Shown: piece by piece, positions 1 through 64,000 of the stretch
Numbering within the stretch: the stretch's first letter is position 1
Layout: each line of letters starts with the position of its first letter
Source: a virus
DNA length: 64,000 bases
Reading direction: 5' to 3' (one strand)
IMG/VR virus record: IMGVR_UViG_3300024264_001555
Location: 21,248 to 85,247 of that record
The notes under the pieces: generated by a model
The model's database searches: none
Told to the model about the DNA's origin: nothing
The model's input: the letters and a program-made list of their open reading frames with translations, nothing else
Translations under genes and position numbers: made by a program

Positions 1-993
1 CTCTTCTTCGTTATCGTCAACATCCCAGTGCCAAGGTGCAAAGTATCCTGGCTCTATTTTACTAATCCAAGATCGCAATACTTTAATATGCAACCCTTCA
101 GATAGTTCATCTATAATTTTTTTAGAATAGTGGGTCTTAGGGTAATAGTTAATCCATTTAATTGCACTAGGATTAAAGTTTGCTTCTTGCCATAACTTAT
201 AAATGTCTGTATATCCCGGTGTATCTAGATTCCATTTACTTGGATCAGCAGTAATACTTACACCGTCTTGTTTTTCTAAGTCATCAATAACATTGTTCCA
301 ATCAAAAAATACACGCTCATATATTCTTTGTAATGCATTATGGGGCCATATTACATGTTCGGCTAATGCTCGTTTAAAAAATTTTCCTAAGTTTAAAGAA
401 TCGCCTTCTGACGCTTCTTTGAATCTACCACTTTCCATAGATTCTTTACCCATCATACCTTTTATTTGCTCAAAGGAAATATAAGGATCATCTTTATGTG
501 TACATGCATACATATCAAATGTTTTTAATTGTCCTTTACTATTAAAGAAAAAACAATGAGGATACAAACTAGTTTTATAATGTCCACTTTTTGTAATATC
601 ATTAATTATAGTAAAGAGTTGTTCTTGCCAATCAGGAAATTGTTTGTCTATATCACCTTCACCGTATATAATGTCATTGCAAGTTTCGTTATGCCATTCT
701 ATAAAAATTTTTTTATTGGTATAATCTATAGACAATACTTCTGGACACCAGGCATAGTTTTTAAATAATTTTAGGTATTTTAATTCTCTTTCAAAAAAGA
801 AATCCATTAGATCATTTGTAAGTACCCTTCCTTGTCCGTCTCGTTTTTGATATTCACTGGCTTTATCCCAGTGCATACATAAAATTTTTCCATCCGGACT
901 CACAAATGGAGTATATAAATTATTATTCATTGTCCTGTCAAATGATTCAGGATCAATTTTTAAAAAGTGTTTCCAGTCTTTAGTATCATACAT
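1..993 (-). CDS. Kinase-like / HxD oxygenase fusion protein, 3' part outside window
   Basis: An open frame runs from ATG at 993 to the window edge without a stop (331 codons seen), so the C-terminus is missing. Residues about 70-165 resemble a small-molecule or protein kinase fold: IFIEWHNETC, then LYPHCFFFNSKGQLKTFDMY where the catalytic loop HxDxxxxN and DFG-like motifs would lie. The catalytic Asp after His is absent (HCFFFN), so this part may be a pseudokinase. Residues about 310-331 read EPGYFAPWHWDVDD, which fits the HxD iron site (H322, D324) of aspartyl/asparaginyl beta-hydroxylase-like oxygenases and is related to the site in the upstream gene. The start overlaps that gene's stop by 8 bp (ATGTATGA), suggesting coupled translation. 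The fold assignments are inference from motifs; the open frame itself is seen directly. Confidence 0.72.
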   Translation of the reverse strand, partial: MYDTKDWKHFLKIDPESFDRTMNNNLYTPFVSPDGKILCMHWDKASEYQKRDGQGRVLTNDLMDFFFERELKYLKLFKNYAWCPEVLSIDYTNKKIFIEWHNETCNDIIYGEGDIDKQFPDWQEQLFTIINDITKSGHYKTSLYPHCFFFNSKGQLKTFDMYACTHKDDPYISFEQIKGMMGKESMESGRFKEASEGDSLNLGKFFKRALAEHVIWPHNALQRIYERVFFDWNNVIDDLEKQDGVSITADPSKWNLDTPGYTDIYKLWQEANFNPSAIKWINYYPKTHYSKKIIDELSEGLHIKVLRSWISKIEPGYFAPWHWDVDDNEEE

Positions 994-1651
994 TTAAAGT
1001 AAACTCGCTTGGTAGTATATCTTGAATATCTTCTATGTTCTCTTTTGTAGTTTTGAAATTAACGTTTCTTGGTGCATATTTGAAGTCTTGTATAAGTCCT
1101 AGTTTATTTGCTTTGTTAAGCCAAGGACTTACTCTTTGGTCAAAAATATATCTACAGTCTTCTTGATCTACTGTTTTAGGAATAGTAATACTTACTTCAA
1201 CAGGCTTGTCAAGTATTACTTTGTCAAGTAGTTTTCTTATTACTAACTGATATCTAGTCCGATTGCCAAAATTTGCCGCAGTGTGTATACTTCCTGCATC
1301 CATTTCCCACCAAATACCATCAAAATTTAAAGGCGTTAGTTTTTCAGTTTCTAAATTAATAAGAAAACAGTTATTGCCACTTAGATTAAGATGATACCTG
1401 TCATCAATATCTGCATGTGATTGATAACACTCGCCAGGTTCTAATTTAATTAATCTAGCTTCTCCCTTATCTTCTACCAGCAAAGTATTATAAATTCTTT
1501 CCCAAACTGTATCTTTAAATTCATCAGCTATAACCCATGGGTCATAGAAAAAATTTCCTGTAGGTTTGTTAATTGCAGTCCTAAAAGATTCAGAAGGTAT
1601 CGAATCTAACCCGTCTTTAAGGAAGAGAGGAGGAACATTATATTGTGTCAT
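986..1651 (-). CDS. Aspartyl/asparaginyl beta-hydroxylase-like 2-oxoglutarate/Fe(II) oxygenase
   Basis: A protein of about 221 residues from the ATG at 1651 (MTQYNVPP); an in-frame ATG nine bases upstream is the alternative. The frame stays open further upstream to 1828, but that part lies over the divergent gene and has no protein-like character. Residues 71-140 carry EPGECYQSHADIDDRYHLNL, then WWEMDAGSIHTAANFG and R131/R133. H79, D81 and H123 would form the HxD...H iron triad, with a C-terminal Arg binding 2-oxoglutarate, as in the cupin-fold Asp/Asn beta-hydroxylase family. The family hydroxylates protein side chains or small molecules; the substrate here is unknown. It is the first gene of a leftward unit with the next, HxD-containing gene. 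Confidence 0.75.
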   Translation of the reverse strand: MTQYNVPPLFLKDGLDSIPSESFRTAINKPTGNFFYDPWVIADEFKDTVWERIYNTLLVEDKGEARLIKLEPGECYQSHADIDDRYHLNLSGNNCFLINLETEKLTPLNFDGIWWEMDAGSIHTAANFGNRTRYQLVIRKLLDKVILDKPVEVSITIPKTVDQEDCRYIFDQRVSPWLNKANKLGLIQDFKYAPRNVNFKTTKENIEDIQDILPSEFTLNV

Positions 1652-1665
1652 TGTTAACATAGAAA

Positions 1666-1673
1666 TATTTATC
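1666..1673 (-). promoter_or_regulatory. Possible late-type promoter octamer in the divergent intergenic region
   Basis: The minus strand reads GATAAATA here, one base from the T4 late octamer TATAAATA. It lies in the roughly 50 bp between the divergent starts at 1651 and 1701. A start site about 6 bp downstream would leave almost no leader for the gene at 1651, so the match may be chance. No convincing -35/-10 pair was seen for the rightward genes. Confidence 0.25.
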
Positions 1674-1700
1674 TGCGCAGTTAACTCAGGTAAATACGAT

Positions 1701-2543
1701 GTGAATATACTTACAGCAACAACATACACAGAAGACTGGCTAGACACTGATAGGCCGCAGCCATTAACCGATAAAACTATAGAACGTCTAATACAAGAAG
1801 TTATGCAAAATGACTTTAGTAAAGACACTAGTGATCAAGTGTACAAAGATTTTATTAAAGAGTGCGAGGCTTGGATTCAACTAATGCCACAAAACAATTT
1901 GACAGGATTTGAAACATTCAGTCGAAAAGATATCTGTATTGGTTGTACACAATTTATAGACAATCAATATATGGTCGGAGATGTACAAACACTAAAAGGC
2001 GATTATAAATACCATCAACGATTAGGAAATACGCCTGTTACTATAGACACATTAAAAGATAACATTCCTCTTATACTTGCATTGCCGTTTCCTAGCACAG
2101 GAGACATTATACAAGACGTTGACAAATTATTAGACTTATGCTATAATATGAGTATACCTGTACACATAGACGGAGCGTGGATTACTTGTTCAAGAAATAT
2201 TAATTTTAATTTTAATCATCCTGCTATAAAAAGCGTTGCTATTAGTTTAAGCAAAGGATTAGGACTAGGTTGGAACAGAATTGGTGTGCGTTGGTCAAAA
2301 GACACTACTGATTCAATTAGCATCATGAATGACTTTCGTATGAATAATAGAGTGCTTGCAATGGTAGGTTTACATTTTTTAAAAAATACAAGGCCTGGAC
2401 ATCTTTGGAGCACTCATTTAGAAAACTATTCAAAAATCTGTAAAGATTTTAATTTAAAAGAAACTAACAGTATACATATTGCTAAAGATCGTAGTGGGTC
2501 TCCAGTAGGAGTAAGCCCATTACTAAGGTACTTAGAAAAATGA
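1701..2543 (+). CDS. PLP-dependent aminotransferase/decarboxylase-fold protein
   Basis: The likely start is GTG at 1701 (280 residues), with AGG about 10 bases upstream. The frame is open back to 1566, but that stretch overlaps the divergent gene and its sequence (ending IFICAVNSGKYD) does not look like part of this family. HIDGAW (D157) followed by SVAISLSKGLGLGWNRIGVRW (K185) matches the fold-type I PLP pattern: Asp pairing with the pyridine nitrogen, then the Schiff-base Lys. At 280 residues it is shorter than typical 350-450-residue members and may lack part of the small domain. Its stop overlaps the next start by 4 bp (ATGA). The reaction cannot be assigned; an amino acid or amino sugar is the likely substrate class. 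Confidence 0.7.
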   Translation: MNILTATTYTEDWLDTDRPQPLTDKTIERLIQEVMQNDFSKDTSDQVYKDFIKECEAWIQLMPQNNLTGFETFSRKDICIGCTQFIDNQYMVGDVQTLKGDYKYHQRLGNTPVTIDTLKDNIPLILALPFPSTGDIIQDVDKLLDLCYNMSIPVHIDGAWITCSRNINFNFNHPAIKSVAISLSKGLGLGWNRIGVRWSKDTTDSISIMNDFRMNNRVLAMVGLHFLKNTRPGHLWSTHLENYSKICKDFNLKETNSIHIAKDRSGSPVGVSPLLRYLEK

Positions 2544-3238
2544 ATTTATTTTTTGACAAGAAATGGAATAATATTGCTGTAAGTGTTAGCGGCGGTGCAG
2601 ACAGTGCATTACTATTATATCTACTATGCAAAGAAGTTACTAGTCAGACAGTTCATATTATCAATAATGTAAGATGTTGGAAAACTAAACCTTGGCAAGA
2701 ACACGATGCAGAATATGTTATAACATGGATTAGAAAAAGATTTCCAGCAATAAACTTTAAACTACATAAAAACTTTATTGCTCCTGATATTGAATACGGA
2801 GAAATAGGACCTAGTATCAAAGACGAATACGGTAAAATAGTAAGTGGTGATAATATACAAATAAGATCGTATGCAGAATACGTATGCTTTAAAAATAATG
2901 TTGATGCTTACTATAATGGTGTTACTAAAAATCCAAATGAAAACTTAGGCGGAATGATAGAACGAGATATTGAACCTACAGAAGAAAATAAACATTTACT
3001 TATAATGGAACATATGGAAAGATATGCTATTCATCCATTTCGTTTTACTAGCAAAGATAAGTTAATTGAAAAATATAAACAAGAAGACATTGTAGATTTA
3101 TTTAATATTACTAGAAGTTGTGAAGGAACGTTTGATTGGTTAGATTATAGAAACTATAAAAAAGGCGAATTAGTTCCTGTCTGTAATGAGTGCTTTTGGT
3201 GCAAAGAAAGAGATTGGGCAGTAGATAATGCAAAATAA
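2540..3238 (+). CDS. PP-loop ATP pyrophosphatase with QueC-like C-terminal Cys cluster
   Basis: 232 residues. The N-terminus has the PP-loop SVSGGADSALLLYLL (SGGxDS at residues 17-22), which binds ATP to adenylate a carboxylate or carbonyl in N-type ATP pyrophosphatases. Near the C-terminus a Cys (SCEGTFDW) precedes CNECFWCKERDWA, i.e. C...CxxCxxC followed by R and A. That is the zinc-site pattern of QueC-type enzymes. The middle does not show other QueC features I can recognise, so QueC activity should not be assumed; an amide- or nitrile-forming or thiolating step is the general expectation. It overlaps both neighbours (4 and 11 bp) in a plus-strand unit with a PLP protein and two radical SAM proteins. 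Confidence 0.75.
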   Translation: MNLFFDKKWNNIAVSVSGGADSALLLYLLCKEVTSQTVHIINNVRCWKTKPWQEHDAEYVITWIRKRFPAINFKLHKNFIAPDIEYGEIGPSIKDEYGKIVSGDNIQIRSYAEYVCFKNNVDAYYNGVTKNPNENLGGMIERDIEPTEENKHLLIMEHMERYAIHPFRFTSKDKLIEKYKQEDIVDLFNITRSCEGTFDWLDYRNYKKGELVPVCNECFWCKERDWAVDNAK

Positions 3239-4493
3239 ATCATGTACATTCTGTATGCATCCTTTTACAGGACTTGCAACACGCAGTGACGGTGCTGTCA
3301 TGGCTTGCTGTCGTAGTCATCCTGTAGGTAATATACAAGAACAAACTCTTGAAGAAATTTGGAATAACGATACTATGAAACGTATTCGAAAACAAGTTTT
3401 AAATAATGATCGTCCTAGCGAATGTGCGCCATGCTTTAACCTTGAAGATCAGGGGGTAGAGAGCTTACGACAGCGTCATATAGCAGGAGTAATACCGGAA
3501 GCTAGGGTCAACTTATACCCTGATGCATTAGACGCATTAGACGAAGATTATAGCATGCCTTTCGAAATTCCTACTATGGAAATTAAGCTCAATAACTTGT
3601 GCAATTTAAAATGTCGTATGTGTCATCCAATGGATAGTACTAGTTGGAATGACTATAAAGAAGTAGAAGAATTTTATGTGAAAGAAGGTAACTTTATGGT
3701 TGAGGAAATACGTAAGCTCAACTTAATGAAAAAACCTTATTTGGACAAATTTGATGACAATCCAAATTGGTGGAATAGTTTTGAAAAGTTATTGCCTTAC
3801 TTTAGACGTGTAGAGTTTGCTGGGGGAGAACCATTAATGGATCCGCAACATTATCGTATACTCGATATGTTGGCTCCATACGGAGAAAACATTGAACTAA
3901 AGTATGCTACTAACGGAACAACTACCGGTATTAAAGGTGGACGTACTATACACGACTATTGGCCCAAGTTTAAAACAATCGCACTTAATGTAAGTATAGA
4001 TGGTATAGGCGATAGTTACGAATATGTACGAGGCAATGGCAAGTTCGAAGACATTATGGAGAACATAAAAGTTTTTAAAACTTTTCCTAATATTACAAGA
4101 ATAGTAGGTGCTGTTGCTGTACAAGTTAGTAATGTATTAATACTAGATAAAATGATAGAACACTTTCTTAACAATATAGGAATTGTATTTTACACAAACA
4201 TGGTAAATTATCCTAGAGTATTATGTCCACAAGTATTGCCCGAAGAATTAAAGCTAGAAGCAATTAGACGATTAGAAACTATAAAATTAGATGTTCCTAA
4301 CTTTTATTATGTAAAAGAAAATCCAATACTATTAAATATTACGCTAGGTCAAATAGACGGAATAATTAATTTTATAAAAGCAAACGATCAAAGCAATTTA
4401 TGGCAAGACACTATCGAATACAATAAAAGATTAGATGCAAGCCGTAATCAGTCTTTTCTTGATGCTACACCAGAGTTTAAACCATATGCATAG
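3228..4493 (+). CDS. Radical SAM protein with N-terminal auxiliary cluster (twitch/SPASM-like)
   Basis: 421 residues. The radical SAM core has LNNLCNLKCRMCHP (C125, C129, C132, CxxxCxxC binding the SAM-ligating 4Fe-4S cluster) and EFAGGEPLM, the GGEP motif that contacts SAM. Before it lies an N-terminal Cys set typical of twitch-domain radical SAM proteins: FCMHPFTGLATRSDGAVMACC (C9, C27/28) and CAPC (C66, C69), likely binding an auxiliary cluster. The same plan recurs in the proteins at 6409-7821, 15640-16830, 16820-18037 and 18000-19310. The reaction is unknown. The start overlaps the PP-loop gene by 11 bp, and the stop overlaps the next start by 8 bp. Confidence 0.88.
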   Translation: MQNKSCTFCMHPFTGLATRSDGAVMACCRSHPVGNIQEQTLEEIWNNDTMKRIRKQVLNNDRPSECAPCFNLEDQGVESLRQRHIAGVIPEARVNLYPDALDALDEDYSMPFEIPTMEIKLNNLCNLKCRMCHPMDSTSWNDYKEVEEFYVKEGNFMVEEIRKLNLMKKPYLDKFDDNPNWWNSFEKLLPYFRRVEFAGGEPLMDPQHYRILDMLAPYGENIELKYATNGTTTGIKGGRTIHDYWPKFKTIALNVSIDGIGDSYEYVRGNGKFEDIMENIKVFKTFPNITRIVGAVAVQVSNVLILDKMIEHFLNNIGIVFYTNMVNYPRVLCPQVLPEELKLEAIRRLETIKLDVPNFYYVKENPILLNITLGQIDGIINFIKANDQSNLWQDTIEYNKRLDASRNQSFLDATPEFKPYA

Positions 4494-5391
4494 CATAGAA
4501 AATCGTTGGGGACACCATACCAGTATTCATGTCGAATGGAATATTGGCAAACGCTGTAACTTAGATTGCGCTTACTGTCCTGCTGAAATACACGATAACT
4601 TTAGCCCTCACACTGATCTAAATGTTATGGTTAACACAATCTATGAATTGGAAAAGATTAATAAACCAATACGACTAAGTTTAACAGGAGGCGAACCTAC
4701 TGTACATCCTAAAATTAATGATATCTTAGAATGTGGAAGTCAACGACTACAGCGGCTAAGTGTTACTACAAACGGATTGCGTTCGCCAGAGTGGTATATT
4801 AAACAACCTGTAGATCAATGGGTATTTAGTTTGCACTTTGACAACGAACATAGCCGAAGAGCAGGCGAAAATATTATTAGATATAGTCAGTTACTAGACA
4901 TGGAGGGCAAGGATACGCTATTTCAAGTTAACTTAATGTGTCATCATGAATATATGAATCAAGTACGCGATGTAGCATCATTGCTTGAAAGTCATCGTAT
5001 TCCGTATGTGTGTAGACGAATACGATGGACTGATGCTGACGATCGAGAATGGTTTGACGATATGAGGTATAACGGACAAGACTTAGAATGGATACTTAGT
5101 AAAACTGCAACTGTGAAGGCAAACTGCGTCATAGACGGAAAAGATATGATACATGCTAATGATATTATTAAACATAAACTAAATCAATTCGAGGGCTGGA
5201 CTTGTAATGCAGGTTTAGAAAGTCTGATGATCAATTGGGACGGCGAGGTTCATCGTGCTACTTGTAGAGTAGGCGGTAGTCTAGGAAATATTTATAATGG
5301 TACGTTTAAACAACCTTTAGAACCAATTACTTGTACACGTAAGTGGTGTACTTGTGCTGCTGATATTCCGTTAACTAAAGTTTCTTCTTAG
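4486..5391 (+). CDS. Radical SAM protein with C-terminal Cys-rich (SPASM-like) tail
   Basis: 301 residues from ATG 4486 (MHSIENRWGH). The frame is open to 4435, but that part overlaps the preceding gene. The core motif is NIGKRCNLDCAYCPAE (C24, C28, C31) and the SAM-binding motif is SLTGGEPTVHP. The C-terminal part has FEGWTCNAGLESLMINWDG, then ATCRVGG, then TCTRKWCTCAADIPLTK, enough Cys for one or two auxiliary clusters. The proteins at 5375-6412 and 11412-12422 share this FxGWxCN...C...CxxxxC plan, so the three form a subfamily distinct from the N-terminal-cluster type. The 3' end overlaps the convergent neighbour by 17 bp. Confidence 0.88.
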   Translation: MHSIENRWGHHTSIHVEWNIGKRCNLDCAYCPAEIHDNFSPHTDLNVMVNTIYELEKINKPIRLSLTGGEPTVHPKINDILECGSQRLQRLSVTTNGLRSPEWYIKQPVDQWVFSLHFDNEHSRRAGENIIRYSQLLDMEGKDTLFQVNLMCHHEYMNQVRDVASLLESHRIPYVCRRIRWTDADDREWFDDMRYNGQDLEWILSKTATVKANCVIDGKDMIHANDIIKHKLNQFEGWTCNAGLESLMINWDGEVHRATCRVGGSLGNIYNGTFKQPLEPITCTRKWCTCAADIPLTKVSS

Positions 5392-6412
5392 TTAGATGTG
5401 TTTCAGGAGCACAAATACAATTAAACTTTGAACATATAGTTGGCTTTATTTCCGTATCAAATTTTTGTTCGAAGTCGTTGTCAAGTATGTTGTAGTAATA
5501 ATTCAAACCGTAAAGAAACTCTCCACAAGATCCTTTAAGTGTTCCGTCCCAATTAATAAAGATACTATCTACGCCAATGTTGCAACTCCATCCTTTAAAA
5601 TTGTTCCAATTTTTATTAATGTAAGTTCCGGACTCTGCTCTTACCTTTTTATTGTTTTCTAGTGTAGCAACACTTTCAGTATATCTAATTTCACCGTTTG
5701 CTATAAGATTTCTGTTATTCCAAAACCATTTAAAATTAGGTAATTGTTTTATACCCCATTTCATATACTTTTTCTGTTCCGGAGTATACTTTAAATCATC
5801 AGTGGTTATTATTCTAATGTCGTTTAACGTAGTTGATTCCGTTTCTATTACTTCTGCTACTGTAACAAACCATTTGTGTTTGCTGTTCCTTTTTAAATAT
5901 TCTACAGCATCTACACAATCGTCCCAACAAGTAGGATCCATCAAAACTTTTACAGTAATTTTCTTTCCTAAATCATACATAGCATCTGCTACACCAATTG
6001 TGTGATCTAAGTTTGCCTGAGCAACATGATGTGTCAAATGAATATTGTCTACGAGGTGTCCTTTTTCTTTCCACCACCGCAATGTTCGTGACCCATTAGT
6101 TATAAGACTAATATAAACATTGTGATCTTTTTTAATTTCTTGTACGAATATATCAAGATCTCTCCAAAGTGTAGGCTCTCCCCCCATAATTTCAATATGT
6201 GTTTTTGTTTTTCCTAACTGCTCTTTATAAACAGTTAACAAATGTTTGAAGTTTTTTATAATAAGATTTATATCTTTAGGGCTAGGATAGTCCCCGTCAT
6301 TACTACCTGGAAAACAGTATCTGCATTTAAAATTACAAACGTTATTAGGCATCCATCTAATATCTAGATAAGAGTCTTCTCTAGTAGATTTTATCTTAAT
6401 AGGGGTTGTCAT
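5375..6412 (-). CDS. Radical SAM protein with C-terminal Cys-rich (SPASM-like) tail
   Basis: 345 residues. Core motif MPNNVCNFKCRYCFPG (C26, C30, C33) and EIMGGEPTLW. The tail has FKGWSCNIGVDSIFINWDG and ICSKFNCICAPETHLTK, closely parallel to the convergent gene at 4486-5391 including the final LTK. The two look like an old duplication facing each other tail to tail. It is the last gene of the long minus-strand operon in this window; its start overlaps the upstream stop by 4 bp. The substrate is unknown. Confidence 0.88.
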   Translation of the reverse strand: MTTPIKIKSTREDSYLDIRWMPNNVCNFKCRYCFPGSNDGDYPSPKDINLIIKNFKHLLTVYKEQLGKTKTHIEIMGGEPTLWRDLDIFVQEIKKDHNVYISLITNGSRTLRWWKEKGHLVDNIHLTHHVAQANLDHTIGVADAMYDLGKKITVKVLMDPTCWDDCVDAVEYLKRNSKHKWFVTVAEVIETESTTLNDIRIITTDDLKYTPEQKKYMKWGIKQLPNFKWFWNNRNLIANGEIRYTESVATLENNKKVRAESGTYINKNWNNFKGWSCNIGVDSIFINWDGTLKGSCGEFLYGLNYYYNILDNDFEQKFDTEIKPTICSKFNCICAPETHLTKKKL

Positions 6413-7821
6413 AGCAAATGTTTCAATTCTGGAAATACTTCTTTTGCATTTAAGCCTCTAATTTTATCAAGGTTATTAACATAATCTTTAAAGTCAGGTA
6501 ATAAGTGTGAATGATCTTCTGCGTCGATAAATCTTAATATACCTTCCCAACGTTTCCAACCATAAGGATTTTCGTGCCAAAAGTTATCATCTTGTGTATA
6601 ATTGTCCCAAAGCCACTGTTTAAACTCTGCAAACTGTTCACGTATTTCTTGTTTGTCTTTTTCAGGTAATATCCTTGCACTTAAAAATGTAGGAATGTAC
6701 AGTAAATGTAGATTAATTATTCCGCCACCTGCTTCATAGATATCTGTTTTAAACTTATTAATTTTCTTATAGCCTTTAGTAAGTTTCCATTTTGCAAAGT
6801 GAACAATATGTTTTACATTTAATGCCTGTACTGCACAGGCAATATGACAATGTATATGATCCGGAGTATTATCCATTAACTCTAAACTACGCTCTACATC
6901 TTTCCACTTAGTAGGGTATCTAATATAATAGTTACGTTCGTCGACTGCATCTAAACTAAATGCAAATCTAACTTGTTTAAATTCTGTCCAAATATCGATC
7001 ATATCTTGATTTACAAAGACACCATTAGAGTTATATCGTAAACATATATTTTTAGCATATCCTCTTTTAATTATTTCTAATAAAAATTTTCTATGTTCTT
7101 TAATCATTAAAGGCTCACCGCCAGCAAAATACAACTGTTTAATATGTGGTATTTGTTCAAAAATTTCTTCCCAAAGTTCTGGCTTTTCGTACCATTTATT
7201 ATTAAACTTTGTTTTATCCCAACTTATTTGTCGTATAACTGTTTGACTGTTTGAGGTTGCTATAATCTTTTCGTAGTCTTCCATCCATCGACTGCTATCG
7301 TGCGGACTACACATTACACACTTCAAGTTACAAGTATGACCTAATCTTAAATCAAAATATTGTATTTCGTGCGGAATCTTTCCATCTTCGCTTGTATCTT
7401 TTATTAGCTGTGCAAAATCCAACCCATCGTTGTTCCATTCATGTAATTCCCAGAGACGTTTACTTACAACTCCGTTTGATTCTTCTTCAAAGCACTTTGT
7501 ACAACTAGCAGGTATTTTACCTTCTATCATTGTTTTTCTTACACTACACATGTAGTCATTATTAAATGCTTCTTTTAATGAATCTTTACCAAAGTTTGCA
7601 GGCTCACCATTTTCCATTTTAACAAGACCAACTTCGTGATCTCCTGTATGAGCACCTGATGCATTTGTTACACAGCAAAGTCTAGCATCACCGTTAGGTC
7701 TTGTTGCTATATGTATCCAAGGAAGTGCGCAAAATGTATAAGATCCTGTTTTTTCAAAAACATCTCGCTGTCCTTTTCCCATTCGACTATTTTCGTCTTG
7801 TAGCCAATATAAATCTTTCAT
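6409..7821 (-). CDS. Radical SAM protein with N-terminal auxiliary cluster (twitch/SPASM-like)
   Basis: 470 residues. The N-terminal Cys set is FCALPWIHIATRPNGDARLCC (C31, C49/50) and CTKC (C107, C110). The radical SAM core starts LRLGHTCNLKCVMCSPHDSS (C164, C168, C171) with YFAGGEPLM downstream. A plan of FCxxPWxHxxxxPxG...CC, CxxC, then CxxxCxxC is shared with four other proteins in the window. These N-terminal cysteines probably hold an extra iron-sulphur cluster that positions substrate or shuttles electrons. Overlaps of 4 bp on both sides indicate operon membership. Confidence 0.88.
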   Translation of the reverse strand: MKDLYWLQDENSRMGKGQRDVFEKTGSYTFCALPWIHIATRPNGDARLCCVTNASGAHTGDHEVGLVKMENGEPANFGKDSLKEAFNNDYMCSVRKTMIEGKIPASCTKCFEEESNGVVSKRLWELHEWNNDGLDFAQLIKDTSEDGKIPHEIQYFDLRLGHTCNLKCVMCSPHDSSRWMEDYEKIIATSNSQTVIRQISWDKTKFNNKWYEKPELWEEIFEQIPHIKQLYFAGGEPLMIKEHRKFLLEIIKRGYAKNICLRYNSNGVFVNQDMIDIWTEFKQVRFAFSLDAVDERNYYIRYPTKWKDVERSLELMDNTPDHIHCHIACAVQALNVKHIVHFAKWKLTKGYKKINKFKTDIYEAGGGIINLHLLYIPTFLSARILPEKDKQEIREQFAEFKQWLWDNYTQDDNFWHENPYGWKRWEGILRFIDAEDHSHLLPDFKDYVNNLDKIRGLNAKEVFPELKHLL

Positions 7822-8900
7822 AGCTCTTCCCTACTTGTAAATTGGTCCTGCGGCGTAGAAAACAATTCAGGTTGTATTCCGCAAGCTCTGCCGCAAGTAA
7901 TTAATTTTTTATCCGTCCAATAACTATTCCAAACATTTTGATATTCGTCTGAATTAATAATATCCTTCAACGGTTTTTTCTTTACGTCTAATGCGTCTAT
8001 ACCACCTAGTGATTTAACTAAGTCAAAATATTCTGCATAAATTGCTTCTCGAATTTCATGTAATTCGTGTTCCAAATCTTTAGGATGATACGGAATCATT
8101 GCAAGCCAACAACACGGAAATACATGCCCATAAGAATCTATGTAAACTTCTTTTACATGTTTTGCATAACAATTAATTTCTGTTTTTTCTAAAATACTTT
8201 TATAATTTCCAATAATATCGGTATCAACAATTTTAATAGTTGAATGTTGACTTGGTTCTAAATAATAATCAATATTACCTTGTTTATCCAAGACTTTAAA
8301 TTTAGGTTCCATTAACCACCGCGAACTATCTTTCATTGTAAAGTATTCAAACCCTATATCAATTGCTCGATGTCTTGCTTCTTCTACTTGATGTTCGTTA
8401 TGTTTAAATCTTATATAAGCCCATTCTGCAATGCCGCCGGCATCTATAAATGCTTTTGCATTTTCGATTATTTTTTCGTAACTAGTACCAATTCTATAAA
8501 TTGTTTGTGTATCTTCTAATCCATCTATAGCAAAAACTACTCTATGACTATTAGGCATAACTTTTGCTAAGTTTGTCCACCATTCTTTGCTTCTTAAACT
8601 ACCATTAGTATGTATAGTAATTTTGATATCTTTTTTAATAGAAGTAGTATACTCGACCATTTCGAGCAATTGGTCGTTCAATAATGGATCGCCATAGTTT
8701 CCACAAAAGTAAACATTTTCAATTTGCTCTATAACTTCTGGAGATATAATTTTTTTATAGTCATCAAGTGTCCATCCACGTTTATTAATATTAGGATTTT
8801 TAAGTCCTCCGTGAATATTTCTAGTACACATAGGACAACTTGCTTGACAGTTATTTGTAATTTCTAAATGGATTTGTTTAAGTTGATTAAAGTTTATCAT
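7818..8900 (-). CDS. Radical SAM protein, ITNxCQASCPMC subfamily
   Basis: 360 residues. The core motif lies near the start, LEITNNCQASCPMCTRNIHGG (C18, C22, C25). The C-terminus has a SPASM-like set: NCYAKHVKEVYIDSYGHVFPCC and a late TCGRACG. It is paralogous to the adjacent gene at 8910-9998 (shared CQASCPMCxRNIHGG, FCGxxGxP, FALDG/FAIDGL and PCC elements). Substrate specificity is unknown. The gap to its upstream neighbour is nine bases. Confidence 0.87.
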   Translation of the reverse strand: MINFNQLKQIHLEITNNCQASCPMCTRNIHGGLKNPNINKRGWTLDDYKKIISPEVIEQIENVYFCGNYGDPLLNDQLLEMVEYTTSIKKDIKITIHTNGSLRSKEWWTNLAKVMPNSHRVVFAIDGLEDTQTIYRIGTSYEKIIENAKAFIDAGGIAEWAYIRFKHNEHQVEEARHRAIDIGFEYFTMKDSSRWLMEPKFKVLDKQGNIDYYLEPSQHSTIKIVDTDIIGNYKSILEKTEINCYAKHVKEVYIDSYGHVFPCCWLAMIPYHPKDLEHELHEIREAIYAEYFDLVKSLGGIDALDVKKKPLKDIINSDEYQNVWNSYWTDKKLITCGRACGIQPELFSTPQDQFTSREEL

Positions 8901-8909
8901 TATATCTAC

Positions 8910-9998
8910 TTATCGCTCTACCTGATCTTCGACCCGTGTTAATGGAGTATTTTTTCCGCATAATACAATACATGCAGGAGATGTTTTGTTACTCCATTCT
9001 CTTTGCCAAATAGTTTGCCATTTAGGATCATTAACAATATTTTCTAAACCTTTTTTTGCATCTAATGCTTGTAATCCGCCAAGTTCTTCTACAATTCTAT
9101 AAGTTTCCTTTTGTGCAATTTTTCCTACATCTACAATAGATGAATGCTTATATACATCATACTTTTTATATAAAACTTCATCATAGTTTGCATATAAAAA
9201 ACTACCAAGCAGACAGCACGGTAATACTGTAAAGTTAGCATCTATATAAATTTCTTTATCGTGTAACACCATACAATTAACTTTTTCTGCTTCAGGCCAA
9301 GATTTGTAAGATAACAAATCATTTTTATCAAAGAACTTGATAGGTGTAACATCTGGCTGATCTAAATAATGTGTTACATTGCCTTGTTTATCTAATACTG
9401 GAAAGGTATCTCCAAATCGTTTGCTGTTTTTAACATGAAACTCTGAAAACCCAAACTTTCTAGATATAATTTCTGCGTCTTTTACTTGTTCTTGGTTATG
9501 TTTAAATCTTATAAACATCCATACTGCATATCCACCGGCTTTTGCAAATGCTTGTGCATTTTTAGTAATCTTATCATAGTCTGTTCCGACTCTATATAAA
9601 CTATGCGTATCACTAAGTCCATCTAGTGCAAATTCTACCTTGTGACGCACTGTAAGCGCCTGTGCTAGGCGTTTCCACCAGCCTAGTGTTCTTGTGCTAC
9701 CGTTAGTAAAAATAGCAGTTTCTAGTTCAGGATTTTGCTGTTTAATATAAGCACACATGCTAATTAAATCATTATTAACTGTAGGTTCTCCAAAATCTCC
9801 GCAAAAGTCTATACGCTTTAATTGTTGTAAAATTTTTGGTGTAAATATTTCTTTAAAATCTTCTAATGTCCAATCATGACTAGTTAGATTAGGATTTTCT
9901 ATACCGCCGTGAATATTCCTTAAGCACATTGGACAGCTAGCTTGGCAACGATTGGTTATTTCGACTTGTGCCTTTTCTAAATTTTCAAAGTTAAACAT
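8910..9998 (-). CDS. Radical SAM protein, ITNxCQASCPMC subfamily (tandem paralogue)
   Basis: 362 residues. EITNRCQASCPMCLRNIHGG holds the CxxxCxxC cluster (C18, C22, C25). YIDANFTVLPCC and ACIVLCG near the C-terminus are candidate ligands for auxiliary clusters. Similarity to the next gene downstream runs along the whole length, so the pair arose by tandem duplication. The start abuts the stop of the SGNH-hydrolase gene with no gap. Confidence 0.87.
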   Translation of the reverse strand: MFNFENLEKAQVEITNRCQASCPMCLRNIHGGIENPNLTSHDWTLEDFKEIFTPKILQQLKRIDFCGDFGEPTVNNDLISMCAYIKQQNPELETAIFTNGSTRTLGWWKRLAQALTVRHKVEFALDGLSDTHSLYRVGTDYDKITKNAQAFAKAGGYAVWMFIRFKHNQEQVKDAEIISRKFGFSEFHVKNSKRFGDTFPVLDKQGNVTHYLDQPDVTPIKFFDKNDLLSYKSWPEAEKVNCMVLHDKEIYIDANFTVLPCCLLGSFLYANYDEVLYKKYDVYKHSSIVDVGKIAQKETYRIVEELGGLQALDAKKGLENIVNDPKWQTIWQREWSNKTSPACIVLCGKNTPLTRVEDQVER

Positions 9999-10817
9999 CT
10001 ACTGCCTGTCTTTTATTTTTTTGTATATATAATTTGCGTACTCTATATGATATTCTTCTTTAGGATGCGTGTATGTATGCAATTGACTAGAATCATCCCA
10101 ATTAACTAAATCATTAAAAGAAAAGTAGTTATCTAATATAGAATTAAATTCTTTAACTGAGTTATATGCATTTAATAAATTGTATTCTTTAAACTTGTTA
10201 ATGTTATTGTGTAACTGAGTTAAAAACGGGGTGAATGCAAAAACTTGTAAAATATTATGTTTTTTTGATAGCATTTCTAGATACTTTATATCTTTAAACC
10301 ATCGAAACATATCGTTAAAATCGTTAGATACATGTAAAACATAATCTTTATGAAACGATTTCGACGGCCATCTTAATCTGTGCGATAGCTGTGAATTCCA
10401 CTCTTTTGGTAGGCCGCCTGGACAACAATGATGTTTTTTGCATTCTTTGTCAAGATAGAACCATCTCGAACTTTCTGTATGAGCAACAATTATAAGATCA
10501 GTAGGTTTTATAAAACCTCTACTAATATCTTCCTCTAAAAAATATATAGACGACTCACTATTACTTCCTGGATAAGCTCTATTAACTACGTCAACATTAA
10601 GTTTGTTTGCTAAATGCTGCGGCCAGGCGTGATTATGTTCTCTACTGTCAATATATTCAAGAGAGTATTTGCTTTCAATTTTGTCTCTCCAGAATTCGAC
10701 TCCCTTTGCTTTTATTTTATTTATTTCAACAAAATTTAAAGATGGCATTAGTTCGTAATCTGCAAGTTCAAATCCTGAAGTAATACTACACCCATATGCT
10801 ACTATTCTATTATACAT
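9999..10817 (-). CDS. SGNH/GDSL-family hydrolase-like protein
   Basis: 272 residues. The N-terminal VAYGCSITSGFEL fits block I with Ser11 as nucleophile (GCS in place of GDS). AYPGSNSESS (G84, N86) fits blocks II/III, and LHTYTHPKEEYHIEYANYI near the end offers the catalytic His (H251, in THP). The family includes esterases and carbohydrate O-acetyl-esterases, and related folds act as acetyltransferases in glycan tailoring. Among sugar-transferase genes, addition or removal of acyl groups on a glycan is plausible but inferred. The start overlaps the upstream methyltransferase stop by 8 bp. No signal peptide is seen, so it should act in the cytoplasm. Confidence 0.68.
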   Translation of the reverse strand: MYNRIVAYGCSITSGFELADYELMPSLNFVEINKIKAKGVEFWRDKIESKYSLEYIDSREHNHAWPQHLANKLNVDVVNRAYPGSNSESSIYFLEEDISRGFIKPTDLIIVAHTESSRWFYLDKECKKHHCCPGGLPKEWNSQLSHRLRWPSKSFHKDYVLHVSNDFNDMFRWFKDIKYLEMLSKKHNILQVFAFTPFLTQLHNNINKFKEYNLLNAYNSVKEFNSILDNYFSFNDLVNWDDSSQLHTYTHPKEEYHIEYANYIYKKIKDRQ

Positions 10818-11415
10818 TCTTCTTTTTACCTATAATCATATAACGAGTATACTTAGGGGTTTTAAATTCGCCTCTCCAGTATGGTTTGATTTTACTCATG
10901 CGCATAAAGTCATCTTGATCAGTTGCACAACGAATGTGCTCGTCTAACTCAAAGTAGTTATTGCTTTGTATTACAAATAGCGCATCGTCTGGTTGAATGT
11001 CTAACCACTGTTCGTATTGTTCTTGCGTAATGTGTTCGCAGCTTGTGTTAATAACAATGTCAGCAGGTTCTGTGTAAGTACACATGTCTGCGGTTACTGC
11101 ATCAAATCTTCCTGCTATTTCATAGTTTTTATTAACTGTGTATGCAGTTTCTTGGCAATCTTCATCAATGTCAACACTTGTAATATGCTCAATGCTTAAA
11201 CTGCTATTAAATAAGATACTAGAAAGCACACCATTCCAGCCGCCGTATATTACAATACGAGCATCATCGTCAACGTAGTTTACACGCAGTGCGTCAGCAA
11301 GCCATATCTTGCTGTTGACTTGTCCTTTCCAGAAGCTTTCAAGTGTACGGTATTTGTCATCGCTGTTGCGAATTGCATCCATCCAGAATAATACATCTTG
11401 TATATCTATTTTCAT
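10810..11415 (-). CDS. Class I SAM-dependent methyltransferase-like protein
   Basis: 201 residues. The Rossmann-fold hallmarks are ARIVIYGGWNGVLSS (motif I, residues 52-66), ITSVDIDEDC (acidic residues at the end of beta2 that bind SAM ribose), FDAVTADM, and DIVINTSCEHI (motif IV region). An N-terminal helical segment (WMDAIRN..YRTLESFWKGQV) precedes the fold. The target is unknown; the neighbours suggest a sugar, peptide or small molecule rather than DNA, and no DNA-recognition domain is visible. It overlaps the upstream radical SAM gene by 4 bp. Confidence 0.7.
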   Translation of the reverse strand: MKIDIQDVLFWMDAIRNSDDKYRTLESFWKGQVNSKIWLADALRVNYVDDDARIVIYGGWNGVLSSILFNSSLSIEHITSVDIDEDCQETAYTVNKNYEIAGRFDAVTADMCTYTEPADIVINTSCEHITQEQYEQWLDIQPDDALFVIQSNNYFELDEHIRCATDQDDFMRMSKIKPYWRGEFKTPKYTRYMIIGKKKNV

Positions 11416-12422
11416 ATTTTTCTCTTTGGTAGTTTACTATCTGCACTGCTTACACAGCTAGGAGTAACGCACTTACGTGGTGCTTTAAACAGCTCAAATC
11501 CGCCGTCTAACGTGCCTAAGGGTTCATCGTGGCAACTGTAGCTGCGTTTAACTTCATTACTACGTATAACGCATCCTTGATAGCCTGCATTACATTCCCA
11601 TCCTTTAAACTTATTAAATCCAAATGCATTAAAGCGTTCTGCTTGATCTATGTAGTACGTTTTTCCAGTGCTGTCTTCTAATTCAACTTGCAGTAAAGGA
11701 ATTATTCTTTTAAATTCATCTGGGATTTTTTGTGGGAACCCTTTTTGCATGGTTTCGATTTCATTGGTTGTGTAACCATGTACCACACTACTGGCGGTAG
11801 GATCGGACTGGGGTTTGAGAGTGACATTAATACCTCTGGCGGCAAATCGCTCCAAGCGTCCGTAAAGCTCTTCGAACATTTCCGGAACCATAACTTGATT
11901 GATTGTAACATAAACACCTTCTTTCATAAGTTGAAGACATTTGTCTCCAAATTCTTGTTCATTAGCAAACTCTGCGTGATAGCTCGCTGTTATACTTCTA
12001 CGTTGCAGAGTGCTTGTAGTTTCTAACCACTTGTTCCACCATTTGCTTCCCGGGCTAAGATTTGTTGTCATGTGGATACTTTGGTATTCGGGTGTTGCAT
12101 CACTGCAATAATGCTCTATGAGCTCCCCAAAGTATTTATATGCCGTAGGCTCGCCTCCACTAAAACTAAAATGGAAGTCTGTAAATCCGTTATCTCTTGC
12201 CTGTCGCTTTATTTCAGTTAATGCAGTTTTGTATGTTTCTAATGTTTGATGGTCGGGTGTACTACTTCTTGCATAAGGCCAGCAGTAGCTACAATTGTAA
12301 TTACAAAATCTCGCAAGGATCCAAGACACTGTAAACAAGTTAGTGTCTAACAAGGTTTTTTGTCCAAACTTTGTTATGTTGTCAAAAGGTATGTTTTGAA
12401 AATTCTTCATATAACCAATCAA
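11412..12422 (-). CDS. Radical SAM protein with C-terminal Cys-rich (SPASM-like) tail
   Basis: 336 residues from the ATG at 12422; a second Met at codon 5 (12410) is equally possible. Core motif ILARFCNYNCSYCWPY (C40, C44, C47) and FSFSGGEPTAY. The tail reads FKGWECNAGYQGCVIRSNE, SYSCHDEP and KCVTPSCVSSADSKLPK, the same arrangement as the proteins at 4486-5391 and 5375-6412. One Cys of the terminal CxC pair is replaced here (SCVSSAD). The start lies inside the 3' end of the repeat-containing glycosyltransferase gene. Confidence 0.87.
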   Translation of the reverse strand: MIGYMKNFQNIPFDNITKFGQKTLLDTNLFTVSWILARFCNYNCSYCWPYARSSTPDHQTLETYKTALTEIKRQARDNGFTDFHFSFSGGEPTAYKYFGELIEHYCSDATPEYQSIHMTTNLSPGSKWWNKWLETTSTLQRRSITASYHAEFANEQEFGDKCLQLMKEGVYVTINQVMVPEMFEELYGRLERFAARGINVTLKPQSDPTASSVVHGYTTNEIETMQKGFPQKIPDEFKRIIPLLQVELEDSTGKTYYIDQAERFNAFGFNKFKGWECNAGYQGCVIRSNEVKRSYSCHDEPLGTLDGGFELFKAPRKCVTPSCVSSADSKLPKRKI

Positions 12423-14316
12423 AGTCGTTAATTAAATTTAGTTTATCCGGATAATGCTTATTGTCATTACCCCAATTACGGCCGCTACATGCACCATGTA
12501 TAGCATATTTTCCGTATAGTGCATCGTGCCCTACTTCGCACCATTGTTTAAGTCTTTCTTCTGTTTCATTATCTACTTGTCCACGGATTGTTTTACTTGC
12601 TAATTTACAGCATTCTCTAAAAGCACTTTTCCATGTTGAAAAGGCGTCTGTGTTAAATGTTGTGATGTTACTTACACTTTCCATAGCATTAAATTTAGGA
12701 CTAATGCTTGTAGTCATGTCAGTTTTAGTAACGTCCATGTTAAGTGTTTCTCTTACCGGAAACAGTTTAATTCCTCCGTAACCATATTCTAAATCATTAA
12801 TAGGATTACGACTGCGCCAAACAAACACTTGATCTCTTTGCCATTTAGGAACTTGATGTTCAAACACAAAATCTTCTAATACTTGTGCATCCCCGTCTAC
12901 AACAAAAAACATATTTGTTGTACATAGCTTTGCTGCTTCAATGTGTGCTTGATGAATGCCTTTTACACCGTGTACTCGTTTTGCTCTAGGAAAACGGTCT
13001 GTAAGCAAACGATAGTTATCATCTGCGTTAGGTTCATTATAACTAATAAACACAATGTCATATGGTTTAGGCGTACTAACAGTTATATCAATTTCTTTTT
13101 TATTTACAAAGAACCTATAATCAAACTCACGTTGTGCAAGTGACTTATCTTTGTGTATTAGAAACACACCGTCGTGGTACTTGCCGTTTTTAAATACGTG
13201 TATGTTTTCACGTTCGTAGTAAGGTATATGATAGTTAAAGTCCCAGTCTACGTCTACGTCATTAGGTATTACATAAAAGAAGTCTGTGCTAACTTTTTGT
13301 CCTAATTCACAAAATTCTTCATATGTGTTGACTACAATTTTATCATATTCTAATGCATCGCTTGCAATTACGTCATGTTCTTTTTTATTAGTAATAAATT
13401 TATACTTAAATTCTCGCTCGCTAATAGGTGCATGTTTACTACATAGAATAATACCATCGTAGTATTCGCCGTTCTTAAATACATGATTTATTTTTCTATC
13501 GTATTCACTTTCATGACTAAAGTACATTTCAAAGTTAAAATCATCACGTACTTGAACATGAGAAGGTATCATCCAAAACATCTCTGTAGGACAATGATCT
13601 ATTATATCTAGATAATCATTATAGTTAGTTACTGCATATATCTCATACTGCCTAGGACCACTTACTACATCGTCCCACTGTTTAGCGTTTACTAAGAATC
13701 TGTAGTCTATTTGTTTTTTGTTGAGAGGTTTGTTTTGCGAACATAAGAATACGCCATTGTATAATTTCCTTCCATCAACCTCATGTACAAATGCATGATT
13801 TTCTTTCCTGTCGTAACTGTTATGGTGACTAAAATAAAAGTTGTTTATGTATGATAGACTATATTTTAAGTTATGCGATACTGCCCAAAACATTTCTGTT
13901 GAACTATTTTCAAGTGCATATTCGTAGTCTTCCCAAGTGTCAATGTAATACAAGTCAAACGGCTTAGGTGTACTTGCTACAATATCTACTTCTTTTTTGT
14001 TTATAAAGAATCTATGGCGCAATTCACGTTCTGATATTTCAGCACGTTTGGGTACAAGTATTACACCGTCATAAGTATCTCTATTTAAAAATGTATGAAC
14101 ATATTCTTGACTATATTCGTCTGCACGATAATCAAATTTAAAATCATCTGCAATATCGATATCGGGCCAAACAACCCAAAACATTTTTGTAAACACTATT
14201 TTTTGAGCTTGCTCAAAACTATCAGCAGACTTTGCTCTTGGATACTGTTGTTTTAACTTATTCCAAGAGACCTGTGCATATTTAGAATTATTATTAATAA
14301 AAATGATATCATACAT
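12382..14316 (-). CDS. Glycosyltransferase-like protein with four N-terminal ~100-residue repeats
   Basis: 644 residues. The C-terminal ~225 residues (from YDIVFISYNEPNADDNY, residue ~420) match the protein at 22608-23507: VVDGDAQV is a DxD-like motif of GT-A transferases, preceded by RAKRVHGVKGIHQAH. Upstream are four imperfect repeats with the pattern EMFWVV..D..V..DF.F, then HVF.NG..YDGV.L, then REF.YRFF.NKKE.D and a Pro before YD. The repeats resemble the DxD-containing middle of the C-terminal domain, so they may be degenerate copies of it. They could dock a polymeric substrate. A 16-base gap separates it from the upstream gene. The specific transfer reaction is unknown. Confidence 0.7.
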   Translation of the reverse strand: MYDIIFINNNSKYAQVSWNKLKQQYPRAKSADSFEQAQKIVFTKMFWVVWPDIDIADDFKFDYRADEYSQEYVHTFLNRDTYDGVILVPKRAEISERELRHRFFINKKEVDIVASTPKPFDLYYIDTWEDYEYALENSSTEMFWAVSHNLKYSLSYINNFYFSHHNSYDRKENHAFVHEVDGRKLYNGVFLCSQNKPLNKKQIDYRFLVNAKQWDDVVSGPRQYEIYAVTNYNDYLDIIDHCPTEMFWMIPSHVQVRDDFNFEMYFSHESEYDRKINHVFKNGEYYDGIILCSKHAPISEREFKYKFITNKKEHDVIASDALEYDKIVVNTYEEFCELGQKVSTDFFYVIPNDVDVDWDFNYHIPYYERENIHVFKNGKYHDGVFLIHKDKSLAQREFDYRFFVNKKEIDITVSTPKPYDIVFISYNEPNADDNYRLLTDRFPRAKRVHGVKGIHQAHIEAAKLCTTNMFFVVDGDAQVLEDFVFEHQVPKWQRDQVFVWRSRNPINDLEYGYGGIKLFPVRETLNMDVTKTDMTTSISPKFNAMESVSNITTFNTDAFSTWKSAFRECCKLASKTIRGQVDNETEERLKQWCEVGHDALYGKYAIHGACSGRNWGNDNKHYPDKLNLINDFDWLYEEFSKHTF

Positions 14317-14332
14317 TATGTATATTATAAAC

Positions 14333-15643
14333 TCAATTGTTATTCATGTCAACAAAAAGTGATAAAAATTTAGGCTGCATGCGTCTTGTTAAAAATATTT
14401 CACGATTCTTTTTTAAAAACGGTATTGCTTCTGCTATTAATTCGCTTATATCTTCACTACTAAGACTTTTTAGATATTCAATATTTTTTCTAATATGCTC
14501 TGCACGGTTTGTAGGATCGTACATTGTATCATAATGTTGATTAATTAATGCATTGCAACTAAAATATCCTTGATTATTAAGGTAATTATGGACCGACGAA
14601 CATCCTATAATAGCCGCAGGGTGTCCGATATATATGTGTTTCCATACGTTAGGTCCTAACGTAAATGATGCTACCTCTTGTTTATACTGAGTATTAACAT
14701 CAATCTCAATGTCATCACACAATATAGATAATACTGTATCTTGGTATTCTTCGATATTGTAATTCATTAACGTATTGTTAACTTCTTGCGAATAATTGTC
14801 TATATGTTTTAATAATCCTTGTTTAGATTCTTTTTCAAGTTGCGAAGATCTAGGATTAACTAGCATAGGCGATATTGTTTTAGATAAATTATAGTTACTT
14901 GAATTTAACTTAACATACCCGTCATCAAGTAAGTTATTATGAGCCAACTCAAGAAATACAGTTACATCTGTCTGAAAATAATTTGTAAACGAAGTATTGT
15001 AAACTTTTTTAGGGTTCCAATTTTCGTGGTCAATAGTCAAATCTTTTGATATCTTTAAAAATGGATCTTCACATATCCACGATAATGACGACAATCCACT
15101 TCGAACTTTATAAACTAATTGCATATATATTTGCCACCAATCTATACCAAAAACGTTTTTAGTGTCTAACAACGTCCTATATACATTATTTAATTCTCCT
15201 AGCACAATGTATATTTGGCTTTTTTTAATACCAAGTAATTCTACTATTTCGTCAACTCTTTGCTTTAACTGTTCAATAATAAAAGAATTACCGGCTAGCC
15301 TCGGAGCTAAAATTAATAATTTTAACCTTCCCTTTTTTATTAAACTTTTAGCTCTAGGGGATATTAGTGCTGTTAAGTTTCTATTCCAGCCGTAATAAGA
15401 ATAATTTAATTCAATAGGATAATATAAATTTTTAATATTTTTAGGCTTGCCTGACACAAGGTTTACTACTGTTTTATTTGCTTTCATTACAAAATAAAAC
15501 GTATTAAACTTTGCTATAGGCATCTCTGCTCTATAATCTTTAACGTATGGAATTCTCCGAGCGTCTTTAGATATTTCAAAATTAAATGTACCGTTAGGTG
15601 CCGGAACGCCGTCAATTATATTATCGTAATATAAATTTATCAT
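14333..15643 (-). CDS. Uncharacterised protein, glycosyltransferase-like C-terminus
   Basis: 436 residues, not firmly recognised. The C-terminal stretch FTLGPNVWKHIYIGHPAAIIGCSSVHNYLNNQGYFSCNALINQHYD, then a repeat of acidic and Arg residues (PTNRAEHIRKNIEYL), resembles a conserved element of many phage and bacterial glycan genes: a K.....G.P.I..G....L...GY.....I.E.YD...N...R pattern. The middle contains LLILAPRLAGNSFI and QIYIVLGELNN, consistent with a Rossmann-like unit. A GT-B-type sugar-transferase role is inference. The stop precedes the next start by 16 bases, and the 5' end overlaps the upstream radical SAM gene by 4 bp. Confidence 0.5.
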   Translation of the reverse strand: MINLYYDNIIDGVPAPNGTFNFEISKDARRIPYVKDYRAEMPIAKFNTFYFVMKANKTVVNLVSGKPKNIKNLYYPIELNYSYYGWNRNLTALISPRAKSLIKKGRLKLLILAPRLAGNSFIIEQLKQRVDEIVELLGIKKSQIYIVLGELNNVYRTLLDTKNVFGIDWWQIYMQLVYKVRSGLSSLSWICEDPFLKISKDLTIDHENWNPKKVYNTSFTNYFQTDVTVFLELAHNNLLDDGYVKLNSSNYNLSKTISPMLVNPRSSQLEKESKQGLLKHIDNYSQEVNNTLMNYNIEEYQDTVLSILCDDIEIDVNTQYKQEVASFTLGPNVWKHIYIGHPAAIIGCSSVHNYLNNQGYFSCNALINQHYDTMYDPTNRAEHIRKNIEYLKSLSSEDISELIAEAIPFLKKNREIFLTRRMQPKFLSLFVDMNNN

Positions 15644-16830
15644 TCAAGCATTTCTTTTAATTCCGGGAACGTGTCTATAAACGACTCATTGCGTATGTCA
15701 TCTAATGTTTTCATATAATCTTTAAATTTAGAATTTAAGATATATTTGTCTTCTGATTCCATAAAACTAATAGAACTTTCAAACTGAGCAGCGGAGCGAT
15801 TCTGCAAATTTTCTTTTAAAAAACTTATATGCTTTTTATAGGCTGCTTTTACTGTTTCTTTTAGCTTTGGCGGCAATGCTTGTAAGCTCATATGTTCAGG
15901 CGAATGTACAAAGTTAATATGTAAATTATCGTAGGTATCTATTAATTTAGACTCTACTGCATAATGATGGAAATCAATAATATGCAAACTATTCATTACG
16001 CTTAATGTAAAGTTTACAAAAAAGTTAACATTAGGCGCTATTTCTTTTTGTTTTAACCTATTTTGATAGATTTGATCCCAATCAGTTCCTTTTCGGATAT
16101 ATTCTGCTTGTTTGCCGTAGCCATCAAAACTAGCACCTACTTCGACATCTTTAAACTTAGCCCATGTTTCTAAAGCGTCTAGCTTTTTGTATTTCATCTG
16201 ACTAAAATTTGTATTATACTTTAGACGAACGTCATACCTATCTATTTCTTCTAACTTTTTTAAAATTCTATAATGTTCTTCCATTATAAGAGGCTCGCCG
16301 CCTGCAAAATAAATCTCTTCTACAGTATCAAAAAACGGAAGAATTTGGTCCCATAAATCAAATTGCTTAATTTTATCAGGTATATCGTTAGGAAGACTGC
16401 CCCATATCTTTTTAGTATCTTCATACCAACCGGTGCTAAGTTGAGGTCCGCAGCTTCTGCATTTCATATTACAAATGTTTGAAAATCTAAAATCCCAATA
16501 ACGAAGATCCATATTATCTAACGAACCGTCAGCAGCGGTGGTTTGTATTAGATTTTCATAATTTGGAAACGTTTGATTCATATGCTCTCTAAAGCTATCT
16601 TTGCCGTGTTTTTCTTGTTCGAAGCATCGTTTACAGCTTTCTGGCTCTATACCTGCAATCATTTGTTTACGAATATTACGTATTTTTTCGTTATTCCAAA
16701 CTTCTTCTAAGGATTGGTTATTTAGATTTCCTACAGGAAATTCCATAGGTGTAAGGCAACAAGGATAAACTTGCCCACTCGGAAATGTGTGTAGATGCAC
16801 CCACGGTGCAGCGCATAATTTATCTGTCAT
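15640..16830 (-). CDS. Radical SAM protein with N-terminal auxiliary cluster (twitch/SPASM-like)
   Basis: 396 residues, the most compact member of the type. N-terminal ligands are LCAAPWVHLHTFPSGQVYPCC (C6, C24/25) and CKRC (C66, C69); core FSNICNMKCRSCGPQ (C120, C124, C127) and YFAGGEPLIM follow. The C-terminal FIDTFPELKEML resembles SYAETFKEWHNII and EVFPELKHLL at the ends of its paralogues. An 11-bp overlap with the upstream radical SAM gene shows these were assembled as one transcription unit. The substrate is unknown. Confidence 0.88.
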   Translation of the reverse strand: MTDKLCAAPWVHLHTFPSGQVYPCCLTPMEFPVGNLNNQSLEEVWNNEKIRNIRKQMIAGIEPESCKRCFEQEKHGKDSFREHMNQTFPNYENLIQTTAADGSLDNMDLRYWDFRFSNICNMKCRSCGPQLSTGWYEDTKKIWGSLPNDIPDKIKQFDLWDQILPFFDTVEEIYFAGGEPLIMEEHYRILKKLEEIDRYDVRLKYNTNFSQMKYKKLDALETWAKFKDVEVGASFDGYGKQAEYIRKGTDWDQIYQNRLKQKEIAPNVNFFVNFTLSVMNSLHIIDFHHYAVESKLIDTYDNLHINFVHSPEHMSLQALPPKLKETVKAAYKKHISFLKENLQNRSAAQFESSISFMESEDKYILNSKFKDYMKTLDDIRNESFIDTFPELKEMLE

Positions 16831-18037
16831 TGTTTGCCTTTATTATGTTGTGCCACTCTTTAAACGTCTCTGCGTAACTCTGTTTACGTATAGCATCTAG
16901 TCTTTCGTTCTCTTTGAAGAACTGTTCAAATGCTAGTGTGTTTGATTCTTGACTTAAAAAATTATTTATACTACCATAGAACGGCATGCCGACAATCTTG
17001 TCTAATACTGCTTGTTTGGCATGTTGAGGCGCATTTGCTGCACTGTAATAGTTAGGATGATGTACCATATTATGTGATACATTAACACCCTTGCTTCTAA
17101 AGAACTCCCAAAACTCTTTGATATAGTATATGTTCATTACACTTACTGTTTGTAACACATAACTTTTATGTCCTAAGCTATGTAACCAATCAAATGCTTC
17201 TATTATATTATTCCACTTAGCAGGATGACGCAAATAATTATTGCGGTCTTCTAAACAATCAATACTCACCATAAACTCAACCTGCTTAAACTTGTTCCAC
17301 AAGTTAACGTACTTGTCGTTTATGATTGTACTGTTGGTACTGTATACTAGTGTAATATTCTTAGCCAAATCTTTGGTAATCAAAAACTCTAAGAAGCGCA
17401 TGTGCTTGTCTACTAGCAGAGGTTCGCCGCCGTTAATGTATACTTTGCGTGTGTTATTACAATGTTCTGCTAGACTTACCCAAAAGCGTTCATCTAAGGG
17501 CCAATCAAACATGCTTTGTGGCATATCAAATTTACGCTCATTTAGTTTTTCCCAGTCGCTCTTCCATTTTGAACTGCTCTGTGGATTGCAACTGCGACAT
17601 GCTAGGTTGCAAATATTGCCTAGTCGCAGTTCAATAAACTCAAAGTTAACTTCATCTAGTGTGCCGTCTGTTTGTGTAATACGCTGTGCATCTTCTATGC
17701 TAAAGTCCAGCAACTCTGTGTCTCGGGTACGTTTGCTTTGATTGCCTAGTGTTTCTAGTTTGTAACACTTTGTACAAGGTGCTGGCTGTTTACCTTCTAG
17801 CATGTCTTTGCGCACTTGTTTAAACAAGTCTGAGTTCATTATTTTTTTAAAATCATACTCTGAGTTGTGCAGTGTGATAAATTCACGTGGTAAATTTTGA
17901 GATTCGCTTGCACGATTCGTCATATCGCTTTCACAGCAAAGTGTAACACTACCGTGCGGATGTGTTGCTAAGTGTGTCCACGGTAAAGGGCAAAATGTAT
18001 TACTCAATGCTATCCCACCATTCTTTACCTGCGTCAC
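16820..18037 (-). CDS. Radical SAM protein with N-terminal auxiliary cluster; start uncertain
   Basis: 405 residues from the ATG at 18037, overlapping the upstream gene by 38 bp. A TTG at 18007 with GGTGGG eight bases upstream would give MSNTFCPLPW, closer to the short N-termini of its paralogues and reducing the overlap to 8 bp. Either start keeps FCPLPWTHLATHPHGSVTLCC (C16, C34/35), CTKC (C88, C91) and the core LRLGNICNLACRSCNP (C143, C147, C150), with YINGGEPLL downstream. It belongs to the five-member N-terminal-cluster type. Function beyond radical SAM chemistry cannot be assigned. Confidence 0.86.
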   Translation of the reverse strand: MTQVKNGGIALSNTFCPLPWTHLATHPHGSVTLCCESDMTNRASESQNLPREFITLHNSEYDFKKIMNSDLFKQVRKDMLEGKQPAPCTKCYKLETLGNQSKRTRDTELLDFSIEDAQRITQTDGTLDEVNFEFIELRLGNICNLACRSCNPQSSSKWKSDWEKLNERKFDMPQSMFDWPLDERFWVSLAEHCNNTRKVYINGGEPLLVDKHMRFLEFLITKDLAKNITLVYSTNSTIINDKYVNLWNKFKQVEFMVSIDCLEDRNNYLRHPAKWNNIIEAFDWLHSLGHKSYVLQTVSVMNIYYIKEFWEFFRSKGVNVSHNMVHHPNYYSAANAPQHAKQAVLDKIVGMPFYGSINNFLSQESNTLAFEQFFKENERLDAIRKQSYAETFKEWHNIIKANNDR

Positions 18038-19310
18038 TAAGAGTGTCTCTAAATGTAACGTCTTGCGTTCTGATGCTTTCTATAAACATTATATTCTTTT
18101 TACCTCGTCTCCAACCATCTTTATAGTCAGTGTATTCTTCTTCAAACGTTTTGCGTTCAAGCATGTTTTCTAATGTTTCTTGGTACACACGAGTTTTGTG
18201 TGTAACTCTAGGCTTAATGTAGTCTAGTAGTTTGTGTATTTGCTCATCTAATACTTCTCTTGGCAAACACATAGGACTCATTAGAACACTAGGGTCAAAT
18301 GCAAATGTAATTTTAAAGTAACTCTTAACATCTAATTCTGTAACTACATCAAACATACGTTTCAAATCAAACAATCCCGGAGTTGTTAGTGTAACATCAA
18401 ATACTAATGCATCGTCTCCATACTTATTGATAAGAAACATGCCATCTTTGAAGTTTTGTAGCCACTCGTCCCATTTGAGTCCTGTTCTAATGTATTCGCC
18501 GACTTCGCCTACCCCGTCTATACTAGCACAAAGGTTAACACGTTTGAAGTTATCTAGCATGTCGTACAGTTTATAATTCTTGTAGTGTGTTCTGCTCAAG
18601 TTTGTATTATAACGTACAACTACGTCTTGGCTTTTTTCTTCGTCTACTAGCTGTTGCATAATACGCCAATGTATATCATACATAAGTGGCTCGCCGCCTA
18701 CCCAGTATAACTCCTCTACAATGCCTTTGTCAACTGCTGTTTGTAGTTCTGTTTCGAGAACTTCTTTTTGAAATGTAGCAATCTTCTTTCGTGTGTCTGG
18801 TTGCATCCATTTTTCACGTTTGTAGTTAACTACATTATGTTTAATCTTTTCAGTTTCCCAACTTGAACTAAGTTGTTCACCGCACATGCGACATTTAAAA
18901 TTACAAAGATTGCTTATACGATAATCAAAACTAATTGGTTGCATAGTTGTGTAGCCGTCTTCTTTTGTACTAGCTATTATGTCTTCGACTTTGTGCGGAA
19001 ATAGTGTATTAGTAAAATAGTTTTTGTATGTATGTAAATTTAATACTTGATTATTACACACATCGCACTGGCTTAGTTTTTCTCCGGCTAACATACGCTT
19101 ACGAATATCTTTCATATAATCGCTGTTCCAATGTTCTTCGAGTGTTATTGGATCAAATTCAGTGTTGTCTTTATCACCTGCATCTATATACTGCTTTTGA
19201 AAACTTGCATCTTCTCTACTAGCACAACACAACCTACGCTCGCCTTGCGGGCTAACGTAAGTATGTGTCCAGGGTGCTGTGCAAAAGTAAGGTCCAATTT
19301 TATCAGTCAT
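18000..19310 (-). CDS. Radical SAM protein with N-terminal auxiliary cluster (twitch/SPASM-like)
   Basis: 436 residues. FCTAPWTHTYVSPQGERRLCC (C10, C28/29) and CDVC (C82, C85) form the N-terminal ligand set; RISNLCNFKCRMCGEQ holds C136, C140 and C143, and YWVGGEPLMY is the GGEP motif. CASIDGVGEVGEYIRTG follows the shared pattern xSIDGxxxxxxYIRxG of the group. An 8-bp overlap with the upstream gene, and an overlap with the downstream start, indicate coupling. Confidence 0.88.
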   Translation of the reverse strand: MTDKIGPYFCTAPWTHTYVSPQGERRLCCASREDASFQKQYIDAGDKDNTEFDPITLEEHWNSDYMKDIRKRMLAGEKLSQCDVCNNQVLNLHTYKNYFTNTLFPHKVEDIIASTKEDGYTTMQPISFDYRISNLCNFKCRMCGEQLSSSWETEKIKHNVVNYKREKWMQPDTRKKIATFQKEVLETELQTAVDKGIVEELYWVGGEPLMYDIHWRIMQQLVDEEKSQDVVVRYNTNLSRTHYKNYKLYDMLDNFKRVNLCASIDGVGEVGEYIRTGLKWDEWLQNFKDGMFLINKYGDDALVFDVTLTTPGLFDLKRMFDVVTELDVKSYFKITFAFDPSVLMSPMCLPREVLDEQIHKLLDYIKPRVTHKTRVYQETLENMLERKTFEEEYTDYKDGWRRGKKNIMFIESIRTQDVTFRDTLSDAGKEWWDSIE

Positions 19311-20751
19311 ACGTTGCCAAAGGTATTTCTATGTTTTTATTATCAGGTTTTAATATCCAACCTTCTTTTTCTGCAAGTTCCATAATGCTTGCATCAGTAT
19401 CTGGAATACTATCGACCCAGTCTGTTAGTATTTTAGGAAATACACTTAGGCTTTTGTTTCTACGTACATCATACTGTGCATAGAATGTTTTAAAATCACG
19501 CCATAGTGTAGTAGGGTTACTTGTACGTCTATGCGGAGCATCTACAGTTACCAAGTAATCTATTAAACGTTCAATACTTGCTTTTTCAAACTCACTCCAG
19601 CCCGGCTTGTCTTTGTTAGCTTCATACCATGTTGACAATTTATTATGGCAATGATCCTTAATATGATTAGGCAATGCCAGCGGTGATTGAAAACTCGGAA
19701 AGCGTAATAAGTTTAAACTTACAGTTGGCGTTCTACTTTGTGTGAGCTCTTTTAGTTTGTAAACATCATCTAAGAATTCTGTAATACTAAACAAGCAAAG
19801 ACTGTTAATAGTCATCATAATGTGTACGCCTTTAGTATTTGCTTCTGTTAGTATACGTTTAATATTTTTAGTCCATTCGTCATAATCTAGTCCGTCACGA
19901 ATATAATCTGCTTGAGCACCTACTGCTTCACAACTAGTATACAACTCAAAGTGATTCATACCTTGTGTTTTCTCAATTAGCTTGTCTATAATAGCATCTT
20001 TAGCAATTAGATTGCTATTAATTGCAAAACGCATATCTGAATCTTGCTTATTAAACCAATCAAACAACTTCCAAGTGTTTCCGCTCATTAAAGGTTCGCC
20101 GCCAGTGATACGCAGTTCCTCTAAACTGTCTGCTAAACCATTATCCCACCATTTCCAAAACGCTTGAATGTAAGGATTATCGTCATCATCTTTGTAAGGT
20201 TGTGTCCAACTGCCGTCTTGTCTAAATGCACCAGCGCCATCACTTACTAAGTTTGTGTACTCGCCATTCTTTTTAATATCTTTAGCCCACGTAGTTGAGA
20301 AACTTGCATTGCAATAACTACATGCTAAGTTACACGTTCTATCAAAAGCAATCTCAAATGTTTTTAGATTAACATTCTCATGATGATCCATATCATATGC
20401 ACGTTGTAACTCTTCATCAGAATAGATAATGCTTTTAAAGGTTCTGTCACTGACAGCATCCTTTTTCATATCTTCCATTTTCCAACAATACTCGCACTCA
20501 GCTGGGCGTTCACCTGTCTGCATTTGGCGGCGCATTTCTTTTTTATGCTTGGTATTATGAATAGCAGTGTAGTCTGCTTCTACTTCTACTAATGGAATTT
20601 TATGTGCAGGCGGGTGATGACAACTAGCAGTTGTACCACTACCAAGCCAGGTAGTAGCGTTAAACCACTTGGCTCCGCAGAAACTCTTACTTTTATTGTC
20701 TAATACTCTATCACGATACTGTTGTAACGTTTCATCAGTCTTCTTTGGCAT
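19303..20751 (-). CDS. Radical SAM protein, CHH-variant N-terminal domain
   Basis: 482 residues. The core reads AFDRTCNLACSYCNAS (C140, C144, C147) and RITGGEPLMS. Its N-terminal set departs from the others: FCGAKWFN (C25), then ASCHHPPAHKIPL (C44 followed by two His) in place of CC, then CEYC (C86, C89). The following gene has the same CHHP.AHKIPL element, so it is a conserved subtype and not a decayed copy. A His ligand or a changed substrate pocket is possible. It overlaps its neighbours by 8 and 17 bp. Confidence 0.87.
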   Translation of the reverse strand: MPKKTDETLQQYRDRVLDNKSKSFCGAKWFNATTWLGSGTTASCHHPPAHKIPLVEVEADYTAIHNTKHKKEMRRQMQTGERPAECEYCWKMEDMKKDAVSDRTFKSIIYSDEELQRAYDMDHHENVNLKTFEIAFDRTCNLACSYCNASFSTTWAKDIKKNGEYTNLVSDGAGAFRQDGSWTQPYKDDDDNPYIQAFWKWWDNGLADSLEELRITGGEPLMSGNTWKLFDWFNKQDSDMRFAINSNLIAKDAIIDKLIEKTQGMNHFELYTSCEAVGAQADYIRDGLDYDEWTKNIKRILTEANTKGVHIMMTINSLCLFSITEFLDDVYKLKELTQSRTPTVSLNLLRFPSFQSPLALPNHIKDHCHNKLSTWYEANKDKPGWSEFEKASIERLIDYLVTVDAPHRRTSNPTTLWRDFKTFYAQYDVRRNKSLSVFPKILTDWVDSIPDTDASIMELAEKEGWILKPDNKNIEIPLATYD

Positions 20752-22117
20752 TCCATTCCTCTAATAAATGTGTATACTGTGGAAATATTTCTGCAAAATC
20801 TTTATTTCTTCTTTTGTCGTACGCTTGTATGTATCTTACAAAGTCTTCTCTGTGTTCCACTGTTGGTTCTGAGGTTCTTAAATAATCACAAAATCTTTGT
20901 ATTTGATCAAACTCTTCTAAATATATTCTAGCATACTTTTCTTTAGTATAATATTTTAACCAACTTTTGCAAAGTGTTTCAATAGTGTTAGCAGTCTTTA
21001 CACGTTGTTCTTTATCGAGCAAAGTACATTGAAGATGCGGAGGCCAATGCATAATATTAATACTCAACGGCACTCTATTACACTCAAAACTAGTATTATA
21101 AAGTTTACGCAAATCCATTACCGTCATAATAAAGTCGACGAATGTAGGCAAGCTAAGAATGTTAATTGTTGTCATAATTGCAACTGTGCTTTTTGTTTCA
21201 GAAAGCAAACGCTCTATGTTTTTAACCCAATCATAGTATACTAATCCGTCTCTAGCATATTCCGCCTGGCGGCCTGTGCTTTCAAGACTAGTGTATATGT
21301 CAACTTTAACTCCTACTTTTGCAAGTTTGTTAACTTTTAAAATTAGTTTGTCAATTAGTTTATCTTCTACACATCCGTTTGTATTAATGGAAATGTCTAA
21401 ACCTTTGCGTGGATTTTCTATTAGATAATCTAGAAGCTTCCAGGTATCTTTTGACATAGTAGGCTCGCCGCCTGTGATACGCAACACTTTTAAATGCGGT
21501 AATGCATCAGGAAACCATTTCCAAAATGCTTCTACATAAGGATTATGTTCTCTATTAGGTATTGGCATCTTACCAGACTCTTTTAAATAGTCTAGATTAT
21601 GCGAACCGTGCTTGGTTGGATATTCTCCGTGTTGCTTTACGTCTTCCATCCACTTGCTACTAATCTCAGGTGAACAGTATGCACAAGCAAAGTTACAAGC
21701 ATTACTAAATGATACTTCTAAGTAACTTGGGTACACATCGTCTTGTGGATTGCTTTTAGCAATATCTTCAAATCTATCCCAGGCCCAAGAGTCACTTGTT
21801 TTATAATGTCTATCACTAAAATAGTTTTTATCTAAGTCTTCAATTTTCCAACAGTATCCGCACTCCTTAGGACGCTCACCTTTAAGCATCTTAGCACGTT
21901 GTTCTTTTTTAAACTTACTGTTGTGTAGTGCCGCTGGATTTGCTTCAATTTCGTGCAACGGAATCTTATGTGGAGCAGGATGATGACAACTGTGATTGTA
22001 ACCGTTTTGTAATAGTAGCGTAGTTTGTAACCATTTAGCCGTACAGAATGAACAACTTACATTGTTTATCTTTTCACGTTTTTCTTCTAGTACTTGTATA
22101 CGCTGTTCATTACTCAT
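20735..22117 (-). CDS. Radical SAM protein, CHH-variant N-terminal domain (tandem paralogue)
   Basis: 460 residues, a tandem paralogue of the next gene. FCTAKWLQ (C25), NHSCHHPAPHKIPL (C44, H45, H46) and CGYC (C86, C89) align with it position for position; the core is FSNACNFACAYCSPEISS (C141, C145, C148) and RITGGEPTMS. Both keep a long acidic insert with WMEDVKQHGEYP or WAKDIKKNGEYT after the core motif. It is the first radical SAM gene read from the promoter at 26,109-26,137. Confidence 0.87.
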   Translation of the reverse strand: MSNEQRIQVLEEKREKINNVSCSFCTAKWLQTTLLLQNGYNHSCHHPAPHKIPLHEIEANPAALHNSKFKKEQRAKMLKGERPKECGYCWKIEDLDKNYFSDRHYKTSDSWAWDRFEDIAKSNPQDDVYPSYLEVSFSNACNFACAYCSPEISSKWMEDVKQHGEYPTKHGSHNLDYLKESGKMPIPNREHNPYVEAFWKWFPDALPHLKVLRITGGEPTMSKDTWKLLDYLIENPRKGLDISINTNGCVEDKLIDKLILKVNKLAKVGVKVDIYTSLESTGRQAEYARDGLVYYDWVKNIERLLSETKSTVAIMTTINILSLPTFVDFIMTVMDLRKLYNTSFECNRVPLSINIMHWPPHLQCTLLDKEQRVKTANTIETLCKSWLKYYTKEKYARIYLEEFDQIQRFCDYLRTSEPTVEHREDFVRYIQAYDKRRNKDFAEIFPQYTHLLEEWNAKED

Positions 22118-22611
22118 AATGTATATTTAAAATTCTGTGTTGTATTGCTAATAGCAATTTGTTTTGCACCATTACGTATGTGAAAGTGTGTTGCCATTGG
22201 CGTTAACGGTGATAGGGTTACTAGTGTTTCAATATCATCACGAGACTTCATTAAGTCGCCTATTTTGTGTATTATCTCTTTACCAGCGCCACGCTTACGA
22301 CTCCATACTGTATAAGCAACTGCCGTATTAACATCATTTTTAAAATGAGCATTTTGACTCATTAAGTCTAACTCTTTTACACTTTTAGGTACATCATTAG
22401 TATATGCAATGCAGATAATACCTTCAATTTCATTTTCGTGCTTTAGTCCGTATATCTTACGTCCATAACTAGTACGCCATTCTACATCAAGCTCTGGACG
22501 TACTGGATCTTCTGTTACATCAATATCATCTAGCTCTACTAGTTCTGTTTTCTTTACCCAGCCAAAAAAGTTGTCAATTGACGCTTTAAATTTTTTTACA
22601 TTTAAATTCAT
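22114..22611 (-). CDS. GNAT-family N-acetyltransferase-like protein
   Basis: 165 residues. The GNAT core appears as IEGIICIAYTND (beta4 region), NTAVAYTVWSRKRGAGKEIIHKIGDL (motif A, acetyl-CoA pyrophosphate loop R/K-x-x-G-x-G/A) and ETLVTLSPLTPMATHFHIRNGAKQI (motif B). The N-terminal 45 residues are charged and not part of the fold. Acetylation of an amino sugar or amino acid would suit the sugar-transferase neighbours, but this is inferred. ATGA overlaps at both ends. Confidence 0.62.
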   Translation of the reverse strand: MNLNVKKFKASIDNFFGWVKKTELVELDDIDVTEDPVRPELDVEWRTSYGRKIYGLKHENEIEGIICIAYTNDVPKSVKELDLMSQNAHFKNDVNTAVAYTVWSRKRGAGKEIIHKIGDLMKSRDDIETLVTLSPLTPMATHFHIRNGAKQIAISNTTQNFKYTL

Positions 22612-23507
22612 TTTGCTCTTCTTAGTATCCTTGCACTATTTTGATAGACTTGTTTAAAAAATTTGCTTTGTTCTGCGTCTAAAGGTTTAGTAGAAATATC
22701 AACTCCGGTACCTTTAAGTATTTCTAAACCTAAACGTTCTGCTTCTTCTTTTGGATCAACATCTTTTACTTCTGTTTCCCAAAAGTTGTTTAGCCATTCA
22801 AAGTCACGCACGTTAGCATAGTCCCATGGTGTACAGTTTGTTAGATAACAACCTTGTCGTGCGCCTAGTATACTCCATATACCATTTTTAACATCAGCAC
22901 CTACTTGACTCCATATTAAAAGCCTATCATAGTTTTGCCACCATACTTTACGCAAGTCTTCTACTTTAGCACCTTGATCCAAACTCATCTTAACACCTTC
23001 TCTAAATCCAGCTCGCCAGGCTTGCCAAGGTGTTTCGTTTGTGTAGGATACACTAAAGTTTTCGTTGAACTGATAGTACTTGTCGTCAAAGCAAAATTCT
23101 ACTTTGCCGCGTTCGTCGCCGTCTTCTGAATGTTCATGTGTCTTCATATTGTGTACAAACTTACGTGTCCACATTTTTAATCCGCCGTTGCCGTACATTA
23201 GTCCGTTAACATGTAACTTACCGCACCAACTAAACACATGGTCTGCTGACAGCCCTAACGATTCGTAATCAACTACTTGATTTAAAAACTCTGGATCAAC
23301 AATATTATCTGCATCTACAGTAACAAAGTATTCTGTTTCACTTAAATCTGCACAAGCTTTGTGAGCTGCATCACTGCCGTGTACACCATGCACACGTTTT
23401 GCCCACGGTACTTTACTACACAAGTCTGCATAATTTTTTTCTGCGTTAGGCTCGTCGTAACTAAGAAAGATAATATCTTGATCAATTATTTTAATTTTAT
23501 TAGGCAT
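22608..23507 (-). CDS. GT-A glycosyltransferase-like protein
   Basis: 299 residues. IIFLSYDEPNAEKNY at the start, WAKRVHGVHGSDAAH, then YFVTVDADNIVDPEF (DAD at residues 65-67) fit a GT-A nucleotide-sugar transferase with a metal-binding DxD. MYGNGGLKMW follows, matching YGYGGIKLF in the 644-residue protein at 12382-14316, whose C-terminal domain is its paralogue. The product is unknown. The stop overlaps the next start (ATGA), and its own start shares one base with the preceding stop. Confidence 0.7.
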   Translation of the reverse strand: MPNKIKIIDQDIIFLSYDEPNAEKNYADLCSKVPWAKRVHGVHGSDAAHKACADLSETEYFVTVDADNIVDPEFLNQVVDYESLGLSADHVFSWCGKLHVNGLMYGNGGLKMWTRKFVHNMKTHEHSEDGDERGKVEFCFDDKYYQFNENFSVSYTNETPWQAWRAGFREGVKMSLDQGAKVEDLRKVWWQNYDRLLIWSQVGADVKNGIWSILGARQGCYLTNCTPWDYANVRDFEWLNNFWETEVKDVDPKEEAERLGLEILKGTGVDISTKPLDAEQSKFFKQVYQNSARILRRAK

Positions 23508-24073
23508 TAGTTCTCCATAATATGACTATAATTTTCAAAGACCTTACCACAGTATACACTCACATCAGTCCTCTGAGCAACCTCTTTATTAGTATTTTTT
23601 ATTATGCACTCGTCTTTATAAAGCAATTCAGAAAACTCAACAACTAGTGTGTCAAGTAATACATTAGGATCATCTTCGTCTGTGACAAATAGTGTATGCG
23701 ATTTATCTTTATAATATGATGTGCTTGTTAACAAAGATTTTAAATCGTCTGTTAATTTTGCTTTCCATACTCCGTTTCTAGGGTCTTGTAGAATAATAAA
23801 GTTTAGTCTTTCGCTAATAAGAGTTTTAGACAATTGTAAAATACTTCTGTCAACATCAAAGTCTTCTAATGATGTATGCCTAAATTTCATTACATAGTTT
23901 GCATCTGCAGAATCGCTTGGGACTACAAGATAGTCTTTAAACTCTTTTTTACAATTTGCAAAATCTTGTACTAAATATTTTTCTATTTCTATGTATAAGG
24001 AAGACTCGTCAAGTACATTGCCAACTTTTAAAATTGTACCGTCTTCTCTAAAGTTAAGATAATACTTTTGCAT
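23507..24073 (-). CDS. Hypothetical protein
   Basis: 188 residues, not recognised. It has an alternating hydrophobic/charged sequence with no membrane segment or Cys-rich motif. LNFIILQDPRNGVWKAKL and SHTLFVTDEDDPNVLLDTLVVEF suggest an alpha/beta fold. It sits between glycosyltransferase-like genes, overlapping the upstream one by 20 bp, which makes it very likely expressed. A role as partner or accessory to the transferases is only a guess from position. Confidence 0.6.
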   Translation of the reverse strand: MQKYYLNFREDGTILKVGNVLDESSLYIEIEKYLVQDFANCKKEFKDYLVVPSDSADANYVMKFRHTSLEDFDVDRSILQLSKTLISERLNFIILQDPRNGVWKAKLTDDLKSLLTSTSYYKDKSHTLFVTDEDDPNVLLDTLVVEFSELLYKDECIIKNTNKEVAQRTDVSVYCGKVFENYSHIMEN

Positions 24074-24893
24074 CTTTTAATTTCTCTATTATTTTATCTG
24101 TTAAAAAATTGTCTTCTACGTAATGAAGTATTCCGGTTTGTGCAAAATTACCTAACACTAAACTTCCATCATTTCGATAGTACTTTCCTATTACATTAGT
24201 CCATTGTTCAGGAACATATTGCCAAGCTTGTGTATGCGTCTTCATGTGGGTAAACGTTATATAACTATCTGCATTTGTTATTTGTTTTTCATTGCCTAAA
24301 ATTTTACTAGCAATTGCTGCACACAAATCGATACTGCACCATTTTTGATAACGCTCTTTTGCATATTTACTGTAAAATAATTCCCAGTTATTAACTATAA
24401 TCTCTAGTAGTGTATAGAATTCTTTTGCAGTATTGCCTTTTTTAAAATAATGTAATGCGCTATATAGATTAGGAAGGTTATTAGCATCAAATGTTTTTCT
24501 ATAATACCGAGAAGTTACTGTTTCTTGTCTATACGTTTGTACATTGCTAGTAAAAAACAATTCATACTTATCTAGCTCTTTCCACCAGTGCGTTATGTCA
24601 CTTAGTATAAGCATGTCTGCTTCCAATACAATCGTTTGCTCGTACGGACTAGCATGATAAACTTTCCAACGATTTTCTATTTTCCAGTTACTAGTTTCTG
24701 CACTATCTGTCCACGGAATCGGAATAATCTGATCAAACACTTTTTGCCATTCTTTTGGAATTGTGTCATTTGTAATAAGACTAATTTTTTGATTACGATT
24801 GTACTTGTGTAAACTTAAGGCGAGAGCATATGCCTGGCGAACATAATCTGTTGTGCTATTGTTTTGTGCAAGTAAACAAAATCCTTTACTCAT
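24054..24893 (-). CDS. Glycosyltransferase-like protein (nucleotide-diphospho-sugar transferase fold)
   Basis: 279 residues. FCLLAQNNSTTDYVRQAYALALSLHKYN is the first Rossmann strand-helix of a GT8-like fold; TIVLEADMLILSDI places ExD (EAD, residues 91-93) where the DxD metal site is normally found. ALHYFKKGNTAKEFYTLLEIIVNNW and a late TGILHYV fit the family. It is a tandem paralogue of the next gene upstream (24886-25740), which has a canonical DTD. The acceptor is unknown. The 8-bp overlap and shared opening (FAQNN/LAQNN) point to duplication. Confidence 0.65.
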   Translation of the reverse strand: MSKGFCLLAQNNSTTDYVRQAYALALSLHKYNRNQKISLITNDTIPKEWQKVFDQIIPIPWTDSAETSNWKIENRWKVYHASPYEQTIVLEADMLILSDITHWWKELDKYELFFTSNVQTYRQETVTSRYYRKTFDANNLPNLYSALHYFKKGNTAKEFYTLLEIIVNNWELFYSKYAKERYQKWCSIDLCAAIASKILGNEKQITNADSYITFTHMKTHTQAWQYVPEQWTNVIGKYYRNDGSLVLGNFAQTGILHYVEDNFLTDKIIEKLKDAKVLS

Positions 24894-25740
24894 TTTTTAA
24901 CACCTCACTAATTGCTCTATCAAGACTAAACTTGTTCATAATATGTATACTAGCATCCTTTACAGATGCAGCAATATAATGTCCTTTCCAGTCTTTTTTG
25001 TCTAATAGAAACACATAATCTTCGTCTTCCATTTTTATTAAGACATCCATATCAGTAGTAAACCAAAGATTGCCTGGCGGCTGTTTTGGCCAGTTTGTTT
25101 TTTGATTTCCATTCATAAGGTGTATAGCAATACTAAAACTAAAATCGTTTCTGTACATCTTATCAGGTATCTGATATACTAATCTATAATACAACCAATT
25201 TTCTTTAATGTGTGTAACTAAATTAAAAAATAATTCTGTTTGTTCTGTTTTTTTAAAATAAAATAATGTTGCCCAGTACATGTCAATACTTCTATCACTA
25301 ATTTTATTAAATGAAGTATTTCTTTCCGGGTTAACATCTGTAATATCTTTAACAATTAAAAAATCTTCAGCAGTGTCAAATGTATGCAACAACTGATTAT
25401 TGCCTATTATAAAGTCAGTGTCCATTACAATAGTTTCGTCGTATGGCGTAATGTCATACACTGTTGTTCTATTGTGATTTCTCCACTCTAAGTTTCTGTT
25501 ACTCATAGTACCGTCTTGATAGACACGCTTTTGCGAACATTCTTCCCAATCTAAATTTATTACATTATCAATATATTTAGAATAGTATGGATATTTTTCA
25601 TAAAGGTACTTAGGCGTATCTGTAGCAATAGTTACTGATAGTCCTAAATGTTTTTTAATTTTCTTTGCGCAAAATAGTGCTTGTTTAATATAGTCAATAG
25701 TATGATTGTTTTGCGCAAATAAAAGTACGCCGCGACTCAT
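24886..25740 (-). CDS. Glycosyltransferase-like protein (DTD motif)
   Basis: 284 residues. GVLLFAQNNHTIDYIKQALFCAKKIKKHLGLSVTIATD opens the fold; DETIVMDTDFIIGN contains DTD (residues 107-109), the expected metal and nucleotide-sugar site. WATLFYFKKTEQTELFFNLVTHIKENW parallels its neighbour. It follows the 115-residue gene by a 4-bp overlap and is the second gene of the operon. It has no signal or membrane segment, so it is a soluble enzyme. Confidence 0.66.
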   Translation of the reverse strand: MSRGVLLFAQNNHTIDYIKQALFCAKKIKKHLGLSVTIATDTPKYLYEKYPYYSKYIDNVINLDWEECSQKRVYQDGTMSNRNLEWRNHNRTTVYDITPYDETIVMDTDFIIGNNQLLHTFDTAEDFLIVKDITDVNPERNTSFNKISDRSIDMYWATLFYFKKTEQTELFFNLVTHIKENWLYYRLVYQIPDKMYRNDFSFSIAIHLMNGNQKTNWPKQPPGNLWFTTDMDVLIKMEDEDYVFLLDKKDWKGHYIAASVKDASIHIMNKFSLDRAISEVLKNE

Positions 25741-26084
25741 ATGTTAATTAAACCTTCAATTGTCCTATTTGTTTTTATCTCGTTGTATTTGTCTAAATAC
25801 TGATTAGTTGTAGTAAAATAAATATCAAGAATGTCGTCTAGAAACTTTTTCAAATCTGTTACTTCAATAGGCGTTTCGTTATCATCAATGAGTACCGCAG
25901 TAGGTTGTTGATTATTTACAAGTGTTTGACAAAATGTAATCAATTCTCTGTTAACTGCAAATTTACCACCATTAATATAATGAACACAATCTTCTAAAAA
26001 TTGTTCTCTTATAATGCGTTTTTGATTATTTAGAGTTGTCATGTAATTCGAAAACTCTAATGCTTTTGCTAATCTTTCATCCAT
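25737..26084 (-). CDS. Small hypothetical protein, first gene of the modification operon
   Basis: 115 residues, mainly helical by sequence (AKALEFSNYMTTLNNQKRI, TDLKKFLDDILDIYF). Not recognised with certainty; size and place after fibre genes would suit a virion or fibre-associated protein or an assembly factor. The start at 26084 has GGAGA eight to nine bases upstream and sits 25 bp downstream of the -10 of a consensus promoter, so it leads the transcript that carries the transferases and radical SAM genes. Confidence 0.6.
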   Translation of the reverse strand: MDERLAKALEFSNYMTTLNNQKRIIREQFLEDCVHYINGGKFAVNRELITFCQTLVNNQQPTAVLIDDNETPIEVTDLKKFLDDILDIYFTTTNQYLDKYNEIKTNRTIEGLINI

Positions 26085-26108
26085 ACGAAATCTCCAAGTA
26101 TACTATTA

Positions 26109-26137
26109 ATTATATACTCAGTTAATAATTATGTCAA
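26109..26137 (-). promoter_or_regulatory. Consensus sigma-70 promoter for the minus-strand modification operon
   Basis: The minus strand has TTGACA (26137-26132), exactly 17 bp, then TATAAT (26114-26109), a perfect match to the housekeeping-sigma consensus. Transcription should start near 26,101, giving a short leader before the ATG at 26084. The same perfect arrangement precedes gp55 and gp47, so this is a phage early or middle promoter type. It lies just past the end of the last fibre gene (26145). Confidence 0.85.
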
Positions 26138-26144
26138 GAGTTGA

Positions 26145-27173
26145 TTATGTATCTTGGAATTCAGTCGCGACGGCGTCTGACGGAGTTGGAACTGTTACTA
26201 CACCAGTTGGACGTTTTAAGTGCAGGCCTGCGCCCATTGATCCGCCGCTAACAAGCACACGTTCGTCAAAATTTGGATTGCCTTCTGCAAAGTCGTTAAA
26301 GTCAACTCTAAAACGTATAACATTGGTGCCTACACGCTTTGCTCGAACTTGTACATAGTTAGTCGAATATGCACCTGATCCAAATTTTCTAAAGATAATA
26401 TTATAAGATGTTGTTAACTGGTAATTTCCAAAAGCACTGTCAATGCCGCCACCATTTACATCTGTTGACCCGTCACGAGCTAATCCTGAGTTTGCTGTTG
26501 TATTGTTTTTACCAAATACAACGGTAACATTACTAAGCATAGAATTCCAGTCAATATCCTTTGTAGTATTAGAATTACCAAAAAAAGTTATCCTAACATC
26601 GCCACCGGCGTTAAAAAAATGTCTACGATGATCGGCCGCAGTTGCTGTGGTTCTTCCGGAAGTATTTGTTGTTGCATATCCGCCTTCAAAAATAACATCT
26701 AGTTCACTCCAAATGTTATCATCAGGATCTCCGTCGCCTCCCCAGGCAGTAAATCTAGTACTAGAAGTAAGAGTTCTTACATCGTCAATAGTAAATCCAA
26801 CTGAACTATCAGCAGAAGCTTCAATGTTTGTTATTCCTGCTAATAAGTCATTAAACCCTCTAGATGTGTCAGTTAGACTAGTTGGAGAATTACCTGAAGC
26901 ATTTGCACCTATGATTTTGCCTGCAGAATTAAATGAAGATGAAACTCCGGAAATTCCTTGATGGCTAGCACAAGTATTAATATCAACTGCTAATTTAGAA
27001 GTGTGATCATGATCGATAAGTTCGTCGTTTGTACTTACATTTCGATATGATTCATAACTAGGAACAATTTGTCCATAGCCGTTTTGTCCACTACCATCGC
27101 CGAGAACTGTTAGTACTCGTCCAAGAGCACCTGTATAATGGCTAGCCTGGACTGTATTACCCGTAGCTACCAT
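26145..27173 (-). CDS. Virion surface/tail fibre-like protein, paralogue of the 306-residue neighbour
   Basis: 342 residues, rich in Gly, Ser, Thr and Asn, without Cys-rich or enzymatic motifs, as is usual for phage fibres. The N-terminal VLGDGSGQNGYGQIVPSYES and DINTCASHQGIS, the central DHRRHFFNAGGDVRI and the end LKRPTGVVTVPTPSD align with LLGGGSGQSGYGQVPNS, DINRISIHQTGS, DHRRAFFNSGGQIYI and LRPSGEYVSVPLPS of the next gene. So the two are tandem paralogues that have diverged. It is probably an outer tail or fibre protein. The receptor cannot be predicted. Confidence 0.65.
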   Translation of the reverse strand: MVATGNTVQASHYTGALGRVLTVLGDGSGQNGYGQIVPSYESYRNVSTNDELIDHDHTSKLAVDINTCASHQGISGVSSSFNSAGKIIGANASGNSPTSLTDTSRGFNDLLAGITNIEASADSSVGFTIDDVRTLTSSTRFTAWGGDGDPDDNIWSELDVIFEGGYATTNTSGRTTATAADHRRHFFNAGGDVRITFFGNSNTTKDIDWNSMLSNVTVVFGKNNTTANSGLARDGSTDVNGGGIDSAFGNYQLTTSYNIIFRKFGSGAYSTNYVQVRAKRVGTNVIRFRVDFNDFAEGNPNFDERVLVSGGSMGAGLHLKRPTGVVTVPTPSDAVATEFQDT

Positions 27174-27176
27174 GTA

Positions 27177-28097
27177 TTAGTCTCCTAATTCTAGACTGGA
27201 CTGTACGGAATAACTTGGCAACGGAACACTAACATACTCGCCCGATGGACGTAATGCTTGTATTCTACTTACTACAGTTCCAGCAATTTCTTCGTCAATA
27301 GTTGGATCACCTTGATCTTGATCTTGGAATTGAATTGTAAATTGGATTGCGCTTTGGCTTACTTCTTTACCAAAGATGTAATATCTATTTTCTGAATAAG
27401 AGTCTAATTGTCCAGTTCTTTCAAATAATGTTACTAAGCCTGCTGTTAATTGAAAGTTTCCAACTGGCCCGTCATCGTTCGGAAACAACGTTCCGCCTAA
27501 TCCAGTTTTGGATGTAGTATTTGCTTTAAATTGAATAACGCCCATGTTTGTTAACATAGTTTTCCAGTCATTTGATTTTGGCGTAGATGGTGATTCAATT
27601 TGCGCACTAATATAAATTTGTCCGCCACTATTAAAAAATGCACGTCTATGATCAGTATCAGTAAATGTTAATGTAAAACTGTGCGAAAGTTGTCCTTGCC
27701 ACGGAGAAAATCTTGAATCTGTAGCAATAGTTTCAATACTAACTTGTGTTCCGTCTACAACTAATGGATCTGTTTCAAGTTCGGCTATTTTTGCAATATA
27801 TTGCTTCCAGCCGTCACGGTCTCCTACTGTTTCTTCATCTGCTCTAATTTTTGAACTCTGTGTAACTGGACTTAGATCAGTTATGCTACCAGTCTGGTGT
27901 ATTGATATTCTATTAATATCAAGTAATAGTTTGTTTAAGTCGCTGGCGTATACAACACTTTGAGGAGGAACTGGAGAACTGTTAGGAACCTGCCCATATC
28001 CTGACTGACCGCTGCCTCCGCCCAAAAGTCTTTCAACTCTATTTTGTAGAGTGTTAAAGTTTGCTGCGGTTATCCTTGTTTCGAATTCAACTGCCAT
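27177..28097 (-). CDS. Virion surface/tail fibre-like protein
   Basis: 306 residues, predicted beta-rich. It has the GGGSGQSGYGQV opening, DHRRAFFNSGGQIYISAQIESP in the middle and an ALRPSGEYVSVPLPSYS ending that it shares with the following gene. A TATAAATA octamer lies 27-34 bases before its start, so late expression is likely. It is in a block of fibre genes, which is the main reason for the call; direct function is not shown. Confidence 0.65.
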   Translation of the reverse strand: MAVEFETRITAANFNTLQNRVERLLGGGSGQSGYGQVPNSSPVPPQSVVYASDLNKLLLDINRISIHQTGSITDLSPVTQSSKIRADEETVGDRDGWKQYIAKIAELETDPLVVDGTQVSIETIATDSRFSPWQGQLSHSFTLTFTDTDHRRAFFNSGGQIYISAQIESPSTPKSNDWKTMLTNMGVIQFKANTTSKTGLGGTLFPNDDGPVGNFQLTAGLVTLFERTGQLDSYSENRYYIFGKEVSQSAIQFTIQFQDQDQGDPTIDEEIAGTVVSRIQALRPSGEYVSVPLPSYSVQSSLELGD

Positions 28098-28123
28098 TTA
28101 CATTTCCTATTATATACTAGTTT

Positions 28124-28131
28124 TATTTATA
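28124..28131 (-). promoter_or_regulatory. Late promoter octamer TATAAATA
   Basis: The minus strand reads TATAAATA, the exact T4 late-promoter -10 element, 27-34 bases upstream of the start at 28097. It overlaps the stop codon of the preceding fibre gene. gp55, the sigma factor that recognises this element in T4, has a candidate gene at 59475-60323. Confidence 0.6.
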
Positions 28132-29674
28132 CTTTAAGTACGCACTCGACTAATTTTTCTTCTACAGATTCATTAGTTTCTAATGCAACACCAACTAGTG
28201 ATCCGCCATTAATATTAGTGCTAGCATAACCATTGTCATCGACATAAACAGCAGCGCCTTTAACAACTGCACCAACTATACGAACAGGCACACGCCCTTT
28301 AAGTGCAATGTATTGTCCTTCTGCTCCAGCGTTCATTTTAAGAGCAGGTTCTGTTGAAACTACTCCTATTGCAATATTTCCTCTTGTTGCAGCGTCAACT
28401 TCGTGATCTTCGTGTACACAAACACTTACAACTGTTCCTGGGGAAAGTTCATGCGGAGTTGAATACTTTTCTGCAAGATCAGCATACCAAGCTTCAGTAG
28501 CAATACCTTGGAATTTATTAGCAAATATGTCTCCGTTTTCGTCTCTTACAGGAATAGTATTAGCAGCAGTTTGTTCTGAAGGTAATAGTGCATCTCCGTT
28601 TGCCATTGTTCCGCCATTGACTGGATCATCAATTGGAGTTTTATAAGTTGCGCCAGGTTTTAGTAAGCCGCTAGTTACTTGGCTTAAGCCTTTTATTGTT
28701 CTAGCATATACATCAGGCCATCTGTATTCTTCTGTACCTAAACTTGTAGCTGCAACTGTAGTAGTTCCTGGAACAAATCCTGGAGTTAGTGCATTATAAA
28801 ATATTCTTGCAGGGTTTAATACATTACCAAACAAGTCTTTGGCACGGATTATAATCTGATTGCCGTTATCGTTTGAAATTACACCTTGGTTATCACCTTC
28901 TACTGACAAAGTAAAGTTTGCAGTTTCGCCTATTTGTATGCCAGATGTTCCAAATTGTGCAAGTCCTGTAAACGATGCATTATTAGACTGTACGTAATTA
29001 TCTGATGAAATGCCGCCTAATTTTTCTGCATTTGATGCAGTACCATGAAGTCTAAATGCTCCACTAGTAACGCCGCCTGCGCTATTAATAGTATTTTTAA
29101 GGGTTAGACCTGGACGTATTCTGTCAAATCCAGGAATATCACTATCTACATCGCTAGTATCAATTGTAAAGTCTTGTGAACTAAATGTTAATACTGTTTC
29201 GTCGTTTACAACTGCGGTAATAACATTTTTACTATTTCCTAGTGTATCGCGAAGTGAACGGCTTACAATCTGTGTTTGGCCTGAGCCTGCACTTTGGGGT
29301 CCGATAAGTACAAAGTCGCCGCCATTAAATGTATAAAGTTGTTCATTTCCTGTATCCCACCAAAAATCACCTTGTTTTAATCCTGTTGGAACTGTAGAAC
29401 TAACTTCTGCGCCACCTGTTGTGCGCCATTTTAGCCCGTCATAAAATTTTAATTTTGAATTACTCGAGTCAAACCAAATTTGGCCTGCTACTTTTCTCGG
29501 AGGCTCAACTTGTCCTGCAAAGTTCTCTAGCAAAAATACAAAATTTTCGTTTTGTATTTCACCATAACCTGCATAGTTTTTACCTACAAGTTTTAAATCT
29601 GTAGTTTGGTCAATAGTACCATCTTCAATCTTCCAAGATCGACTATTACTGTATGTATCAATTGTATATGCCAT
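28127..29674 (-). CDS. Tail fibre-like virion protein with GRVPV C-terminal domain
   Basis: 515 residues. The first ~150 residues (GKNYAGYGEIQNENFVFLLENF, then GQIWFDSSNSKLKFYDG and DGDFWWDTGNEQLY-type units) are shared with the two larger proteins upstream. That marks a common attachment module with diverged distal parts. The C-terminus has ADLAEKYSTPHELSPGTVVSVC, GVVSTEPALKMN and LKGRVPVRIVGAVVKGAAVYV, a domain found at the ends of many phage fibre or appendage proteins. Late expression is suggested by the GATAAATA element upstream. Receptor unknown. Confidence 0.72.
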   Translation of the reverse strand: MAYTIDTYSNSRSWKIEDGTIDQTTDLKLVGKNYAGYGEIQNENFVFLLENFAGQVEPPRKVAGQIWFDSSNSKLKFYDGLKWRTTGGAEVSSTVPTGLKQGDFWWDTGNEQLYTFNGGDFVLIGPQSAGSGQTQIVSRSLRDTLGNSKNVITAVVNDETVLTFSSQDFTIDTSDVDSDIPGFDRIRPGLTLKNTINSAGGVTSGAFRLHGTASNAEKLGGISSDNYVQSNNASFTGLAQFGTSGIQIGETANFTLSVEGDNQGVISNDNGNQIIIRAKDLFGNVLNPARIFYNALTPGFVPGTTTVAATSLGTEEYRWPDVYARTIKGLSQVTSGLLKPGATYKTPIDDPVNGGTMANGDALLPSEQTAANTIPVRDENGDIFANKFQGIATEAWYADLAEKYSTPHELSPGTVVSVCVHEDHEVDAATRGNIAIGVVSTEPALKMNAGAEGQYIALKGRVPVRIVGAVVKGAAVYVDDNGYASTNINGGSLVGVALETNESVEEKLVECVLKV

Positions 29675-29698
29675 TTATAAACCCCTATTGCGACATTG

Positions 29699-29706
29699 TA
29701 TTTATC
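29699..29706 (-). promoter_or_regulatory. Late-type promoter octamer GATAAATA
   Basis: The minus strand reads GATAAATA 25-32 bases before the fibre start at 29674, one base from TATAAATA. NATAAATA variants have been proposed as late promoters in cyanomyoviruses. The position, just past the stop of the preceding gene and before a new structural gene, supports function. Confidence 0.5.
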
Positions 29707-29710
29707 TGTT

Positions 29711-31672
29711 TCACGGAAGTACGTTGGTACGGAGCCACGTCCATGCATTTGTTTGTACTTCAAATTCCATTATTGCCCTATCCGGAATAAATCCTGCTGT
29801 AGCAGATACTGGTAAGAACTCAATATCTTGTACTACTGATTCGTCACTTAGATTTCCATCCTTGTCTACAGCAATATAAGATTTACGAACAGCACTAATT
29901 TGAGGACCGCCCGGATTATCCGGATCATCAACTAATTGATCAACGTCAATGTTTGTAACTGTAGTATTAACATAGTTTGTACAATAAACCTTAGCAAAGG
30001 TACCTTCTTCTTTATCAGCAGCACTATAAAGTTGTTCTAATATTGCTTTAACGTTATTGTACGGTCCGTTGGCAGCAAAGTTTGATTCAGGATCTGCATA
30101 ACCTGTTACATCTAGAGATGTAACTAATGGCTCTGCTTTTATTTCTGCATCTACATACTGCTTAGTAACTACTGCACTGTCTGTAGTTTCTGTAAGAGTA
30201 TCTCTTGCAGCTACCCGTGGACTTATTGGCGTTGATACACCCGTAATTAATTTGTTGTTAACTGTAATAGTACCATTAGATACTATGCTTAGAGGACTTG
30301 TTGTAGTCATTGTAGAATTTAAAAAGTTAAATTGATCTACATTTAAGTATTGTAATGTACCAACACGTATTAATCCGTCTGCATATAAAACAGAATTATG
30401 TAATCTGTCATCAGATAGTTTTGTTATGTTGTTAATTTTATAAGCTAAACCTGTTTCTAAATCAAAGTTTTGATCAACAGTCCAGTTTTGAGTAGTGTTT
30501 GACCAATATATTGTTTTATCGCCGTCGGTTGATTTTAAAGTAACACCACCTAAATCTGCAACAGTGTCGTTGCCTGCTGGAAGTCCCGCAGCGTCTATTG
30601 ATAATTCAATGTTTTTGTCTTCAACTTGTAATGTTTCTGTTTGAAGAAAAGTACTATCACCCTTTACAGTTAAGTTTCCGTCAACTGTTAGCTCTCCACT
30701 TATTCTAGCATCGGTATTAACGTCAAATCCAAATGCTGGAGTATTTGTAAGAATACCTACACGCTTTACCGCAGATTTAACATAAAATACATTATCATAG
30801 TTACTACCACGTTTTGTTCGAATAACAAAATCTTTATTACCTTGCTGTGACTCGAGCGTAGTAATATCGCCAGTGTCTACACGTAATGCAGCATAAACAT
30901 TATCGTTTTTACCAACGGTTAGTCCACGCTCGTCTTTAACTGCAAGAGATCCACTTGTGCTAGTGTCACTGTCAGTTTTCATAAAGTTAGCATCTGTAAA
31001 TGCTTCGCCGCCAGCACTAATCAATGACTGTGTACTCTTTGCAGTACCCTGCCATACAAAATCAGCACTAACAGGATTAAATCCTGTTTTAATCAATTGT
31101 CTTTTAGGAATATTTGTATCATCAATATCTATTGGGAATCCAGTAATGTTAAGCGACGGTCTAAATTCTGTTCTAGAATATATTCCTGTTAACAATCCAC
31201 CTATGTACATATATAAAACTGTTTGGTCTTGGCCTGTTTCGTCAATAATAGTTGCAGCTTCTACAATTGTTTTGCCCTGTTGCGCACTGTACTGCGGGCC
31301 AACTAATACAATATCTTCGCCGTCGTAAAAGTAAAGTTTATTATTGAAACTATCAATCCAAATGTCACCTGTTACAAGATTAGGCTGTGTCTGACTGACT
31401 AATGCTCCAGATGCTGTCTTAAATGTTTCTCCTGTATATACCTTTAATCTTTCTTCAGCAGTATCATACCATAATTGTCCTACAAGAGGAGCTCCTGGAG
31501 CACTTGACTTGGCAAAGTTTTCCATGACTTTGACAAAATTTTCATTAACTAATTCGCCAAACCCTTTATAATTACGTCCTATAAGAGTTATATCAGTTGA
31601 CGTAGTGTCAATTTGTCCATCTACTAGATCTACTAACAATTCTCCATTTGTTTTGTTAATTTTATAACTCAT
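29711..31672 (-). CDS. Tail fibre-like virion protein
   Basis: 653 residues. N-terminal GRNYKGFGELVNENFVKVMENFA, GQLWYDTAEERLKVYTG and GDIWIDSFNNKLYFYDG reproduce the module of its two neighbours. The middle has TVDGNLTVKGDSTFLQTETLQVEDKNIEL, a beta-helical or trimeric stalk pattern (ISGELTVDGNLTVKG) seen in phage fibres. The C-terminus (FIPDRAIMEFEVQTNAWTWL) is unique to this one. Start ATG overlaps the stop of the upstream gene by one base. It is likely a stalk or side fibre. Confidence 0.7.
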   Translation of the reverse strand: MSYKINKTNGELLVDLVDGQIDTTSTDITLIGRNYKGFGELVNENFVKVMENFAKSSAPGAPLVGQLWYDTAEERLKVYTGETFKTASGALVSQTQPNLVTGDIWIDSFNNKLYFYDGEDIVLVGPQYSAQQGKTIVEAATIIDETGQDQTVLYMYIGGLLTGIYSRTEFRPSLNITGFPIDIDDTNIPKRQLIKTGFNPVSADFVWQGTAKSTQSLISAGGEAFTDANFMKTDSDTSTSGSLAVKDERGLTVGKNDNVYAALRVDTGDITTLESQQGNKDFVIRTKRGSNYDNVFYVKSAVKRVGILTNTPAFGFDVNTDARISGELTVDGNLTVKGDSTFLQTETLQVEDKNIELSIDAAGLPAGNDTVADLGGVTLKSTDGDKTIYWSNTTQNWTVDQNFDLETGLAYKINNITKLSDDRLHNSVLYADGLIRVGTLQYLNVDQFNFLNSTMTTTSPLSIVSNGTITVNNKLITGVSTPISPRVAARDTLTETTDSAVVTKQYVDAEIKAEPLVTSLDVTGYADPESNFAANGPYNNVKAILEQLYSAADKEEGTFAKVYCTNYVNTTVTNIDVDQLVDDPDNPGGPQISAVRKSYIAVDKDGNLSDESVVQDIEFLPVSATAGFIPDRAIMEFEVQTNAWTWLRTNVLP

Positions 31673-33765
31673 TATTCTCTTCCGCCGTAAATAATATAAT
31701 TTATTGTCACTGTCGGTGGCATAATATTAAGTGGCGCAGTATCTGCTCCTCTTCTATCTTGTATGCCGCCTGAATTAGGTATACGCTGTGCATTACCATC
31801 GCCTACACCAGAAGTTTCTTCTGCTACTCCGTCAACTGTTGTGTCTCGACGATCTTGATATGCATAGTATTGGTTATTACTTCCGTCTTGCATATCGTGT
31901 TGGTGATCAGGAATTTGCGCTATGTTAAGAGTTTTGCTTTCTGCGCCGTCTCTGGCGCCTACAACATCTGCAGAATTAGCTTGCACAGTGTTTGAACTTG
32001 TGCCACCCATATTGTCTGCACCTAATGGCATTCTTCCTCGTAAATCAGGTATTGCAAAATAATTGTTTTGTACTTGAGATTCAGATTTAAAATTATAACC
32101 AATTGCTGAAAACAACGCTTGCCATTCGTCTTTGTTAATCTCTCTACCATCGCATAACAGCCATCCTGTAGGAGCTACATTTCCACCGTAAGGAAGAATT
32201 ATCCCTGGAGGGTTTCTTGGTATTGTTTTTAATAAATCACTTTTAGTAACATGTTTTAGTCCCGGACTGTCGCCTTCTTGATCGTCAAATAGTAGCAAAT
32301 CGTTGCTAGCAACATCAAATTCTTGTGTTTTGCCCGAAATAAACTGGTTTGATATTTCAGTTCGAAACTTTTTCTGTAACGGCTGTTCTCCCACCGCCAG
32401 CGGCTCTCCGTCAACGTTTTGACCATTGTTAAAATTAGGATCTTGATAACTGCCGTCAAACTCAACAGGAACAACTGTTGATACATCGCCTTCCATAATA
32501 AATGTAGTACGCGAGGTTAATTTATCTGTTTCCGTAGACGGACCATTTACTTTACCTGTTACTGTACCAGTAATGTCGCCAAACAGTCTGTTTGCATAAA
32601 TGTGTTTATATTGATTCTGTGAGGTGCCTATATCTCGGATACTATTGTCATCGGGTACAATTTCTCGGGTAGTAAGCAAATTACTTAACTCTGTTTCGCC
32701 GCCTACATTAAGATTTAACTTAACGGCTGTGCCGCCTCTAACAATTAACGCACCATTATTAATTGTAGTACTTTGTGTAGTTGCGTTAACATATAAATTA
32801 CCACTAGACTGTACATTACCTACTACATCTAATGCTTCTTCTGGGGCTTCTGTATTTACACCAACACGTAGATTTGAATCTACTCGTACTACTGTTCGTG
32901 TTTGATTGTTATTCCTAACACGCATGTCAATATTTGATCCGCCAATATTATGTTGAATAATACCTGCTTGCCCTTCAACACCGATTGTTAGTTCTCCGTT
33001 AACTCCATAGTTGATACCTGAGTTATTTTGAACATTAATTGGAGAATCTGTTATGCTTAACGTGTCGCCTCTAAGAAAATTTCCTGCAGGAATAACTTGA
33101 TTATTTACAATTAAGCTCTCTGCCTTTTCTGTAGTTCCAAAGAATTTAAAATTGCTAAGTCCGTCTGCATCAGTATCTCTACTAATTACGTTAAATCCAG
33201 GATTAATTACTGGAAACCCTGCAACAGTTGCTTTTGGTAAAAACGGATTATCAGATCCTGAAATTATACCTACTACTACTCCGCCTACTTCGATCCTTAA
33301 TACATTGTACAGTTCATTGTCTTGTCCTACAATTTGATCTGCTCTAGCACCAGTCGACAAACCTTCACTAAATTGTGGACCAACTAAAATCCAGCCGCCG
33401 CCTGTAAATAGATATAACTGCTGATTATCTGTATCTACCCAAAGATCACCTGTTTGTGCAAAAGCAGGTGTACCAATTGACTTTGTAATTCCGCTAGCCG
33501 GAACCCAATTTGTTCCGTTATACATAAACAGTTGCTCTTCGTCAACTGAATTATTATACCATATTTGTCCTTCTATAGGATTTGCAGGTTCTATTGTAGC
33601 AGCAAAGTTTTCTAATAGATGCAGAAAGTTTTCTGCAATAACAGCACCATAAGAAGTTGTGTTTCTTCCGGGTAGTTTTAACGTAGTTTGATCGTTAATA
33701 GTACCATCTTGTACTGTAATTGTGCCTTCTTTTGCTAGGTCAGTGTAACTAATTGTATATGACAT
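31672..33765 (-). CDS. Tail fibre protein with phage tail collar domain (gp12-like)
   Basis: 697 residues. The N-terminal module (GRNTTSYGAVIAENFLHLLENFA, GQIWYNNS...LFMYNG, GDLWVDTDNQQLYLF) is shared with the next two genes. Residues about 525-585 read GIILPYGGNVAPTGWLLCDG and IPDLRGRMPLGADNMGG, the phage tail collar domain known from T4 short tail fibre gp12 and many fibres. The C-terminal part with IPDHQHDMQDG and DTAPLNIMPPTVTINYIIYGG fits a trimeric tip. It probably contacts the host surface. Confidence 0.82.
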   Translation of the reverse strand: MSYTISYTDLAKEGTITVQDGTINDQTTLKLPGRNTTSYGAVIAENFLHLLENFAATIEPANPIEGQIWYNNSVDEEQLFMYNGTNWVPASGITKSIGTPAFAQTGDLWVDTDNQQLYLFTGGGWILVGPQFSEGLSTGARADQIVGQDNELYNVLRIEVGGVVVGIISGSDNPFLPKATVAGFPVINPGFNVISRDTDADGLSNFKFFGTTEKAESLIVNNQVIPAGNFLRGDTLSITDSPINVQNNSGINYGVNGELTIGVEGQAGIIQHNIGGSNIDMRVRNNNQTRTVVRVDSNLRVGVNTEAPEEALDVVGNVQSSGNLYVNATTQSTTINNGALIVRGGTAVKLNLNVGGETELSNLLTTREIVPDDNSIRDIGTSQNQYKHIYANRLFGDITGTVTGKVNGPSTETDKLTSRTTFIMEGDVSTVVPVEFDGSYQDPNFNNGQNVDGEPLAVGEQPLQKKFRTEISNQFISGKTQEFDVASNDLLLFDDQEGDSPGLKHVTKSDLLKTIPRNPPGIILPYGGNVAPTGWLLCDGREINKDEWQALFSAIGYNFKSESQVQNNYFAIPDLRGRMPLGADNMGGTSSNTVQANSADVVGARDGAESKTLNIAQIPDHQHDMQDGSNNQYYAYQDRRDTTVDGVAEETSGVGDGNAQRIPNSGGIQDRRGADTAPLNIMPPTVTINYIIYGGRE

Positions 33766-33768
33766 CTA

Positions 33769-34383
33769 TTACCCCTCGTTAAAACCAGTTAAACTCTGTA
33801 TTCTTACAGTATAGTCAATTTGTATAAGCCTATTTAAAGACTTTTGAACTGGATGAAAAATAACATGCGTTAATAGTCTGCTAGTACCGTCTGCAGAATA
33901 ACTTTTAAGTCCTAATTCGTCAAATACATATAAATTATCTGCGTTTGATGCTGTATCAAATGCGTCTTGCCCGTCTGGTTCACCGTAATCTAACAAACAA
34001 GTAACAAGTATGTCAGTGTAGTTAGTACCGCTAACATGACGTATTTCTGTTTTGTTACGTGCAGGGTCAATGTTGTTTACACTCCTGTCATCTACAACTT
34101 TTGTAAATGTTTGATTATATAAACTTGCATTTACTCCGGAGCTATTTGGAGTTAAGTATGTAATGACGCCTGTTGGATCTACTGACGTACCTCCATTACC
34201 AAAACTCATCTCGTTAATCCAGCCTTCGCCTGAGTTACTTAAACTCTCAGCAAGAGCAATACTCATATTTTCATAATGAATAGCGTTACGTTTGTTAATA
34301 AGAACTTCACCGCTTTCCGGGTCGTGAATCTTAATGTGTCCTTGCAACATTATTCCTTGTGTGTCTTTAAAATTATCTGCCAT
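33769..34383 (-). CDS. Virion structural protein (conserved in marine T4-like phages)
   Basis: 204 residues. LQGHIKIHDPESGEVLINKRNAIHYENMSIALA, then NEMSFGNGGTSVDPTG, are features I associate with a structural protein found next to the baseplate genes in marine myoviruses. No enzymatic motif. It lies between the giant baseplate-associated gene and the collar-domain fibre gene and has a GATAAATA late element upstream. A role at the fibre-baseplate junction is inferred from order only. Confidence 0.62.
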   Translation of the reverse strand: MADNFKDTQGIMLQGHIKIHDPESGEVLINKRNAIHYENMSIALAESLSNSGEGWINEMSFGNGGTSVDPTGVITYLTPNSSGVNASLYNQTFTKVVDDRSVNNIDPARNKTEIRHVSGTNYTDILVTCLLDYGEPDGQDAFDTASNADNLYVFDELGLKSYSADGTSRLLTHVIFHPVQKSLNRLIQIDYTVRIQSLTGFNEG

Positions 34384-34401
34384 GTAAGTTTCCTGTCATA
34401 G

Positions 34402-34409
34402 TATTTATC
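34402..34409 (-). promoter_or_regulatory. Late-type promoter octamer GATAAATA
   Basis: The minus strand has GATAAATA 19-26 bases upstream of the start at 34383 and overlapping the stop codon (TAA) of the giant gene. Its placement matches the elements at 28124-28131 and 29699-29706. Confidence 0.5.
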
Positions 34410-37400
34410 GCGGTAAATTAATTGTCTTCCCACGCAAGAAAGTTGCTACTTCCGTGTTGGAATTTCCTAGTGGTTTAAACGTTAGAGGACTAGTTGTTTC
34501 AATCTCTCTCCATTCTTCGCCAAGCTTTCTAACTATAGTTAGTGTAGTTTCAGGTGCCGGTGGCGTAGTTAGACGCACATATGCTCCTTCGTTTTTATTA
34601 ACTGCAAATTCAGCTTCGAGCTGTATATCGCCGTCCGGGCTAAACTGCCCACTGTTTACATCATACACTGTAACAGGATTTTTACGCAGTCTACGTCCAT
34701 TTGAAAATACTTCAATGTTTAGTGCTTGCCAGTATTCTGTTGGTATCCCGCCTTCATCAAACGGTGCCTTGTACCAGTCTCCAGTTTCTGTCGGATTAGT
34801 TACAACGTCAGTAAATGCTTCAGGATTAAAATCTACTAGTATTTGCACATATGGCAAAAACTTAGGTAATACTAAACTTTCGGCAGCTCTAACAGCCGGT
34901 GCTTCTTCTCTTGGGTTATAAATTACTAAATCATATGCTCCTACAGGCATTGTCTCTGTATGGAATTGAATTTCAGTATCTGTACTTGATACCTTTTCTA
35001 GCTCTCTCGAAATTCCTTCTGCATCCTGCATAAACACCTGTACACCTGATCTAAAACCGCTACCAGTAACTGTTGCAATTTGTTCGTATACGTCTGCAAC
35101 TCTTACCGGAAACACTGTATTATTGTTAAAGTCATATGTAATAGTATCAACAACAATTTCAGATTCAGTGTCCGGATAATAGGTAGTCATATCTGTGTAT
35201 TTTCCAGAAGTAACACTAAACCGATCCTCTTCATCTTTATAAGGAATAACACTATCGATTCCCTGATTATACATTGTTGTACCAGCAATATAAATGTCTT
35301 TAACTCCAGTTCCCATTGTTCCTCTACGAAGCTGTTTTAAAATATTGTCTTCTCTGCGGAAATATTCAATTCGTTCTCCGTCGATGAAAATTACGCCTGG
35401 ATACTTACTGTTAGCAGTTGGCTGAGGTAAATTTTCATAGCCTTCGCTTACTTCAATAGTCCTGTCGTACCAATGTAGAGGACTTGTTATTGTAAATTCA
35501 TCCTCGCTTGACAAGCGTAAATAAGTAGTTCTGTTTAACATATCTTTAAACTGTCTCCAGCCAATTCTATTACTTACAGATGGTGCAGCAAAGTGTATGA
35601 TATCTACAATGTCGTAATCATTTAGTGTTGTAACAAATCGAATACGTTTTTTGTCTTCTAACAAAATATAATCAGCAGTCGGTATTAGCCACTTGCCATT
35701 AACATTAATCCATACATAGTCTACACTCACTGCTTGTTTACGCAAGTCAATCAAATTATTTTTAAGTAAACGAGAATCGTAATAGCCAGGAGTACCAACT
35801 GTCATTTGAGTACGTTCTACTACATTGTATTTTTCACGTTCAATACCTAAACCGTCATGATTAGTAAATTGATAAACCTTAATAATATCTCCTGATTCGA
35901 AAGTTTCATCAAAGTATATTATAGCAGGTACCGGAACTAGTTCTGTAATAATTGTTGTAGAGCTATTGTAATCTCTGCCACCGTTATTAACAATAACACT
36001 TTGTATTGATCCTAATTCATCTACAGTAATTTCAAGTTCTGCTCCTGTACCAGTATCAGATTTAGCAGAAATTCCTGAAGAAGCATTATAGCCGCGTCCG
36101 CTATCAACGATAGTAACTTCTGTTATTACGCCATCTTCGATTACTGGAGTAAGTATTGCTGCTGTTTGTTTTCCGCTTGTGTCAACAAAATCGTTATCTG
36201 TATCAAAATACCCAAATCTATATTCTCCTGTCGAAAGTATAAACACTTTTAGTTCATCTCCGGCATTTGCAACGCCGCGATTTAATATAATAGTACTTCC
36301 AGGCTGCGCATCTGGACTAATCCTAGCATTAAAGCTGCCTGCGCCTTCGTATGTCCATTCTTGCAAGAATGTTAGTTCTCTATCGTTTAAGAACACTTTA
36401 AGTTCTGTTCCTTCAACTGATCCTACAGGTATTTGCCATACTTTCATTTTGTACTGTAGTACACTTTCTTCTACAATAAATCTTTCGCTATATCCTGCAT
36501 TTAGAACACGCTCATTGTTTACTGTAACAACAGTGTAATAGGACGTAGGTTGTTGTTCAAACGGCGCTCTTGATAATTCGTAACTAATAGAAGAACCATC
36601 TGCTGTAATTTCATCTATTGATATTTTGCTAAAAGTTTCAATATTTGAATCAAAAACACCATATTGTATTAGTCTGTTAGCTGGTAGAGATTCACTAAAT
36701 TTAATTGCTGTTTTGCCATTATCATCAATAAGTTCAAAGGGCAATTCTACGCCGTTTACTGTTACGTATGCAGTATTTTCGCTGCTATATGAAATAGTAG
36801 TTTCATATATGTATGTACTAGCATCTGTATATGTTTCGCCGTAGTCAACTAAGTTCGTACCTCCTAAGCTCGAAGATATAATCGAAATATTATCTCCATT
36901 AGCAGGTTCAGTATAAAATACTACTTTGCTATTTGGAATATCAACTCTATACTCAGCTGGATTAACAATTATATAATTCTTCTTAACTATTACACTTTGT
37001 AAAGAGATTGGTGTTTGTGTTAAATTAAATTCTTGTGTTTGTCCATCACCTTTAAAGTTGTCAACTTCTATAACACCAGTACCGCTGTTTGGACGTTCGT
37101 AAACAGTAATATCAAGAGTATCCATTATCTGTCCTGGGACAACTTCTTCTGGACCTTTTGAAGTAGTCGGAGTTACAAATCCGTCACCGTCAATATTAAT
37201 ATCTTCTGCCGATATGCCTGTTGCGGTAGTATAAGCTAAGTCGCCTCCTGTTAGTGCAGTGTCATAAGACGACCCGCTAACTTCTTGGCTTCCATCTGAC
37301 GTTGCTCTGCGAATAGTAATAATATTTCCTGGAGGATTATCATTGCCGCTACCATTATCTAGTTCGTCTACAACTTGGCGGAATCTAATTTCATTATCAA

Positions 37401-40400
37401 ATACTAATGTATCAGTAACCCCATCACCGATAAGCGGCGCCATAAATGCGTAGGGATTAGATTCTACCGATGATGTTCCGTCCCAGTTGCTATCGTCGAC
37501 TCTAGTACCATTAATGTAAACGTTATAAGTAACGCCACTTTCTAAAGGTTTAGCTAAATCAAATACTAAAGTTGATCCGTCTGTTTCAAAACTTTCGTCG
37601 TCGTAATTTTCATCAAAGACATCCCAGTTATCCGTATACCAGTCTCCGGTATCCCATCCTGGAGGTGCACCAAATTCAAAACTCTTAACTTCGACGCCGC
37701 CGTAATCAACACCGTCCATTAATTGACTGATATCTTTACCAATTTGCCCGTCTGTTGGGTTATAGAACAAATTGATTCTATCCTGAGCATCTAACATATT
37801 GATAGATTTTTTATAGTTTACTTCAACTACTACTTCGTTAGCTGGAGGATCAATAAATTCAATTCTTCCATAAAATTTATCGTACCCATCTTTTCTATTA
37901 ATAAGATTGTTGTACGAGTAATTACTACCAAGAACCAGCTCGCCATCAACCGTAACTTCAACAGTATTAGTTCTCATGTCCATAGGCCATTTTAAATCAA
38001 ACACTGTTTTTGATCCTGTTGCAACAAAGGATTCAGTTTCATTTAGTTGTGTAATAAAAAACTGTCCCGATATTCTGTCAAATTTAACAACAGTATGCAT
38101 GCTACGTACAGGAGAATTTCCAATTACTGCATCTAACTTTGCTGGTCTGCCGCCTTCTTTTAGTGCCCCGTTAATTACAATATTAGGCTTTGAAATATAA
38201 CCACTTCCGGAGTTAGTAATTATTACTTTAGACAATATTCCATTTGGCCCTAGTGATACTTTAGCCGTTGCGTCTCCTTCAATTTCAATTAATGGAGGAA
38301 ATACATATCCTTCTCCCGAATCACTTATATTGATTTCAATTACTTCATATGTTAAATTAGCTAACCAAGATTGATCAATTACTGCTGTTTGTCCTGTATT
38401 AAACAGTACCCCGTTAACAACTTTAACATCTGTTGCTGTAATTGCTCCTGTAGTACTATTAAATCGCGGCGGACTATCAAAGTCAGAAATTATATTTGAA
38501 GTGTTTTCTAGTTTAGAATAAGTTGACACGTATTCTCTAATCTTAGACTTATATGGTTTTACTTCGTTAATATAATTCTCAAAACTTGTTAAATTGTCAT
38601 TTTTAAACGTTACTTTTTGTTGTAGGTCTCCAACATTATGTTGTGCCTTTATGAAGCTAGTTTTAAACGCCCAATCAACATAGCCTTGTTCTGTAAATAC
38701 ATATCTCAAACAAACAAAGAATAGGTTGTTAAATTCGTCTGCCAAGTCTGCAACAAAAATATTATCCTTTAGTGCTTTTAAAATTATACGTACTTCTGCA
38801 ATAGGCTGTTTATCAAAGAATTGTGTATCAAACGTTTGATTGTCAAATCCAATTAAGCTATTATCAAAACTATACAATGTTTCTTTTAATTTAATTGTAC
38901 CATTTTGTTTTCCAACTGTTTTATAATTTACAGTATAGTCAATAGTATCTTGCTCGTCAATTTTTTCTAATAAGATCCAGCCCTCGCCGCCAGCATTTAA
39001 TACCTTAACGATATCGCCATTATTTGCGTCTAAGCCTTGCAAATTATATGTAAAGTCAATTAGATGATTTACTTGAGTAAACTGATCATAATCTGTGGCA
39101 TACCAATCAATGTAATCCCAATAAGACTTAACGTCATATGCTTGAGATGCAACTCTTATCCATTCGTTACTAATTCTATGATAAAGCGCCCACTGACTGT
39201 TTGCAGTTTCGTCTGAATTAACTAATACAGCGATTGGTCTAACAGATATCACTGTATTTTCGTTATAGTTATATCCTTGATTTAAAACTGCAACATTATC
39301 TATTTGTCCCAATGCGTTTAACGATATTGCAAGTTTAGCGTCTGCGCCTTGTCCTGTTATTTCGTATGTAGGAACAACTTTGTAGCTTCTTCCAGGATTT
39401 GCAATATCTACACGAACAATTCTACCATTTTCAACTATTGGAGTTAACTCTGCTGTTTGTGCTCTTGCCGAACTAACAAATTGTAAATCTACATGATTGT
39501 CAATAACAGTGTCGTATCTACCTGATGTAATTTTTGGAGCAGGATCATTATCAAATAATAACGAAGTGTCTTTTTCGTCTATGATTAAATTTTCTTTGAA
39601 TATTAAATTAACACGTTCGATAACCTGCTTTAATGCTTCTGATCTATTAACAAACATTGACTGTCTTGGTTTGTTAAGTATCCCATATTTTTCTCTTACT
39701 GACAATGTAGCATCAGGAACATTTCTGCCTTGAGAATCGTATCCAACTAAACTGTCAAAAACTTTATTAATAATAGTATCGTTAGGCACACTAGTTGACA
39801 GGCCTTCGGTTACAATTTGATATTGGTTATGAATATTAGAATACTTGTTTCCAGTAGTCCAGTATTGTATATTAAGAACAATGTCACTATCTTTTAATAG
39901 CTTCCCACAGTTGTGTAACACAAACGAAGACGAATCAGCAAAAGAAATAAATTTATATTGTTCTCCCTTAGGATCTTCAATTAACTTAGATACAGCGTTA
40001 ACTGATAGTTTTCTTCCTAATATGTCAGGAACTGTTGTTTTATTCTTAACCCAATAATAAAAATAAGTTGTAAAACTTCCTACAACAGGATCATATACTC
40101 GTCGTGAACTATATGATACACTTCCGTATTTTGTAGTTCCTGTGATGTTTTCAGCTGCACCTCGGGAAGTGATAGAAAGTTTGTCCCAATCTTCAGGAGT
40201 GTATTTACTTTCTACCCATTCGTAAACATCTATTGATGCTCCAGGATACAGTGTATTAAAGTTATTTGCTTTATATATTAAGTTGCCTTGATATACATCA
40301 TAAAATTTTGCATTAGATAAATCCCACCATACTCTGCCTTTTTGTTCAGGACCCCATGATAATGTTTCGTCTACTACTAAATTGCTAGTTCCTAGTGTGT

Positions 40401-43400
40401 AAACAGCAGGATCTACAGTTGTTTTATATCTAATTTCTTGATCTGCAGGACCTGCAATTTTGCCTTGTGCAGGATCAATATAATCTAGATACTGTACAAG
40501 TTCATTTTTCTTAGAATCATATAAGAAAATACTTTTAATTTTTTCTAAATCAACAGTTGGTTGGTTTTCTCTATGGATACTCCATAATTTTTCAGTGCCT
40601 GGACGTCTGTAATCTAATAAAATTCCAGTATTTCCGCTAGAGTTAGTATACTCAGGAACTGCAACATAAATGTGATTATTTTTAGCAAGAATATTTCTAC
40701 CAAATCTGTCAATTTCTGCTACACTGTCTCGATCTAAGTAAGTGTGATAATCAATTGCTTGTCCAAATATTAACGAATTATCAATCCTGTCATAAACATA
40801 AACCGCACCGTTAATTTTAATTTTATTTTTAAATGCTGTAAATAAATTATCAAACGTTGTTGACGTATTGTCAAATGTAGTATCATCATCGCTCGATGCG
40901 TTATACGCACTAACGTATAATGTTCTACCATCAAAATCAATAGTACTTCCAAATGCTTCACCTTCTGCAGGCGTTGCGCTTGTTAGTGTCTGAGATAGCT
41001 CAAAGGTTCCGTCTTTTTGTTCGTATATATAAACTGCGCCAATGTTATCGCCTAATGTAGAGTCATCTGCGCCAGGGGCGCCTATTGCAATTAAATTTCC
41101 ATCTTGGCTAATGCTCAAAGACTTGCCAAACTCTATGTTAAGATCGTTAACTAATGGAGATACAAGTTCCTGTGTTTTTTGGTAATTATCATTTACATTT
41201 CTATAAATAACAACTTTTCTTATACCGTTATTAAATTCAGCAGTTACAACTAACACTTCTGCGTTATCGCTTACATCAAACTTTTCTGCAAATTTAACTA
41301 AGTTTGTAGAGTCAAGTCTTAAGTCTTGATCGCCTCCAAGAGTAAAGTTTATTAACTCCCAATCTGCTGACGGAACTTCTATTACACCATTATTATCAAT
41401 AAATCCGTTATAATTTAAAGGAATATTTCTTAGTGCTTTGTAAAAATTTCCGTTTTGGTATTGTATAATTTCGTCAACAATGTAGTTAGAGCGTTTAGTA
41501 AAGAATCCTTTATAATTAAAATCTTCAGGTAATATGTTTGTATCATTTGGCACATATCCTAAGTAATCAATACTTCTAATTTGATCACTATTGATTAATT
41601 GCCATTCAGTTGGAATAAATGTAGATCCGTCACCAGCAATGTTAGTTAACGCTTCGTAAAAATAACCTTCATAATAAACATAATCATTTACAAAAAAGTT
41701 TTTATTAGAATTAAATTCTCCTTTATAACGCTTGTCTTTCGCAAGTTCCCAATTATAAACTATACCTTCATCGTCTGTACCGTTATTTACAAAGTAAATT
41801 CTTCCAGGGTTGTTAGTCGTTCCGTTGCCTGCACATCCAATAAATGCTTTATATAGATCGTTACGTTTTGCAATTTTAATTGTAGAACCAATTCTTAAAT
41901 TATCAAGTTCGTCTGGAACAATAAATGAATTTACAACATTAAATGACGAAACATTTTCTTTTTCGTATACTGCAAAATAACCAAAGTTAGATAGCCCGTT
42001 ACCGCTACCATTAGGATCAGTTTTAATATTAAAAACTTGCTTATAATCAAAATTATCTGAACTTGGAAAATTAGGAAGAAGCGGTAATCCTAAAATTTCA
42101 AAATCTTTGTATATTAGATATTCTGCTCCTATGATAGTACTTGCTGGCGGAACATCTTCAATTTCAGCATCTAACTGAAATACACAAAGACTACCAATAT
42201 TTAAATCTTCACTACCTAACGCAGTTGCTCTAATGTCGCCTAATGTTTGACTCGTAAACGTATCAGATTCGGTGCCAATCATTTCAAGATATCTGCCGTC
42301 GTTACCGATTCCCCAGTCTCCTTGTACATCAGTAACATATACTCTGCCACGGCTGTTGTTAAACTTTTGGAAAAATACTACTCTAGCTGTTCCGCCTGGA
42401 TTAGGAGTTCTTTCTCGAACAAATTGGCCAACTCTTGGTTCGTAAGGCTGTCCGCCTTGATCCGGAGGCGTTAACTCGTCTAGGTCAAAATCAATGTAAC
42501 CAGTCCATAAATCATACAATGTATGTTTCTTGTTAGTGTCTGTATATGAGAGTCCTGTAGGAGTTATATCTACATAGCTATCATCACTGTATTTTGGAAA
42601 TCTTAAAATTTCTAATCCTACTTCGTCACCTACAACTAACTTATCTGTTAAATCTTTTGGTGCTCTAACTATAAACAGATCACTAGGAATAATATTTAAA
42701 CTTCCTCCAGGGCCTGGTGTACCTTGATATGTTAACGTTCTAATATAACTGTTAATAGAATTTTCGCCAATATTAGTTACACTGTTATTTAAATCGTAGA
42801 TGTTGCCGCCAGCTGCCTCTAGATCTACACTTCCTTGAGGAACTATATTATAAACTGCTAATGATCTTCCTTCGTCAGTTCTTGTGTCACCTACTGTAAT
42901 AGTTGTTCCTAAATCAAAATACCAGTAACCGCCTAAATCTGCTGTTACATCAATTTGTTCGTCGGGCAGTTGTTTAACATATTGTCCAACAAACTCACCA
43001 CTTTCTAAGAAAATATTATCAGTAGTACTCCACTGCCCCGATGTTCTTTCAATATAAATTGTTGCTGCACCTGCATCTACAAACACATAATTAACATACC
43101 CAAATACATTTTCTGCTTCAACTTGATCGCCAATTTCTGGAATTGCTGATATGACGTCAATATAAAGAACAACGTCGACCTTTTTCTGAATTGTTAATCC
43201 TGATTCTAAGAATGTTTCATTTATTTGCGGAATAGCTCCGTCAAACGGCTGTCTGTCTTCTAAAACATCTTGATCCTGATTTGCAGTAGTTTGTAAATAC
43301 CAATCAAAAAATACAGTATCTCCTGTACCTGTTGCATTATATTGATCTCTAGGTGCTCTAATTAAAACATGATCAGTTTCAACGTCACTAAACGGATAAT

Positions 43401-46400
43401 TACCAGTAACAATGTTTTTAAATGATGCTTCTGCTGCAAAAATATTATTTTTTTGCAAAATTTCAATAATCGATCCAAAACTTCCAAATTCTTGTGCTGA
43501 AGCAGCACCCTGAATGTCTACTATTATTTCCCATAATAGGCCTTCATATTTTACAATATCACCATTTTGATAATCTGTATTTTCGTCCCAAGGACCCTTA
43601 AATCTTGATTTTACATTTGCTGCACTTGGTGCACCTACTAGTAAATATTTTCCGTCTAACGAAAAGCCTTGTCCTAACCCAAATTGCTTTCCAAAGTTTG
43701 CAACTTCTATATTTGGTTCAATAAATTGCGAAAACTGATAGTCTTGATTATTTCCGCCTCTATTGTATATTGATATTTTGCCGTCATTGCCTGCGTTTGG
43801 TGATGCGATTGAGATTATACTGTTTCTATCATTAACTGCAATAGATCTAGAAAAGTCGTCATTAATTTCAGAAGTATCGCCTTCTATTTTTTGCAGTAAG
43901 TTGTATGGCTGAGTGTTTTTAAGAACTTTCCAATTTTGATTATTGTTTTCAACCCAAATCAACGAGTCTTTGATTATGCCTGACTGTGCAAACTCATTTG
44001 CTTCTTTATAATTTGCTACTTTAACAGAGTCAAACTTAGTAATAATTCCAATACAGTCAATTACCTCAGGATATTGATCATCTGATTCAACATATATAAT
44101 GTTTAATACCTTTTTAGTAACTTTAAAGAAACCACTAAAACTGTTTTGTTCCTGAATTGTAGTTACAGAGTTGGCACTTACTGTCTCTGTAATTACATCA
44201 TATACTCCGATAATTTCTCCAACGTCGACACTAGGAGAATTATTTAAAGTTAATTTTAATTCATAAGCTGATGTTGTATCAGTTACTTTTTCAGGAAGTG
44301 TTTGAACCCCAATTAAAGTTGTATCTATTTTATCATATTGATAAACATTCCAAGAATTTAAACTAGATCCTACCCAAACATACTCGCCTTTTAATGTTGT
44401 ATCTATGTTTAATGTTAGTAAGTCATCATAATTAGATAGTATATATTTTGTATCGTCAAGATTAACAAATCCGGGACTACGTGTAAACTGGCTATAAGTA
44501 TCTAGTGTCGGAAATAAATCTGTAGAATAATTGCTAGGTTTTTTAAATACTTCGTAGTCTTTAATTCCGTATGTTAATCCCTCTAGATTATCTAAATTTG
44601 TTAATTTTATCGGTTGCGGGTTTAACCTAAACTTTTGCTCGTCTAATTTAAATTCAACTTCATCAAAGCCTTCGGCTGATCCGTATTGACCTTGTTTAAT
44701 TGCCCACTCTTCATAAAAATCAAGGCTATCAGAATCTGTCTCGCTTAGTACATCAAATAATTTATCAAGACTATTTTTAGACCCTTTTTCTTTAATCATT
44801 CCTTGATAAAATTTATACGCACTAACTTCGTCATTAACAATATTTTCTAAATACTGGCGCTTTTGATAACCAATTAAATGTTGTGCAAGCTGTTGCTGCT
44901 CGACATCAAAATTGTCAGTGTCTAGATCATAAAAATCTGTAAACTGTGTAGCTTTATAATCAAAATTTGGCTGTAGTTTGCTAGATGGAACATCGTCTAG
45001 ACGTTTCCAACTATAGAAATTAAAGAATTCTTCTCCAGGTACTTGTTTATCAGCAGTATAATAAAATTCTTTGTATTTTACTATATCGCCTACTTTGTAA
45101 TCTTTCCAAGGCTCCCAGTCACTTATGTTAACTTCCGAATATATAAATCCAGGAATATTTAAACTACCGTTCCAGTCGCCTGTGCGGTATCCAAATATTT
45201 TAATTCTGTCTTGCCTGTATCCTGTTTCTGGCTGATAAACAATATCATTAAATACTGATAAATTGTCAATTAATACAACATGCTCTTTTTGTACAACAGG
45301 AAGCTTAATAGCATAAATTCCATCTGTTGCACTAGCAGGCTCTAGTTTAAAAACGTTATCTTCTATACGATTAATTTTAATAAGGTCTTGTGTTAATGAT
45401 TTACCGTCTGCTTTAAGTAAGCTATATCCATAAAAATTATCAGTTACGCTATCAACTATCGAATATTCTGTTTCAAAATACACTTGATCTGCTGCCGGAC
45501 TGAGCGAGATTAATGCGCCTTCGCCCCATTTATGTGTAACCCAAAACATAAATTCTTTAGCAGATGCTTTCCAGTCTGAAATGATCTGCTCATTGCCGTC
45601 AAAATACTCAAATCTAAATCCTTGATCTTTTAACCAAGCTTCATATCCCAATAAAAAATCAATTACTTCTTGTACAGTACGTAGTGTACTTCCATATTGC
45701 AAACTTAGTGTTTGTGATTTATTAAACTTGCTTTTAAATATTGCATCAATTCCGCCTGTTACCGGTAGTTTAGGAAGTTTTACTAAGTTCTTAGTGTCAA
45801 TTTGATTAACTGAAGTAAAGGTAGACGTAGCCCTGTAGTAAACTCCTGCTGCACCTTCAACTATAGTATCTTTTGAATACGTTCTATTTGCTTCCCATCT
45901 CACAAACGATTCTGAAACTCCGCCAACATTTGTGCTTATATCGTTAGATGACTGGTACGAAGGATAGTAAGTAAATGCAGGTATTTCTCTATCGTAACCT
46001 CTAATTACAAATCCCTGGGCACTTAATTCGATAATAACACCACTGTAGTTAATTGTCTTTAATGGAGAGCTAGTTCTTAAGAAAATTTGATAGTTTTCTT
46101 CAGGAATGAATACATTACCGTCGTTTAACGGAGTTCTACTATCAAGTATTAATTTAAACTTACTTTTATCAGTAAAGCCGCCTACTTTAAATGCTAGATT
46201 ATTTTGAATCGACGTTAATGCTGTTTGATAATTATAAAAATTATCTGATAGTGTAGAAGCCATATATCCTTGCACATAATTTACAACACCTGAAGTTTGT
46301 ATTAACTGAGAGTCTTGTGCATCACTGAAAGTAACAATATCTTGTAATTTTATGTAAGTATCTGTTTCAGAATAAACTATATGCCCTAACTGATTTCGAA

Positions 46401-49400
46401 CTTGTCTAGATCTATCGTATCCAGTAGCTAGTAATAACGGTGCATTATTTATTGCCAAGCTAGTTAATAATGCAAATGGAAACTCAGAACTATTTCTCCA
46501 AGCTTCTTCAACAGGAGCCGAATCTCCAAATACAAATCCATCGTTAAGATTAACTGTGTTAAACTTCTTAGGAATGTTACAATCTGAAGGTCCTAACAAA
46601 TTGCCATTTTTGTCAACAGGTATAAACGTTGTTAATCCAGGACGAGCATAAAGCGGATTGATTACAAAACCTTTTCCTGGCTCTCTAATAATGCCCTTTT
46701 CTAAATCTTCCCATAAAAGATAATTATTTTTAGTGTAAGGTGCCGGGCCATATTGGTCTTCCCACCATGTAGGTTTTATAGTATAACCTAGCATTGTCCA
46801 AGGAGTTAAGTGAGGTGTAATAGTGTCAAAGTAATGTCTAAATGCACCTTTCCACCAACCCGGTAACATGTCGCCGTTTTTATCTGATAATTTAGAATAA
46901 TTAAATGTGAAACTATTTTGCCTATCGTAATAACTGTTTATAGTATAATCTGTGTCAACAAGTGTCATCCATTGTAAAAAGTCACTAATCATCGGAGTGT
47001 AAACTTCTTGTCTACTAAACCCTGTATTACGATTTAGTCCCGGTAAGTAATTATGTATGTTAAACAGTGTCTGATCATATTTAACTTTAATATTATTAAA
47101 AATTCTCTTTTCTAATTCTAGAATCAGCTCATCTCTATAGTCATTAAACGCTCTTACAATGCTTCCATCGTGTCCTTTAATTAACGTTACCGGAGTGCTG
47201 TAAGAATTGTCAACAAACTGTTCAGGTTGATGTAACGGATATAATCCTAATTTTGTCGGAGTTGGAGGTATAAACGATCCATTAGTTGTATCGTACTCGT
47301 TTATTTCGATTATGTCTTGAAAGCTCTTTGTTGCAGTAATTTCGATAAAACCTTGACTATTAAAGATATAGTCTTTTTCGTGTAAAAGCTGGGTATTATT
47401 TAAGTAAACTGTTACTGCTTGTGTGCTTAATGTATCTAAAGTAAATTGTCTATTTAAGGCAAAGAATCTAGCATCAGGGTCTTCTACTATGATCCTAGTC
47501 TTAATTGCTGTGCCATAAGGAATCATATCGCTAAAATAAAATGGCATTGAAGATGTTTTACTTTTTGTTAATTCCTTAATAATTTCATCAACATGTTGTT
47601 TATTAGATCCATTAAATTCTAATCCTTCTGCAATTTCTAAAAATTCTCTTTTAAATTTGGAATATTCTTTTTTAGCATATCTAATAGATTTTATAAGATT
47701 AGAGTCTTTATCTAATAAACTATACATTGATAAGTTTAGCGGCGAACTATGTTTTAAAAACTTTTTGCCGTACTTAGACGAATTACTAATATCTCTAAAG
47801 TTTGTACTAGTAAACTCATCACCAATTTCATCTATTAAACTGTCAACTATTGTTGCAACATGTTCACTGATTTCACCTAACGTTAATGATTCAATGTCGT
47901 CATTCAACGGGTTTTTTTCTAAATTAGAAGCAATTTCGTAATAGCCGTTTTTATTTTTAGGTTTAGACGAAGCACATTTAATAATAATTGTCGAATCAAC
48001 TGGAACAGTATTATTAAACTTTACATGTTTAAATTTATCTGCATTATTTTCTAATACAAAGTCAACATTTTCTTTCTGTCTTATATTGTTAACATAAACT
48101 GCTACTGTTAAGTCATCTAAATAAGAACTTTGGTTATAACAATTAATAGGATATGTTAATCTTGTTCTGTCGTTAACATACTGTAGAATAACTTTTTGTT
48201 CACTCATCCTATGAGCTTTAGTGTAAATACCTACAGATTCAAATGTATTATTGTTATAATACTTTCTTAAAAAGCCTTTGTTGATCGGAATAGTAGTAAT
48301 TTGATCATTATCTTGATAATTAAACGCATCTGTGTTATAATTAAAATCAAAAACAATATCACCTACGTTACTGATACTCCTATAAGAAATACCAAATCCC
48401 AATTCAGAATCTGTTGTTAATTGATTTTCTTTATACCCAAAAATCTTAGTTCCTCTAAATGAGCTTGCAATATATTTTTCTGTATTTGAAAAGCTTTCGT
48501 CGTCTTTATCAAAAACATCAAATATCGGAGGTTGGTTTACTGAAGTTTTTTCTTGTGCAATATTCCAGATTTCTCCATCAAAATACCATATTTTGCCGCC
48601 GTTTTCGTTGCCTCTTATTACTAATACATTTTCTCCAGACTGAGGAATACTATCATCAGTCTCTACTAAACTAATTTGTCCTGTTTCGCCAGAACCTTTA
48701 AAATTAATAAAGGTTACTTCAAAGACTCTACCTTTTACAAGAGGATCAGGATCATTTAAAAATAATACTCGCATGCCTTGAGATAGTTGTATTCCGTCAA
48801 CATTATATCCAAGGCCGCCTTCAATAGTACTAAAAACGTCTGATGTAAAATTATCTATAAGATCGACACTAGATTTATTTTTTGTACCAAAGTTATATAA
48901 TTTTAAGCCTGCATCAAATTCAATGATAGGACGGCTAGCTCGCTGTGTTTGATCTAAGTTAACCGAAACTCCGTTGACTCGAGAAGATAAGTCGATAACA
49001 TCTTTATGGAACCATCTATTGTATCTTGCCCAAAAATTACCATCAACACTAGCACGGTTAATAAGAATATAGTCTTTATCTTTAGGATATCCAATAGCTT
49101 GAGAGAACGGCAATCCGTCAAAACCTTCACCATCAATATCATCAAACGGAACAGTTAAATCAATTCCGACCGGAAAAGATACGTCAACGTCTGTACTTGA
49201 AACTAGGTTAATTTTATCGCCTATACCTTCTACGTACCATTCGCCTTCTGCATATGTCGAAGGGATGGTTTCGCCAGCAAATTTAATCTTTAATCCGTTA
49301 GTTAGCGCCCAGCCGTCTCTAGTAGTATATGCTTTTTTGTTTAGTATTTCGCTAGTAACATCGATAAACGAGGCATCTTCTTGGTTTGCAACTCTAATCA

Positions 49401-50205
49401 GGCCGCCAATATTAATATCATTACTAGCTACATAAAACAATTCATCCGGGGATTCTGTTCCTAATGTTAATTCTATAACGCCGCTTTCAACTTCTTGCGC
49501 CGTTATTCCTTCATCTAATAAAAATTCATCGTCTAATGTTCGTTTTGTTCTAAAAGTTAATGGAACTCCGGGAGTTGTAATTTCAAACCTATACTTTACA
49601 CCTCTGTATAATTTTAATGTTGGATTGTTAGTTAACCCGTCTGGACTGAATACGTAGGAATAATCGCCCAATGCCGACTGTAATTCTACAGTGTAAGTAC
49701 TTGCAATTTCTTTTTGTTCGCCAGGAATATCTACTGCTTGAGGACCATTCGGAAGCCAATAGTAATTTCTAAAATTAGTAAACTTATCCCAGTCAATATG
49801 TGGATCAATTGTATAAAATTCTTGTTTAGTATTTCTACTATGATTATTATTAACGCCACCAAAGTTTGCAATCTGATTAATATAATCTCTGTATTCTTGA
49901 TAATACGTTACATTATTATTCTGATCTTTAATAACGCTTACAGGCTCTAATTGATAATTAGCTCTATCGTCTGATACTTCGTCTAAATAAGTATCATTAA
50001 GAGAAAAAGATTTAGCTGTTTTTCTTCCAACAAAAGAATTAGTTTTTTCAGCAGTTCCTGGCTGTAATAATTGATCTAATGTAGATTGTAAAAACTTTTG
50101 ATTTTTTTCTGTTCTAAAGTACTTAGGTAAATGTCTAGCAGTTTCTCTTTTATTCGAGTTACCGTCCGGAATTGGAAATTCTTTTTGATTATCGTTATGA
50201 GCCAT
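34405..50205 (-). CDS. Giant baseplate-associated/adhesin-like virion protein (5,266 residues)
   Basis: A single uninterrupted 15.8-kb frame in the place of T4 gene 7, directly after gp6, which starts with an overlapping TAATG. The N-terminus (HLPKYFRTEKNQKFLQSTLD, then NFRNYYWLPNGPQ) looks like the large structural protein of marine T4-like phages. Further in I see several short units like carbohydrate-binding module 5/12 (WEPWKDYKVGDIVKYKEFYY near residue 1,710; NTDYQNGDIVKYEGLLWE near 2,210; FFVNDYVYYEGYFYEAL near 2,840; NYIVDEIIQYQNGNFYKAL near 2,915). Around 2,115-2,200 and 2,970-3,195 are FG-GAP/beta-propeller-like repeats (GKSLSISQDGNLIAIGAPGA). GxGY-type repeats (SGEGYVFPPL, SGSGYISKP, SGRGYNASS) follow between about 3,600 and 4,720. 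Residue positions are estimates. It probably builds a large baseplate-peripheral or receptor-binding structure. No frameshift or signal peptide is apparent. Confidence 0.8.
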   Translation of the reverse strand: MAHNDNQKEFPIPDGNSNKRETARHLPKYFRTEKNQKFLQSTLDQLLQPGTAEKTNSFVGRKTAKSFSLNDTYLDEVSDDRANYQLEPVSVIKDQNNNVTYYQEYRDYINQIANFGGVNNNHSRNTKQEFYTIDPHIDWDKFTNFRNYYWLPNGPQAVDIPGEQKEIASTYTVELQSALGDYSYVFSPDGLTNNPTLKLYRGVKYRFEITTPGVPLTFRTKRTLDDEFLLDEGITAQEVESGVIELTLGTESPDELFYVASNDINIGGLIRVANQEDASFIDVTSEILNKKAYTTRDGWALTNGLKIKFAGETIPSTYAEGEWYVEGIGDKINLVSSTDVDVSFPVGIDLTVPFDDIDGEGFDGLPFSQAIGYPKDKDYILINRASVDGNFWARYNRWFHKDVIDLSSRVNGVSVNLDQTQRASRPIIEFDAGLKLYNFGTKNKSSVDLIDNFTSDVFSTIEGGLGYNVDGIQLSQGMRVLFLNDPDPLVKGRVFEVTFINFKGSGETGQISLVETDDSIPQSGENVLVIRGNENGGKIWYFDGEIWNIAQEKTSVNQPPIFDVFDKDDESFSNTEKYIASSFRGTKIFGYKENQLTTDSELGFGISYRSISNVGDIVFDFNYNTDAFNYQDNDQITTIPINKGFLRKYYNNNTFESVGIYTKAHRMSEQKVILQYVNDRTRLTYPINCYNQSSYLDDLTVAVYVNNIRQKENVDFVLENNADKFKHVKFNNTVPVDSTIIIKCASSKPKNKNGYYEIASNLEKNPLNDDIESLTLGEISEHVATIVDSLIDEIGDEFTSTNFRDISNSSKYGKKFLKHSSPLNLSMYSLLDKDSNLIKSIRYAKKEYSKFKREFLEIAEGLEFNGSNKQHVDEIIKELTKSKTSSMPFYFSDMIPYGTAIKTRIIVEDPDARFFALNRQFTLDTLSTQAVTVYLNNTQLLHEKDYIFNSQGFIEITATKSFQDIIEINEYDTTNGSFIPPTPTKLGLYPLHQPEQFVDNSYSTPVTLIKGHDGSIVRAFNDYRDELILELEKRIFNNIKVKYDQTLFNIHNYLPGLNRNTGFSRQEVYTPMISDFLQWMTLVDTDYTINSYYDRQNSFTFNYSKLSDKNGDMLPGWWKGAFRHYFDTITPHLTPWTMLGYTIKPTWWEDQYGPAPYTKNNYLLWEDLEKGIIREPGKGFVINPLYARPGLTTFIPVDKNGNLLGPSDCNIPKKFNTVNLNDGFVFGDSAPVEEAWRNSSEFPFALLTSLAINNAPLLLATGYDRSRQVRNQLGHIVYSETDTYIKLQDIVTFSDAQDSQLIQTSGVVNYVQGYMASTLSDNFYNYQTALTSIQNNLAFKVGGFTDKSKFKLILDSRTPLNDGNVFIPEENYQIFLRTSSPLKTINYSGVIIELSAQGFVIRGYDREIPAFTYYPSYQSSNDISTNVGGVSESFVRWEANRTYSKDTIVEGAAGVYYRATSTFTSVNQIDTKNLVKLPKLPVTGGIDAIFKSKFNKSQTLSLQYGSTLRTVQEVIDFLLGYEAWLKDQGFRFEYFDGNEQIISDWKASAKEFMFWVTHKWGEGALISLSPAADQVYFETEYSIVDSVTDNFYGYSLLKADGKSLTQDLIKINRIEDNVFKLEPASATDGIYAIKLPVVQKEHVVLIDNLSVFNDIVYQPETGYRQDRIKIFGYRTGDWNGSLNIPGFIYSEVNISDWEPWKDYKVGDIVKYKEFYYTADKQVPGEEFFNFYSWKRLDDVPSSKLQPNFDYKATQFTDFYDLDTDNFDVEQQQLAQHLIGYQKRQYLENIVNDEVSAYKFYQGMIKEKGSKNSLDKLFDVLSETDSDSLDFYEEWAIKQGQYGSAEGFDEVEFKLDEQKFRLNPQPIKLTNLDNLEGLTYGIKDYEVFKKPSNYSTDLFPTLDTYSQFTRSPGFVNLDDTKYILSNYDDLLTLNIDTTLKGEYVWVGSSLNSWNVYQYDKIDTTLIGVQTLPEKVTDTTSAYELKLTLNNSPSVDVGEIIGVYDVITETVSANSVTTIQEQNSFSGFFKVTKKVLNIIYVESDDQYPEVIDCIGIITKFDSVKVANYKEANEFAQSGIIKDSLIWVENNNQNWKVLKNTQPYNLLQKIEGDTSEINDDFSRSIAVNDRNSIISIASPNAGNDGKISIYNRGGNNQDYQFSQFIEPNIEVANFGKQFGLGQGFSLDGKYLLVGAPSAANVKSRFKGPWDENTDYQNGDIVKYEGLLWEIIVDIQGAASAQEFGSFGSIIEILQKNNIFAAEASFKNIVTGNYPFSDVETDHVLIRAPRDQYNATGTGDTVFFDWYLQTTANQDQDVLEDRQPFDGAIPQINETFLESGLTIQKKVDVVLYIDVISAIPEIGDQVEAENVFGYVNYVFVDAGAATIYIERTSGQWSTTDNIFLESGEFVGQYVKQLPDEQIDVTADLGGYWYFDLGTTITVGDTRTDEGRSLAVYNIVPQGSVDLEAAGGNIYDLNNSVTNIGENSINSYIRTLTYQGTPGPGGSLNIIPSDLFIVRAPKDLTDKLVVGDEVGLEILRFPKYSDDSYVDITPTGLSYTDTNKKHTLYDLWTGYIDFDLDELTPPDQGGQPYEPRVGQFVRERTPNPGGTARVVFFQKFNNSRGRVYVTDVQGDWGIGNDGRYLEMIGTESDTFTSQTLGDIRATALGSEDLNIGSLCVFQLDAEIEDVPPASTIIGAEYLIYKDFEILGLPLLPNFPSSDNFDYKQVFNIKTDPNGSGNGLSNFGYFAVYEKENVSSFNVVNSFIVPDELDNLRIGSTIKIAKRNDLYKAFIGCAGNGTTNNPGRIYFVNNGTDDEGIVYNWELAKDKRYKGEFNSNKNFFVNDYVYYEGYFYEALTNIAGDGSTFIPTEWQLINSDQIRSIDYLGYVPNDTNILPEDFNYKGFFTKRSNYIVDEIIQYQNGNFYKALRNIPLNYNGFIDNNGVIEVPSADWELINFTLGGDQDLRLDSTNLVKFAEKFDVSDNAEVLVVTAEFNNGIRKVVIYRNVNDNYQKTQELVSPLVNDLNIEFGKSLSISQDGNLIAIGAPGADDSTLGDNIGAVYIYEQKDGTFELSQTLTSATPAEGEAFGSTIDFDGRTLYVSAYNASSDDDTTFDNTSTTFDNLFTAFKNKIKINGAVYVYDRIDNSLIFGQAIDYHTYLDRDSVAEIDRFGRNILAKNNHIYVAVPEYTNSSGNTGILLDYRRPGTEKLWSIHRENQPTVDLEKIKSIFLYDSKKNELVQYLDYIDPAQGKIAGPADQEIRYKTTVDPAVYTLGTSNLVVDETLSWGPEQKGRVWWDLSNAKFYDVYQGNLIYKANNFNTLYPGASIDVYEWVESKYTPEDWDKLSITSRGAAENITGTTKYGSVSYSSRRVYDPVVGSFTTYFYYWVKNKTTVPDILGRKLSVNAVSKLIEDPKGEQYKFISFADSSSFVLHNCGKLLKDSDIVLNIQYWTTGNKYSNIHNQYQIVTEGLSTSVPNDTIINKVFDSLVGYDSQGRNVPDATLSVREKYGILNKPRQSMFVNRSEALKQVIERVNLIFKENLIIDEKDTSLLFDNDPAPKITSGRYDTVIDNHVDLQFVSSARAQTAELTPIVENGRIVRVDIANPGRSYKVVPTYEITGQGADAKLAISLNALGQIDNVAVLNQGYNYNENTVISVRPIAVLVNSDETANSQWALYHRISNEWIRVASQAYDVKSYWDYIDWYATDYDQFTQVNHLIDFTYNLQGLDANNGDIVKVLNAGGEGWILLEKIDEQDTIDYTVNYKTVGKQNGTIKLKETLYSFDNSLIGFDNQTFDTQFFDKQPIAEVRIILKALKDNIFVADLADEFNNLFFVCLRYVFTEQGYVDWAFKTSFIKAQHNVGDLQQKVTFKNDNLTSFENYINEVKPYKSKIREYVSTYSKLENTSNIISDFDSPPRFNSTTGAITATDVKVVNGVLFNTGQTAVIDQSWLANLTYEVIEINISDSGEGYVFPPLIEIEGDATAKVSLGPNGILSKVIITNSGSGYISKPNIVINGALKEGGRPAKLDAVIGNSPVRSMHTVVKFDRISGQFFITQLNETESFVATGSKTVFDLKWPMDMRTNTVEVTVDGELVLGSNYSYNNLINRKDGYDKFYGRIEFIDPPANEVVVEVNYKKSINMLDAQDRINLFYNPTDGQIGKDISQLMDGVDYGGVEVKSFEFGAPPGWDTGDWYTDNWDVFDENYDDESFETDGSTLVFDLAKPLESGVTYNVYINGTRVDDSNWDGTSSVESNPYAFMAPLIGDGVTDTLVFDNEIRFRQVVDELDNGSGNDNPPGNIITIRRATSDGSQEVSGSSYDTALTGGDLAYTTATGISAEDINIDGDGFVTPTTSKGPEEVVPGQIMDTLDITVYERPNSGTGVIEVDNFKGDGQTQEFNLTQTPISLQSVIVKKNYIIVNPAEYRVDIPNSKVVFYTEPANGDNISIISSSLGGTNLVDYGETYTDASTYIYETTISYSSENTAYVTVNGVELPFELIDDNGKTAIKFSESLPANRLIQYGVFDSNIETFSKISIDEITADGSSISYELSRAPFEQQPTSYYTVVTVNNERVLNAGYSERFIVEESVLQYKMKVWQIPVGSVEGTELKVFLNDRELTFLQEWTYEGAGSFNARISPDAQPGSTIILNRGVANAGDELKVFILSTGEYRFGYFDTDNDFVDTSGKQTAAILTPVIEDGVITEVTIVDSGRGYNASSGISAKSDTGTGAELEITVDELGSIQSVIVNNGGRDYNSSTTIITELVPVPAIIYFDETFESGDIIKVYQFTNHDGLGIEREKYNVVERTQMTVGTPGYYDSRLLKNNLIDLRKQAVSVDYVWINVNGKWLIPTADYILLEDKKRIRFVTTLNDYDIVDIIHFAAPSVSNRIGWRQFKDMLNRTTYLRLSSEDEFTITSPLHWYDRTIEVSEGYENLPQPTANSKYPGVIFIDGERIEYFRREDNILKQLRRGTMGTGVKDIYIAGTTMYNQGIDSVIPYKDEEDRFSVTSGKYTDMTTYYPDTESEIVVDTITYDFNNNTVFPVRVADVYEQIATVTGSGFRSGVQVFMQDAEGISRELEKVSSTDTEIQFHTETMPVGAYDLVIYNPREEAPAVRAAESLVLPKFLPYVQILVDFNPEAFTDVVTNPTETGDWYKAPFDEGGIPTEYWQALNIEVFSNGRRLRKNPVTVYDVNSGQFSPDGDIQLEAEFAVNKNEGAYVRLTTPPAPETTLTIVRKLGEEWREIETTSPLTFKPLGNSNTEVATFLRGKTINLPR

Positions 50206-53200
50206 TAGTAAGTATTTCCTCTATTAATATTAGTAATTACATTTTGTGTTGGACTAACTTTTGTAGCTGTTTCGTCCAACGCAGAACTTTGAATTCCTAC
50301 ATTTGCCGACGACACTTCTGTTACTATATTACTATCTGCTTTAAGCTTTGACGCAGTAACCGCATCAATTATTTCAATATTATCCACGGACGCTCCGCTA
50401 ATAAAAATTTCATTGCTTTCTGATTTTATTTCAAATAGACTTCCAAAACCTTGATCGCCTTGATTTGGAACTATTATAAATGTTGATAAGTCAGGCGATA
50501 ATTTGTACATTACATAATTTGCAAGTTCTGAGAAATAAAATGTTTCGCCAAAATCCCAATTTTCTAATGCAAAAAATTGATTAATTGCTGTAATTACTCT
50601 TGTCTTTATGTCGTTGTTGTTTAAAACTTTGTCTTTATTTTTTACAACTTTAAATGTAGCTTGCAAATCTTCTTCCGCATTTGATCCAAATAGTACTTTG
50701 TACTTAACTGGATGATATATAATTTCGTCTGTAAGTGACTTAATTTGGTTTAAACTTGGTGCATAAGAAATATGCATCTGATCGCTACTCGGCGGCAATG
50801 GCTTTGTTGTTGATTTATTCAATAGCCAATTTCTATAAGATGTATCATAATTTCTTTCTAGCAAATACATATCAATGATATTACTTGCGCTAGGATCAAT
50901 TCTTTCATTTGCACTTGCAGAATGAACATATCTAAATTTAAGATCAGTTCTACCTAGTCTAGCTTTGTAATCTGCACTAATATTTAATTTTAAAATCGAC
51001 TGATCTAATACTTCAAAAATGTCATTATCTATATAATAAAATACTTGGCCGTTACTATATTCACTAAATGGACGTACTTCTGATTTAGAACTTAAAATAA
51101 TAACTTCTTTATTAGCATTGTCAAGATAATTGAAATCTTCAACGCCGTCAGTAGATTTTATTCTTTTAAAAATAACATATTTGTTTAATGTGTTTACTGA
51201 TGGTGAAGCAATTTCTTCAAACAAGTCTGCGTCATCAACAATTCCGTCTTCGTCTGCATCAAAAAAACTTATTTCAATTTTTTTGCTATCAACATACCCT
51301 TCAACATCACGGTATATGTCAACAATTTCCCAGTTATAATCTTTAGTAAACGCACTCGTACTGTCCGGCTGATAGTTTACACTTAAAACTGATATTAGAT
51401 CTTTAATAATTTTACCTGAATTACTATCATAAATTTTTTCTGTCGGATCATAATAAAATTTAATTTCCTTGTCGCTTTCAAAAACGTAACGCATGCCTCT
51501 ATAGGTCACACTATAACGTTCTCCATCTGTTTCAAAAAGTAAGATCCAACTAGCATCAAGTTGTTGATTTGTAGTGTCTCCTGATTTACCAGTCGAAAAC
51601 TCTGAGCCAATGGATAGGTTGTTTTCTGTAACAATTCTCCATTCACTAGCTGTTTGATCAAATCGTAGACCAAACGTTTTGTAGGCAAAGATCTGATCAA
51701 TAACTTGTTGTTTTACGCTTGCAATTAAGTTATTTGGCAATGCCGGTTTAATTTCTGATAAAATTGCACCTGTTGGAATTTCGTCATTTAAGTAAACAGC
51801 ACCGGTATTATCATCTCTAATTTCAAATCCTGTTCCGTTAACTGAAATTAATTTAACCCATTTATATGTTGTATCTCCTATAATTGAAGGATTACCCGAA
51901 ACAATGTCTAAATCTTTATTAAAGTGCGAGCCTGTTGGTGCAATAAATTTAATAAGTGTGCCTTGTTTTAGTAGTGAAAGGATTGAAGATGTAAAGCTAC
52001 CTAATTTTAGTGCAGCACCTTCTTTATTTTTAAAATATCCTGTACTTAAATTAGTTTCAGTTGTTTCTTGATTCCAAGTAATTTCTAAGTCTCCTGTTAA
52101 AATTCTTGGAAACTTGTCAAAGTAATAATTCCTAACTTTTTTATTAGACAATACTGGTAAAATAGAATTTAATATAACTCCCTCAACGTCTGTCTTAGTT
52201 TGAAATGCAAAATTTACTAACAAATCACTATATTCTTTATACAAGACTCCGTCGTTGCCATATAGTGTAGTTTTACTGTATTTTCCAGTAGCATCAATTA
52301 AATCAAAATATCGACTAATGCCACTTGATGTTCTGTTTACTGATTTTGATTTTACAATATTTTGACTAATTCCTAGTGGAGCAAGTTGATAGTCTTCACC
52401 CGTTACCATTCTATTTTGTGTATAATATGTTGACGGTGCATTGAATCGTATACTGTCTGTAGATTCGCTTTCTGCACTGTTATCAACAGTATACTGAAGA
52501 TTGTATATTAATCTTAATGTTTCTGTTTTTCCACTTCTTGAGATATACGAGATACTAATAGAAACATTGCTAAGATCTCTGGGAGTTACAATTGTTCTGT
52601 CATTTTGGCTTGTTCTGTAATATACTCTAAATGAACCCTTTGGTAAGTTTCCAAAAATACCATCACTAAACATTAAACTTATTCTGTCATCTACACGAGT
52701 AAGAACACTGTAAATATTTCTTTCTTTTTTAGACAAACTATTGTAAATAATATTGTTGCCTTGCAATGCTTCAACTTTAGTCCAAAGTTCACTTTCATTG
52801 CCTAAACTATCTAAACCATAAAGCCATACATCAGAGTCATTAATATCTAACGCTTCAACTGATATTGCCTGATTAGTACTAGGACTGTTTACAGTAAATA
52901 CTCCCTGGTCTAATGTGCCTTGTCTAAAGTGCGAGAAAAATCCTGTATTTGGACTTGTAATTCCTTTGCCATCATCCTTAAAAATAAATGCAAATTTATT
53001 TCCTGGAAACGGTGCTTCTTCTAAAACAGCATCAGCACTTATATCTGTTGATGTTATTTCGAACTGCAAACTTCTTCCATCAATTACTTTATTAAAAGAA
53101 AATATCGGGACATCGTTATTTACACTGTTAAATCGGTACTGCTCAGTAGTTATACCATTAATAATTTCGTTTTTATTAGAGCGCCCAAAAGTATTGTTTA

Positions 53201-53696
53201 CAGGAAGTGATAAATTTAAAATTTTAATAAACTGTTCATACCACTCTGAATTAGACGGGTCATTCCAAACAATAGTTTGTCCTTGTAAATTTATATTATT
53301 ACTATCATAAACTTCTTCAGATGTTCTAACGCTTTGTAATTTTAAAAGACCGTTTGCTGCTTGATTACGCTTAGGATTGTAAGACAACAAACGTGCTAGA
53401 CGCAGTACACTTTCTCTACGTTCTGCAAGTTCTAAATAGTTTTCTCTTGCATTAAGATCTATACGGAATGCAATATTTTGTCCTAGGTAGGCGATAAGGT
53501 CAATAAGTGCAAGGTATTCGGAACTTTCTGTATAATCGTTAAAATCTTCAGGATAATTTTCCCGTAAATACTGAACCATTGTTCTACGAAGATTATCAAA
53601 ATCGTAGCTTTTAAAATCTGCATTTCTAAAACTTTGGTAAACACGTTTCCAGTCTTCAGAAAGTAGTAATCTATTTTGTCTATCGCTTGAGGACAT
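50205..53696 (-). CDS. 6: Baseplate wedge subunit gp6-like
   Basis: 1,163 residues, nearly twice T4 gp6 (660). The N-terminus WKRVYQSFRNADFKSYDFDNLRRTMVQYLRENYPEDFNDYTESSEYLALIDLIAYLGQNIAFRIDLNARENYLELA is diagnostic of the gp6/J-type baseplate wedge family; I quote it here only in pieces: SYDFDNLRRTMVQYL, YPEDFNDYTESSEYL, IAFRIDLNARENYL. Next to gp25 it occupies the T4 order 25-6-7. A CTAAATA element lies upstream. gp6 forms the inner wedge ring that changes shape when the sheath contracts. Confidence 0.88.
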   Translation of the reverse strand: MSSSDRQNRLLLSEDWKRVYQSFRNADFKSYDFDNLRRTMVQYLRENYPEDFNDYTESSEYLALIDLIAYLGQNIAFRIDLNARENYLELAERRESVLRLARLLSYNPKRNQAANGLLKLQSVRTSEEVYDSNNINLQGQTIVWNDPSNSEWYEQFIKILNLSLPVNNTFGRSNKNEIINGITTEQYRFNSVNNDVPIFSFNKVIDGRSLQFEITSTDISADAVLEEAPFPGNKFAFIFKDDGKGITSPNTGFFSHFRQGTLDQGVFTVNSPSTNQAISVEALDINDSDVWLYGLDSLGNESELWTKVEALQGNNIIYNSLSKKERNIYSVLTRVDDRISLMFSDGIFGNLPKGSFRVYYRTSQNDRTIVTPRDLSNVSISISYISRSGKTETLRLIYNLQYTVDNSAESESTDSIRFNAPSTYYTQNRMVTGEDYQLAPLGISQNIVKSKSVNRTSSGISRYFDLIDATGKYSKTTLYGNDGVLYKEYSDLLVNFAFQTKTDVEGVILNSILPVLSNKKVRNYYFDKFPRILTGDLEITWNQETTETNLSTGYFKNKEGAALKLGSFTSSILSLLKQGTLIKFIAPTGSHFNKDLDIVSGNPSIIGDTTYKWVKLISVNGTGFEIRDDNTGAVYLNDEIPTGAILSEIKPALPNNLIASVKQQVIDQIFAYKTFGLRFDQTASEWRIVTENNLSIGSEFSTGKSGDTTNQQLDASWILLFETDGERYSVTYRGMRYVFESDKEIKFYYDPTEKIYDSNSGKIIKDLISVLSVNYQPDSTSAFTKDYNWEIVDIYRDVEGYVDSKKIEISFFDADEDGIVDDADLFEEIASPSVNTLNKYVIFKRIKSTDGVEDFNYLDNANKEVIILSSKSEVRPFSEYSNGQVFYYIDNDIFEVLDQSILKLNISADYKARLGRTDLKFRYVHSASANERIDPSASNIIDMYLLERNYDTSYRNWLLNKSTTKPLPPSSDQMHISYAPSLNQIKSLTDEIIYHPVKYKVLFGSNAEEDLQATFKVVKNKDKVLNNNDIKTRVITAINQFFALENWDFGETFYFSELANYVMYKLSPDLSTFIIVPNQGDQGFGSLFEIKSESNEIFISGASVDNIEIIDAVTASKLKADSNIVTEVSSANVGIQSSALDETATKVSPTQNVITNINRGNTY

Positions 53697-53719
53697 TTGT
53701 ATTCCTTATCTTATTGTAA

Positions 53720-53726
53720 TATTTAG
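53720..53726 (-). promoter_or_regulatory. Late-type promoter element CTAAATA
   Basis: The minus strand reads CTAAATA 24-30 bases upstream of the gp6 start. This variant has been reported as a late element in cyanophages. It lies in the 55-base gap between gp25 and gp6, the largest in the baseplate block. Confidence 0.45.
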
Positions 53727-53751
53727 CAATTTAAGATAACTGCGTATATAA

Positions 53752-54204
53752 TTATGCTGTAAAAAATCCGGCATCTTCGTCGAATTGTAACTGTAATTTT
53801 TCAACTATAGAATAAGGTAGATACACTAGTTCGCAAGATATAGAAATACCGTTTTCGTAACTATCAACAATAATCTGGTTTACACTTACACGCTGATCAT
53901 AATTAACAATCTCCGAAACATCTTGTATTATTTTATTTTTTATCTGATCAGTTAGAGGTTCAAACAATATATCCCAAATAATGGTGCCAAAACTTGGATC
54001 TGATAACTTTTCACCCTTTCGTATGTGGAAGTGATTAATAATATCCTGTTTAATAAGGGAAATATCATACAAAACATTACTGTCGCCATAAGTGCTAATA
54101 GTACTAAATCCTTTGTATGTAGGTGCCTTTACATACTCTAAATCTTTATTAGTATTACTCTTTACGCTAACTTGTTTATATAACTTTTTTTCTATTGTAC
54201 TCAT
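53752..54204 (-). CDS. 25: Baseplate wedge subunit gp25-like
   Basis: 150 residues, slightly longer than T4 gp25 (132). DISLIKQDIINHFHIRKGEKLSDPSFGTIIWDILFEPLTDQ holds the recognisable GPW/gp25 motif (RKGE...P.FG...W) followed by IVNYDQRVSVNQIIVDSYENGISISCELVYLPYS. gp25 joins gp6 and gp53 in the wedge core and is the nucleation site of the sheath. The start abuts the gp5 stop (TAAATG). Confidence 0.9.
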   Translation of the reverse strand: MSTIEKKLYKQVSVKSNTNKDLEYVKAPTYKGFSTISTYGDSNVLYDISLIKQDIINHFHIRKGEKLSDPSFGTIIWDILFEPLTDQIKNKIIQDVSEIVNYDQRVSVNQIIVDSYENGISISCELVYLPYSIVEKLQLQFDEDAGFFTA

Positions 54205-55956
54205 TTATTGCCCCTTTGCAAATGTATCATCCTGTGGCGGAAATTCAAACGGAGAATCATCCGGTTCTGGTCTTTCATTTTCTGTAGACCGAGTTTCATC
54301 TGGAACATAAGATCCTGGGTCTAAATTTTCGTGTTCTTTCCAAGGTTCGTGCTGCGGAATGCGTTTTGGGTAACATGCAAATTCTTCACCTTCAAACTCG
54401 GCTGCTTCGTCAGCGGAAGTTACTACCGCTCTTGCTCCTTCGACGGCGGGCATCGAGACTGTTGTATTTCCTGGTACAGGGTCAGGTGCATGTACTGTAC
54501 CATTTAACCCTATAAAGCCCGCACTTATTGCAGCAGTTGACCTACCAGATAGTCCTACATTTTGCCCTTCAAAACCTACAGTTGCAGTTGCAGTTCCTGC
54601 AATATTCTGCTGTGCAGTAAGACTAATAGATCCTGCGTCTGCTGAAAAATTAATATCTTGTTGAGTCTTAATATCAAAGTTCCGTTGGGTCATTTTTACA
54701 TCTGAACTTACTTCGGTTTCTGCACTGCCTTCTACAAATACTAATTTGTTGCCTTTGACAACTAAATGTTTGTCTTGTTCAACATAGGTAAATGACTCTT
54801 TGTCAATTCTAATGTCTGAATTTTCTTCTACATGCATTTTATAATTTAACGCATGATGCGTTGTAGTTTCCAATGAATGCATTTTGATATTTTTATCTGC
54901 AACAAAATTAATGTCTTCTTTAGCAGCAAAATTTATGTCTCTTCCTGCATTAAAATTTATATCATTTTCGGTATTAACACTTATGCTATCTTTAGAATAT
55001 ATTTCAATTTTGCCATTAGCAGTCATTTCTATCCAACTGTTTCCGCTGCCATGAGAAATATAAATTAAATCTTCCGTGTTGTGCATTAAAATTTGATGAC
55101 CAGTTCTAGTTTGTAATCTAATCAGATCATTTGCTGGCAATGTTGGGTCACCACTTTGATCACCTTTTTCGGCATTGGCATATTCTAGCGGACCATCAGC
55201 TGCTGGCTTTTTTCTAAACAGTGTCATGTCGCCGTCGTCCATTACAAAACTAGAGCCGCCTAATCTGTTATATGGTCGTTGTATCGAAGTAGCAGGTGTA
55301 GGACCGTATTGATGCTTAGGGCCCTGTATGTCTTCAGGTCCCGGAGTACTTATGCCAAATACTTTACTTGGAACTTCTCGCCTAGCACTAGAAGTATTAG
55401 ATCCTCTAATATGATCTTTTATTAATCCAGTCTCGTTGTAACGTGTAAAGCGGTCACTATCTATTGCCGGCTTAGTTGCCTTTGTTGGATCGCTACCATT
55501 GAGTTGTGTTGTTAATTTGTTGAATTCACCAACTGGTAATGCAGCTGACTGATCAGCATTATTAAATGTTGTTCCTGCATTGCCCGGAGTCATAAAATTC
55601 ATACCTGTATCAGGTACACATCCTATCCAATAAGCACTAGAATAGTTACCTTCTGGCATTACTACAATTACTTGTGTTCCTATATCAGGCGGTACAGCCC
55701 AAAACCCGTAACTTTTCTGCGTACTTGCATAATCAGTACCTCTTCCTAACCCAGAATACGGACTTTGTCCGTAAAACGGACTAGCATACTTACAGTTTAC
55801 AGTTTGTCCTGTAATGCTACCACTTTCGTTGTTTTTTAATATTTCTACTTGTACGCCGCCCATGTAAGTTGTATCAAGGTGACTTACTACTTTACCTAAA
55901 AATACACCTGTGTTATTTGACGCTCTGTCGCTATTATCTCTTCTTTCAAGTGCCAT
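54205..55956 (-). CDS. 5: Baseplate hub / spike gp5-like protein without lysozyme domain
   Basis: 583 residues. Residues about 17-115 form a gp5-type OB-fold (FLGKVVSHLDTTYMGGVQVEIL, GFWAVPPDIGTQVIVVMPEG, YWIGCVPD). Residues about 285-480 have VgrG/gp5C-style beta-helix repeats (TENDINFNAGRDINFAAKED). In T4 a lysozyme lies between these; here the linker (residues about 120-280) shows no lysozyme signature, so this is a spike without peptidoglycan cleavage. A Pro/Glu-rich tail (SFEFPPQDD-type) ends the protein. It would penetrate the cell envelope as part of the central hub. Confidence 0.82.
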   Translation of the reverse strand: MALERRDNSDRASNNTGVFLGKVVSHLDTTYMGGVQVEILKNNESGSITGQTVNCKYASPFYGQSPYSGLGRGTDYASTQKSYGFWAVPPDIGTQVIVVMPEGNYSSAYWIGCVPDTGMNFMTPGNAGTTFNNADQSAALPVGEFNKLTTQLNGSDPTKATKPAIDSDRFTRYNETGLIKDHIRGSNTSSARREVPSKVFGISTPGPEDIQGPKHQYGPTPATSIQRPYNRLGGSSFVMDDGDMTLFRKKPAADGPLEYANAEKGDQSGDPTLPANDLIRLQTRTGHQILMHNTEDLIYISHGSGNSWIEMTANGKIEIYSKDSISVNTENDINFNAGRDINFAAKEDINFVADKNIKMHSLETTTHHALNYKMHVEENSDIRIDKESFTYVEQDKHLVVKGNKLVFVEGSAETEVSSDVKMTQRNFDIKTQQDINFSADAGSISLTAQQNIAGTATATVGFEGQNVGLSGRSTAAISAGFIGLNGTVHAPDPVPGNTTVSMPAVEGARAVVTSADEAAEFEGEEFACYPKRIPQHEPWKEHENLDPGSYVPDETRSTENERPEPDDSPFEFPPQDDTFAKGQ

Positions 55957-55959
55957 AAT

Positions 55960-58317
55960 TTATGTAAGATCCTCATCTGGTCCAGTATTATCACCGACTT
56001 GTTGAGTCGGTGAGCCATTAGTACTTTGCACTGTTCCGTTACCGCCTGTTAAGAAGGAAATTACTTTTCCTGCAAGTGCTTCTATAGACAGGTCTTGATT
56101 GCGTTTTCGAGTAAGTGTTAATTTTTGTACAAATTTACCTTTTTCAAAAGTACTTTCAACTAGTATTACAGAATACAGCCCACTAAACATTGACAACGGC
56201 AAAAAGCCGCCTAATGGATATTCTACATATCCGCTAGGATCGTAATCTATCGGAGTTCTAAAATTTAAAATAACATAGACTTCGCCGTCCATCGGATTAC
56301 AACTTCCGTCAAGTGTTACAGGCAACAAAGGAGACGATACTAATCCTAGATAATTACCAATACCAATATCCATTATAAAATACGGATCGCCGTGTATTGT
56401 TAGATCAACTTTTACTAGGTCTTCTGCTGAATTTATAACCAGTTGATTAAAATATCTAGCAGTTCCTGTTTCGGCATCGTCAGAACCTGTTCTACCGCTA
56501 GGTCCATTACCTATTTCAGTATCAGTTGCATCGTCTCTAAGCTGACTTGTTGCTTGAGAAGGTACTGTTCCTCGACCGGCTACTGTTACCGGATCTCTAC
56601 CTTTAGGTCCAAACCCTAACGCTCCGCCTAACTGCTGAATTAAGGTTTTTTGGTTTCGAGATGCATTAACACCTGTGTAAAATGTATGATTAAATTTTAA
56701 ATCTAAGTCTATAATATCGTCGTTAGCACCTGTATAAATGTAGCTGTATGCTTTAGCTGTCATAAGTTGTTTTATAAGACTTTTAGAAAAACTACTAATT
56801 CCAGGGGCTGCAACTGTTGAACCGTCATATCGAAACACTCTAACTCTATAAACATAAACTTTAGGGTTTGTTCCATTAAATATACCGCCTAATAAACTTC
56901 CAGTATTATATGTTTGTGTTTCTATCCTAAACCATTTAATACGTCCGGCCATGTCTGCATTTGCCCTACTAAAACTTCGGCCATATTCTGATGATATTAT
57001 CACTTCTTCAATAATGTCTTCTATTCTATCATTTACTTTTAAAGACATTACTGCTGTATTTTCGTCCCAGGCTATCCTAGTTCTATCAATAGTCCCCGGA
57101 CTAGCTTGATTTTCAGCTAGAGAAGGAATCTGCTGAGTTGTTTGACCAGCGTTTTCAGAAGTTCCTTGTCTAACGATTGATGATCTTCCAATTTCGTTTA
57201 TATCAAACTCAGCTTCTGCTTTTAATTTGTCACCAAATAGCGACCCTAAGGATATTATAGATGTTGTTTCGCCTATAACATTAGGCGTTGCAATTGAAGC
57301 ATTCTCTCCTGTGTTACCAACTAATCCCTGATACCATCCATTAAGTGAAGATCCAATTGCTCCCAACTGCGAAGTTAAAGCTCCGCTTACTGCATTAACA
57401 GCTCCGCTAACTGCTCCGCCTAAAATTCCAGTATTTGGAAATTGAATTATGTATCGATCGCTTGTATCGTTGCCTGCTTCGCGTTGTTCTTCGCCTACCT
57501 TGTTTATTTGTGTAGTAAGACTATTTGGACCTACTTGTAACATTTCAGCAACAGTCCTGCCTGTAATTTGAACATCAGTTTTAAGACGTTGCGTTCTATT
57601 AGTTACTGCTCGTTCAGTATAAGGAACTGCTTTAATATCATAAACTGCTCCTGATTCAGAAACTGACATGTCTGCTTCAACAATTTGTATTGGAAAATGT
57701 CGTTGACTGAAGAAAGGTGATTTAACATTACCTTCGTCATCATACCCAATAAATGCTACACTTATTAAAAACGGAGCGTCTAGATAGTTAGAATGTCCTG
57801 TTACTAATGCTGCACTTCTTAAATTATGATAAAACTGCCCCATTGAGTAAGGTTCTATAACTTTAAAATTAATATTAGTAGCATTGCTATGTCTAACACT
57901 GTTAACTGGTGCTACTGTATTTTTTATTGACACATCTTCAATAAAAAATTCACGCTTGCCATCTAAGTCGTACAAAGACGGAATAGTTGGTCCACCACCA
58001 CCGCCACTACGAATAATTTTAACCAACGGACCAAGAGTTCTATAGCTTAAAGGAAAGTTAAATTCCATGTTTGTCAAACATCCAAGAGTAAAAATGGGTG
58101 CATAACTAGCAAATTGATTTAATTCGTTTCTAAACGGAAAGACATCTTCGCCGTATAAAGCAGCAGCGCCTGCTAAACTAGGATTTTGTAAAAAATTGAT
58201 CGCTCGCGAAACATTATTACTGCTATCGTTGACTGTAGCAGTTCGTTTAGACCCTACTGACCCCACTCCAGGATCGCCAATTACAATATTTCCAGAATTT
58301 TCTGGTACGTATGCCAT
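55960..58317 (-). CDS. Large virion structural protein, putative baseplate hub component
   Basis: 785 residues. The N-terminal third has YDLDGKREFFIEDVSIKNTV, FKVIEPYSMGQFYHNLRSAA and YLDAPFLISVAFIGYDDEGN, a pattern known from baseplate hub proteins of marine T4-like phages. A low-complexity GGGGGP patch lies near residue 100. A central part has AVSGAVNAVSGALTSQLG, and the C-terminal part (VKVDLTIHGDPYFI, GEVYVILNFRTPIDYD, SGLYSVILVESTFEKGKFVQ) has repeated structural-protein-like strands. It takes the place where a gp27-like hub would lie between gp53 and gp5. Identity with gp27 is inferred from position and size and is not proven. Confidence 0.6.
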   Translation of the reverse strand: MAYVPENSGNIVIGDPGVGSVGSKRTATVNDSSNNVSRAINFLQNPSLAGAAALYGEDVFPFRNELNQFASYAPIFTLGCLTNMEFNFPLSYRTLGPLVKIIRSGGGGGPTIPSLYDLDGKREFFIEDVSIKNTVAPVNSVRHSNATNINFKVIEPYSMGQFYHNLRSAALVTGHSNYLDAPFLISVAFIGYDDEGNVKSPFFSQRHFPIQIVEADMSVSESGAVYDIKAVPYTERAVTNRTQRLKTDVQITGRTVAEMLQVGPNSLTTQINKVGEEQREAGNDTSDRYIIQFPNTGILGGAVSGAVNAVSGALTSQLGAIGSSLNGWYQGLVGNTGENASIATPNVIGETTSIISLGSLFGDKLKAEAEFDINEIGRSSIVRQGTSENAGQTTQQIPSLAENQASPGTIDRTRIAWDENTAVMSLKVNDRIEDIIEEVIISSEYGRSFSRANADMAGRIKWFRIETQTYNTGSLLGGIFNGTNPKVYVYRVRVFRYDGSTVAAPGISSFSKSLIKQLMTAKAYSYIYTGANDDIIDLDLKFNHTFYTGVNASRNQKTLIQQLGGALGFGPKGRDPVTVAGRGTVPSQATSQLRDDATDTEIGNGPSGRTGSDDAETGTARYFNQLVINSAEDLVKVDLTIHGDPYFIMDIGIGNYLGLVSSPLLPVTLDGSCNPMDGEVYVILNFRTPIDYDPSGYVEYPLGGFLPLSMFSGLYSVILVESTFEKGKFVQKLTLTRKRNQDLSIEALAGKVISFLTGGNGTVQSTNGSPTQQVGDNTGPDEDLT

Positions 58318-58623
58318 TTATACTCCTAGTTGCCTTGCCAATTCGTCGCCTTTGGGCAAATAAATTCTAACTCCGGGTTTTAAATCATATACTGGATCTT
58401 TAATTAAATCCATATTACGTTGTGCAAATACCCACCATAAATTTTTTGTACCGTAAAGATCATAAGCTAACAAGTCGGGTCTAAATGCATACTGTGGCTG
58501 AACAGTATACAATATGTCGTCCGGACTTGCTGGCACAGGACGTATTGTTAATACATCCAAATAATCGTTATTTTGAATTTCTGTATTAGACCAAGGACTA
58601 TTATTTTCGTATCTAACTTCCAT
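58318..58623 (-). CDS. 53: Baseplate wedge subunit gp53-like
   Basis: 101 residues, shorter than T4 gp53 (196). It keeps the family core RPDLLAYDLYGTKNLWWVFAQRN followed by DPVYDLKPGVRIYLP, a small domain with LysM-like fold features. gp53 clamps the gp6/gp7/gp25 wedges. The shortness suggests only the core domain is present, as in other marine T4-like phages. Shares one base with the upstream stop. Confidence 0.8.
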   Translation of the reverse strand: MEVRYENNSPWSNTEIQNNDYLDVLTIRPVPASPDDILYTVQPQYAFRPDLLAYDLYGTKNLWWVFAQRNMDLIKDPVYDLKPGVRIYLPKGDELARQLGV

Positions 58624-59396
58624 TAAATAAATCCTTTTCCGTTTGAAATATAACCACCATTAATAAAAGTATCTAGACTAAACTTAGTTATCGCCTTTCT
58701 GCTGTATGTTGGCTGTACCTGAACGTTTATTTGACTTCTTACAGGCACCCAAGTTCCGCTTTCGCCTACATCTGTTTGTATATAATCAACATCACTAGGC
58801 AAGTCAACTGTAAAATAAGTTACAGTTACAGGTACATCTTTAAATACATAATCACCGTAGCCATTTAATTTAACAACAGGAGGCGGTGAACCTTGATTAC
58901 TTGTGCTTCCATATGCCATCTTTGTTACACTACGTAGATAATGAGTTGCAGCAATCCAATATCTTGCATCTGTTGCATTTTCTACTACAAATTCGCCAAT
59001 AATAGTTAACGAGTTCACTTGACTGTTCTGATAAGCAGGAAATGAATAATTACTATGTGTAGGATGAAGAGCATTATAGTTAGCAGTGTGTTCCATAGTT
59101 ATTTGTGGAGTATAAGGAAACATAAACCCATTAGTTTCAAGCAAAGGTTGTAATATATCACTGTTTTGAAAATTAGCAGGCAGCGACAGTTTAACTCTCC
59201 AATCAAGGTCAGTTTTTGATCCCCAATCAGCTTCAACAAAATTTAAATCGTTTGTTGGAACTGCTCCTGGAGGTAAATTGCCTCTGCGCCTAGCGCCAGG
59301 ATCTGTAACAACATCGCTAGATGATACACTTGCAGCTCCAAGTGGTACTTCGCTTCCTGTTAAATTTTCTCTACTCGACGAGGGATTGTTTGCCAT
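58623..59396 (-). CDS. 48: Baseplate tail-tube cap gp48-like protein
   Basis: 257 residues. LDWRVKLSLPANFQ, PLLETNGFMFPYTPQITMEH, HYLRSVTKMAYGS and YGDYVFKDVPVTVTYFTVDLPSDVDYIQ closely follow the gp48 proteins of cyanomyoviruses, which are tail tube initiators at the top of the baseplate hub. A Shine-Dalgarno GGAG lies about 9 bases before the start, and CTAAATA is at 59415-59421. Confidence 0.7.
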   Translation of the reverse strand: MANNPSSSRENLTGSEVPLGAASVSSSDVVTDPGARRRGNLPPGAVPTNDLNFVEADWGSKTDLDWRVKLSLPANFQNSDILQPLLETNGFMFPYTPQITMEHTANYNALHPTHSNYSFPAYQNSQVNSLTIIGEFVVENATDARYWIAATHYLRSVTKMAYGSTSNQGSPPPVVKLNGYGDYVFKDVPVTVTYFTVDLPSDVDYIQTDVGESGTWVPVRSQINVQVQPTYSRKAITKFSLDTFINGGYISNGKGFI

Positions 59397-59414
59397 GCTA
59401 TTCTCCTATACTAT

Positions 59415-59421
59415 TATTTAG
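59415..59421 (-). promoter_or_regulatory. Late-type promoter element CTAAATA
   Basis: The minus strand has CTAAATA 19-25 bases upstream of the gp48-like start. It would begin the long leftward late transcript that carries the baseplate genes. It sits in the divergent space with the sigma-70 promoter for gp55, so early and late transcripts diverge from one 78-base region. Confidence 0.5.
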
Positions 59422-59450
59422 TTGACATAATTAAGTAAGTATATTATAAT
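59422..59450 (+). promoter_or_regulatory. Consensus sigma-70 promoter for gp55
   Basis: TTGACA (59422-59427), 17 bp, TATAAT (59445-59450). A perfect match. AGGAGA at 59465-59470, four bases before the ATG at 59475, gives a strong ribosome binding site. Confidence 0.88.
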
Positions 59451-59474
59451 AGTATTAACATTTTAGGAGAACCT

Positions 59475-60323
59475 ATGAGGAAAGTAAACTATCTTAACAA
59501 TAAAGACTTGTTAAAACAGATACACATATCAAAATCACAATTTTGTAGTTTTGTAGAGCCAGAATACAATCAGTATGACATTATTTTGCCTGATATTGAA
59601 AAAGTTAATATCAGAACTGTTGCAGAAGCTAAACGAAATAAAGCAAAAAGGTTAGGCGATGCAGAATATGCTCGTCGTAAACAAGCAGGCGAAAAAGTAA
59701 AGCAAGCTGAATGTGAAGTTGATTACAAAACTATTACAAAAGAAGAATTAATCTTTCGAATTATGACTTTTGATCATATTCCGGAAGAGCCTGGACGTAA
59801 AAAAACTCCAAAGACTATAGCAGACACTAAAGTAAAACTAAATTTTCCTCCTTTTAACCATTATAAATTTAATGATGAAGGCGAATTAGTTTTAGTTGGT
59901 AAAAGTCATTGGGAAGGTGGCATGGAAAATGGTAATTTTAGTTTAAAACATGCTCGAGCAACCAATGAACTTGCTCGAATGTGGATGAAGCTTGTTGATC
60001 GTTATGCTACAAGAGGCAATGTACGTGGATACACTTACAATGACGAGATGAAAGGGCAAGCAATACTGCAACTTTCGCAAATTGGTTTGCAGTTTGACGA
60101 ATCAAAGTCAAATAATCCATTTGCATATTATACAGCAGCAGTTACTAACAGTTTTGTACGTGTTATCAACTTAGAAAAGCGTAATCAGAACATTAGAGAC
60201 GATATTTTAGAAATGAATGACTTAAATCCGAGTTATACAAGACTCCACGAAGGTGAGTGGGAAGCTGCTGTGAAGCGTAATGAAGAAGCAACAATGACTG
60301 CATATTCTAACACAAAAAAGTGA
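59475..60323 (+). CDS. 55: gp55-like sigma factor for late transcription
   Basis: 282 residues against 185 in T4. The C-terminal half carries the recognisable core GNFSLKHARATNELARMWMKLVDRYATRGNVRG, then EMKGQAILQLSQIGLQFDES and NPFAYYTAAVTNSFVRVIN (residues about 213-235), where T4 gp55 has a similar EK...KNPFAYFTQ element. The extra N-terminal ~150 residues (MRKVNYLNNKDLLKQIHIS, SQFCSFVEPEYNQYDI) are of unknown function. gp55 directs host RNA polymerase to TATAAATA-type late promoters; such elements are found before the structural genes here. Confidence 0.74.
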   Translation: MRKVNYLNNKDLLKQIHISKSQFCSFVEPEYNQYDIILPDIEKVNIRTVAEAKRNKAKRLGDAEYARRKQAGEKVKQAECEVDYKTITKEELIFRIMTFDHIPEEPGRKKTPKTIADTKVKLNFPPFNHYKFNDEGELVLVGKSHWEGGMENGNFSLKHARATNELARMWMKLVDRYATRGNVRGYTYNDEMKGQAILQLSQIGLQFDESKSNNPFAYYTAAVTNSFVRVINLEKRNQNIRDDILEMNDLNPSYTRLHEGEWEAAVKRNEEATMTAYSNTKK

Positions 60324-60352
60324 TTGACAAGTGTTAAAAAATAGCTTATAAT
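60324..60352 (+). promoter_or_regulatory. Consensus sigma-70 promoter for gp47-gp46
   Basis: TTGACA (60324-60329), 17 bp, TATAAT (60347-60352), starting one base after the gp55 stop codon. It is followed by GGAGAA at 60365-60370, eight bases before a TTG start codon at 60379. Confidence 0.88.
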
Positions 60353-60378
60353 TAAACAAAATATGGAGAATTATAAAC

Positions 60379-61395
60379 TTGTTCAAAAAAGCAGCGATCT
60401 TTACCGATATTCATTTTGGCTTGAAAAGTAATTCAAAGCTTCACAATCAAGATTGTGAAGACTTTGTAGACTGGTTCATAAAAACTGCTAAAGAAAATGA
60501 TTGTGAAACTTGTATCTTTTGCGGAGACTGGAATCATAATCGAAATAGCCTTAATCTTACAACTATGGATGCAGGATTACGAGCATTAGAAAAATTAGGT
60601 GCAGCGTTTGACAACTTCTACATGTTTGCTGGCAACCATGACTTGTACTATAAAGACAAACGTGATGTAAAATCAACTGAGTTTGCAAAACACATTCCAG
60701 GTGTTACTGTTATCGAAGAAATAACTATAGTAGATGACGTAGCATTAGTTCCGTGGTTAGTAGGCGACGAATGGAAGAAAATAAAAAACATAAATTCAAA
60801 ATATTTGTTTGGACATTTTGAACTACCTAGTTTTTATATGAATGCAATGGTACAAATGCCAGATCACGGAGAACTTAAAAGCGAACATTTTAAGAATCAA
60901 GAATATGTATTCTCAGGACACTTTCACAAGCGTCAAAGACAAGGCAAAATTCATTACATCGGTAATGCATTTCCACACAACTATGCAGATGCATGGGATG
61001 ACGAACGTGGTATGATGATACTTGATCGTGAAAATGGCGCTGAACCAGAGTACATCAACTGGTCTAATTGTCCAAAATATCGTACAATTAAATTAAGTCA
61101 GTTAATTGACGAAAAAGACACTCTTATTAAACCAAATATGTACTTAAGAGTTACATTAGATCTTCCTCTTTCATTTGAAGAAGCAAGTTTTATTAAAGAA
61201 ACTTTTATTAGAGACTTCGGATGTAGAGAAATTACATTAATTCCACAAAAACAAATTGATGAAATATCTACAGATTTAGATATTACTCAATTTGAAAGTG
61301 TAGATCAAATTGTTAGCAACGAGATTTCTTCATTAGATACTGAAAACTATAGCAAAGCAATGCTATTAGAAATTTATAACGGATTAGAGCATTAA
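60379..61395 (+). CDS. 47: Recombination endonuclease subunit gp47 (Mre11/SbcD-like)
   Basis: 338 residues starting with TTG; no ATG fits the family N-terminus, and GGAGAA lies at good distance, so the TTG start is convincing. Calcineurin-like phosphoesterase motifs are in order: FTDIHFG (D10, H12), IFCGDWNHN, FAGNHDLYY, YLFGHFELPSF and VFSGHFHKRQRQG. With gp46 it forms the Mre11-Rad50-type complex that resects double-strand ends for recombination-dependent phage DNA replication. One base separates its stop from the gp46 start. Confidence 0.95.
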   Translation: MFKKAAIFTDIHFGLKSNSKLHNQDCEDFVDWFIKTAKENDCETCIFCGDWNHNRNSLNLTTMDAGLRALEKLGAAFDNFYMFAGNHDLYYKDKRDVKSTEFAKHIPGVTVIEEITIVDDVALVPWLVGDEWKKIKNINSKYLFGHFELPSFYMNAMVQMPDHGELKSEHFKNQEYVFSGHFHKRQRQGKIHYIGNAFPHNYADAWDDERGMMILDRENGAEPEYINWSNCPKYRTIKLSQLIDEKDTLIKPNMYLRVTLDLPLSFEEASFIKETFIRDFGCREITLIPQKQIDEISTDLDITQFESVDQIVSNEISSLDTENYSKAMLLEIYNGLEH

Positions 61396-61396
61396 T

Positions 61397-63169
61397 ATGA
61401 TTAAGATTAAAGATCTTACAGTAAAAAACTTTATGAGTGTAGGTAATCAAACTCAAGCAGTTGATTTTGATAAAGAGCAATTAACTCTTGTACTAGGAGA
61501 GAATCTAGATCAAGGAGGCGACGATAGCGGATCACGTAACGGTACTGGTAAAACTACTATTATTAATGCACTAAGTTATGCATTGTACGGTACTGCATTA
61601 ACAAATATTAAACGCAACAACTTAATTAATAAAACTAATAGTAAAGGAATGTTAGTTACACTACATTTCGAAAAAGACGGGCTCGATTATAGAATTGAGA
61701 GAGGTAGATCGCCTAATATTTTAAAGTTTTTTATTAATGGACAGGAACAAGAATTAATCGACGAGTCACAGGGCGACAGTCGAAAAACACAAGAAACAAT
61801 TAATGACTTACTTAATATGAGTCATGATATGTTTAAACATATTGTTGCATTAAACACATACAGTGAGCCATTTTTATCAATGAGAGCAAACGATCAACGT
61901 GCTATTATTGAACAATTACTCGGTATTACAATTTTAACTGAAAAGGCAGACAGTCTTAAAGATGAAATTAAAAGTAGTAAAGACGAAATTACTCAAGAGA
62001 CATTAAAAATTAATGCTATTGAATCGTCTAACGAAAAAATACAAACTACTATTGACAAATTGCAAAAAAATCTTCGTGCTTGGAATGCTAAAAAGAAACA
62101 AGACATAGAAAAATTACAAAGAGCTATTGCTGAATTAGAACATTTAGATATCGAATCTGAACTTGATAATCATGAAAAATTATCAAACTGGACTGAACAT
62201 AATAATGCTATTTTGGCTCTTAATAAAGAAAAAAGTACATTAGAGAACGCACTATTACGTGCAACATCTTCTGTAGAAAAAGCAGAAAAAGACATCGCAA
62301 ATTTAGACGATGCAACTTGTTATACATGCGGTCAAGAACTGCACAATGACAAAAAAGAAGAAATTTTGTTAACAAAAAATAAAGAACTTAACGATACAAT
62401 GGCATATCAAACAGAAATTGCTGGAAAACTTGAAGAGGCAATGAAGGCACTTAGCGACATCGGTGACATTAACGGTAAGCCTACTACTTTTTACGAATCT
62501 GCAAAAGAAGCATATGAGCATAGAAATAACGTTGATAATTTAAAATCAGCATTATCAAATAAAGAAACTGAAGAAGATCCTTATAATGCACAAATTGAAG
62601 AACTAACAAATACAGCATTACAAGAAATTGACTGGAATGTTATTAATCAATTAACAGAATATAAAGAACACCAAGAATTCTTGTTAAAGTTGTTGACTAA
62701 CAAAGATAGTTTTATCCGCAAGAAGATTATTGATCAAAATCTAGCATACCTAAACAACAGACTTACATACTATCTTGATAAATTAGGATTGCCGCATCAA
62801 GTACTGTTCCAGAACGATTTAAATGTTGAAATTACACAACTAGGACAGGACTTAGACTTTGATAACTTGAGTAGAGGTGAACGCAATAGACTTATCTTAG
62901 GATTAAGTTTTGCATTCCGTGATGTTTGGGAAAGCCTGTATCAAAATATCAACTTGTTGTTTATTGATGAATTGATAGATAGCGGTATGGATAGTGCCGG
63001 AGTTGAAAATTCACTAAGCGTATTGAAGAAGATGTCGAGAGAACGTCAGAAAAATATCTATTTGATCTCACACAAGGACGAACTTGTTGGTAGAGTTAAT
63101 AATGTACTTAAAGTTATAAAAGAAAACGGTTTTACTAATTACGAAAACGATATTGAGATAGTAGAATGA
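61397..63169 (+). CDS. 46: Recombination endonuclease subunit gp46 (Rad50/SbcC-like)
   Basis: 590 residues, near T4 gp46 (560). Walker A is GSRNGTGKTT (residues 45-54), in a lid with extra DQGGDD insertion; two coiled-coil arms flank the zinc hook CYTCGQ (C about 310 and 313); the ABC signature is LSRGERNRLILGLSFA (about 491) and Walker B LLFIDELIDSGMD (about 518). It bridges DNA ends and drives gp47. The last codons overlap the next gene. Confidence 0.96.
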   Translation: MIKIKDLTVKNFMSVGNQTQAVDFDKEQLTLVLGENLDQGGDDSGSRNGTGKTTIINALSYALYGTALTNIKRNNLINKTNSKGMLVTLHFEKDGLDYRIERGRSPNILKFFINGQEQELIDESQGDSRKTQETINDLLNMSHDMFKHIVALNTYSEPFLSMRANDQRAIIEQLLGITILTEKADSLKDEIKSSKDEITQETLKINAIESSNEKIQTTIDKLQKNLRAWNAKKKQDIEKLQRAIAELEHLDIESELDNHEKLSNWTEHNNAILALNKEKSTLENALLRATSSVEKAEKDIANLDDATCYTCGQELHNDKKEEILLTKNKELNDTMAYQTEIAGKLEEAMKALSDIGDINGKPTTFYESAKEAYEHRNNVDNLKSALSNKETEEDPYNAQIEELTNTALQEIDWNVINQLTEYKEHQEFLLKLLTNKDSFIRKKIIDQNLAYLNNRLTYYLDKLGLPHQVLFQNDLNVEITQLGQDLDFDNLSRGERNRLILGLSFAFRDVWESLYQNINLLFIDELIDSGMDSAGVENSLSVLKKMSRERQKNIYLISHKDELVGRVNNVLKVIKENGFTNYENDIEIVE

Positions 63170-63402
63170 AAAAAGATATACACGATGAATTAGTACAAGC
63201 ATACTTAGATTATTTTACCATTAACGAAGAATGGAGCCGACGACCTTCAGTACGGCGGTACTATGCGATAAGAAAACAAATAAAGAAAATTATGATTTTA
63301 GGCAAAGAAAGACACACAGAAGTAAGGCAAGAATATTTAGATAGTAAAGAAAAATATCGAAATCCAAATAACAGTAGGCAACAGAAAAAAATTCATAAGT
63401 AA
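63166..63402 (+). CDS. Small hypothetical protein downstream of gp46
   Basis: 78 residues, highly basic and helical (RRYYAIRKQIKKIMILG, RHTEVRQEYLDSKEKYR). Overlaps gp46 by 4 bp (ATGA), so it is probably co-translated. The charge pattern would suit nucleic-acid binding or a small accessory to the replication and recombination machinery, but I do not recognise a family. Confidence 0.65.
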   Translation: MKKDIHDELVQAYLDYFTINEEWSRRPSVRRYYAIRKQIKKIMILGKERHTEVRQEYLDSKEKYRNPNNSRQQKKIHK

Positions 63403-63405
63403 AGT

Positions 63406-63855
63406 ATGAGTTGGACATATAAAGGTAAAGAAATATCCGAAATACCAGATGAGTACGAAGGATTTGTTTATCTTATTACCAACTTAACTAACAATCAAAA
63501 ATACATAGGCAAAAAACTAGCAAAGTTTAAAACTACTAAGCCACCACTTAAAGGCAGAAAGAATAAACGTAGAGGCTACAAAGAAAGCGACTGGAAAACT
63601 TATTGGGGATCCAGTGATAGACTAAACGCAGACGTAGCATCACTAGGCGAAGATAAGTTTACAAGAGAAATATTATACCTATGTAAAGGTAGGGGCGAAA
63701 TGTCCTACATAGAGGCAAGAGAACAGTTTGACAGGCGAGTACTTGAAACAGATGAATACTATAATGGTATTATTAATGTTAGAGTAGGCGGATCAGACAA
63801 ACTCAAACAGGCATTGTTAGAACAACATCTCCAGGCAAAGCATTCCAACACCTAA
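63406..63855 (+). CDS. GIY-YIG-like nuclease (putative)
   Basis: 149 residues. EGFVYLITNLTNNQKYIGKKLAK is a GIY-YIG-type start (VYLI..., YIG), though GIY is replaced by VYL. The later GRKNKRRGYKESDWKTYWGSSD and ARGEMSYIEAREQFDRRVL-type stretch offer the conserved Arg and Glu region (R and E of the family; here R70-76 and E118 by rough count). Such small nucleases are common in T4-like phages as free-standing or group I intron homing enzymes; no intron is seen. It is not certain that it is active. Confidence 0.6.
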   Translation: MSWTYKGKEISEIPDEYEGFVYLITNLTNNQKYIGKKLAKFKTTKPPLKGRKNKRRGYKESDWKTYWGSSDRLNADVASLGEDKFTREILYLCKGRGEMSYIEAREQFDRRVLETDEYYNGIINVRVGGSDKLKQALLEQHLQAKHSNT

Positions 63856-64000
63856 GGTTGGCGGGCCAGTTTATAATACCGCTGTGGAAAAAGCTCTCGT
63901 ATAGAAGCACACGTAACATATTGATCGACTACCCAGAGGTAGGAAGCCACCAAACAAATTGGGCTCACTGGTTGATATAGATTGTTTTGTTGGCAGTCGA
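63856..64000. other. Non-coding end region, possible start of a structured RNA
   Basis: No convincing gene starts in these 145 bases, although short frames are open on both strands. GC content is about 45 percent by hand count, higher than the neighbouring coding region. A perfect hairpin CTACC-CAGA-GGTAG lies at 63929-63942. TCGACT at 63925-63930 pairs exactly with AGTCGA at 63995-64000, and GCCACCAAACAA (63946-63957) pairs imperfectly with TTGTTTTGTTGGC (63982-63994) just inside it, giving a nested stem. A short imperfect hairpin (CCAAC/GTTGG) spans the stop codon at 63855 and could end transcription. Window truncation prevents a conclusion. Confidence 0.35.

Follow-up and report, generated by a model that had tools for sequence, protein, structure and literature searches.

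The only description of a radical-SAM-rich phage that we found in the open-access literature is that of TARA_ERS488813_N000010, a T4-like environmental virus with 12 radical SAM genes, which the available text of PMC5332604 treats solely as a matter of Fe-S cluster metabolism. Like the phage analysed here, it is large and T4-like and combines numerous radical SAM genes with Fe-S genes, but its description in that text includes no cassette of PP-loop, PLP and hydroxylase genes. Vibrio phage K566 (OZ196521) likewise encodes N-twitch radical SAM enzymes, their genes alternating with others that by eye resemble glycosyltransferase genes, but it has no match to the PP-loop protein or the hydroxylase, and its identity to rS4 is ~23%. 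For the individual enzymes, the closest described systems are QueC, the defence enzymes Cap9 (type IV CBASS) and QatC, and the caprazamycin beta-hydroxylase Cpz10, which acts on an aminoacyl nucleoside in a nucleoside-antibiotic pathway (available text of PMC9814697). Cap9 links a nucleobase to a protein N-terminus, according to the accessible part of PMC11996544.

Layout of the island

The window, that is, the whole stretch of DNA analysed, comprises 64,000 nt of IMG/VR record IMGVR_UViG_3300024264_001555 (record positions 21,248-85,247), the parent phage record being 85 kb long. Window positions 1-5391 encode an HxD hydroxylase, a kinase-like/oxygenase fusion, a PLP protein, a PP-loop protein and two radical SAM enzymes (Table 1), and these genes belong to the island that holds the 13 radical SAM matches of the whole parent record. 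Records carrying the conserved block of chemistry genes, which represent large uncultivated phages, reach 353 kb, and any record may be a fragment. A previous sequence-only reading had placed two HxD-type sites in overlapping leftward genes, and PLP, PP-loop and two radical SAM genes on the rightward arm; both arms were confirmed, and the HMM searches that it called for identified the latter two, rS1 (passing NF033640) and rS2 (Pfam), as radical SAM enzymes.

Table 1. Features of the island in the window, with positions, strands and basis of assignment.
Feature	Position	Strand	Basis
Kinase-like domain (residues 1-232) fused to HxD oxygenase domain	1..993, cut by window edge	-	Protein-kinase fold match
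oxy, AspH/Cpz10-type Fe(II)/2-oxoglutarate hydroxylase (predicted)	986..1651 (1660 if upstream ATG)	-	Pfam, PDB profile and conserved residues
Divergent start region with T4-type late-promoter motif GATAAATA	1652..1700; motif 1666-1673	- (motif)	Motif match
PLP fold-type I aminotransferase-like protein, optional module	1701..2543	+	GTG start 1701, stop 2543
QueC-like PP-loop ATPase, remodelled substrate site, optional module	2540..3238	+	Fold and motifs
rS1, N-twitch radical SAM enzyme	3228..4493	+	NF033640 330 bits, cut-off 170
rS2, radical SAM enzyme, C-terminal cysteines	4489..5391	+	Pfam Radical_SAM E=8e-10
rS3, radical SAM enzyme	5375..6412	-	Pfam E=1e-12; in 48/80 rS1 loci
rS4, N-twitch radical SAM enzyme	6409..7821	-	NF033640 390 bits, cut-off 170; in 78/80 rS1 loci
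rS5, radical SAM/SPASM enzyme	7818..8900	-	Pfam; in 78/80 rS1 loci
rS6, radical SAM paralogue of rS5	8910..9998	-	Pfam E=3.5e-8
Putative methyltransferase (MT)	10810..11415	-	Pfam Spermine_synth E=0.0085, below cut-off
rS7, radical SAM enzyme	11412..12422	-	Pfam E=1.1e-11; in 56/80 rS1 loci
rS8-rS12, five more radical SAM genes	15640..22117	-	Radical_SAM matches in G000, 3/5 above Pfam cut-off
Glycosyltransferase-like genes	22608-23507, 24054-24893, 24886-25740 (span 22608..25740)	-	Named by eye

On sequence grounds, the ORFs of this region are real genes and not chance, since 105 of 114 matches in an IMG/VR pattern scan encode PP-loop relatives and the catalytic residues are invariant, being unchanged across homologues that are mostly 40-75% identical to the window sequences. 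The glycosyltransferase-like genes adjoin fibre-like genes, in a gene order that is identical in G003 and G009, and retrieved weak matches only (phrog_14775, E=0.015; glycogenin, E=0.11). Fibre-like proteins are encoded at 26145-28097. PHROG and PDB searches with the putative methyltransferase returned no match. Because the calls for these two kinds of gene have weak or no profile matches, the link to surface glycans is thin.

A near-constant core of radical SAM enzymes and a hydroxylase

The most conserved gene is rS1 (67-74% identity in the rS1 alignment), whose CxxxCxxC motif is present in 109/109 sequences. Across 80 rS1-seeded loci, rS2 was found in 80, rS4 and rS5 in 78 each, oxy in 74, the MT family in 67, rS7 in 56, the PP-loop and PLP genes in 54 each and rS3 in 48, with some of the absences stemming from contigs that end near the slot. 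Among the 75 non-redundant loci with enough flank, rS1, rS2, rS4 and oxy were present in 75/75 and rS5 in 73/75. At the level of gene content, these counts show a near-constant core of rS1, rS2, rS4, rS5 and one oxy gene, usually with rS7 and the methyltransferase-like gene.

The PP-loop and PLP genes differ among loci in both presence and position: 34 of the 75 non-redundant loci have both, 26 have the PP-loop gene only, 11 the PLP gene only and four neither (Fisher p=0.38). Given this variable presence and independent assortment, the two genes are, as far as their distribution tells, optional modules that modify the pathway and do not define it; the assortment could mean that they carry out separate reactions. 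If the genes of the island were independent auxiliary genes with no common pathway, such variability would be expected, but the near-constant co-occurrence of rS1, rS2, rS4, rS5 and oxy disfavours that reading, which we consider highly improbable. With regard to the sequence-only reading, independence from the radical SAM genes is thus contradicted for oxy, found with rS4 in all 75 loci, and its view of a linked tailoring cassette with radical SAM enzymes holds, with the qualification that the PP-loop and PLP genes are optional.

The hydroxylase and the fusion protein

The listed GTG ORF for oxy, running to 1828, overruns into the divergent gene and was therefore corrected, giving a protein of 221 aa. 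Residues H79, D81, H123 and R133 are invariant in 107/107 distinct sequences and correspond to the HxD...H iron ligands plus an Arg, R133, which we take to be the 2OG-binding Arg of the AspH/Cpz10-type fold. The window protein matches Pfam Asp_Arg_Hydrox (PF05118) with E=0.0012 and 19.1 bits, below the gathering cut-off of 22.6, and 20 of 39 family members reach E<=0.01, the lowest value being 1.4e-5. Its best PDB profile match is Cpz10 (E=6.6e-15), with the HxD and the distal H...R aligned; the two differ in their surrounding pathway genes, and the phage enzyme is a predicted hydroxylase. The gene is single-copy in 17/17 IMG/VR records searched. An exact-pattern scan of IMG/VR retrieved only two relatives, yet 75 of 81 loci carry oxy, so the low yield reflects a method that misses a diverged gene.

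The overlapping fusion gene, whose full length is 399 aa with 206 bases extending past the window, carries the second HxD site (WHWD...H, read by eye) and matched no Pfam family over threshold. Since the catalytic Asp of the HRD motif is replaced in 35/35 sequences (S in 25, T in 4, A in 3 and N in 3), its kinase-like domain is probably a pseudokinase.

The kinship of oxy with an enzyme of a nucleoside-antibiotic pathway raises the possibility that the cassette yields a small molecule that diffuses freely, a phage natural product altering the host or its competitors. Related clusters in other records would suit such a role, as they hold flavin halogenases (E=2e-83 and 8e-31), a carbamoyltransferase (E=3e-51), class-III aminotransferases (E=8.5e-48 and 1.8e-44) and TauD oxygenases. 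Nevertheless, no NRPS/PKS-like scaffold synthase or exporter was recognised by eye or in selected Pfam scans, and fibre-like genes have the same late-promoter motif as oxy, so that we regard a free product as rather unlikely.

Alternatively, the enzymes may modify a peptide or a virion protein, either in a RiPP-like manner or in fibre or baseplate maturation. The N-twitch and SPASM enzymes do resemble peptide maturases (WgkB, PapB and AlbA are among the sub-cut-off matches), fibre-like genes adjoin the island, and Cap9 offers a precedent for attaching a nucleobase to a protein. However, every peptide-maturase model scores far under its cut-off, and the listed short-ORF families occur in <=10/80 loci, a count obtained with a gene caller that favours long ORFs and suppresses overlapping small ones. 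We judge this alternative to be quite unlikely.

The optional PLP and PP-loop proteins

The PLP protein gave a partial match to the NCBIfam valine-pyruvate transaminase model (E=8e-6), and no relevant Pfam match was obtained for any of 39 family members. Its D157 (pyridine Asp) and K185 (Schiff-base Lys) are invariant in 74/74 sequences and, in an hhalign comparison with E. coli AvtA, coincide with the motifs that hold the AvtA catalytic residues; for AspC, the Lys motif aligned. The protein fits fold type I, and an aminotransferase-like role is predicted for it.

In the PP-loop protein, the SGGxDS ATP-binding loop and four cysteines (C194, C215, C218 and C221) are conserved in 46/46 sequences. 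Its structure model (pLDDT 91) matched QueC 3bl5 best (Z 15.2 over 179 residues), followed by QueC 2pg3 (13.9) and Cap9 9nto (13.4). One orthologue, its neighbours being included in the frame, exceeds the Pfam cut-off (24.8 bits). A second member of the family is L201:1920-2621. Because PF06508 overlooks some true members (it had 0 matches in G001 despite the presence of the gene), absence was re-tested with a profile of the PP-loop family itself.

The phage protein shares with QueC the fold, the SGGxDS loop and a CxxCxxC Zn-type site, but the preceding cysteine is more distant, C(x)20CxxCxxC as against C(x)8CxxCxxC in QueC. Aligned with E. coli QueC by hhalign, the PP-loop profile scores poorly (probability 7.8%, E=0.0044), which makes the following residue mapping provisional. 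The VPxRN motif of QueC, with the essential R99, aligns to VSGDN in the phage family (D104 in 44/46, N in 2/46), and the YPDC motif, whose Y and D bind deazaguanine, aligns to GM-x-E/T-R (M139 in 41/46, R142 in 46/46). The YxQxHxxE motif is replaced in most of the 46 sequences by RCWKTKPWQ after strand 2, a position assigned by eye outside the hhalign match. As the residues that recognise 7-carboxy-7-deazaguanine thus appear to be replaced, the nitrile reaction of QueC itself is unlikely for the phage protein, and the nitrile formation proposed in the sequence-only reading is not upheld. The protein fits amide-forming chemistry on a substrate other than 7-carboxy-7-deazaguanine.

Similar to the phage protein, Cap9 combines the fold and the PP-loop with a Cys site, and in QatC the cysteines are likewise widely spaced, C(x)19CGxCxxRR, with an HP motif in addition. 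In contrast to the phage protein, Cap9 has a conserved CDG-binding Y and D, and the PP-loop gene differs further by its place in a phage and in a radical SAM cassette. No CD-NTase, QatB or other Qat gene was recognised by eye among the neighbours of the PP-loop gene.

We also considered the PP-loop protein as a phage QueC, with the genes belonging to 7-deazaguanine DNA modification. Its best fold match is indeed QueC, and a QueE-like gene is found in 12/15 records, FolE in 5/9 and a QueD-type gene in 5/9. However, neither the Y and D that recognise CDG nor the essential R99 is conserved (by the same provisional mapping), QueE is kept in records without the PP-loop gene (G009, G010 and G011), the TGT family is found in 0/15 records, and the gene adjoins rS1 among the radical SAM cassette genes, unlike QueC, and not queE or folE. 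The replaced CDG-binding residues, the retention of QueE and the missing TGT led us to reject this canonical QueC role as the main reading, and we consider it very unlikely.

Late-promoter motif and distribution

The T4-type late-promoter motif was found at the 5' end of 61/102 distinct oxy genes, compared to 1/102 in the ORF bodies used as a control; the sites carry NATAAATA, and oxy and the fibre-like genes have the motif in common. The motif suggests that the island is expressed late, and a role in early anti-defence was set aside because the motif points otherwise.

Searches of 50,697 phage records retrieved no match to the first 25 kb of the window and no relative of the PP-loop protein, the PLP protein or oxy; rS4 matched three of these records at 23-26% identity. 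In a collection of bacterial genome contigs, none of 114 pattern matches for the PP-loop profile was a relative, and three of 290 for the rS1 profile were. One of these three comes from a Gammaproteobacteria MAG, on a contig of 108 kb that bears the island in divergent form and is itself probably of phage origin; this hints at a gammaproteobacterial host for such phages.

Proposed pathway and its meaning

We find the case evenly balanced that the genes form one late-expressed, modular tailoring pathway of large T4-like phages, with decoration of a surface as the weaker part of the proposal. The halogenases, the carbamoyltransferase and the class-III aminotransferases of related clusters also speak for such a pathway. 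A single amino-acid-derived (aminoacyl or peptidyl) substrate would be shared by the radical SAM and hydroxylase enzymes, and the PLP protein would swap or alter the amino group of that substrate. The PP-loop protein would use a QueC-type fold, with a substrate site that no longer fits 7-carboxy-7-deazaguanine, to adenylate a carboxylate with ATP, which ammonia or an amine would then convert into an amide. More speculatively, the product may be used late, most likely in chemical decoration of the virion or the infected-cell surface, and the optional modules might give phages differing chemotypes. HxD hydroxylation, PLP chemistry, PP-loop activation and radical SAM chemistry, as put forward in the sequence-only reading, are plausible gene by gene, Cpz10 being the closest to oxy. 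On these data, a small molecule, a peptide and a glycan are all candidate products. The results suggest that the virus produces an as yet undescribed tailored molecule or decoration, with a putative product and a putative destination (virion, cell surface or free).

Tentatively, and with less confidence than an even chance would warrant, we propose a dedicated late combinatorial pathway in which a radical SAM/hydroxylase core takes QueC-like, PLP, halogenase and carbamoyltransferase plug-ins and makes virus-specific hypermodified amino-acid-derived compounds, the QueC-like protein being a new non-deazaguanine, ATP-dependent amide-forming family. Radical-SAM-rich phages, so far carriers of Fe-S auxiliary genes in the available text of PMC5332604, would here have a modular pathway that is conserved and comprises a defined core, optional modules and a late-promoter motif, and the QueC-like scaffold would gain a virus-borne branch beyond tRNA/DNA modification and the defence enzymes Cap9 and QatC. 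If so, viruses would perform multi-step specialised chemistry of their own, from which novel radical SAM and PP-loop reactions could be drawn and through which receptor or immune diversification might come about.

Gene content of the island

The window comprises bases 21248-85247 of an IMG/VR phage record that is 85,247 bases long and yields 13 radical SAM matches over its whole length. Every gene named in the sequence-only reading was found (see table). The second leftward HxD site lies in a gene that overlaps the Fe(II)/2-oxoglutarate hydroxylase gene (oxy) and crosses the window edge, so that its full reading was taken from the parent record, and the rightward arm runs from the PLP protein through the QueC-like PP-loop ATPase into two radical SAM genes. 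The best named-phage relatives of the baseplate-wedge protein are large phages, among them Sinorhizobium phage Phosso and Salicola phage SCTP-2.

Features of the window, its parent record (G000) and related loci (L numbers)
Feature	Location	Strand	Support
Kinase-like domain fused to HxD oxygenase	window 1-993		
oxy hydroxylase	window 986-1651	leftward	
PLP protein	window 1701-2543	rightward	
PP-loop ATPase	window 2540-3238	rightward	
Genes resembling fibre or virion genes	window 27177-28097, 28127-29674, 33769-34383		by eye
Virion structural protein, 5266 aa	window 34405-50205		phrog_10938, E=5e-206 over first 1666 residues
Baseplate-wedge protein	window 50205-53696		~35% identity to best named-phage relatives
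QueE-like gene	G000:3-944 (left end of record, left of window)		
TauD-type oxygenase	G000, upstream of window		Pfam
AspH-type oxygenase	G000, upstream of window		Pfam
Four small tandem genes, HxD...H...R patterns	upstream of window		by eye
Kinase-like gene	G000, upstream of window		
GNAT-like gene	G000, upstream of window		by eye
Radical SAM gene with HMPTM-type zinc ribbon	G000, upstream of window		
Radical SAM protein with HMPTM-type zinc ribbon	L082:17048-18091		PF23545, E=1.3e-14
Tryptophan-halogenase family (flavin-dependent)	L196:11680-12927, L197:14641-16248		Pfam, E=8e-31, 2e-83
Carbamoyltransferase and class-III aminotransferases	L196:627-2099, L195:8899-10062, L197:16857-18029		Pfam
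Amidinotransferase-like	L193:14200-15258		by eye; weak arginine deiminase match, E=0.0026
Amidinotransferase-like	L197:18012-19049		by eye; no match
NifU/IscU-like	L196:10585-11668		Pfam, E=1.6e-55
Two A-type-carrier-like ORFs	L196:10585-11668		by eye
Further PP-loops	L201:1920-2621, L202:3990-4586		over PF06508 cut-off; 32.8 and 28.6 bits

Near-constant and optional genes

PP-loop relatives accounted for 105 of 114 pattern matches in IMG/VR, and the best 80 of the 105 formed a PP-loop-seeded set. To avoid selection by the PP-loop, the radical SAM gene rS1 was also used as bait, and the best 80 of 198 loci were kept. In these rS1-seeded loci, some of which end close to rS1, the radical SAM genes rS2, rS4 and rS5 were present in 80, 78 and 78 of 80, oxy in 74, a methyltransferase-like gene in 67, a further radical SAM gene (rS7) in 56, and PP-loop and PLP in 54 each; by hand count, 37 carried both PP-loop and PLP, 17 PP-loop alone, 17 PLP alone and 9 neither. 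Pooling gave 166 rS1-bearing loci, 100 without near-duplicates and 75 with sufficient flank. The sequence-only reading had made its pathway depend on co-occurrence with radical SAM genes, and this association was borne out: rS1, rS2, rS4 and oxy were each present in 75/75, and rS5 in 73/75. PP-loop was present in 60/75, a set in which PP-loop and PLP frequencies are biased upward because PP-loop- and PLP-seeded loci were included; the two occurred independently (Fisher p=0.38). The counts therefore describe a near-constant core with optional modules, which usually occupy the slot between oxy and rS1. Exactly one oxy copy was found in 17/17 IMG/VR records searched whole. Among ten whole records, the PP-loop was not found in four (G009, 353 kb; G010; G011; G016), and G017 held only a divergent relative.

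The PP-loop protein

SGGxDS, four cysteines and RxWKxxPWQ are common to 46 aligned PP-loop sequences. The AlphaFold model (mean pLDDT 91.4) matched QueC 3bl5 best (Z 15.2, rmsd 3.8, 179 residues), followed by a tied group of QueC 2pg3 (13.9), MesJ (13.9) and Cap9 (13.4). A 2026 survey of PF06508 defines a true-QueC signature (PMC13329287), and in Cap9 and QueC the deazaguanine is held by the Y and D of YPDC (PMC13279940). Aligned to E. coli QueC, VPxRN is replaced by VSGDN and YPDC by GM-x-E/T-R, a mapping that is provisional because the hhalign match was weak (probability 7.8%, E=0.0044); on inspection, no YPDC stretch was seen in the 46-sequence alignment. The fold match and replaced motifs therefore indicate a QueC-like fold that is not a canonical QueC. 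Nitrile formation, which had been proposed beside amide formation, is unlikely from 7-carboxy-7-deazaguanine (CDG), given the replacements in this provisional alignment.

QueE-like genes occur in 12/15 records of these phages, and FolE and QueD-type genes in 5/9 related records each; a TGT-family match was found in 0/15. A role for the PP-loop in deazaguanine DNA modification is unlikely, because G009-G011 carry QueE without the PP-loop and the motif is altered. The protein may make Cap9-like use of deazaguanine. The natural inference is that it would adenylate a substrate other than CDG and form an amide.

One of the two further PP-loops in related records adjoins three TauD-like genes, one confirmed by Pfam.

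Hydroxylase, PLP protein and kinase-like domain

The oxy profile (39 sequences) matched Cpz10 at E=6.6e-15, with HxD and distal H...R columns aligned, and L-proline cis-4-hydroxylase much more weakly (E=0.0014). In caprazamycin biosynthesis, Cpz10 uses H106/D108/H154 to hydroxylate an aminoacyl-uridine intermediate at the beta position (PMC9814697). This match is the best clue to the oxy substrate class and points to an amino-acid-like moiety.

Relevant Pfam matches were found for 0/39 PLP members. In an hhalign alignment to AvtA (E=3e-4), the pyridine-Asp motif falls at HIDGAW and the Schiff-base Lys motif at SLSKG; AspC aligns at SYSK. The Asp and the Lys are both invariant (74/74).

The kinase-like domain is modelled as a protein-kinase fold (pLDDT 94.8), with Bud32 as closest sequence relative (E=5.8e-5), and is probably a pseudokinase, because none of 35 sequences has the catalytic Asp in the HRD column. 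It is encoded separately from the neighbouring HxD oxygenase in related loci, and the window's fusion suggests that the two work together.

Surroundings of related islands

Related islands in other records carry halogenase, carbamoyltransferase and aminotransferase genes (see table), an NAD epimerase gene and TauD oxygenase genes, all Pfam-supported. In the window, G003 and G009, glycosyltransferase-like genes separate the island from fibre-like genes; a glycan product is only putative, because the profile matches behind this naming are weak or absent. Among small ORFs that could encode a conserved precursor, none was listed in over 10 of 80 loci.

Amidinotransferase-like genes were seen by eye at two loci. 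The Fe-S assembly genes beside the G003 island plausibly support the many radical SAM enzymes. A pairing of radical SAM and HMPTM-type zinc ribbon, as in L082, is known from tetraether-lipid-type chemistry.

Late-promoter motifs

The window has 12 copies of NATAAATA, the T4-type late -10 motif. Four lie just upstream of gene starts (43 starts), places that make up 3.06% of positions; the genes concerned are oxy and the three resembling fibre or virion genes. The motif stands at the oxy 5' end in 61/102 distinct genes, versus 1/102 in ORF bodies. It nearly abuts the start codon, as in CATAAATATTTCATG (window 1652-1673 and related loci), suggesting that oxy mRNAs are nearly leaderless.

Novelty and proposed role

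In PMC5332604, 12 radical SAM genes of one T4-like virus from the environment are classed under Fe-S metabolism; no other related description was found in the open-access literature searched. No relatives of PP-loop, PLP or oxy were found among 50,697 phage records, and the bacterial genome collection likewise gave none for the PP-loop. The radical SAM cluster of Vibrio phage K566 is distantly related and lacks both PP-loop and oxy. A divergent island lies on a contig, probably phage, of a Gammaproteobacteria MAG (MED685; L204), a weak clue to a gammaproteobacterial host.

The cassette is real and conserved, and is undescribed within the open-access literature searched. Its genes are best read as a tailoring pathway, late and modular, whose product would derive from an amino acid. 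We give this reading, with surface decoration as the most likely use, roughly even confidence; a free natural product is unlikely, if slightly less so than peptide modification. Judged from the promoter motifs, expression would be late, which suits a product that virions or release require more than a part in early takeover.

Follow-up and report, generated by a model that had tools for sequence, protein, structure and literature searches.

Tail-fibre genes followed by two GT8-like genes, a GT-A-like gene, at least one radical SAM (rSAM) gene of the N_Twi family and then a variable array form a core operon in many marine jumbo T4-like viruses. The window analyzed here (the 64,000 nucleotides at positions 21,248 to 85,247 of IMG/VR record IMGVR_UViG_3300024264_001555) carries this operon with twelve rSAM genes that are intact and under purifying selection. 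Because the rSAM genes adjoin fibre genes in an operon that recurs in many ocean viruses, the twelve rSAM proteins and the sugar-attaching enzymes probably decorate either the fibres of the virus or the surface of its host. The more specific reading that we favor, at a probability of roughly 0.45, is that a cytoplasmic pathway of glycosylation and radical chemistry, with exchangeable rSAM cassettes, decorates the phage's own tail-fibre proteins before assembly.

The variable array with its edge and the core rSAM pair (1566-22117) are composed as follows, genes being referred to below by their first coordinate:

1566..2543, + strand, PLP-dependent aminotransferase-like, island edge (transaminase model E 1.1e-5, 24 bits vs. 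a cut-off of 402; SAR11 phage Mosig has a homologue at E 4e-7)
2540..3238, + strand, PP-loop ATPase-like (below the cut-offs of both PF01171, E 0.0012, and the TilS-type N-terminal model, E 8e-5)
3228..4493, + strand, rSAM, N_Twi (PF04055 36.5 bits, SPASM 49.8, NF033640 330 bits)
4435..5391, + strand, rSAM with C-terminal Cys-rich region (PF04055 39.4 bits; alignment)
5375..6412, - strand, rSAM with C-terminal Cys-rich region (PF04055 49 bits)
6409..7821, - strand, rSAM, N_Twi (PF04055 54.1 bits, NF033640 390 bits)
7818..8900, - strand, rSAM, paralogue of 8910 (PF04055 45.1 bits, SPASM 23; homologue in Mosig, E 2e-20)
8910..9998, - strand, rSAM, paralogue of 7818 (PF04055 34.2 bits)
9999..10817, - strand, putatively SGNH-hydrolase-like from its GCSxTxG motif (no family match; weakly similar to a Mosig protein matched by the s8 profile)
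10810..11415, - strand, s9, probable SAM-dependent methyltransferase (weak Spermine_synth, E 0.0085; profile match, E 4e-38, to an annotated methyltransferase of Mosig)
11412..12422, - strand, rSAM with C-terminal Cys-rich region (PF04055 45.6 bits)
12382..14316, - strand, GT-A-like with N-terminal repeats (Glycos_transf_2 E 0.0072 at 450-529, below cut-off)
14333..15643, - strand, s5, GT-B-fold glycosyltransferase-like (AlphaFold2 pLDDT 90; Foldseek VldE/ValL E 2.7e-4, low TM-score)
15640..16830, - strand, rSAM, N_Twi (SPASM 52 bits, NF033640 410 bits)
16820..18037, - strand, rSAM, N_Twi (PF04055 44.9 bits, SPASM 28.4)
18000..19310, - strand, rSAM, N_Twi (PF04055 36.6 bits, NF033640 323 bits)
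19303..20751, - strand, core rSAM, N_Twi, second of the conserved pair (NF033640 305 bits; synteny)
20735..22117, - strand, core rSAM, N_Twi, first of the conserved pair (PF04055 40.1 bits; 70 related loci)

All twelve rSAM genes of the original prediction were recovered by profile search and motif alignment, spanning 3228-22117, two on the + strand and ten on the - strand; the interval proposed for them, 2540-22117, also took in the PP-loop protein at 2540-3238, which is not an rSAM, and the oxygenases placed within it actually lie at 986-1828 and upstream of the window. The CxxxCxxC motif holds, CX3CX2C being invariant in 12/12 on alignment. Ten of the twelve exceed the Pfam Radical_SAM (PF04055) cut-off of 29.5 bits, and the remaining pair, 15640 (27.5 bits) and 19303 (23.2 bits), were identified by N_Twi_rSAM (NF033640, cut-off 170 bits over the full model), at 410 and 305 bits, respectively. 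Seven of the twelve belong to this family, five scoring above 170 bits directly (3228, 6409, 15640, 18000, and 19303) and two through identical copies in record G001 (16820 and 20735); 5375, 7818, and 11412 scored 34-51 bits, below the cut-off, and 4435 was absent among the best 25 listed, 8910 lying outside the scan. A six-frame search of the entire 85,247-bp record gave 13 PF04055 matches, and a thirteenth rSAM gene lies ~3 kb upstream of the window. The SAM-binding barrel was sought by modeling one protein of the twelve, 20735, and its AlphaFold2 model (pLDDT 93) is rSAM-like, having six alternating strands and helices and rSAM enzymes as its best PDB matches.

Mis-assembly of the island is excluded by a 200,843-bp record that is 98.8% identical over 63 kb and by a second record (L011/G001) with the same island. 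Purifying selection is evident in the dN/dS values of 16820 (0.070/1.125), 18000 (0.033/0.523), and 19303 (0.028/0.508). The genes 7818 and 8910 are moderately related paralogues (41% identical), whereas the other rSAMs of the window match best to proteins of different viruses rather than of their own genome; on this ground, a recent origin of the array by tandem duplication was rejected. Viperin-like production of antiviral nucleotides was likewise rejected, the best viperin (NF038283) score being 53 bits (5375) vs. a cut-off of 180.

Next to the array lie the conserved operon and the virion block (22114-53696):

22114..22611, - strand, acetyltransferase-like, in some relatives (PF05292 24.5 bits vs. 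a cut-off of 23.2; cluster in 9 loci)
22608..23507, - strand, GTa1, conserved GT-A-like (blast supergroup shared with 12382, invariant synteny; no database match of its own in family and PDB profile searches)
23507..24073, - strand, s7, conserved operon protein (synteny; phrog_25321 E 2e-4)
24054..24893, - strand, GT8-like glycosyltransferase (family profile vs. glycogenin E 0.0018; invariant synteny)
24886..25740, - strand, GT8-like glycosyltransferase (same GT8-like family profile as 24054)
25737..26084, - strand, s6, conserved small operon protein (synteny)
26145..27173, - strand, F2 virion protein, fibre-associated (homologue of PA5oct gp360, found by ESI-MS/MS)
27177..28097, - strand, F2 virion protein, fibre-associated (homologue of PA5oct gp360)
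28127-29674, 29711-31672, and 31672-33765, - strand, three F1 tail-fibre proteins (PHROG tail/virion matches; homologues of PA5oct gp358 and gp359)
33769..34383, - strand, 204-aa virion protein (38% identical to PA5oct gp357, found by ESI-MS/MS)
34405-50205, - strand, giant virion protein of 5266 aa, with the wedge forming the upstream part of the virion block (PHROG virion structural protein; PA5oct gp355/gp354 block)
50205-53696, - strand, baseplate wedge (PHROG baseplate wedge; PA5oct gp355/gp354 block)

The order fibres, GT8, GT8, s7, GTa, rSAM was invariant in the loci found with rSAM keys. Two keys independent of the rSAMs were also used, the GT8-like gene 24886..25740 and the 204-aa virion protein 33769..34383, the latter chosen because a scan keyed on F2 27177 returned the same virus only. 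Where three or more genes lay beyond the GT8 pair, an rSAM gene was among them in 57/59 GT8-keyed loci; the GT8-keyed locus L143 had GTa and s5 genes with no rSAM up to the contig end. With the virion protein as key, GT8 genes were present in 42/42 loci having at least two genes beyond F2, and an N_Twi rSAM above cut-off in 24/32 of these records. The anatomy of this recurring fibre-GT8-GTa-rSAM operon looks new; INPHARED gave no match for 20735 or GT8. Island genes overlap or abut in operon-like fashion, and no convincing T4-type late promoter pattern was seen upstream of the operon. PDB profile searches with F2 and GTa gave nothing useful.

The conserved core has one or two rSAMs and the remaining rSAMs are a pool that varies among related viruses; the earlier proposal of a single linear pathway with one step per enzyme is conjectural. 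The number per locus ranges from one to many, from which we conclude that the core can do without most of the rSAMs. The substrate is likely to be specified by the phage, as first suggested, because these are virus genes and the core rSAMs share an invariant operon with virion fibre and sugar-transferase-like genes. The earlier view that the array is far outside the usual phage content was only partly right, given the precedents CP220 (11 rSAMs), CPt10 (12), IBB_35 (6), and TARA_ERS488813_N000010 (12); IMG/VR records with 12-18 are also found repeatedly. Fe-S assembly genes were rejected as partners: the Fe-S A-type carrier PF01521 was absent from the 25 records examined, and therefore the published Fe-S link fails here.

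Modification of the fibres is suggested by the operon linkage, the homology to PA5oct virion proteins, the predicted solubility of the enzymes, their glycosyltransferase-like partners, and purifying selection, and a SAM synthetase gene in a sister genome also counts in its favor. A virion-protein modification system would be expected in an operon with virion genes, as is found. Against it, adjacency is no proof of substrate, the transferase assignments are moderate to weak, and the varying rSAM number and the locus L143 also count. In the proposed pathway, soluble transferases would attach sugars to the fibre polypeptides in the host cytoplasm prior to assembly. Host electron carriers would reduce the rSAM enzymes, and the phage's own SAM synthetase would provide part of their SAM; the rSAMs may then epimerize, oxidize, cross-link, or deoxygenate at C-H positions of fibre side chains or of the attached sugars. 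Cassettes of extra rSAMs, transferases, and oxygenases swapped between viruses could diversify the fibre surface. That a modular rSAM and glycosyltransferase system builds virus-specific post-translational modifications of the tail fibres, with cassette exchange diversifying fibre chemistry, is a possibility that we offer tentatively. Phage fibres modified in this way are not known to us, a further point against the pathway. If fibre decoration were true, phage-host contact would be altered beyond amino-acid sequence, and the islands would offer a wealth of radical SAM chemistry as yet unexplored.

The sugar chemistry might instead be directed at the host, remodeling LPS or capsule glycans of the infected cell, perhaps as a means of keeping competing phages out; the proximity of rSAM and fibre genes would then reflect their membership of one co-evolving host-recognition region. 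The KDO-type and other surface-sugar genes of the genome are compatible also with this reading, and related islands or the sister genome have genes for a nucleotide-sugar dehydrogenase, epimerase, carbamoyltransferase, KDO-pathway-like proteins, sulfotransferase, and cytidylyltransferase. Glycosyltransferase genes of pelagimyophages (PMC7029224) and jumbo cyanophage clusters (PMC7824862) have been read in this way, and a pagP-annotated gene near the K566 cluster would fit. However, hydropathy predicts no membrane segments in any island enzyme and none of the hallmarks of O-antigen or serotype conversion (membrane transferase, flippase, polymerase) among them, and the strict linkage is to virion genes. 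We regard host remodeling as the main rival, though as rather unlikely.

We consider it quite unlikely that the variable array is unlinked cargo, each gene having its own target without a common product, that piles up behind the fibres because of a recombination hot spot. Array content does differ widely among related viruses, the rSAMs of the window other than 7818/8910 have their best matches elsewhere, and an rSAM module is interchangeable between CP220 and CPt10 (PMC2853527), but the core order is fixed across many loci, the genes overlap in operon style, and rSAMs repeatedly accompany glycosyltransferases in several phage lineages.

Improbable too is a small diffusible metabolite, such as an antibiotic or signal, made from sugar and amino-acid parts and released during infection. 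The aminotransferase-like, PP-loop, methyltransferase-like, and carbamoyltransferase genes recall natural-product clusters, and Iyer et al. proposed secondary metabolites for cyanophage clusters with a halogenase and carbamoyltransferase (PMC7824862); yet the fibre linkage is strict, there is no scaffold synthase or exporter, and no RiPP precursor was seen in the packed operon. A RiPP cluster was judged improbable, as there is little room for a precursor (the shortest ORF on the operon strand among the overlapping or abutting genes is 115 aa, ORFs under 60 aa being outside the systematic search) and no named maturase, the scanned rSAMs scoring well under the cut-off of every peptide-maturase model. 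Modification of nucleic acids (hypermodified bases or tRNA) is highly improbable: the genome has a QueE-like and a Vut_1-family transporter gene, and rSAM methylation was suggested for the refractory DNA of IBB_35 (PMC3322345), but the linkage is to fibre and not replication genes and 0/12 rSAMs reach the cut-off of any named nucleic-acid-modifying family scanned.

Phages rich in rSAMs have been on record since 2010, with no function assigned. Other phages likewise have rSAMs clustered close to tail or fibre genes, which counts for fibre decoration. CPt10 (12 rSAMs, reported in 2010) and CP220 (11) are T4-related and share an exchangeable five-rSAM module (PMC2853527), which in CP220 is followed by two nucleotide-sugar-transferase-like genes with baseplate lysozyme and PAAR genes nearby. 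The CP220 rSAMs, however, are distant and mostly non-N_Twi by profile, no F1/F2 fibre or GT8-like homologues were found in that stretch, and CP220 has an amidinotransferase, whereas none is among the Pfam matches of the window. The window matches the CP220-type organization of several rSAMs and nucleotide-sugar transferases near tail genes with block exchange, a likeness of arrangement that need not mean common descent. The marine T4-like genome TARA_ERS488813_N000010, compared by description, also has twelve rSAM genes, but the 2017 report lists an Fe-S A-type carrier gene alongside them and interprets the set as Fe-S metabolism (PMC5332604).

Pelagimyophages carry rSAM cassettes in a host-recognition cluster (PMC7029224), with dioxygenases, desaturase, and carbamoyltransferase beside the tail fibres as in Mosig EXVC030M. 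Mosig has homologues of window genes 7818, 10810, and 1566 and of gene 12606 of locus L009, but belongs to another phage family, has three annotated rSAMs only, and its stretch gave no match to the N_Twi, GT8, F1, or F2 profiles. A SAR11 host was not accepted by this analogy, the affinities of the capsid and baseplate genes being with jumbo phages of the Phosso/GAP32/PA5oct type. In Vibrio phage K566, a smaller cluster combines two GT8 genes and a GT4-like gene with four rSAMs of the N_Twi type; its adjoining Gly/Ser-rich, fibre-like protein was rejected as an F2 homologue by sequence comparison. A pagP-annotated gene lies near the K566 cluster. These smaller related islands in cultured phages, Mosig EXVC030M (SAR11), K566 (Vibrio), and CP220, make the proposal testable.

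The closest counterpart of the fibre block is in PA5oct (NC_071039), where wedge, giant protein (this pair being homologous to gp355 and gp354), 201-aa protein, two F1, and F2 occur in identical order and the counterparts of the block are virion proteins detected by mass spectrometry, but without GT8, GTa, or rSAM genes behind them. A fixed operon of core rSAMs and fibres, set beside a cultured phage that has the homologous fibre block minus the rSAMs, poses a testable question: do radical enzymes chemically remodel phage fibres?

Profile searches confirmed all twelve of the radical SAM (rSAM) genes claimed in the original prediction, which lie within 3228-22117, and in an alignment the CX3CX2C motif was invariant in 12/12 of their products. 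Seven of the twelve matched the N_Twi_rSAM model (NF033640) with scores of 305-410 bits (cut-off, 170 bits). Genes 7818 and 8910 (genes are designated by their first coordinate) are paralogs with 41% identity, and the aligned products of genes 4435, 5375, and 11412 have a Cys-rich C-terminal region. The first gene of the interval originally proposed (2540-22117) proved by profile search to encode a PP-loop protein rather than an rSAM, and the oxygenases expected in that interval were found upstream of it, where a domain search identified TauD and Asp_Arg_Hydrox domains; small upstream proteins with an invariant H-x-D and distal H and R are probably also oxygenases, judging from these residues. 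The window covers positions 21248-85247 of an IMG/VR virus record (85,247 bp), which has two further genes of note:

L009:17045-18091, a thirteenth rSAM, located ~3 kb upstream of the window, whose N-terminus has an HMPTM-family Zn-ribbon
L009:48-944, a QueE-like gene

The best NCBIfam matches of the thirteenth rSAM were TrsS and the tetraether synthase Tes, both far under cut-off, and a fatty-acid-desaturase-like gene is located ~4.5 kb from it.

The product of gene 20735, the sole rSAM modeled, had a mean pLDDT of 93, and its best PDB matches (SkfB, BlsE, NifB, MgmA, GDGT-MAS, PqqE, and MoaA) are rSAM enzymes, leading us to consider it an rSAM by predicted fold, although the TM-scores were low and do not pin down its substrate. 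Purifying selection acts on the rSAM genes; Nei-Gojobori dN/dS for the five closest ortholog pairs was as follows:

18000, 0.033/0.523
19303, 0.028/0.508
16820, 0.070/1.125
20735, 0.092/0.622
11412, 0.152/0.98

Mis-assembly can be dismissed as the source of the island, as a sister genome, G006 (IMGVR_UViG_3300024255_001563, 200,843 bp), matches 63 kb of the window at 98.8% identity, and in G001, from a third dataset, the island genes recur in unchanged order. By sequence comparison the source virus, whose genome sequence is incomplete, is assigned to a marine jumbo-T4-like lineage: the G006 major capsid protein shares 71% identity with its counterparts in Sinorhizobium phage Phosso and Vibrio phage 2.275.O and 69% with those in GAP32 and Serratia BF, and the window baseplate wedge has matches in jumbo phages, among them PA5oct, Atu_ph07, and SCTP-2.

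A scan with rSAM 20735 as key identified 70 loci, noting that all locus counts here contain near-duplicate contigs and are not independent events. In the majority order, three genes of fibre family F1 are followed by one or two of F2 (also fibre or fibre-associated), island family s6, two GT8-like genes, s7, a GT-A-like gene, an optional small acetyltransferase-like gene, an N_Twi rSAM pair, and, last, a variable array made up of rSAMs alternating with s5, s8, s9, s11, s12, and a second GT-A gene. To limit ascertainment, further scans used non-rSAM keys. With the GT8 key, an rSAM was present beyond the GT8 pair in 57 of the 59 loci having at least three genes there; of the two exceptions, the L116 contig stops right behind the GT-A gene, and in L143 s5 genes take the place of the rSAM. 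With a 204-aa virion protein as key, GT8 genes were present in all 42 loci having at least two genes beyond F2, and 24 of 32 of these records had an N_Twi rSAM above cut-off (1 to 16 matches each, counting any strength). In loci L272 and L278, the gene for the 204-aa protein and the three F1 genes are succeeded by genes on the opposite strand, and the stretch has neither F2 nor GT8; no N_Twi rSAM was found in their available records, and it is possible that the operon was lost or is absent. The highest rSAM count per record was 18, in the viral record G009. Its genes at L083:114-1616 and L083:6468-7901 encode an rSAM, which has a weak B12-binding match, and a tricarboxylate transporter of the TctA family.

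The GT8-like family profile matched glycogenin (E 0.0018) but a Pfam search of these genes gave no match, so their assignment as glycosyltransferases is of moderate confidence. The s5 product (14333) is predicted to have a GT-B fold (AlphaFold2 pLDDT 90; Foldseek VldE/ValL, E 2.7e-4, TM about 0.3). Database searches with GTa1 (22608) gave no match, and its name, GT-A-like, rests on a weak Glycos_transf_2 match of its relative 12382; visual inspection of 12382-14316 showed about four similar segments, each of some 95 residues, ahead of the GT-A-like domain. Hydropathy alone predicted no membrane segments in the island enzymes. Related islands additionally encode a nucleotide-sugar dehydrogenase, sugar epimerase, and carbamoyltransferase, and G006 has, beyond the window, KDO-pathway-like genes, a sulfotransferase, carbamoyltransferases, and:

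L099:10551-11642, a complete S-adenosylmethionine synthetase in which all three Pfam domains are present
L101:12861-14390 and L101:15067-16548, two tryptophan-halogenase-family proteins (303 and 357 bits)

The synthetase would fit a high SAM demand in a genome rich in SAM-using enzymes. The halogenase-family genes lie close to a carbamoyltransferase gene and to long fibre-like genes that form a second cluster, a further case of unusual modifying enzymes next to fibres.

The cultured phage PA5oct has a run homologous to the window gene by gene: baseplate wedge, giant protein, 201-aa protein, a pair of fibre proteins, and gp360 (blastp E 1e-147 to 2e-11; E 4e-46 for the F2 profile against gp360). 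The genes of this run bear an "ESI-MS/MS" note in the sequence record. The giant protein is longer in the window (34405-50205, 5266 aa) than in PA5oct (3857 aa). A fibre-like protein elsewhere (L069:3-1742) has an apparent intein/Hint-like stretch, judged by eye. The PA5oct block stops after gp360, the next gene being on the opposite strand, and none of the s6, s7, GT8, GTa, s5, or rSAM profiles matched this stretch; the transferase and rSAM set of the window thus sits immediately behind a virion block that elsewhere exists alone. What the data show are the identities of the genes, their arrangement as an operon, its recurrence, the selection acting on the genes, and that the fibre homologs are virion proteins; the substrate, step order, and purpose of the pathway are inferred. 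Our preferred reading is that soluble transferases and rSAMs decorate the fibres, since virion genes are a strict companion of the island whereas all other features vary, and since a related fibre block is known that carries none of these enzymes. The strongest rival, remodeling of the host surface by the island enzymes, draws support from sugar genes elsewhere in the genome, whereas the strict virion-gene link argues for the fibres. Some of the variable array could be accounted for by unlinked cargo.

None of the open-access papers searched (a set that leaves out most subscription journals and preprints) described the fibre-GT8-rSAM operon. Virion glycosylation as such has precedent in mycobacteriophages, whose capsid and tail tube are known to be glycosylated (cited in PMC12619734), and related jumbo-cyanophage clusters were taken by Iyer et al. 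as capsule decoration or metabolite, with rSAMs unmentioned (PMC7824862). Multiple rSAMs are known from CP220 (11) and CPt10 (12), along with an interchangeable module (PMC2853527), IBB_35 (six; PMC3322345), and a TARA T4-like genome (twelve; PMC5332604), and pelagimyophages have rSAM cassettes inside the host-recognition island (PMC7029224). The presence of rSAM genes near tail or fibre genes recurs in several phage groups. In Vibrio phage K566, four N_Twi rSAMs are accompanied by a GT4-like gene and two GT8 genes whose PF01501 matches exceed the cut-off; a Gly/Ser-rich protein (L109:18755-19432), restricted within INPHARED to K566 and K567, starts a short run of an unknown protein, GT8, and rSAM, and could be a fibre, though it lacks a homolog to show so. 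In Campylobacter phage CP220, the neighborhood of the baseplate lysozyme and PAAR genes contains five rSAMs together with an amidinotransferase and two nucleotide-sugar-transferase-like genes. Between its tail fibres and VrlC, SAR11 phage Mosig EXVC030M carries rSAMs, which its annotation lists as "molybdenum cofactor enzymes", together with dioxygenases, a desaturase, and a carbamoyltransferase, and it has homologs of several of the window and upstream genes.
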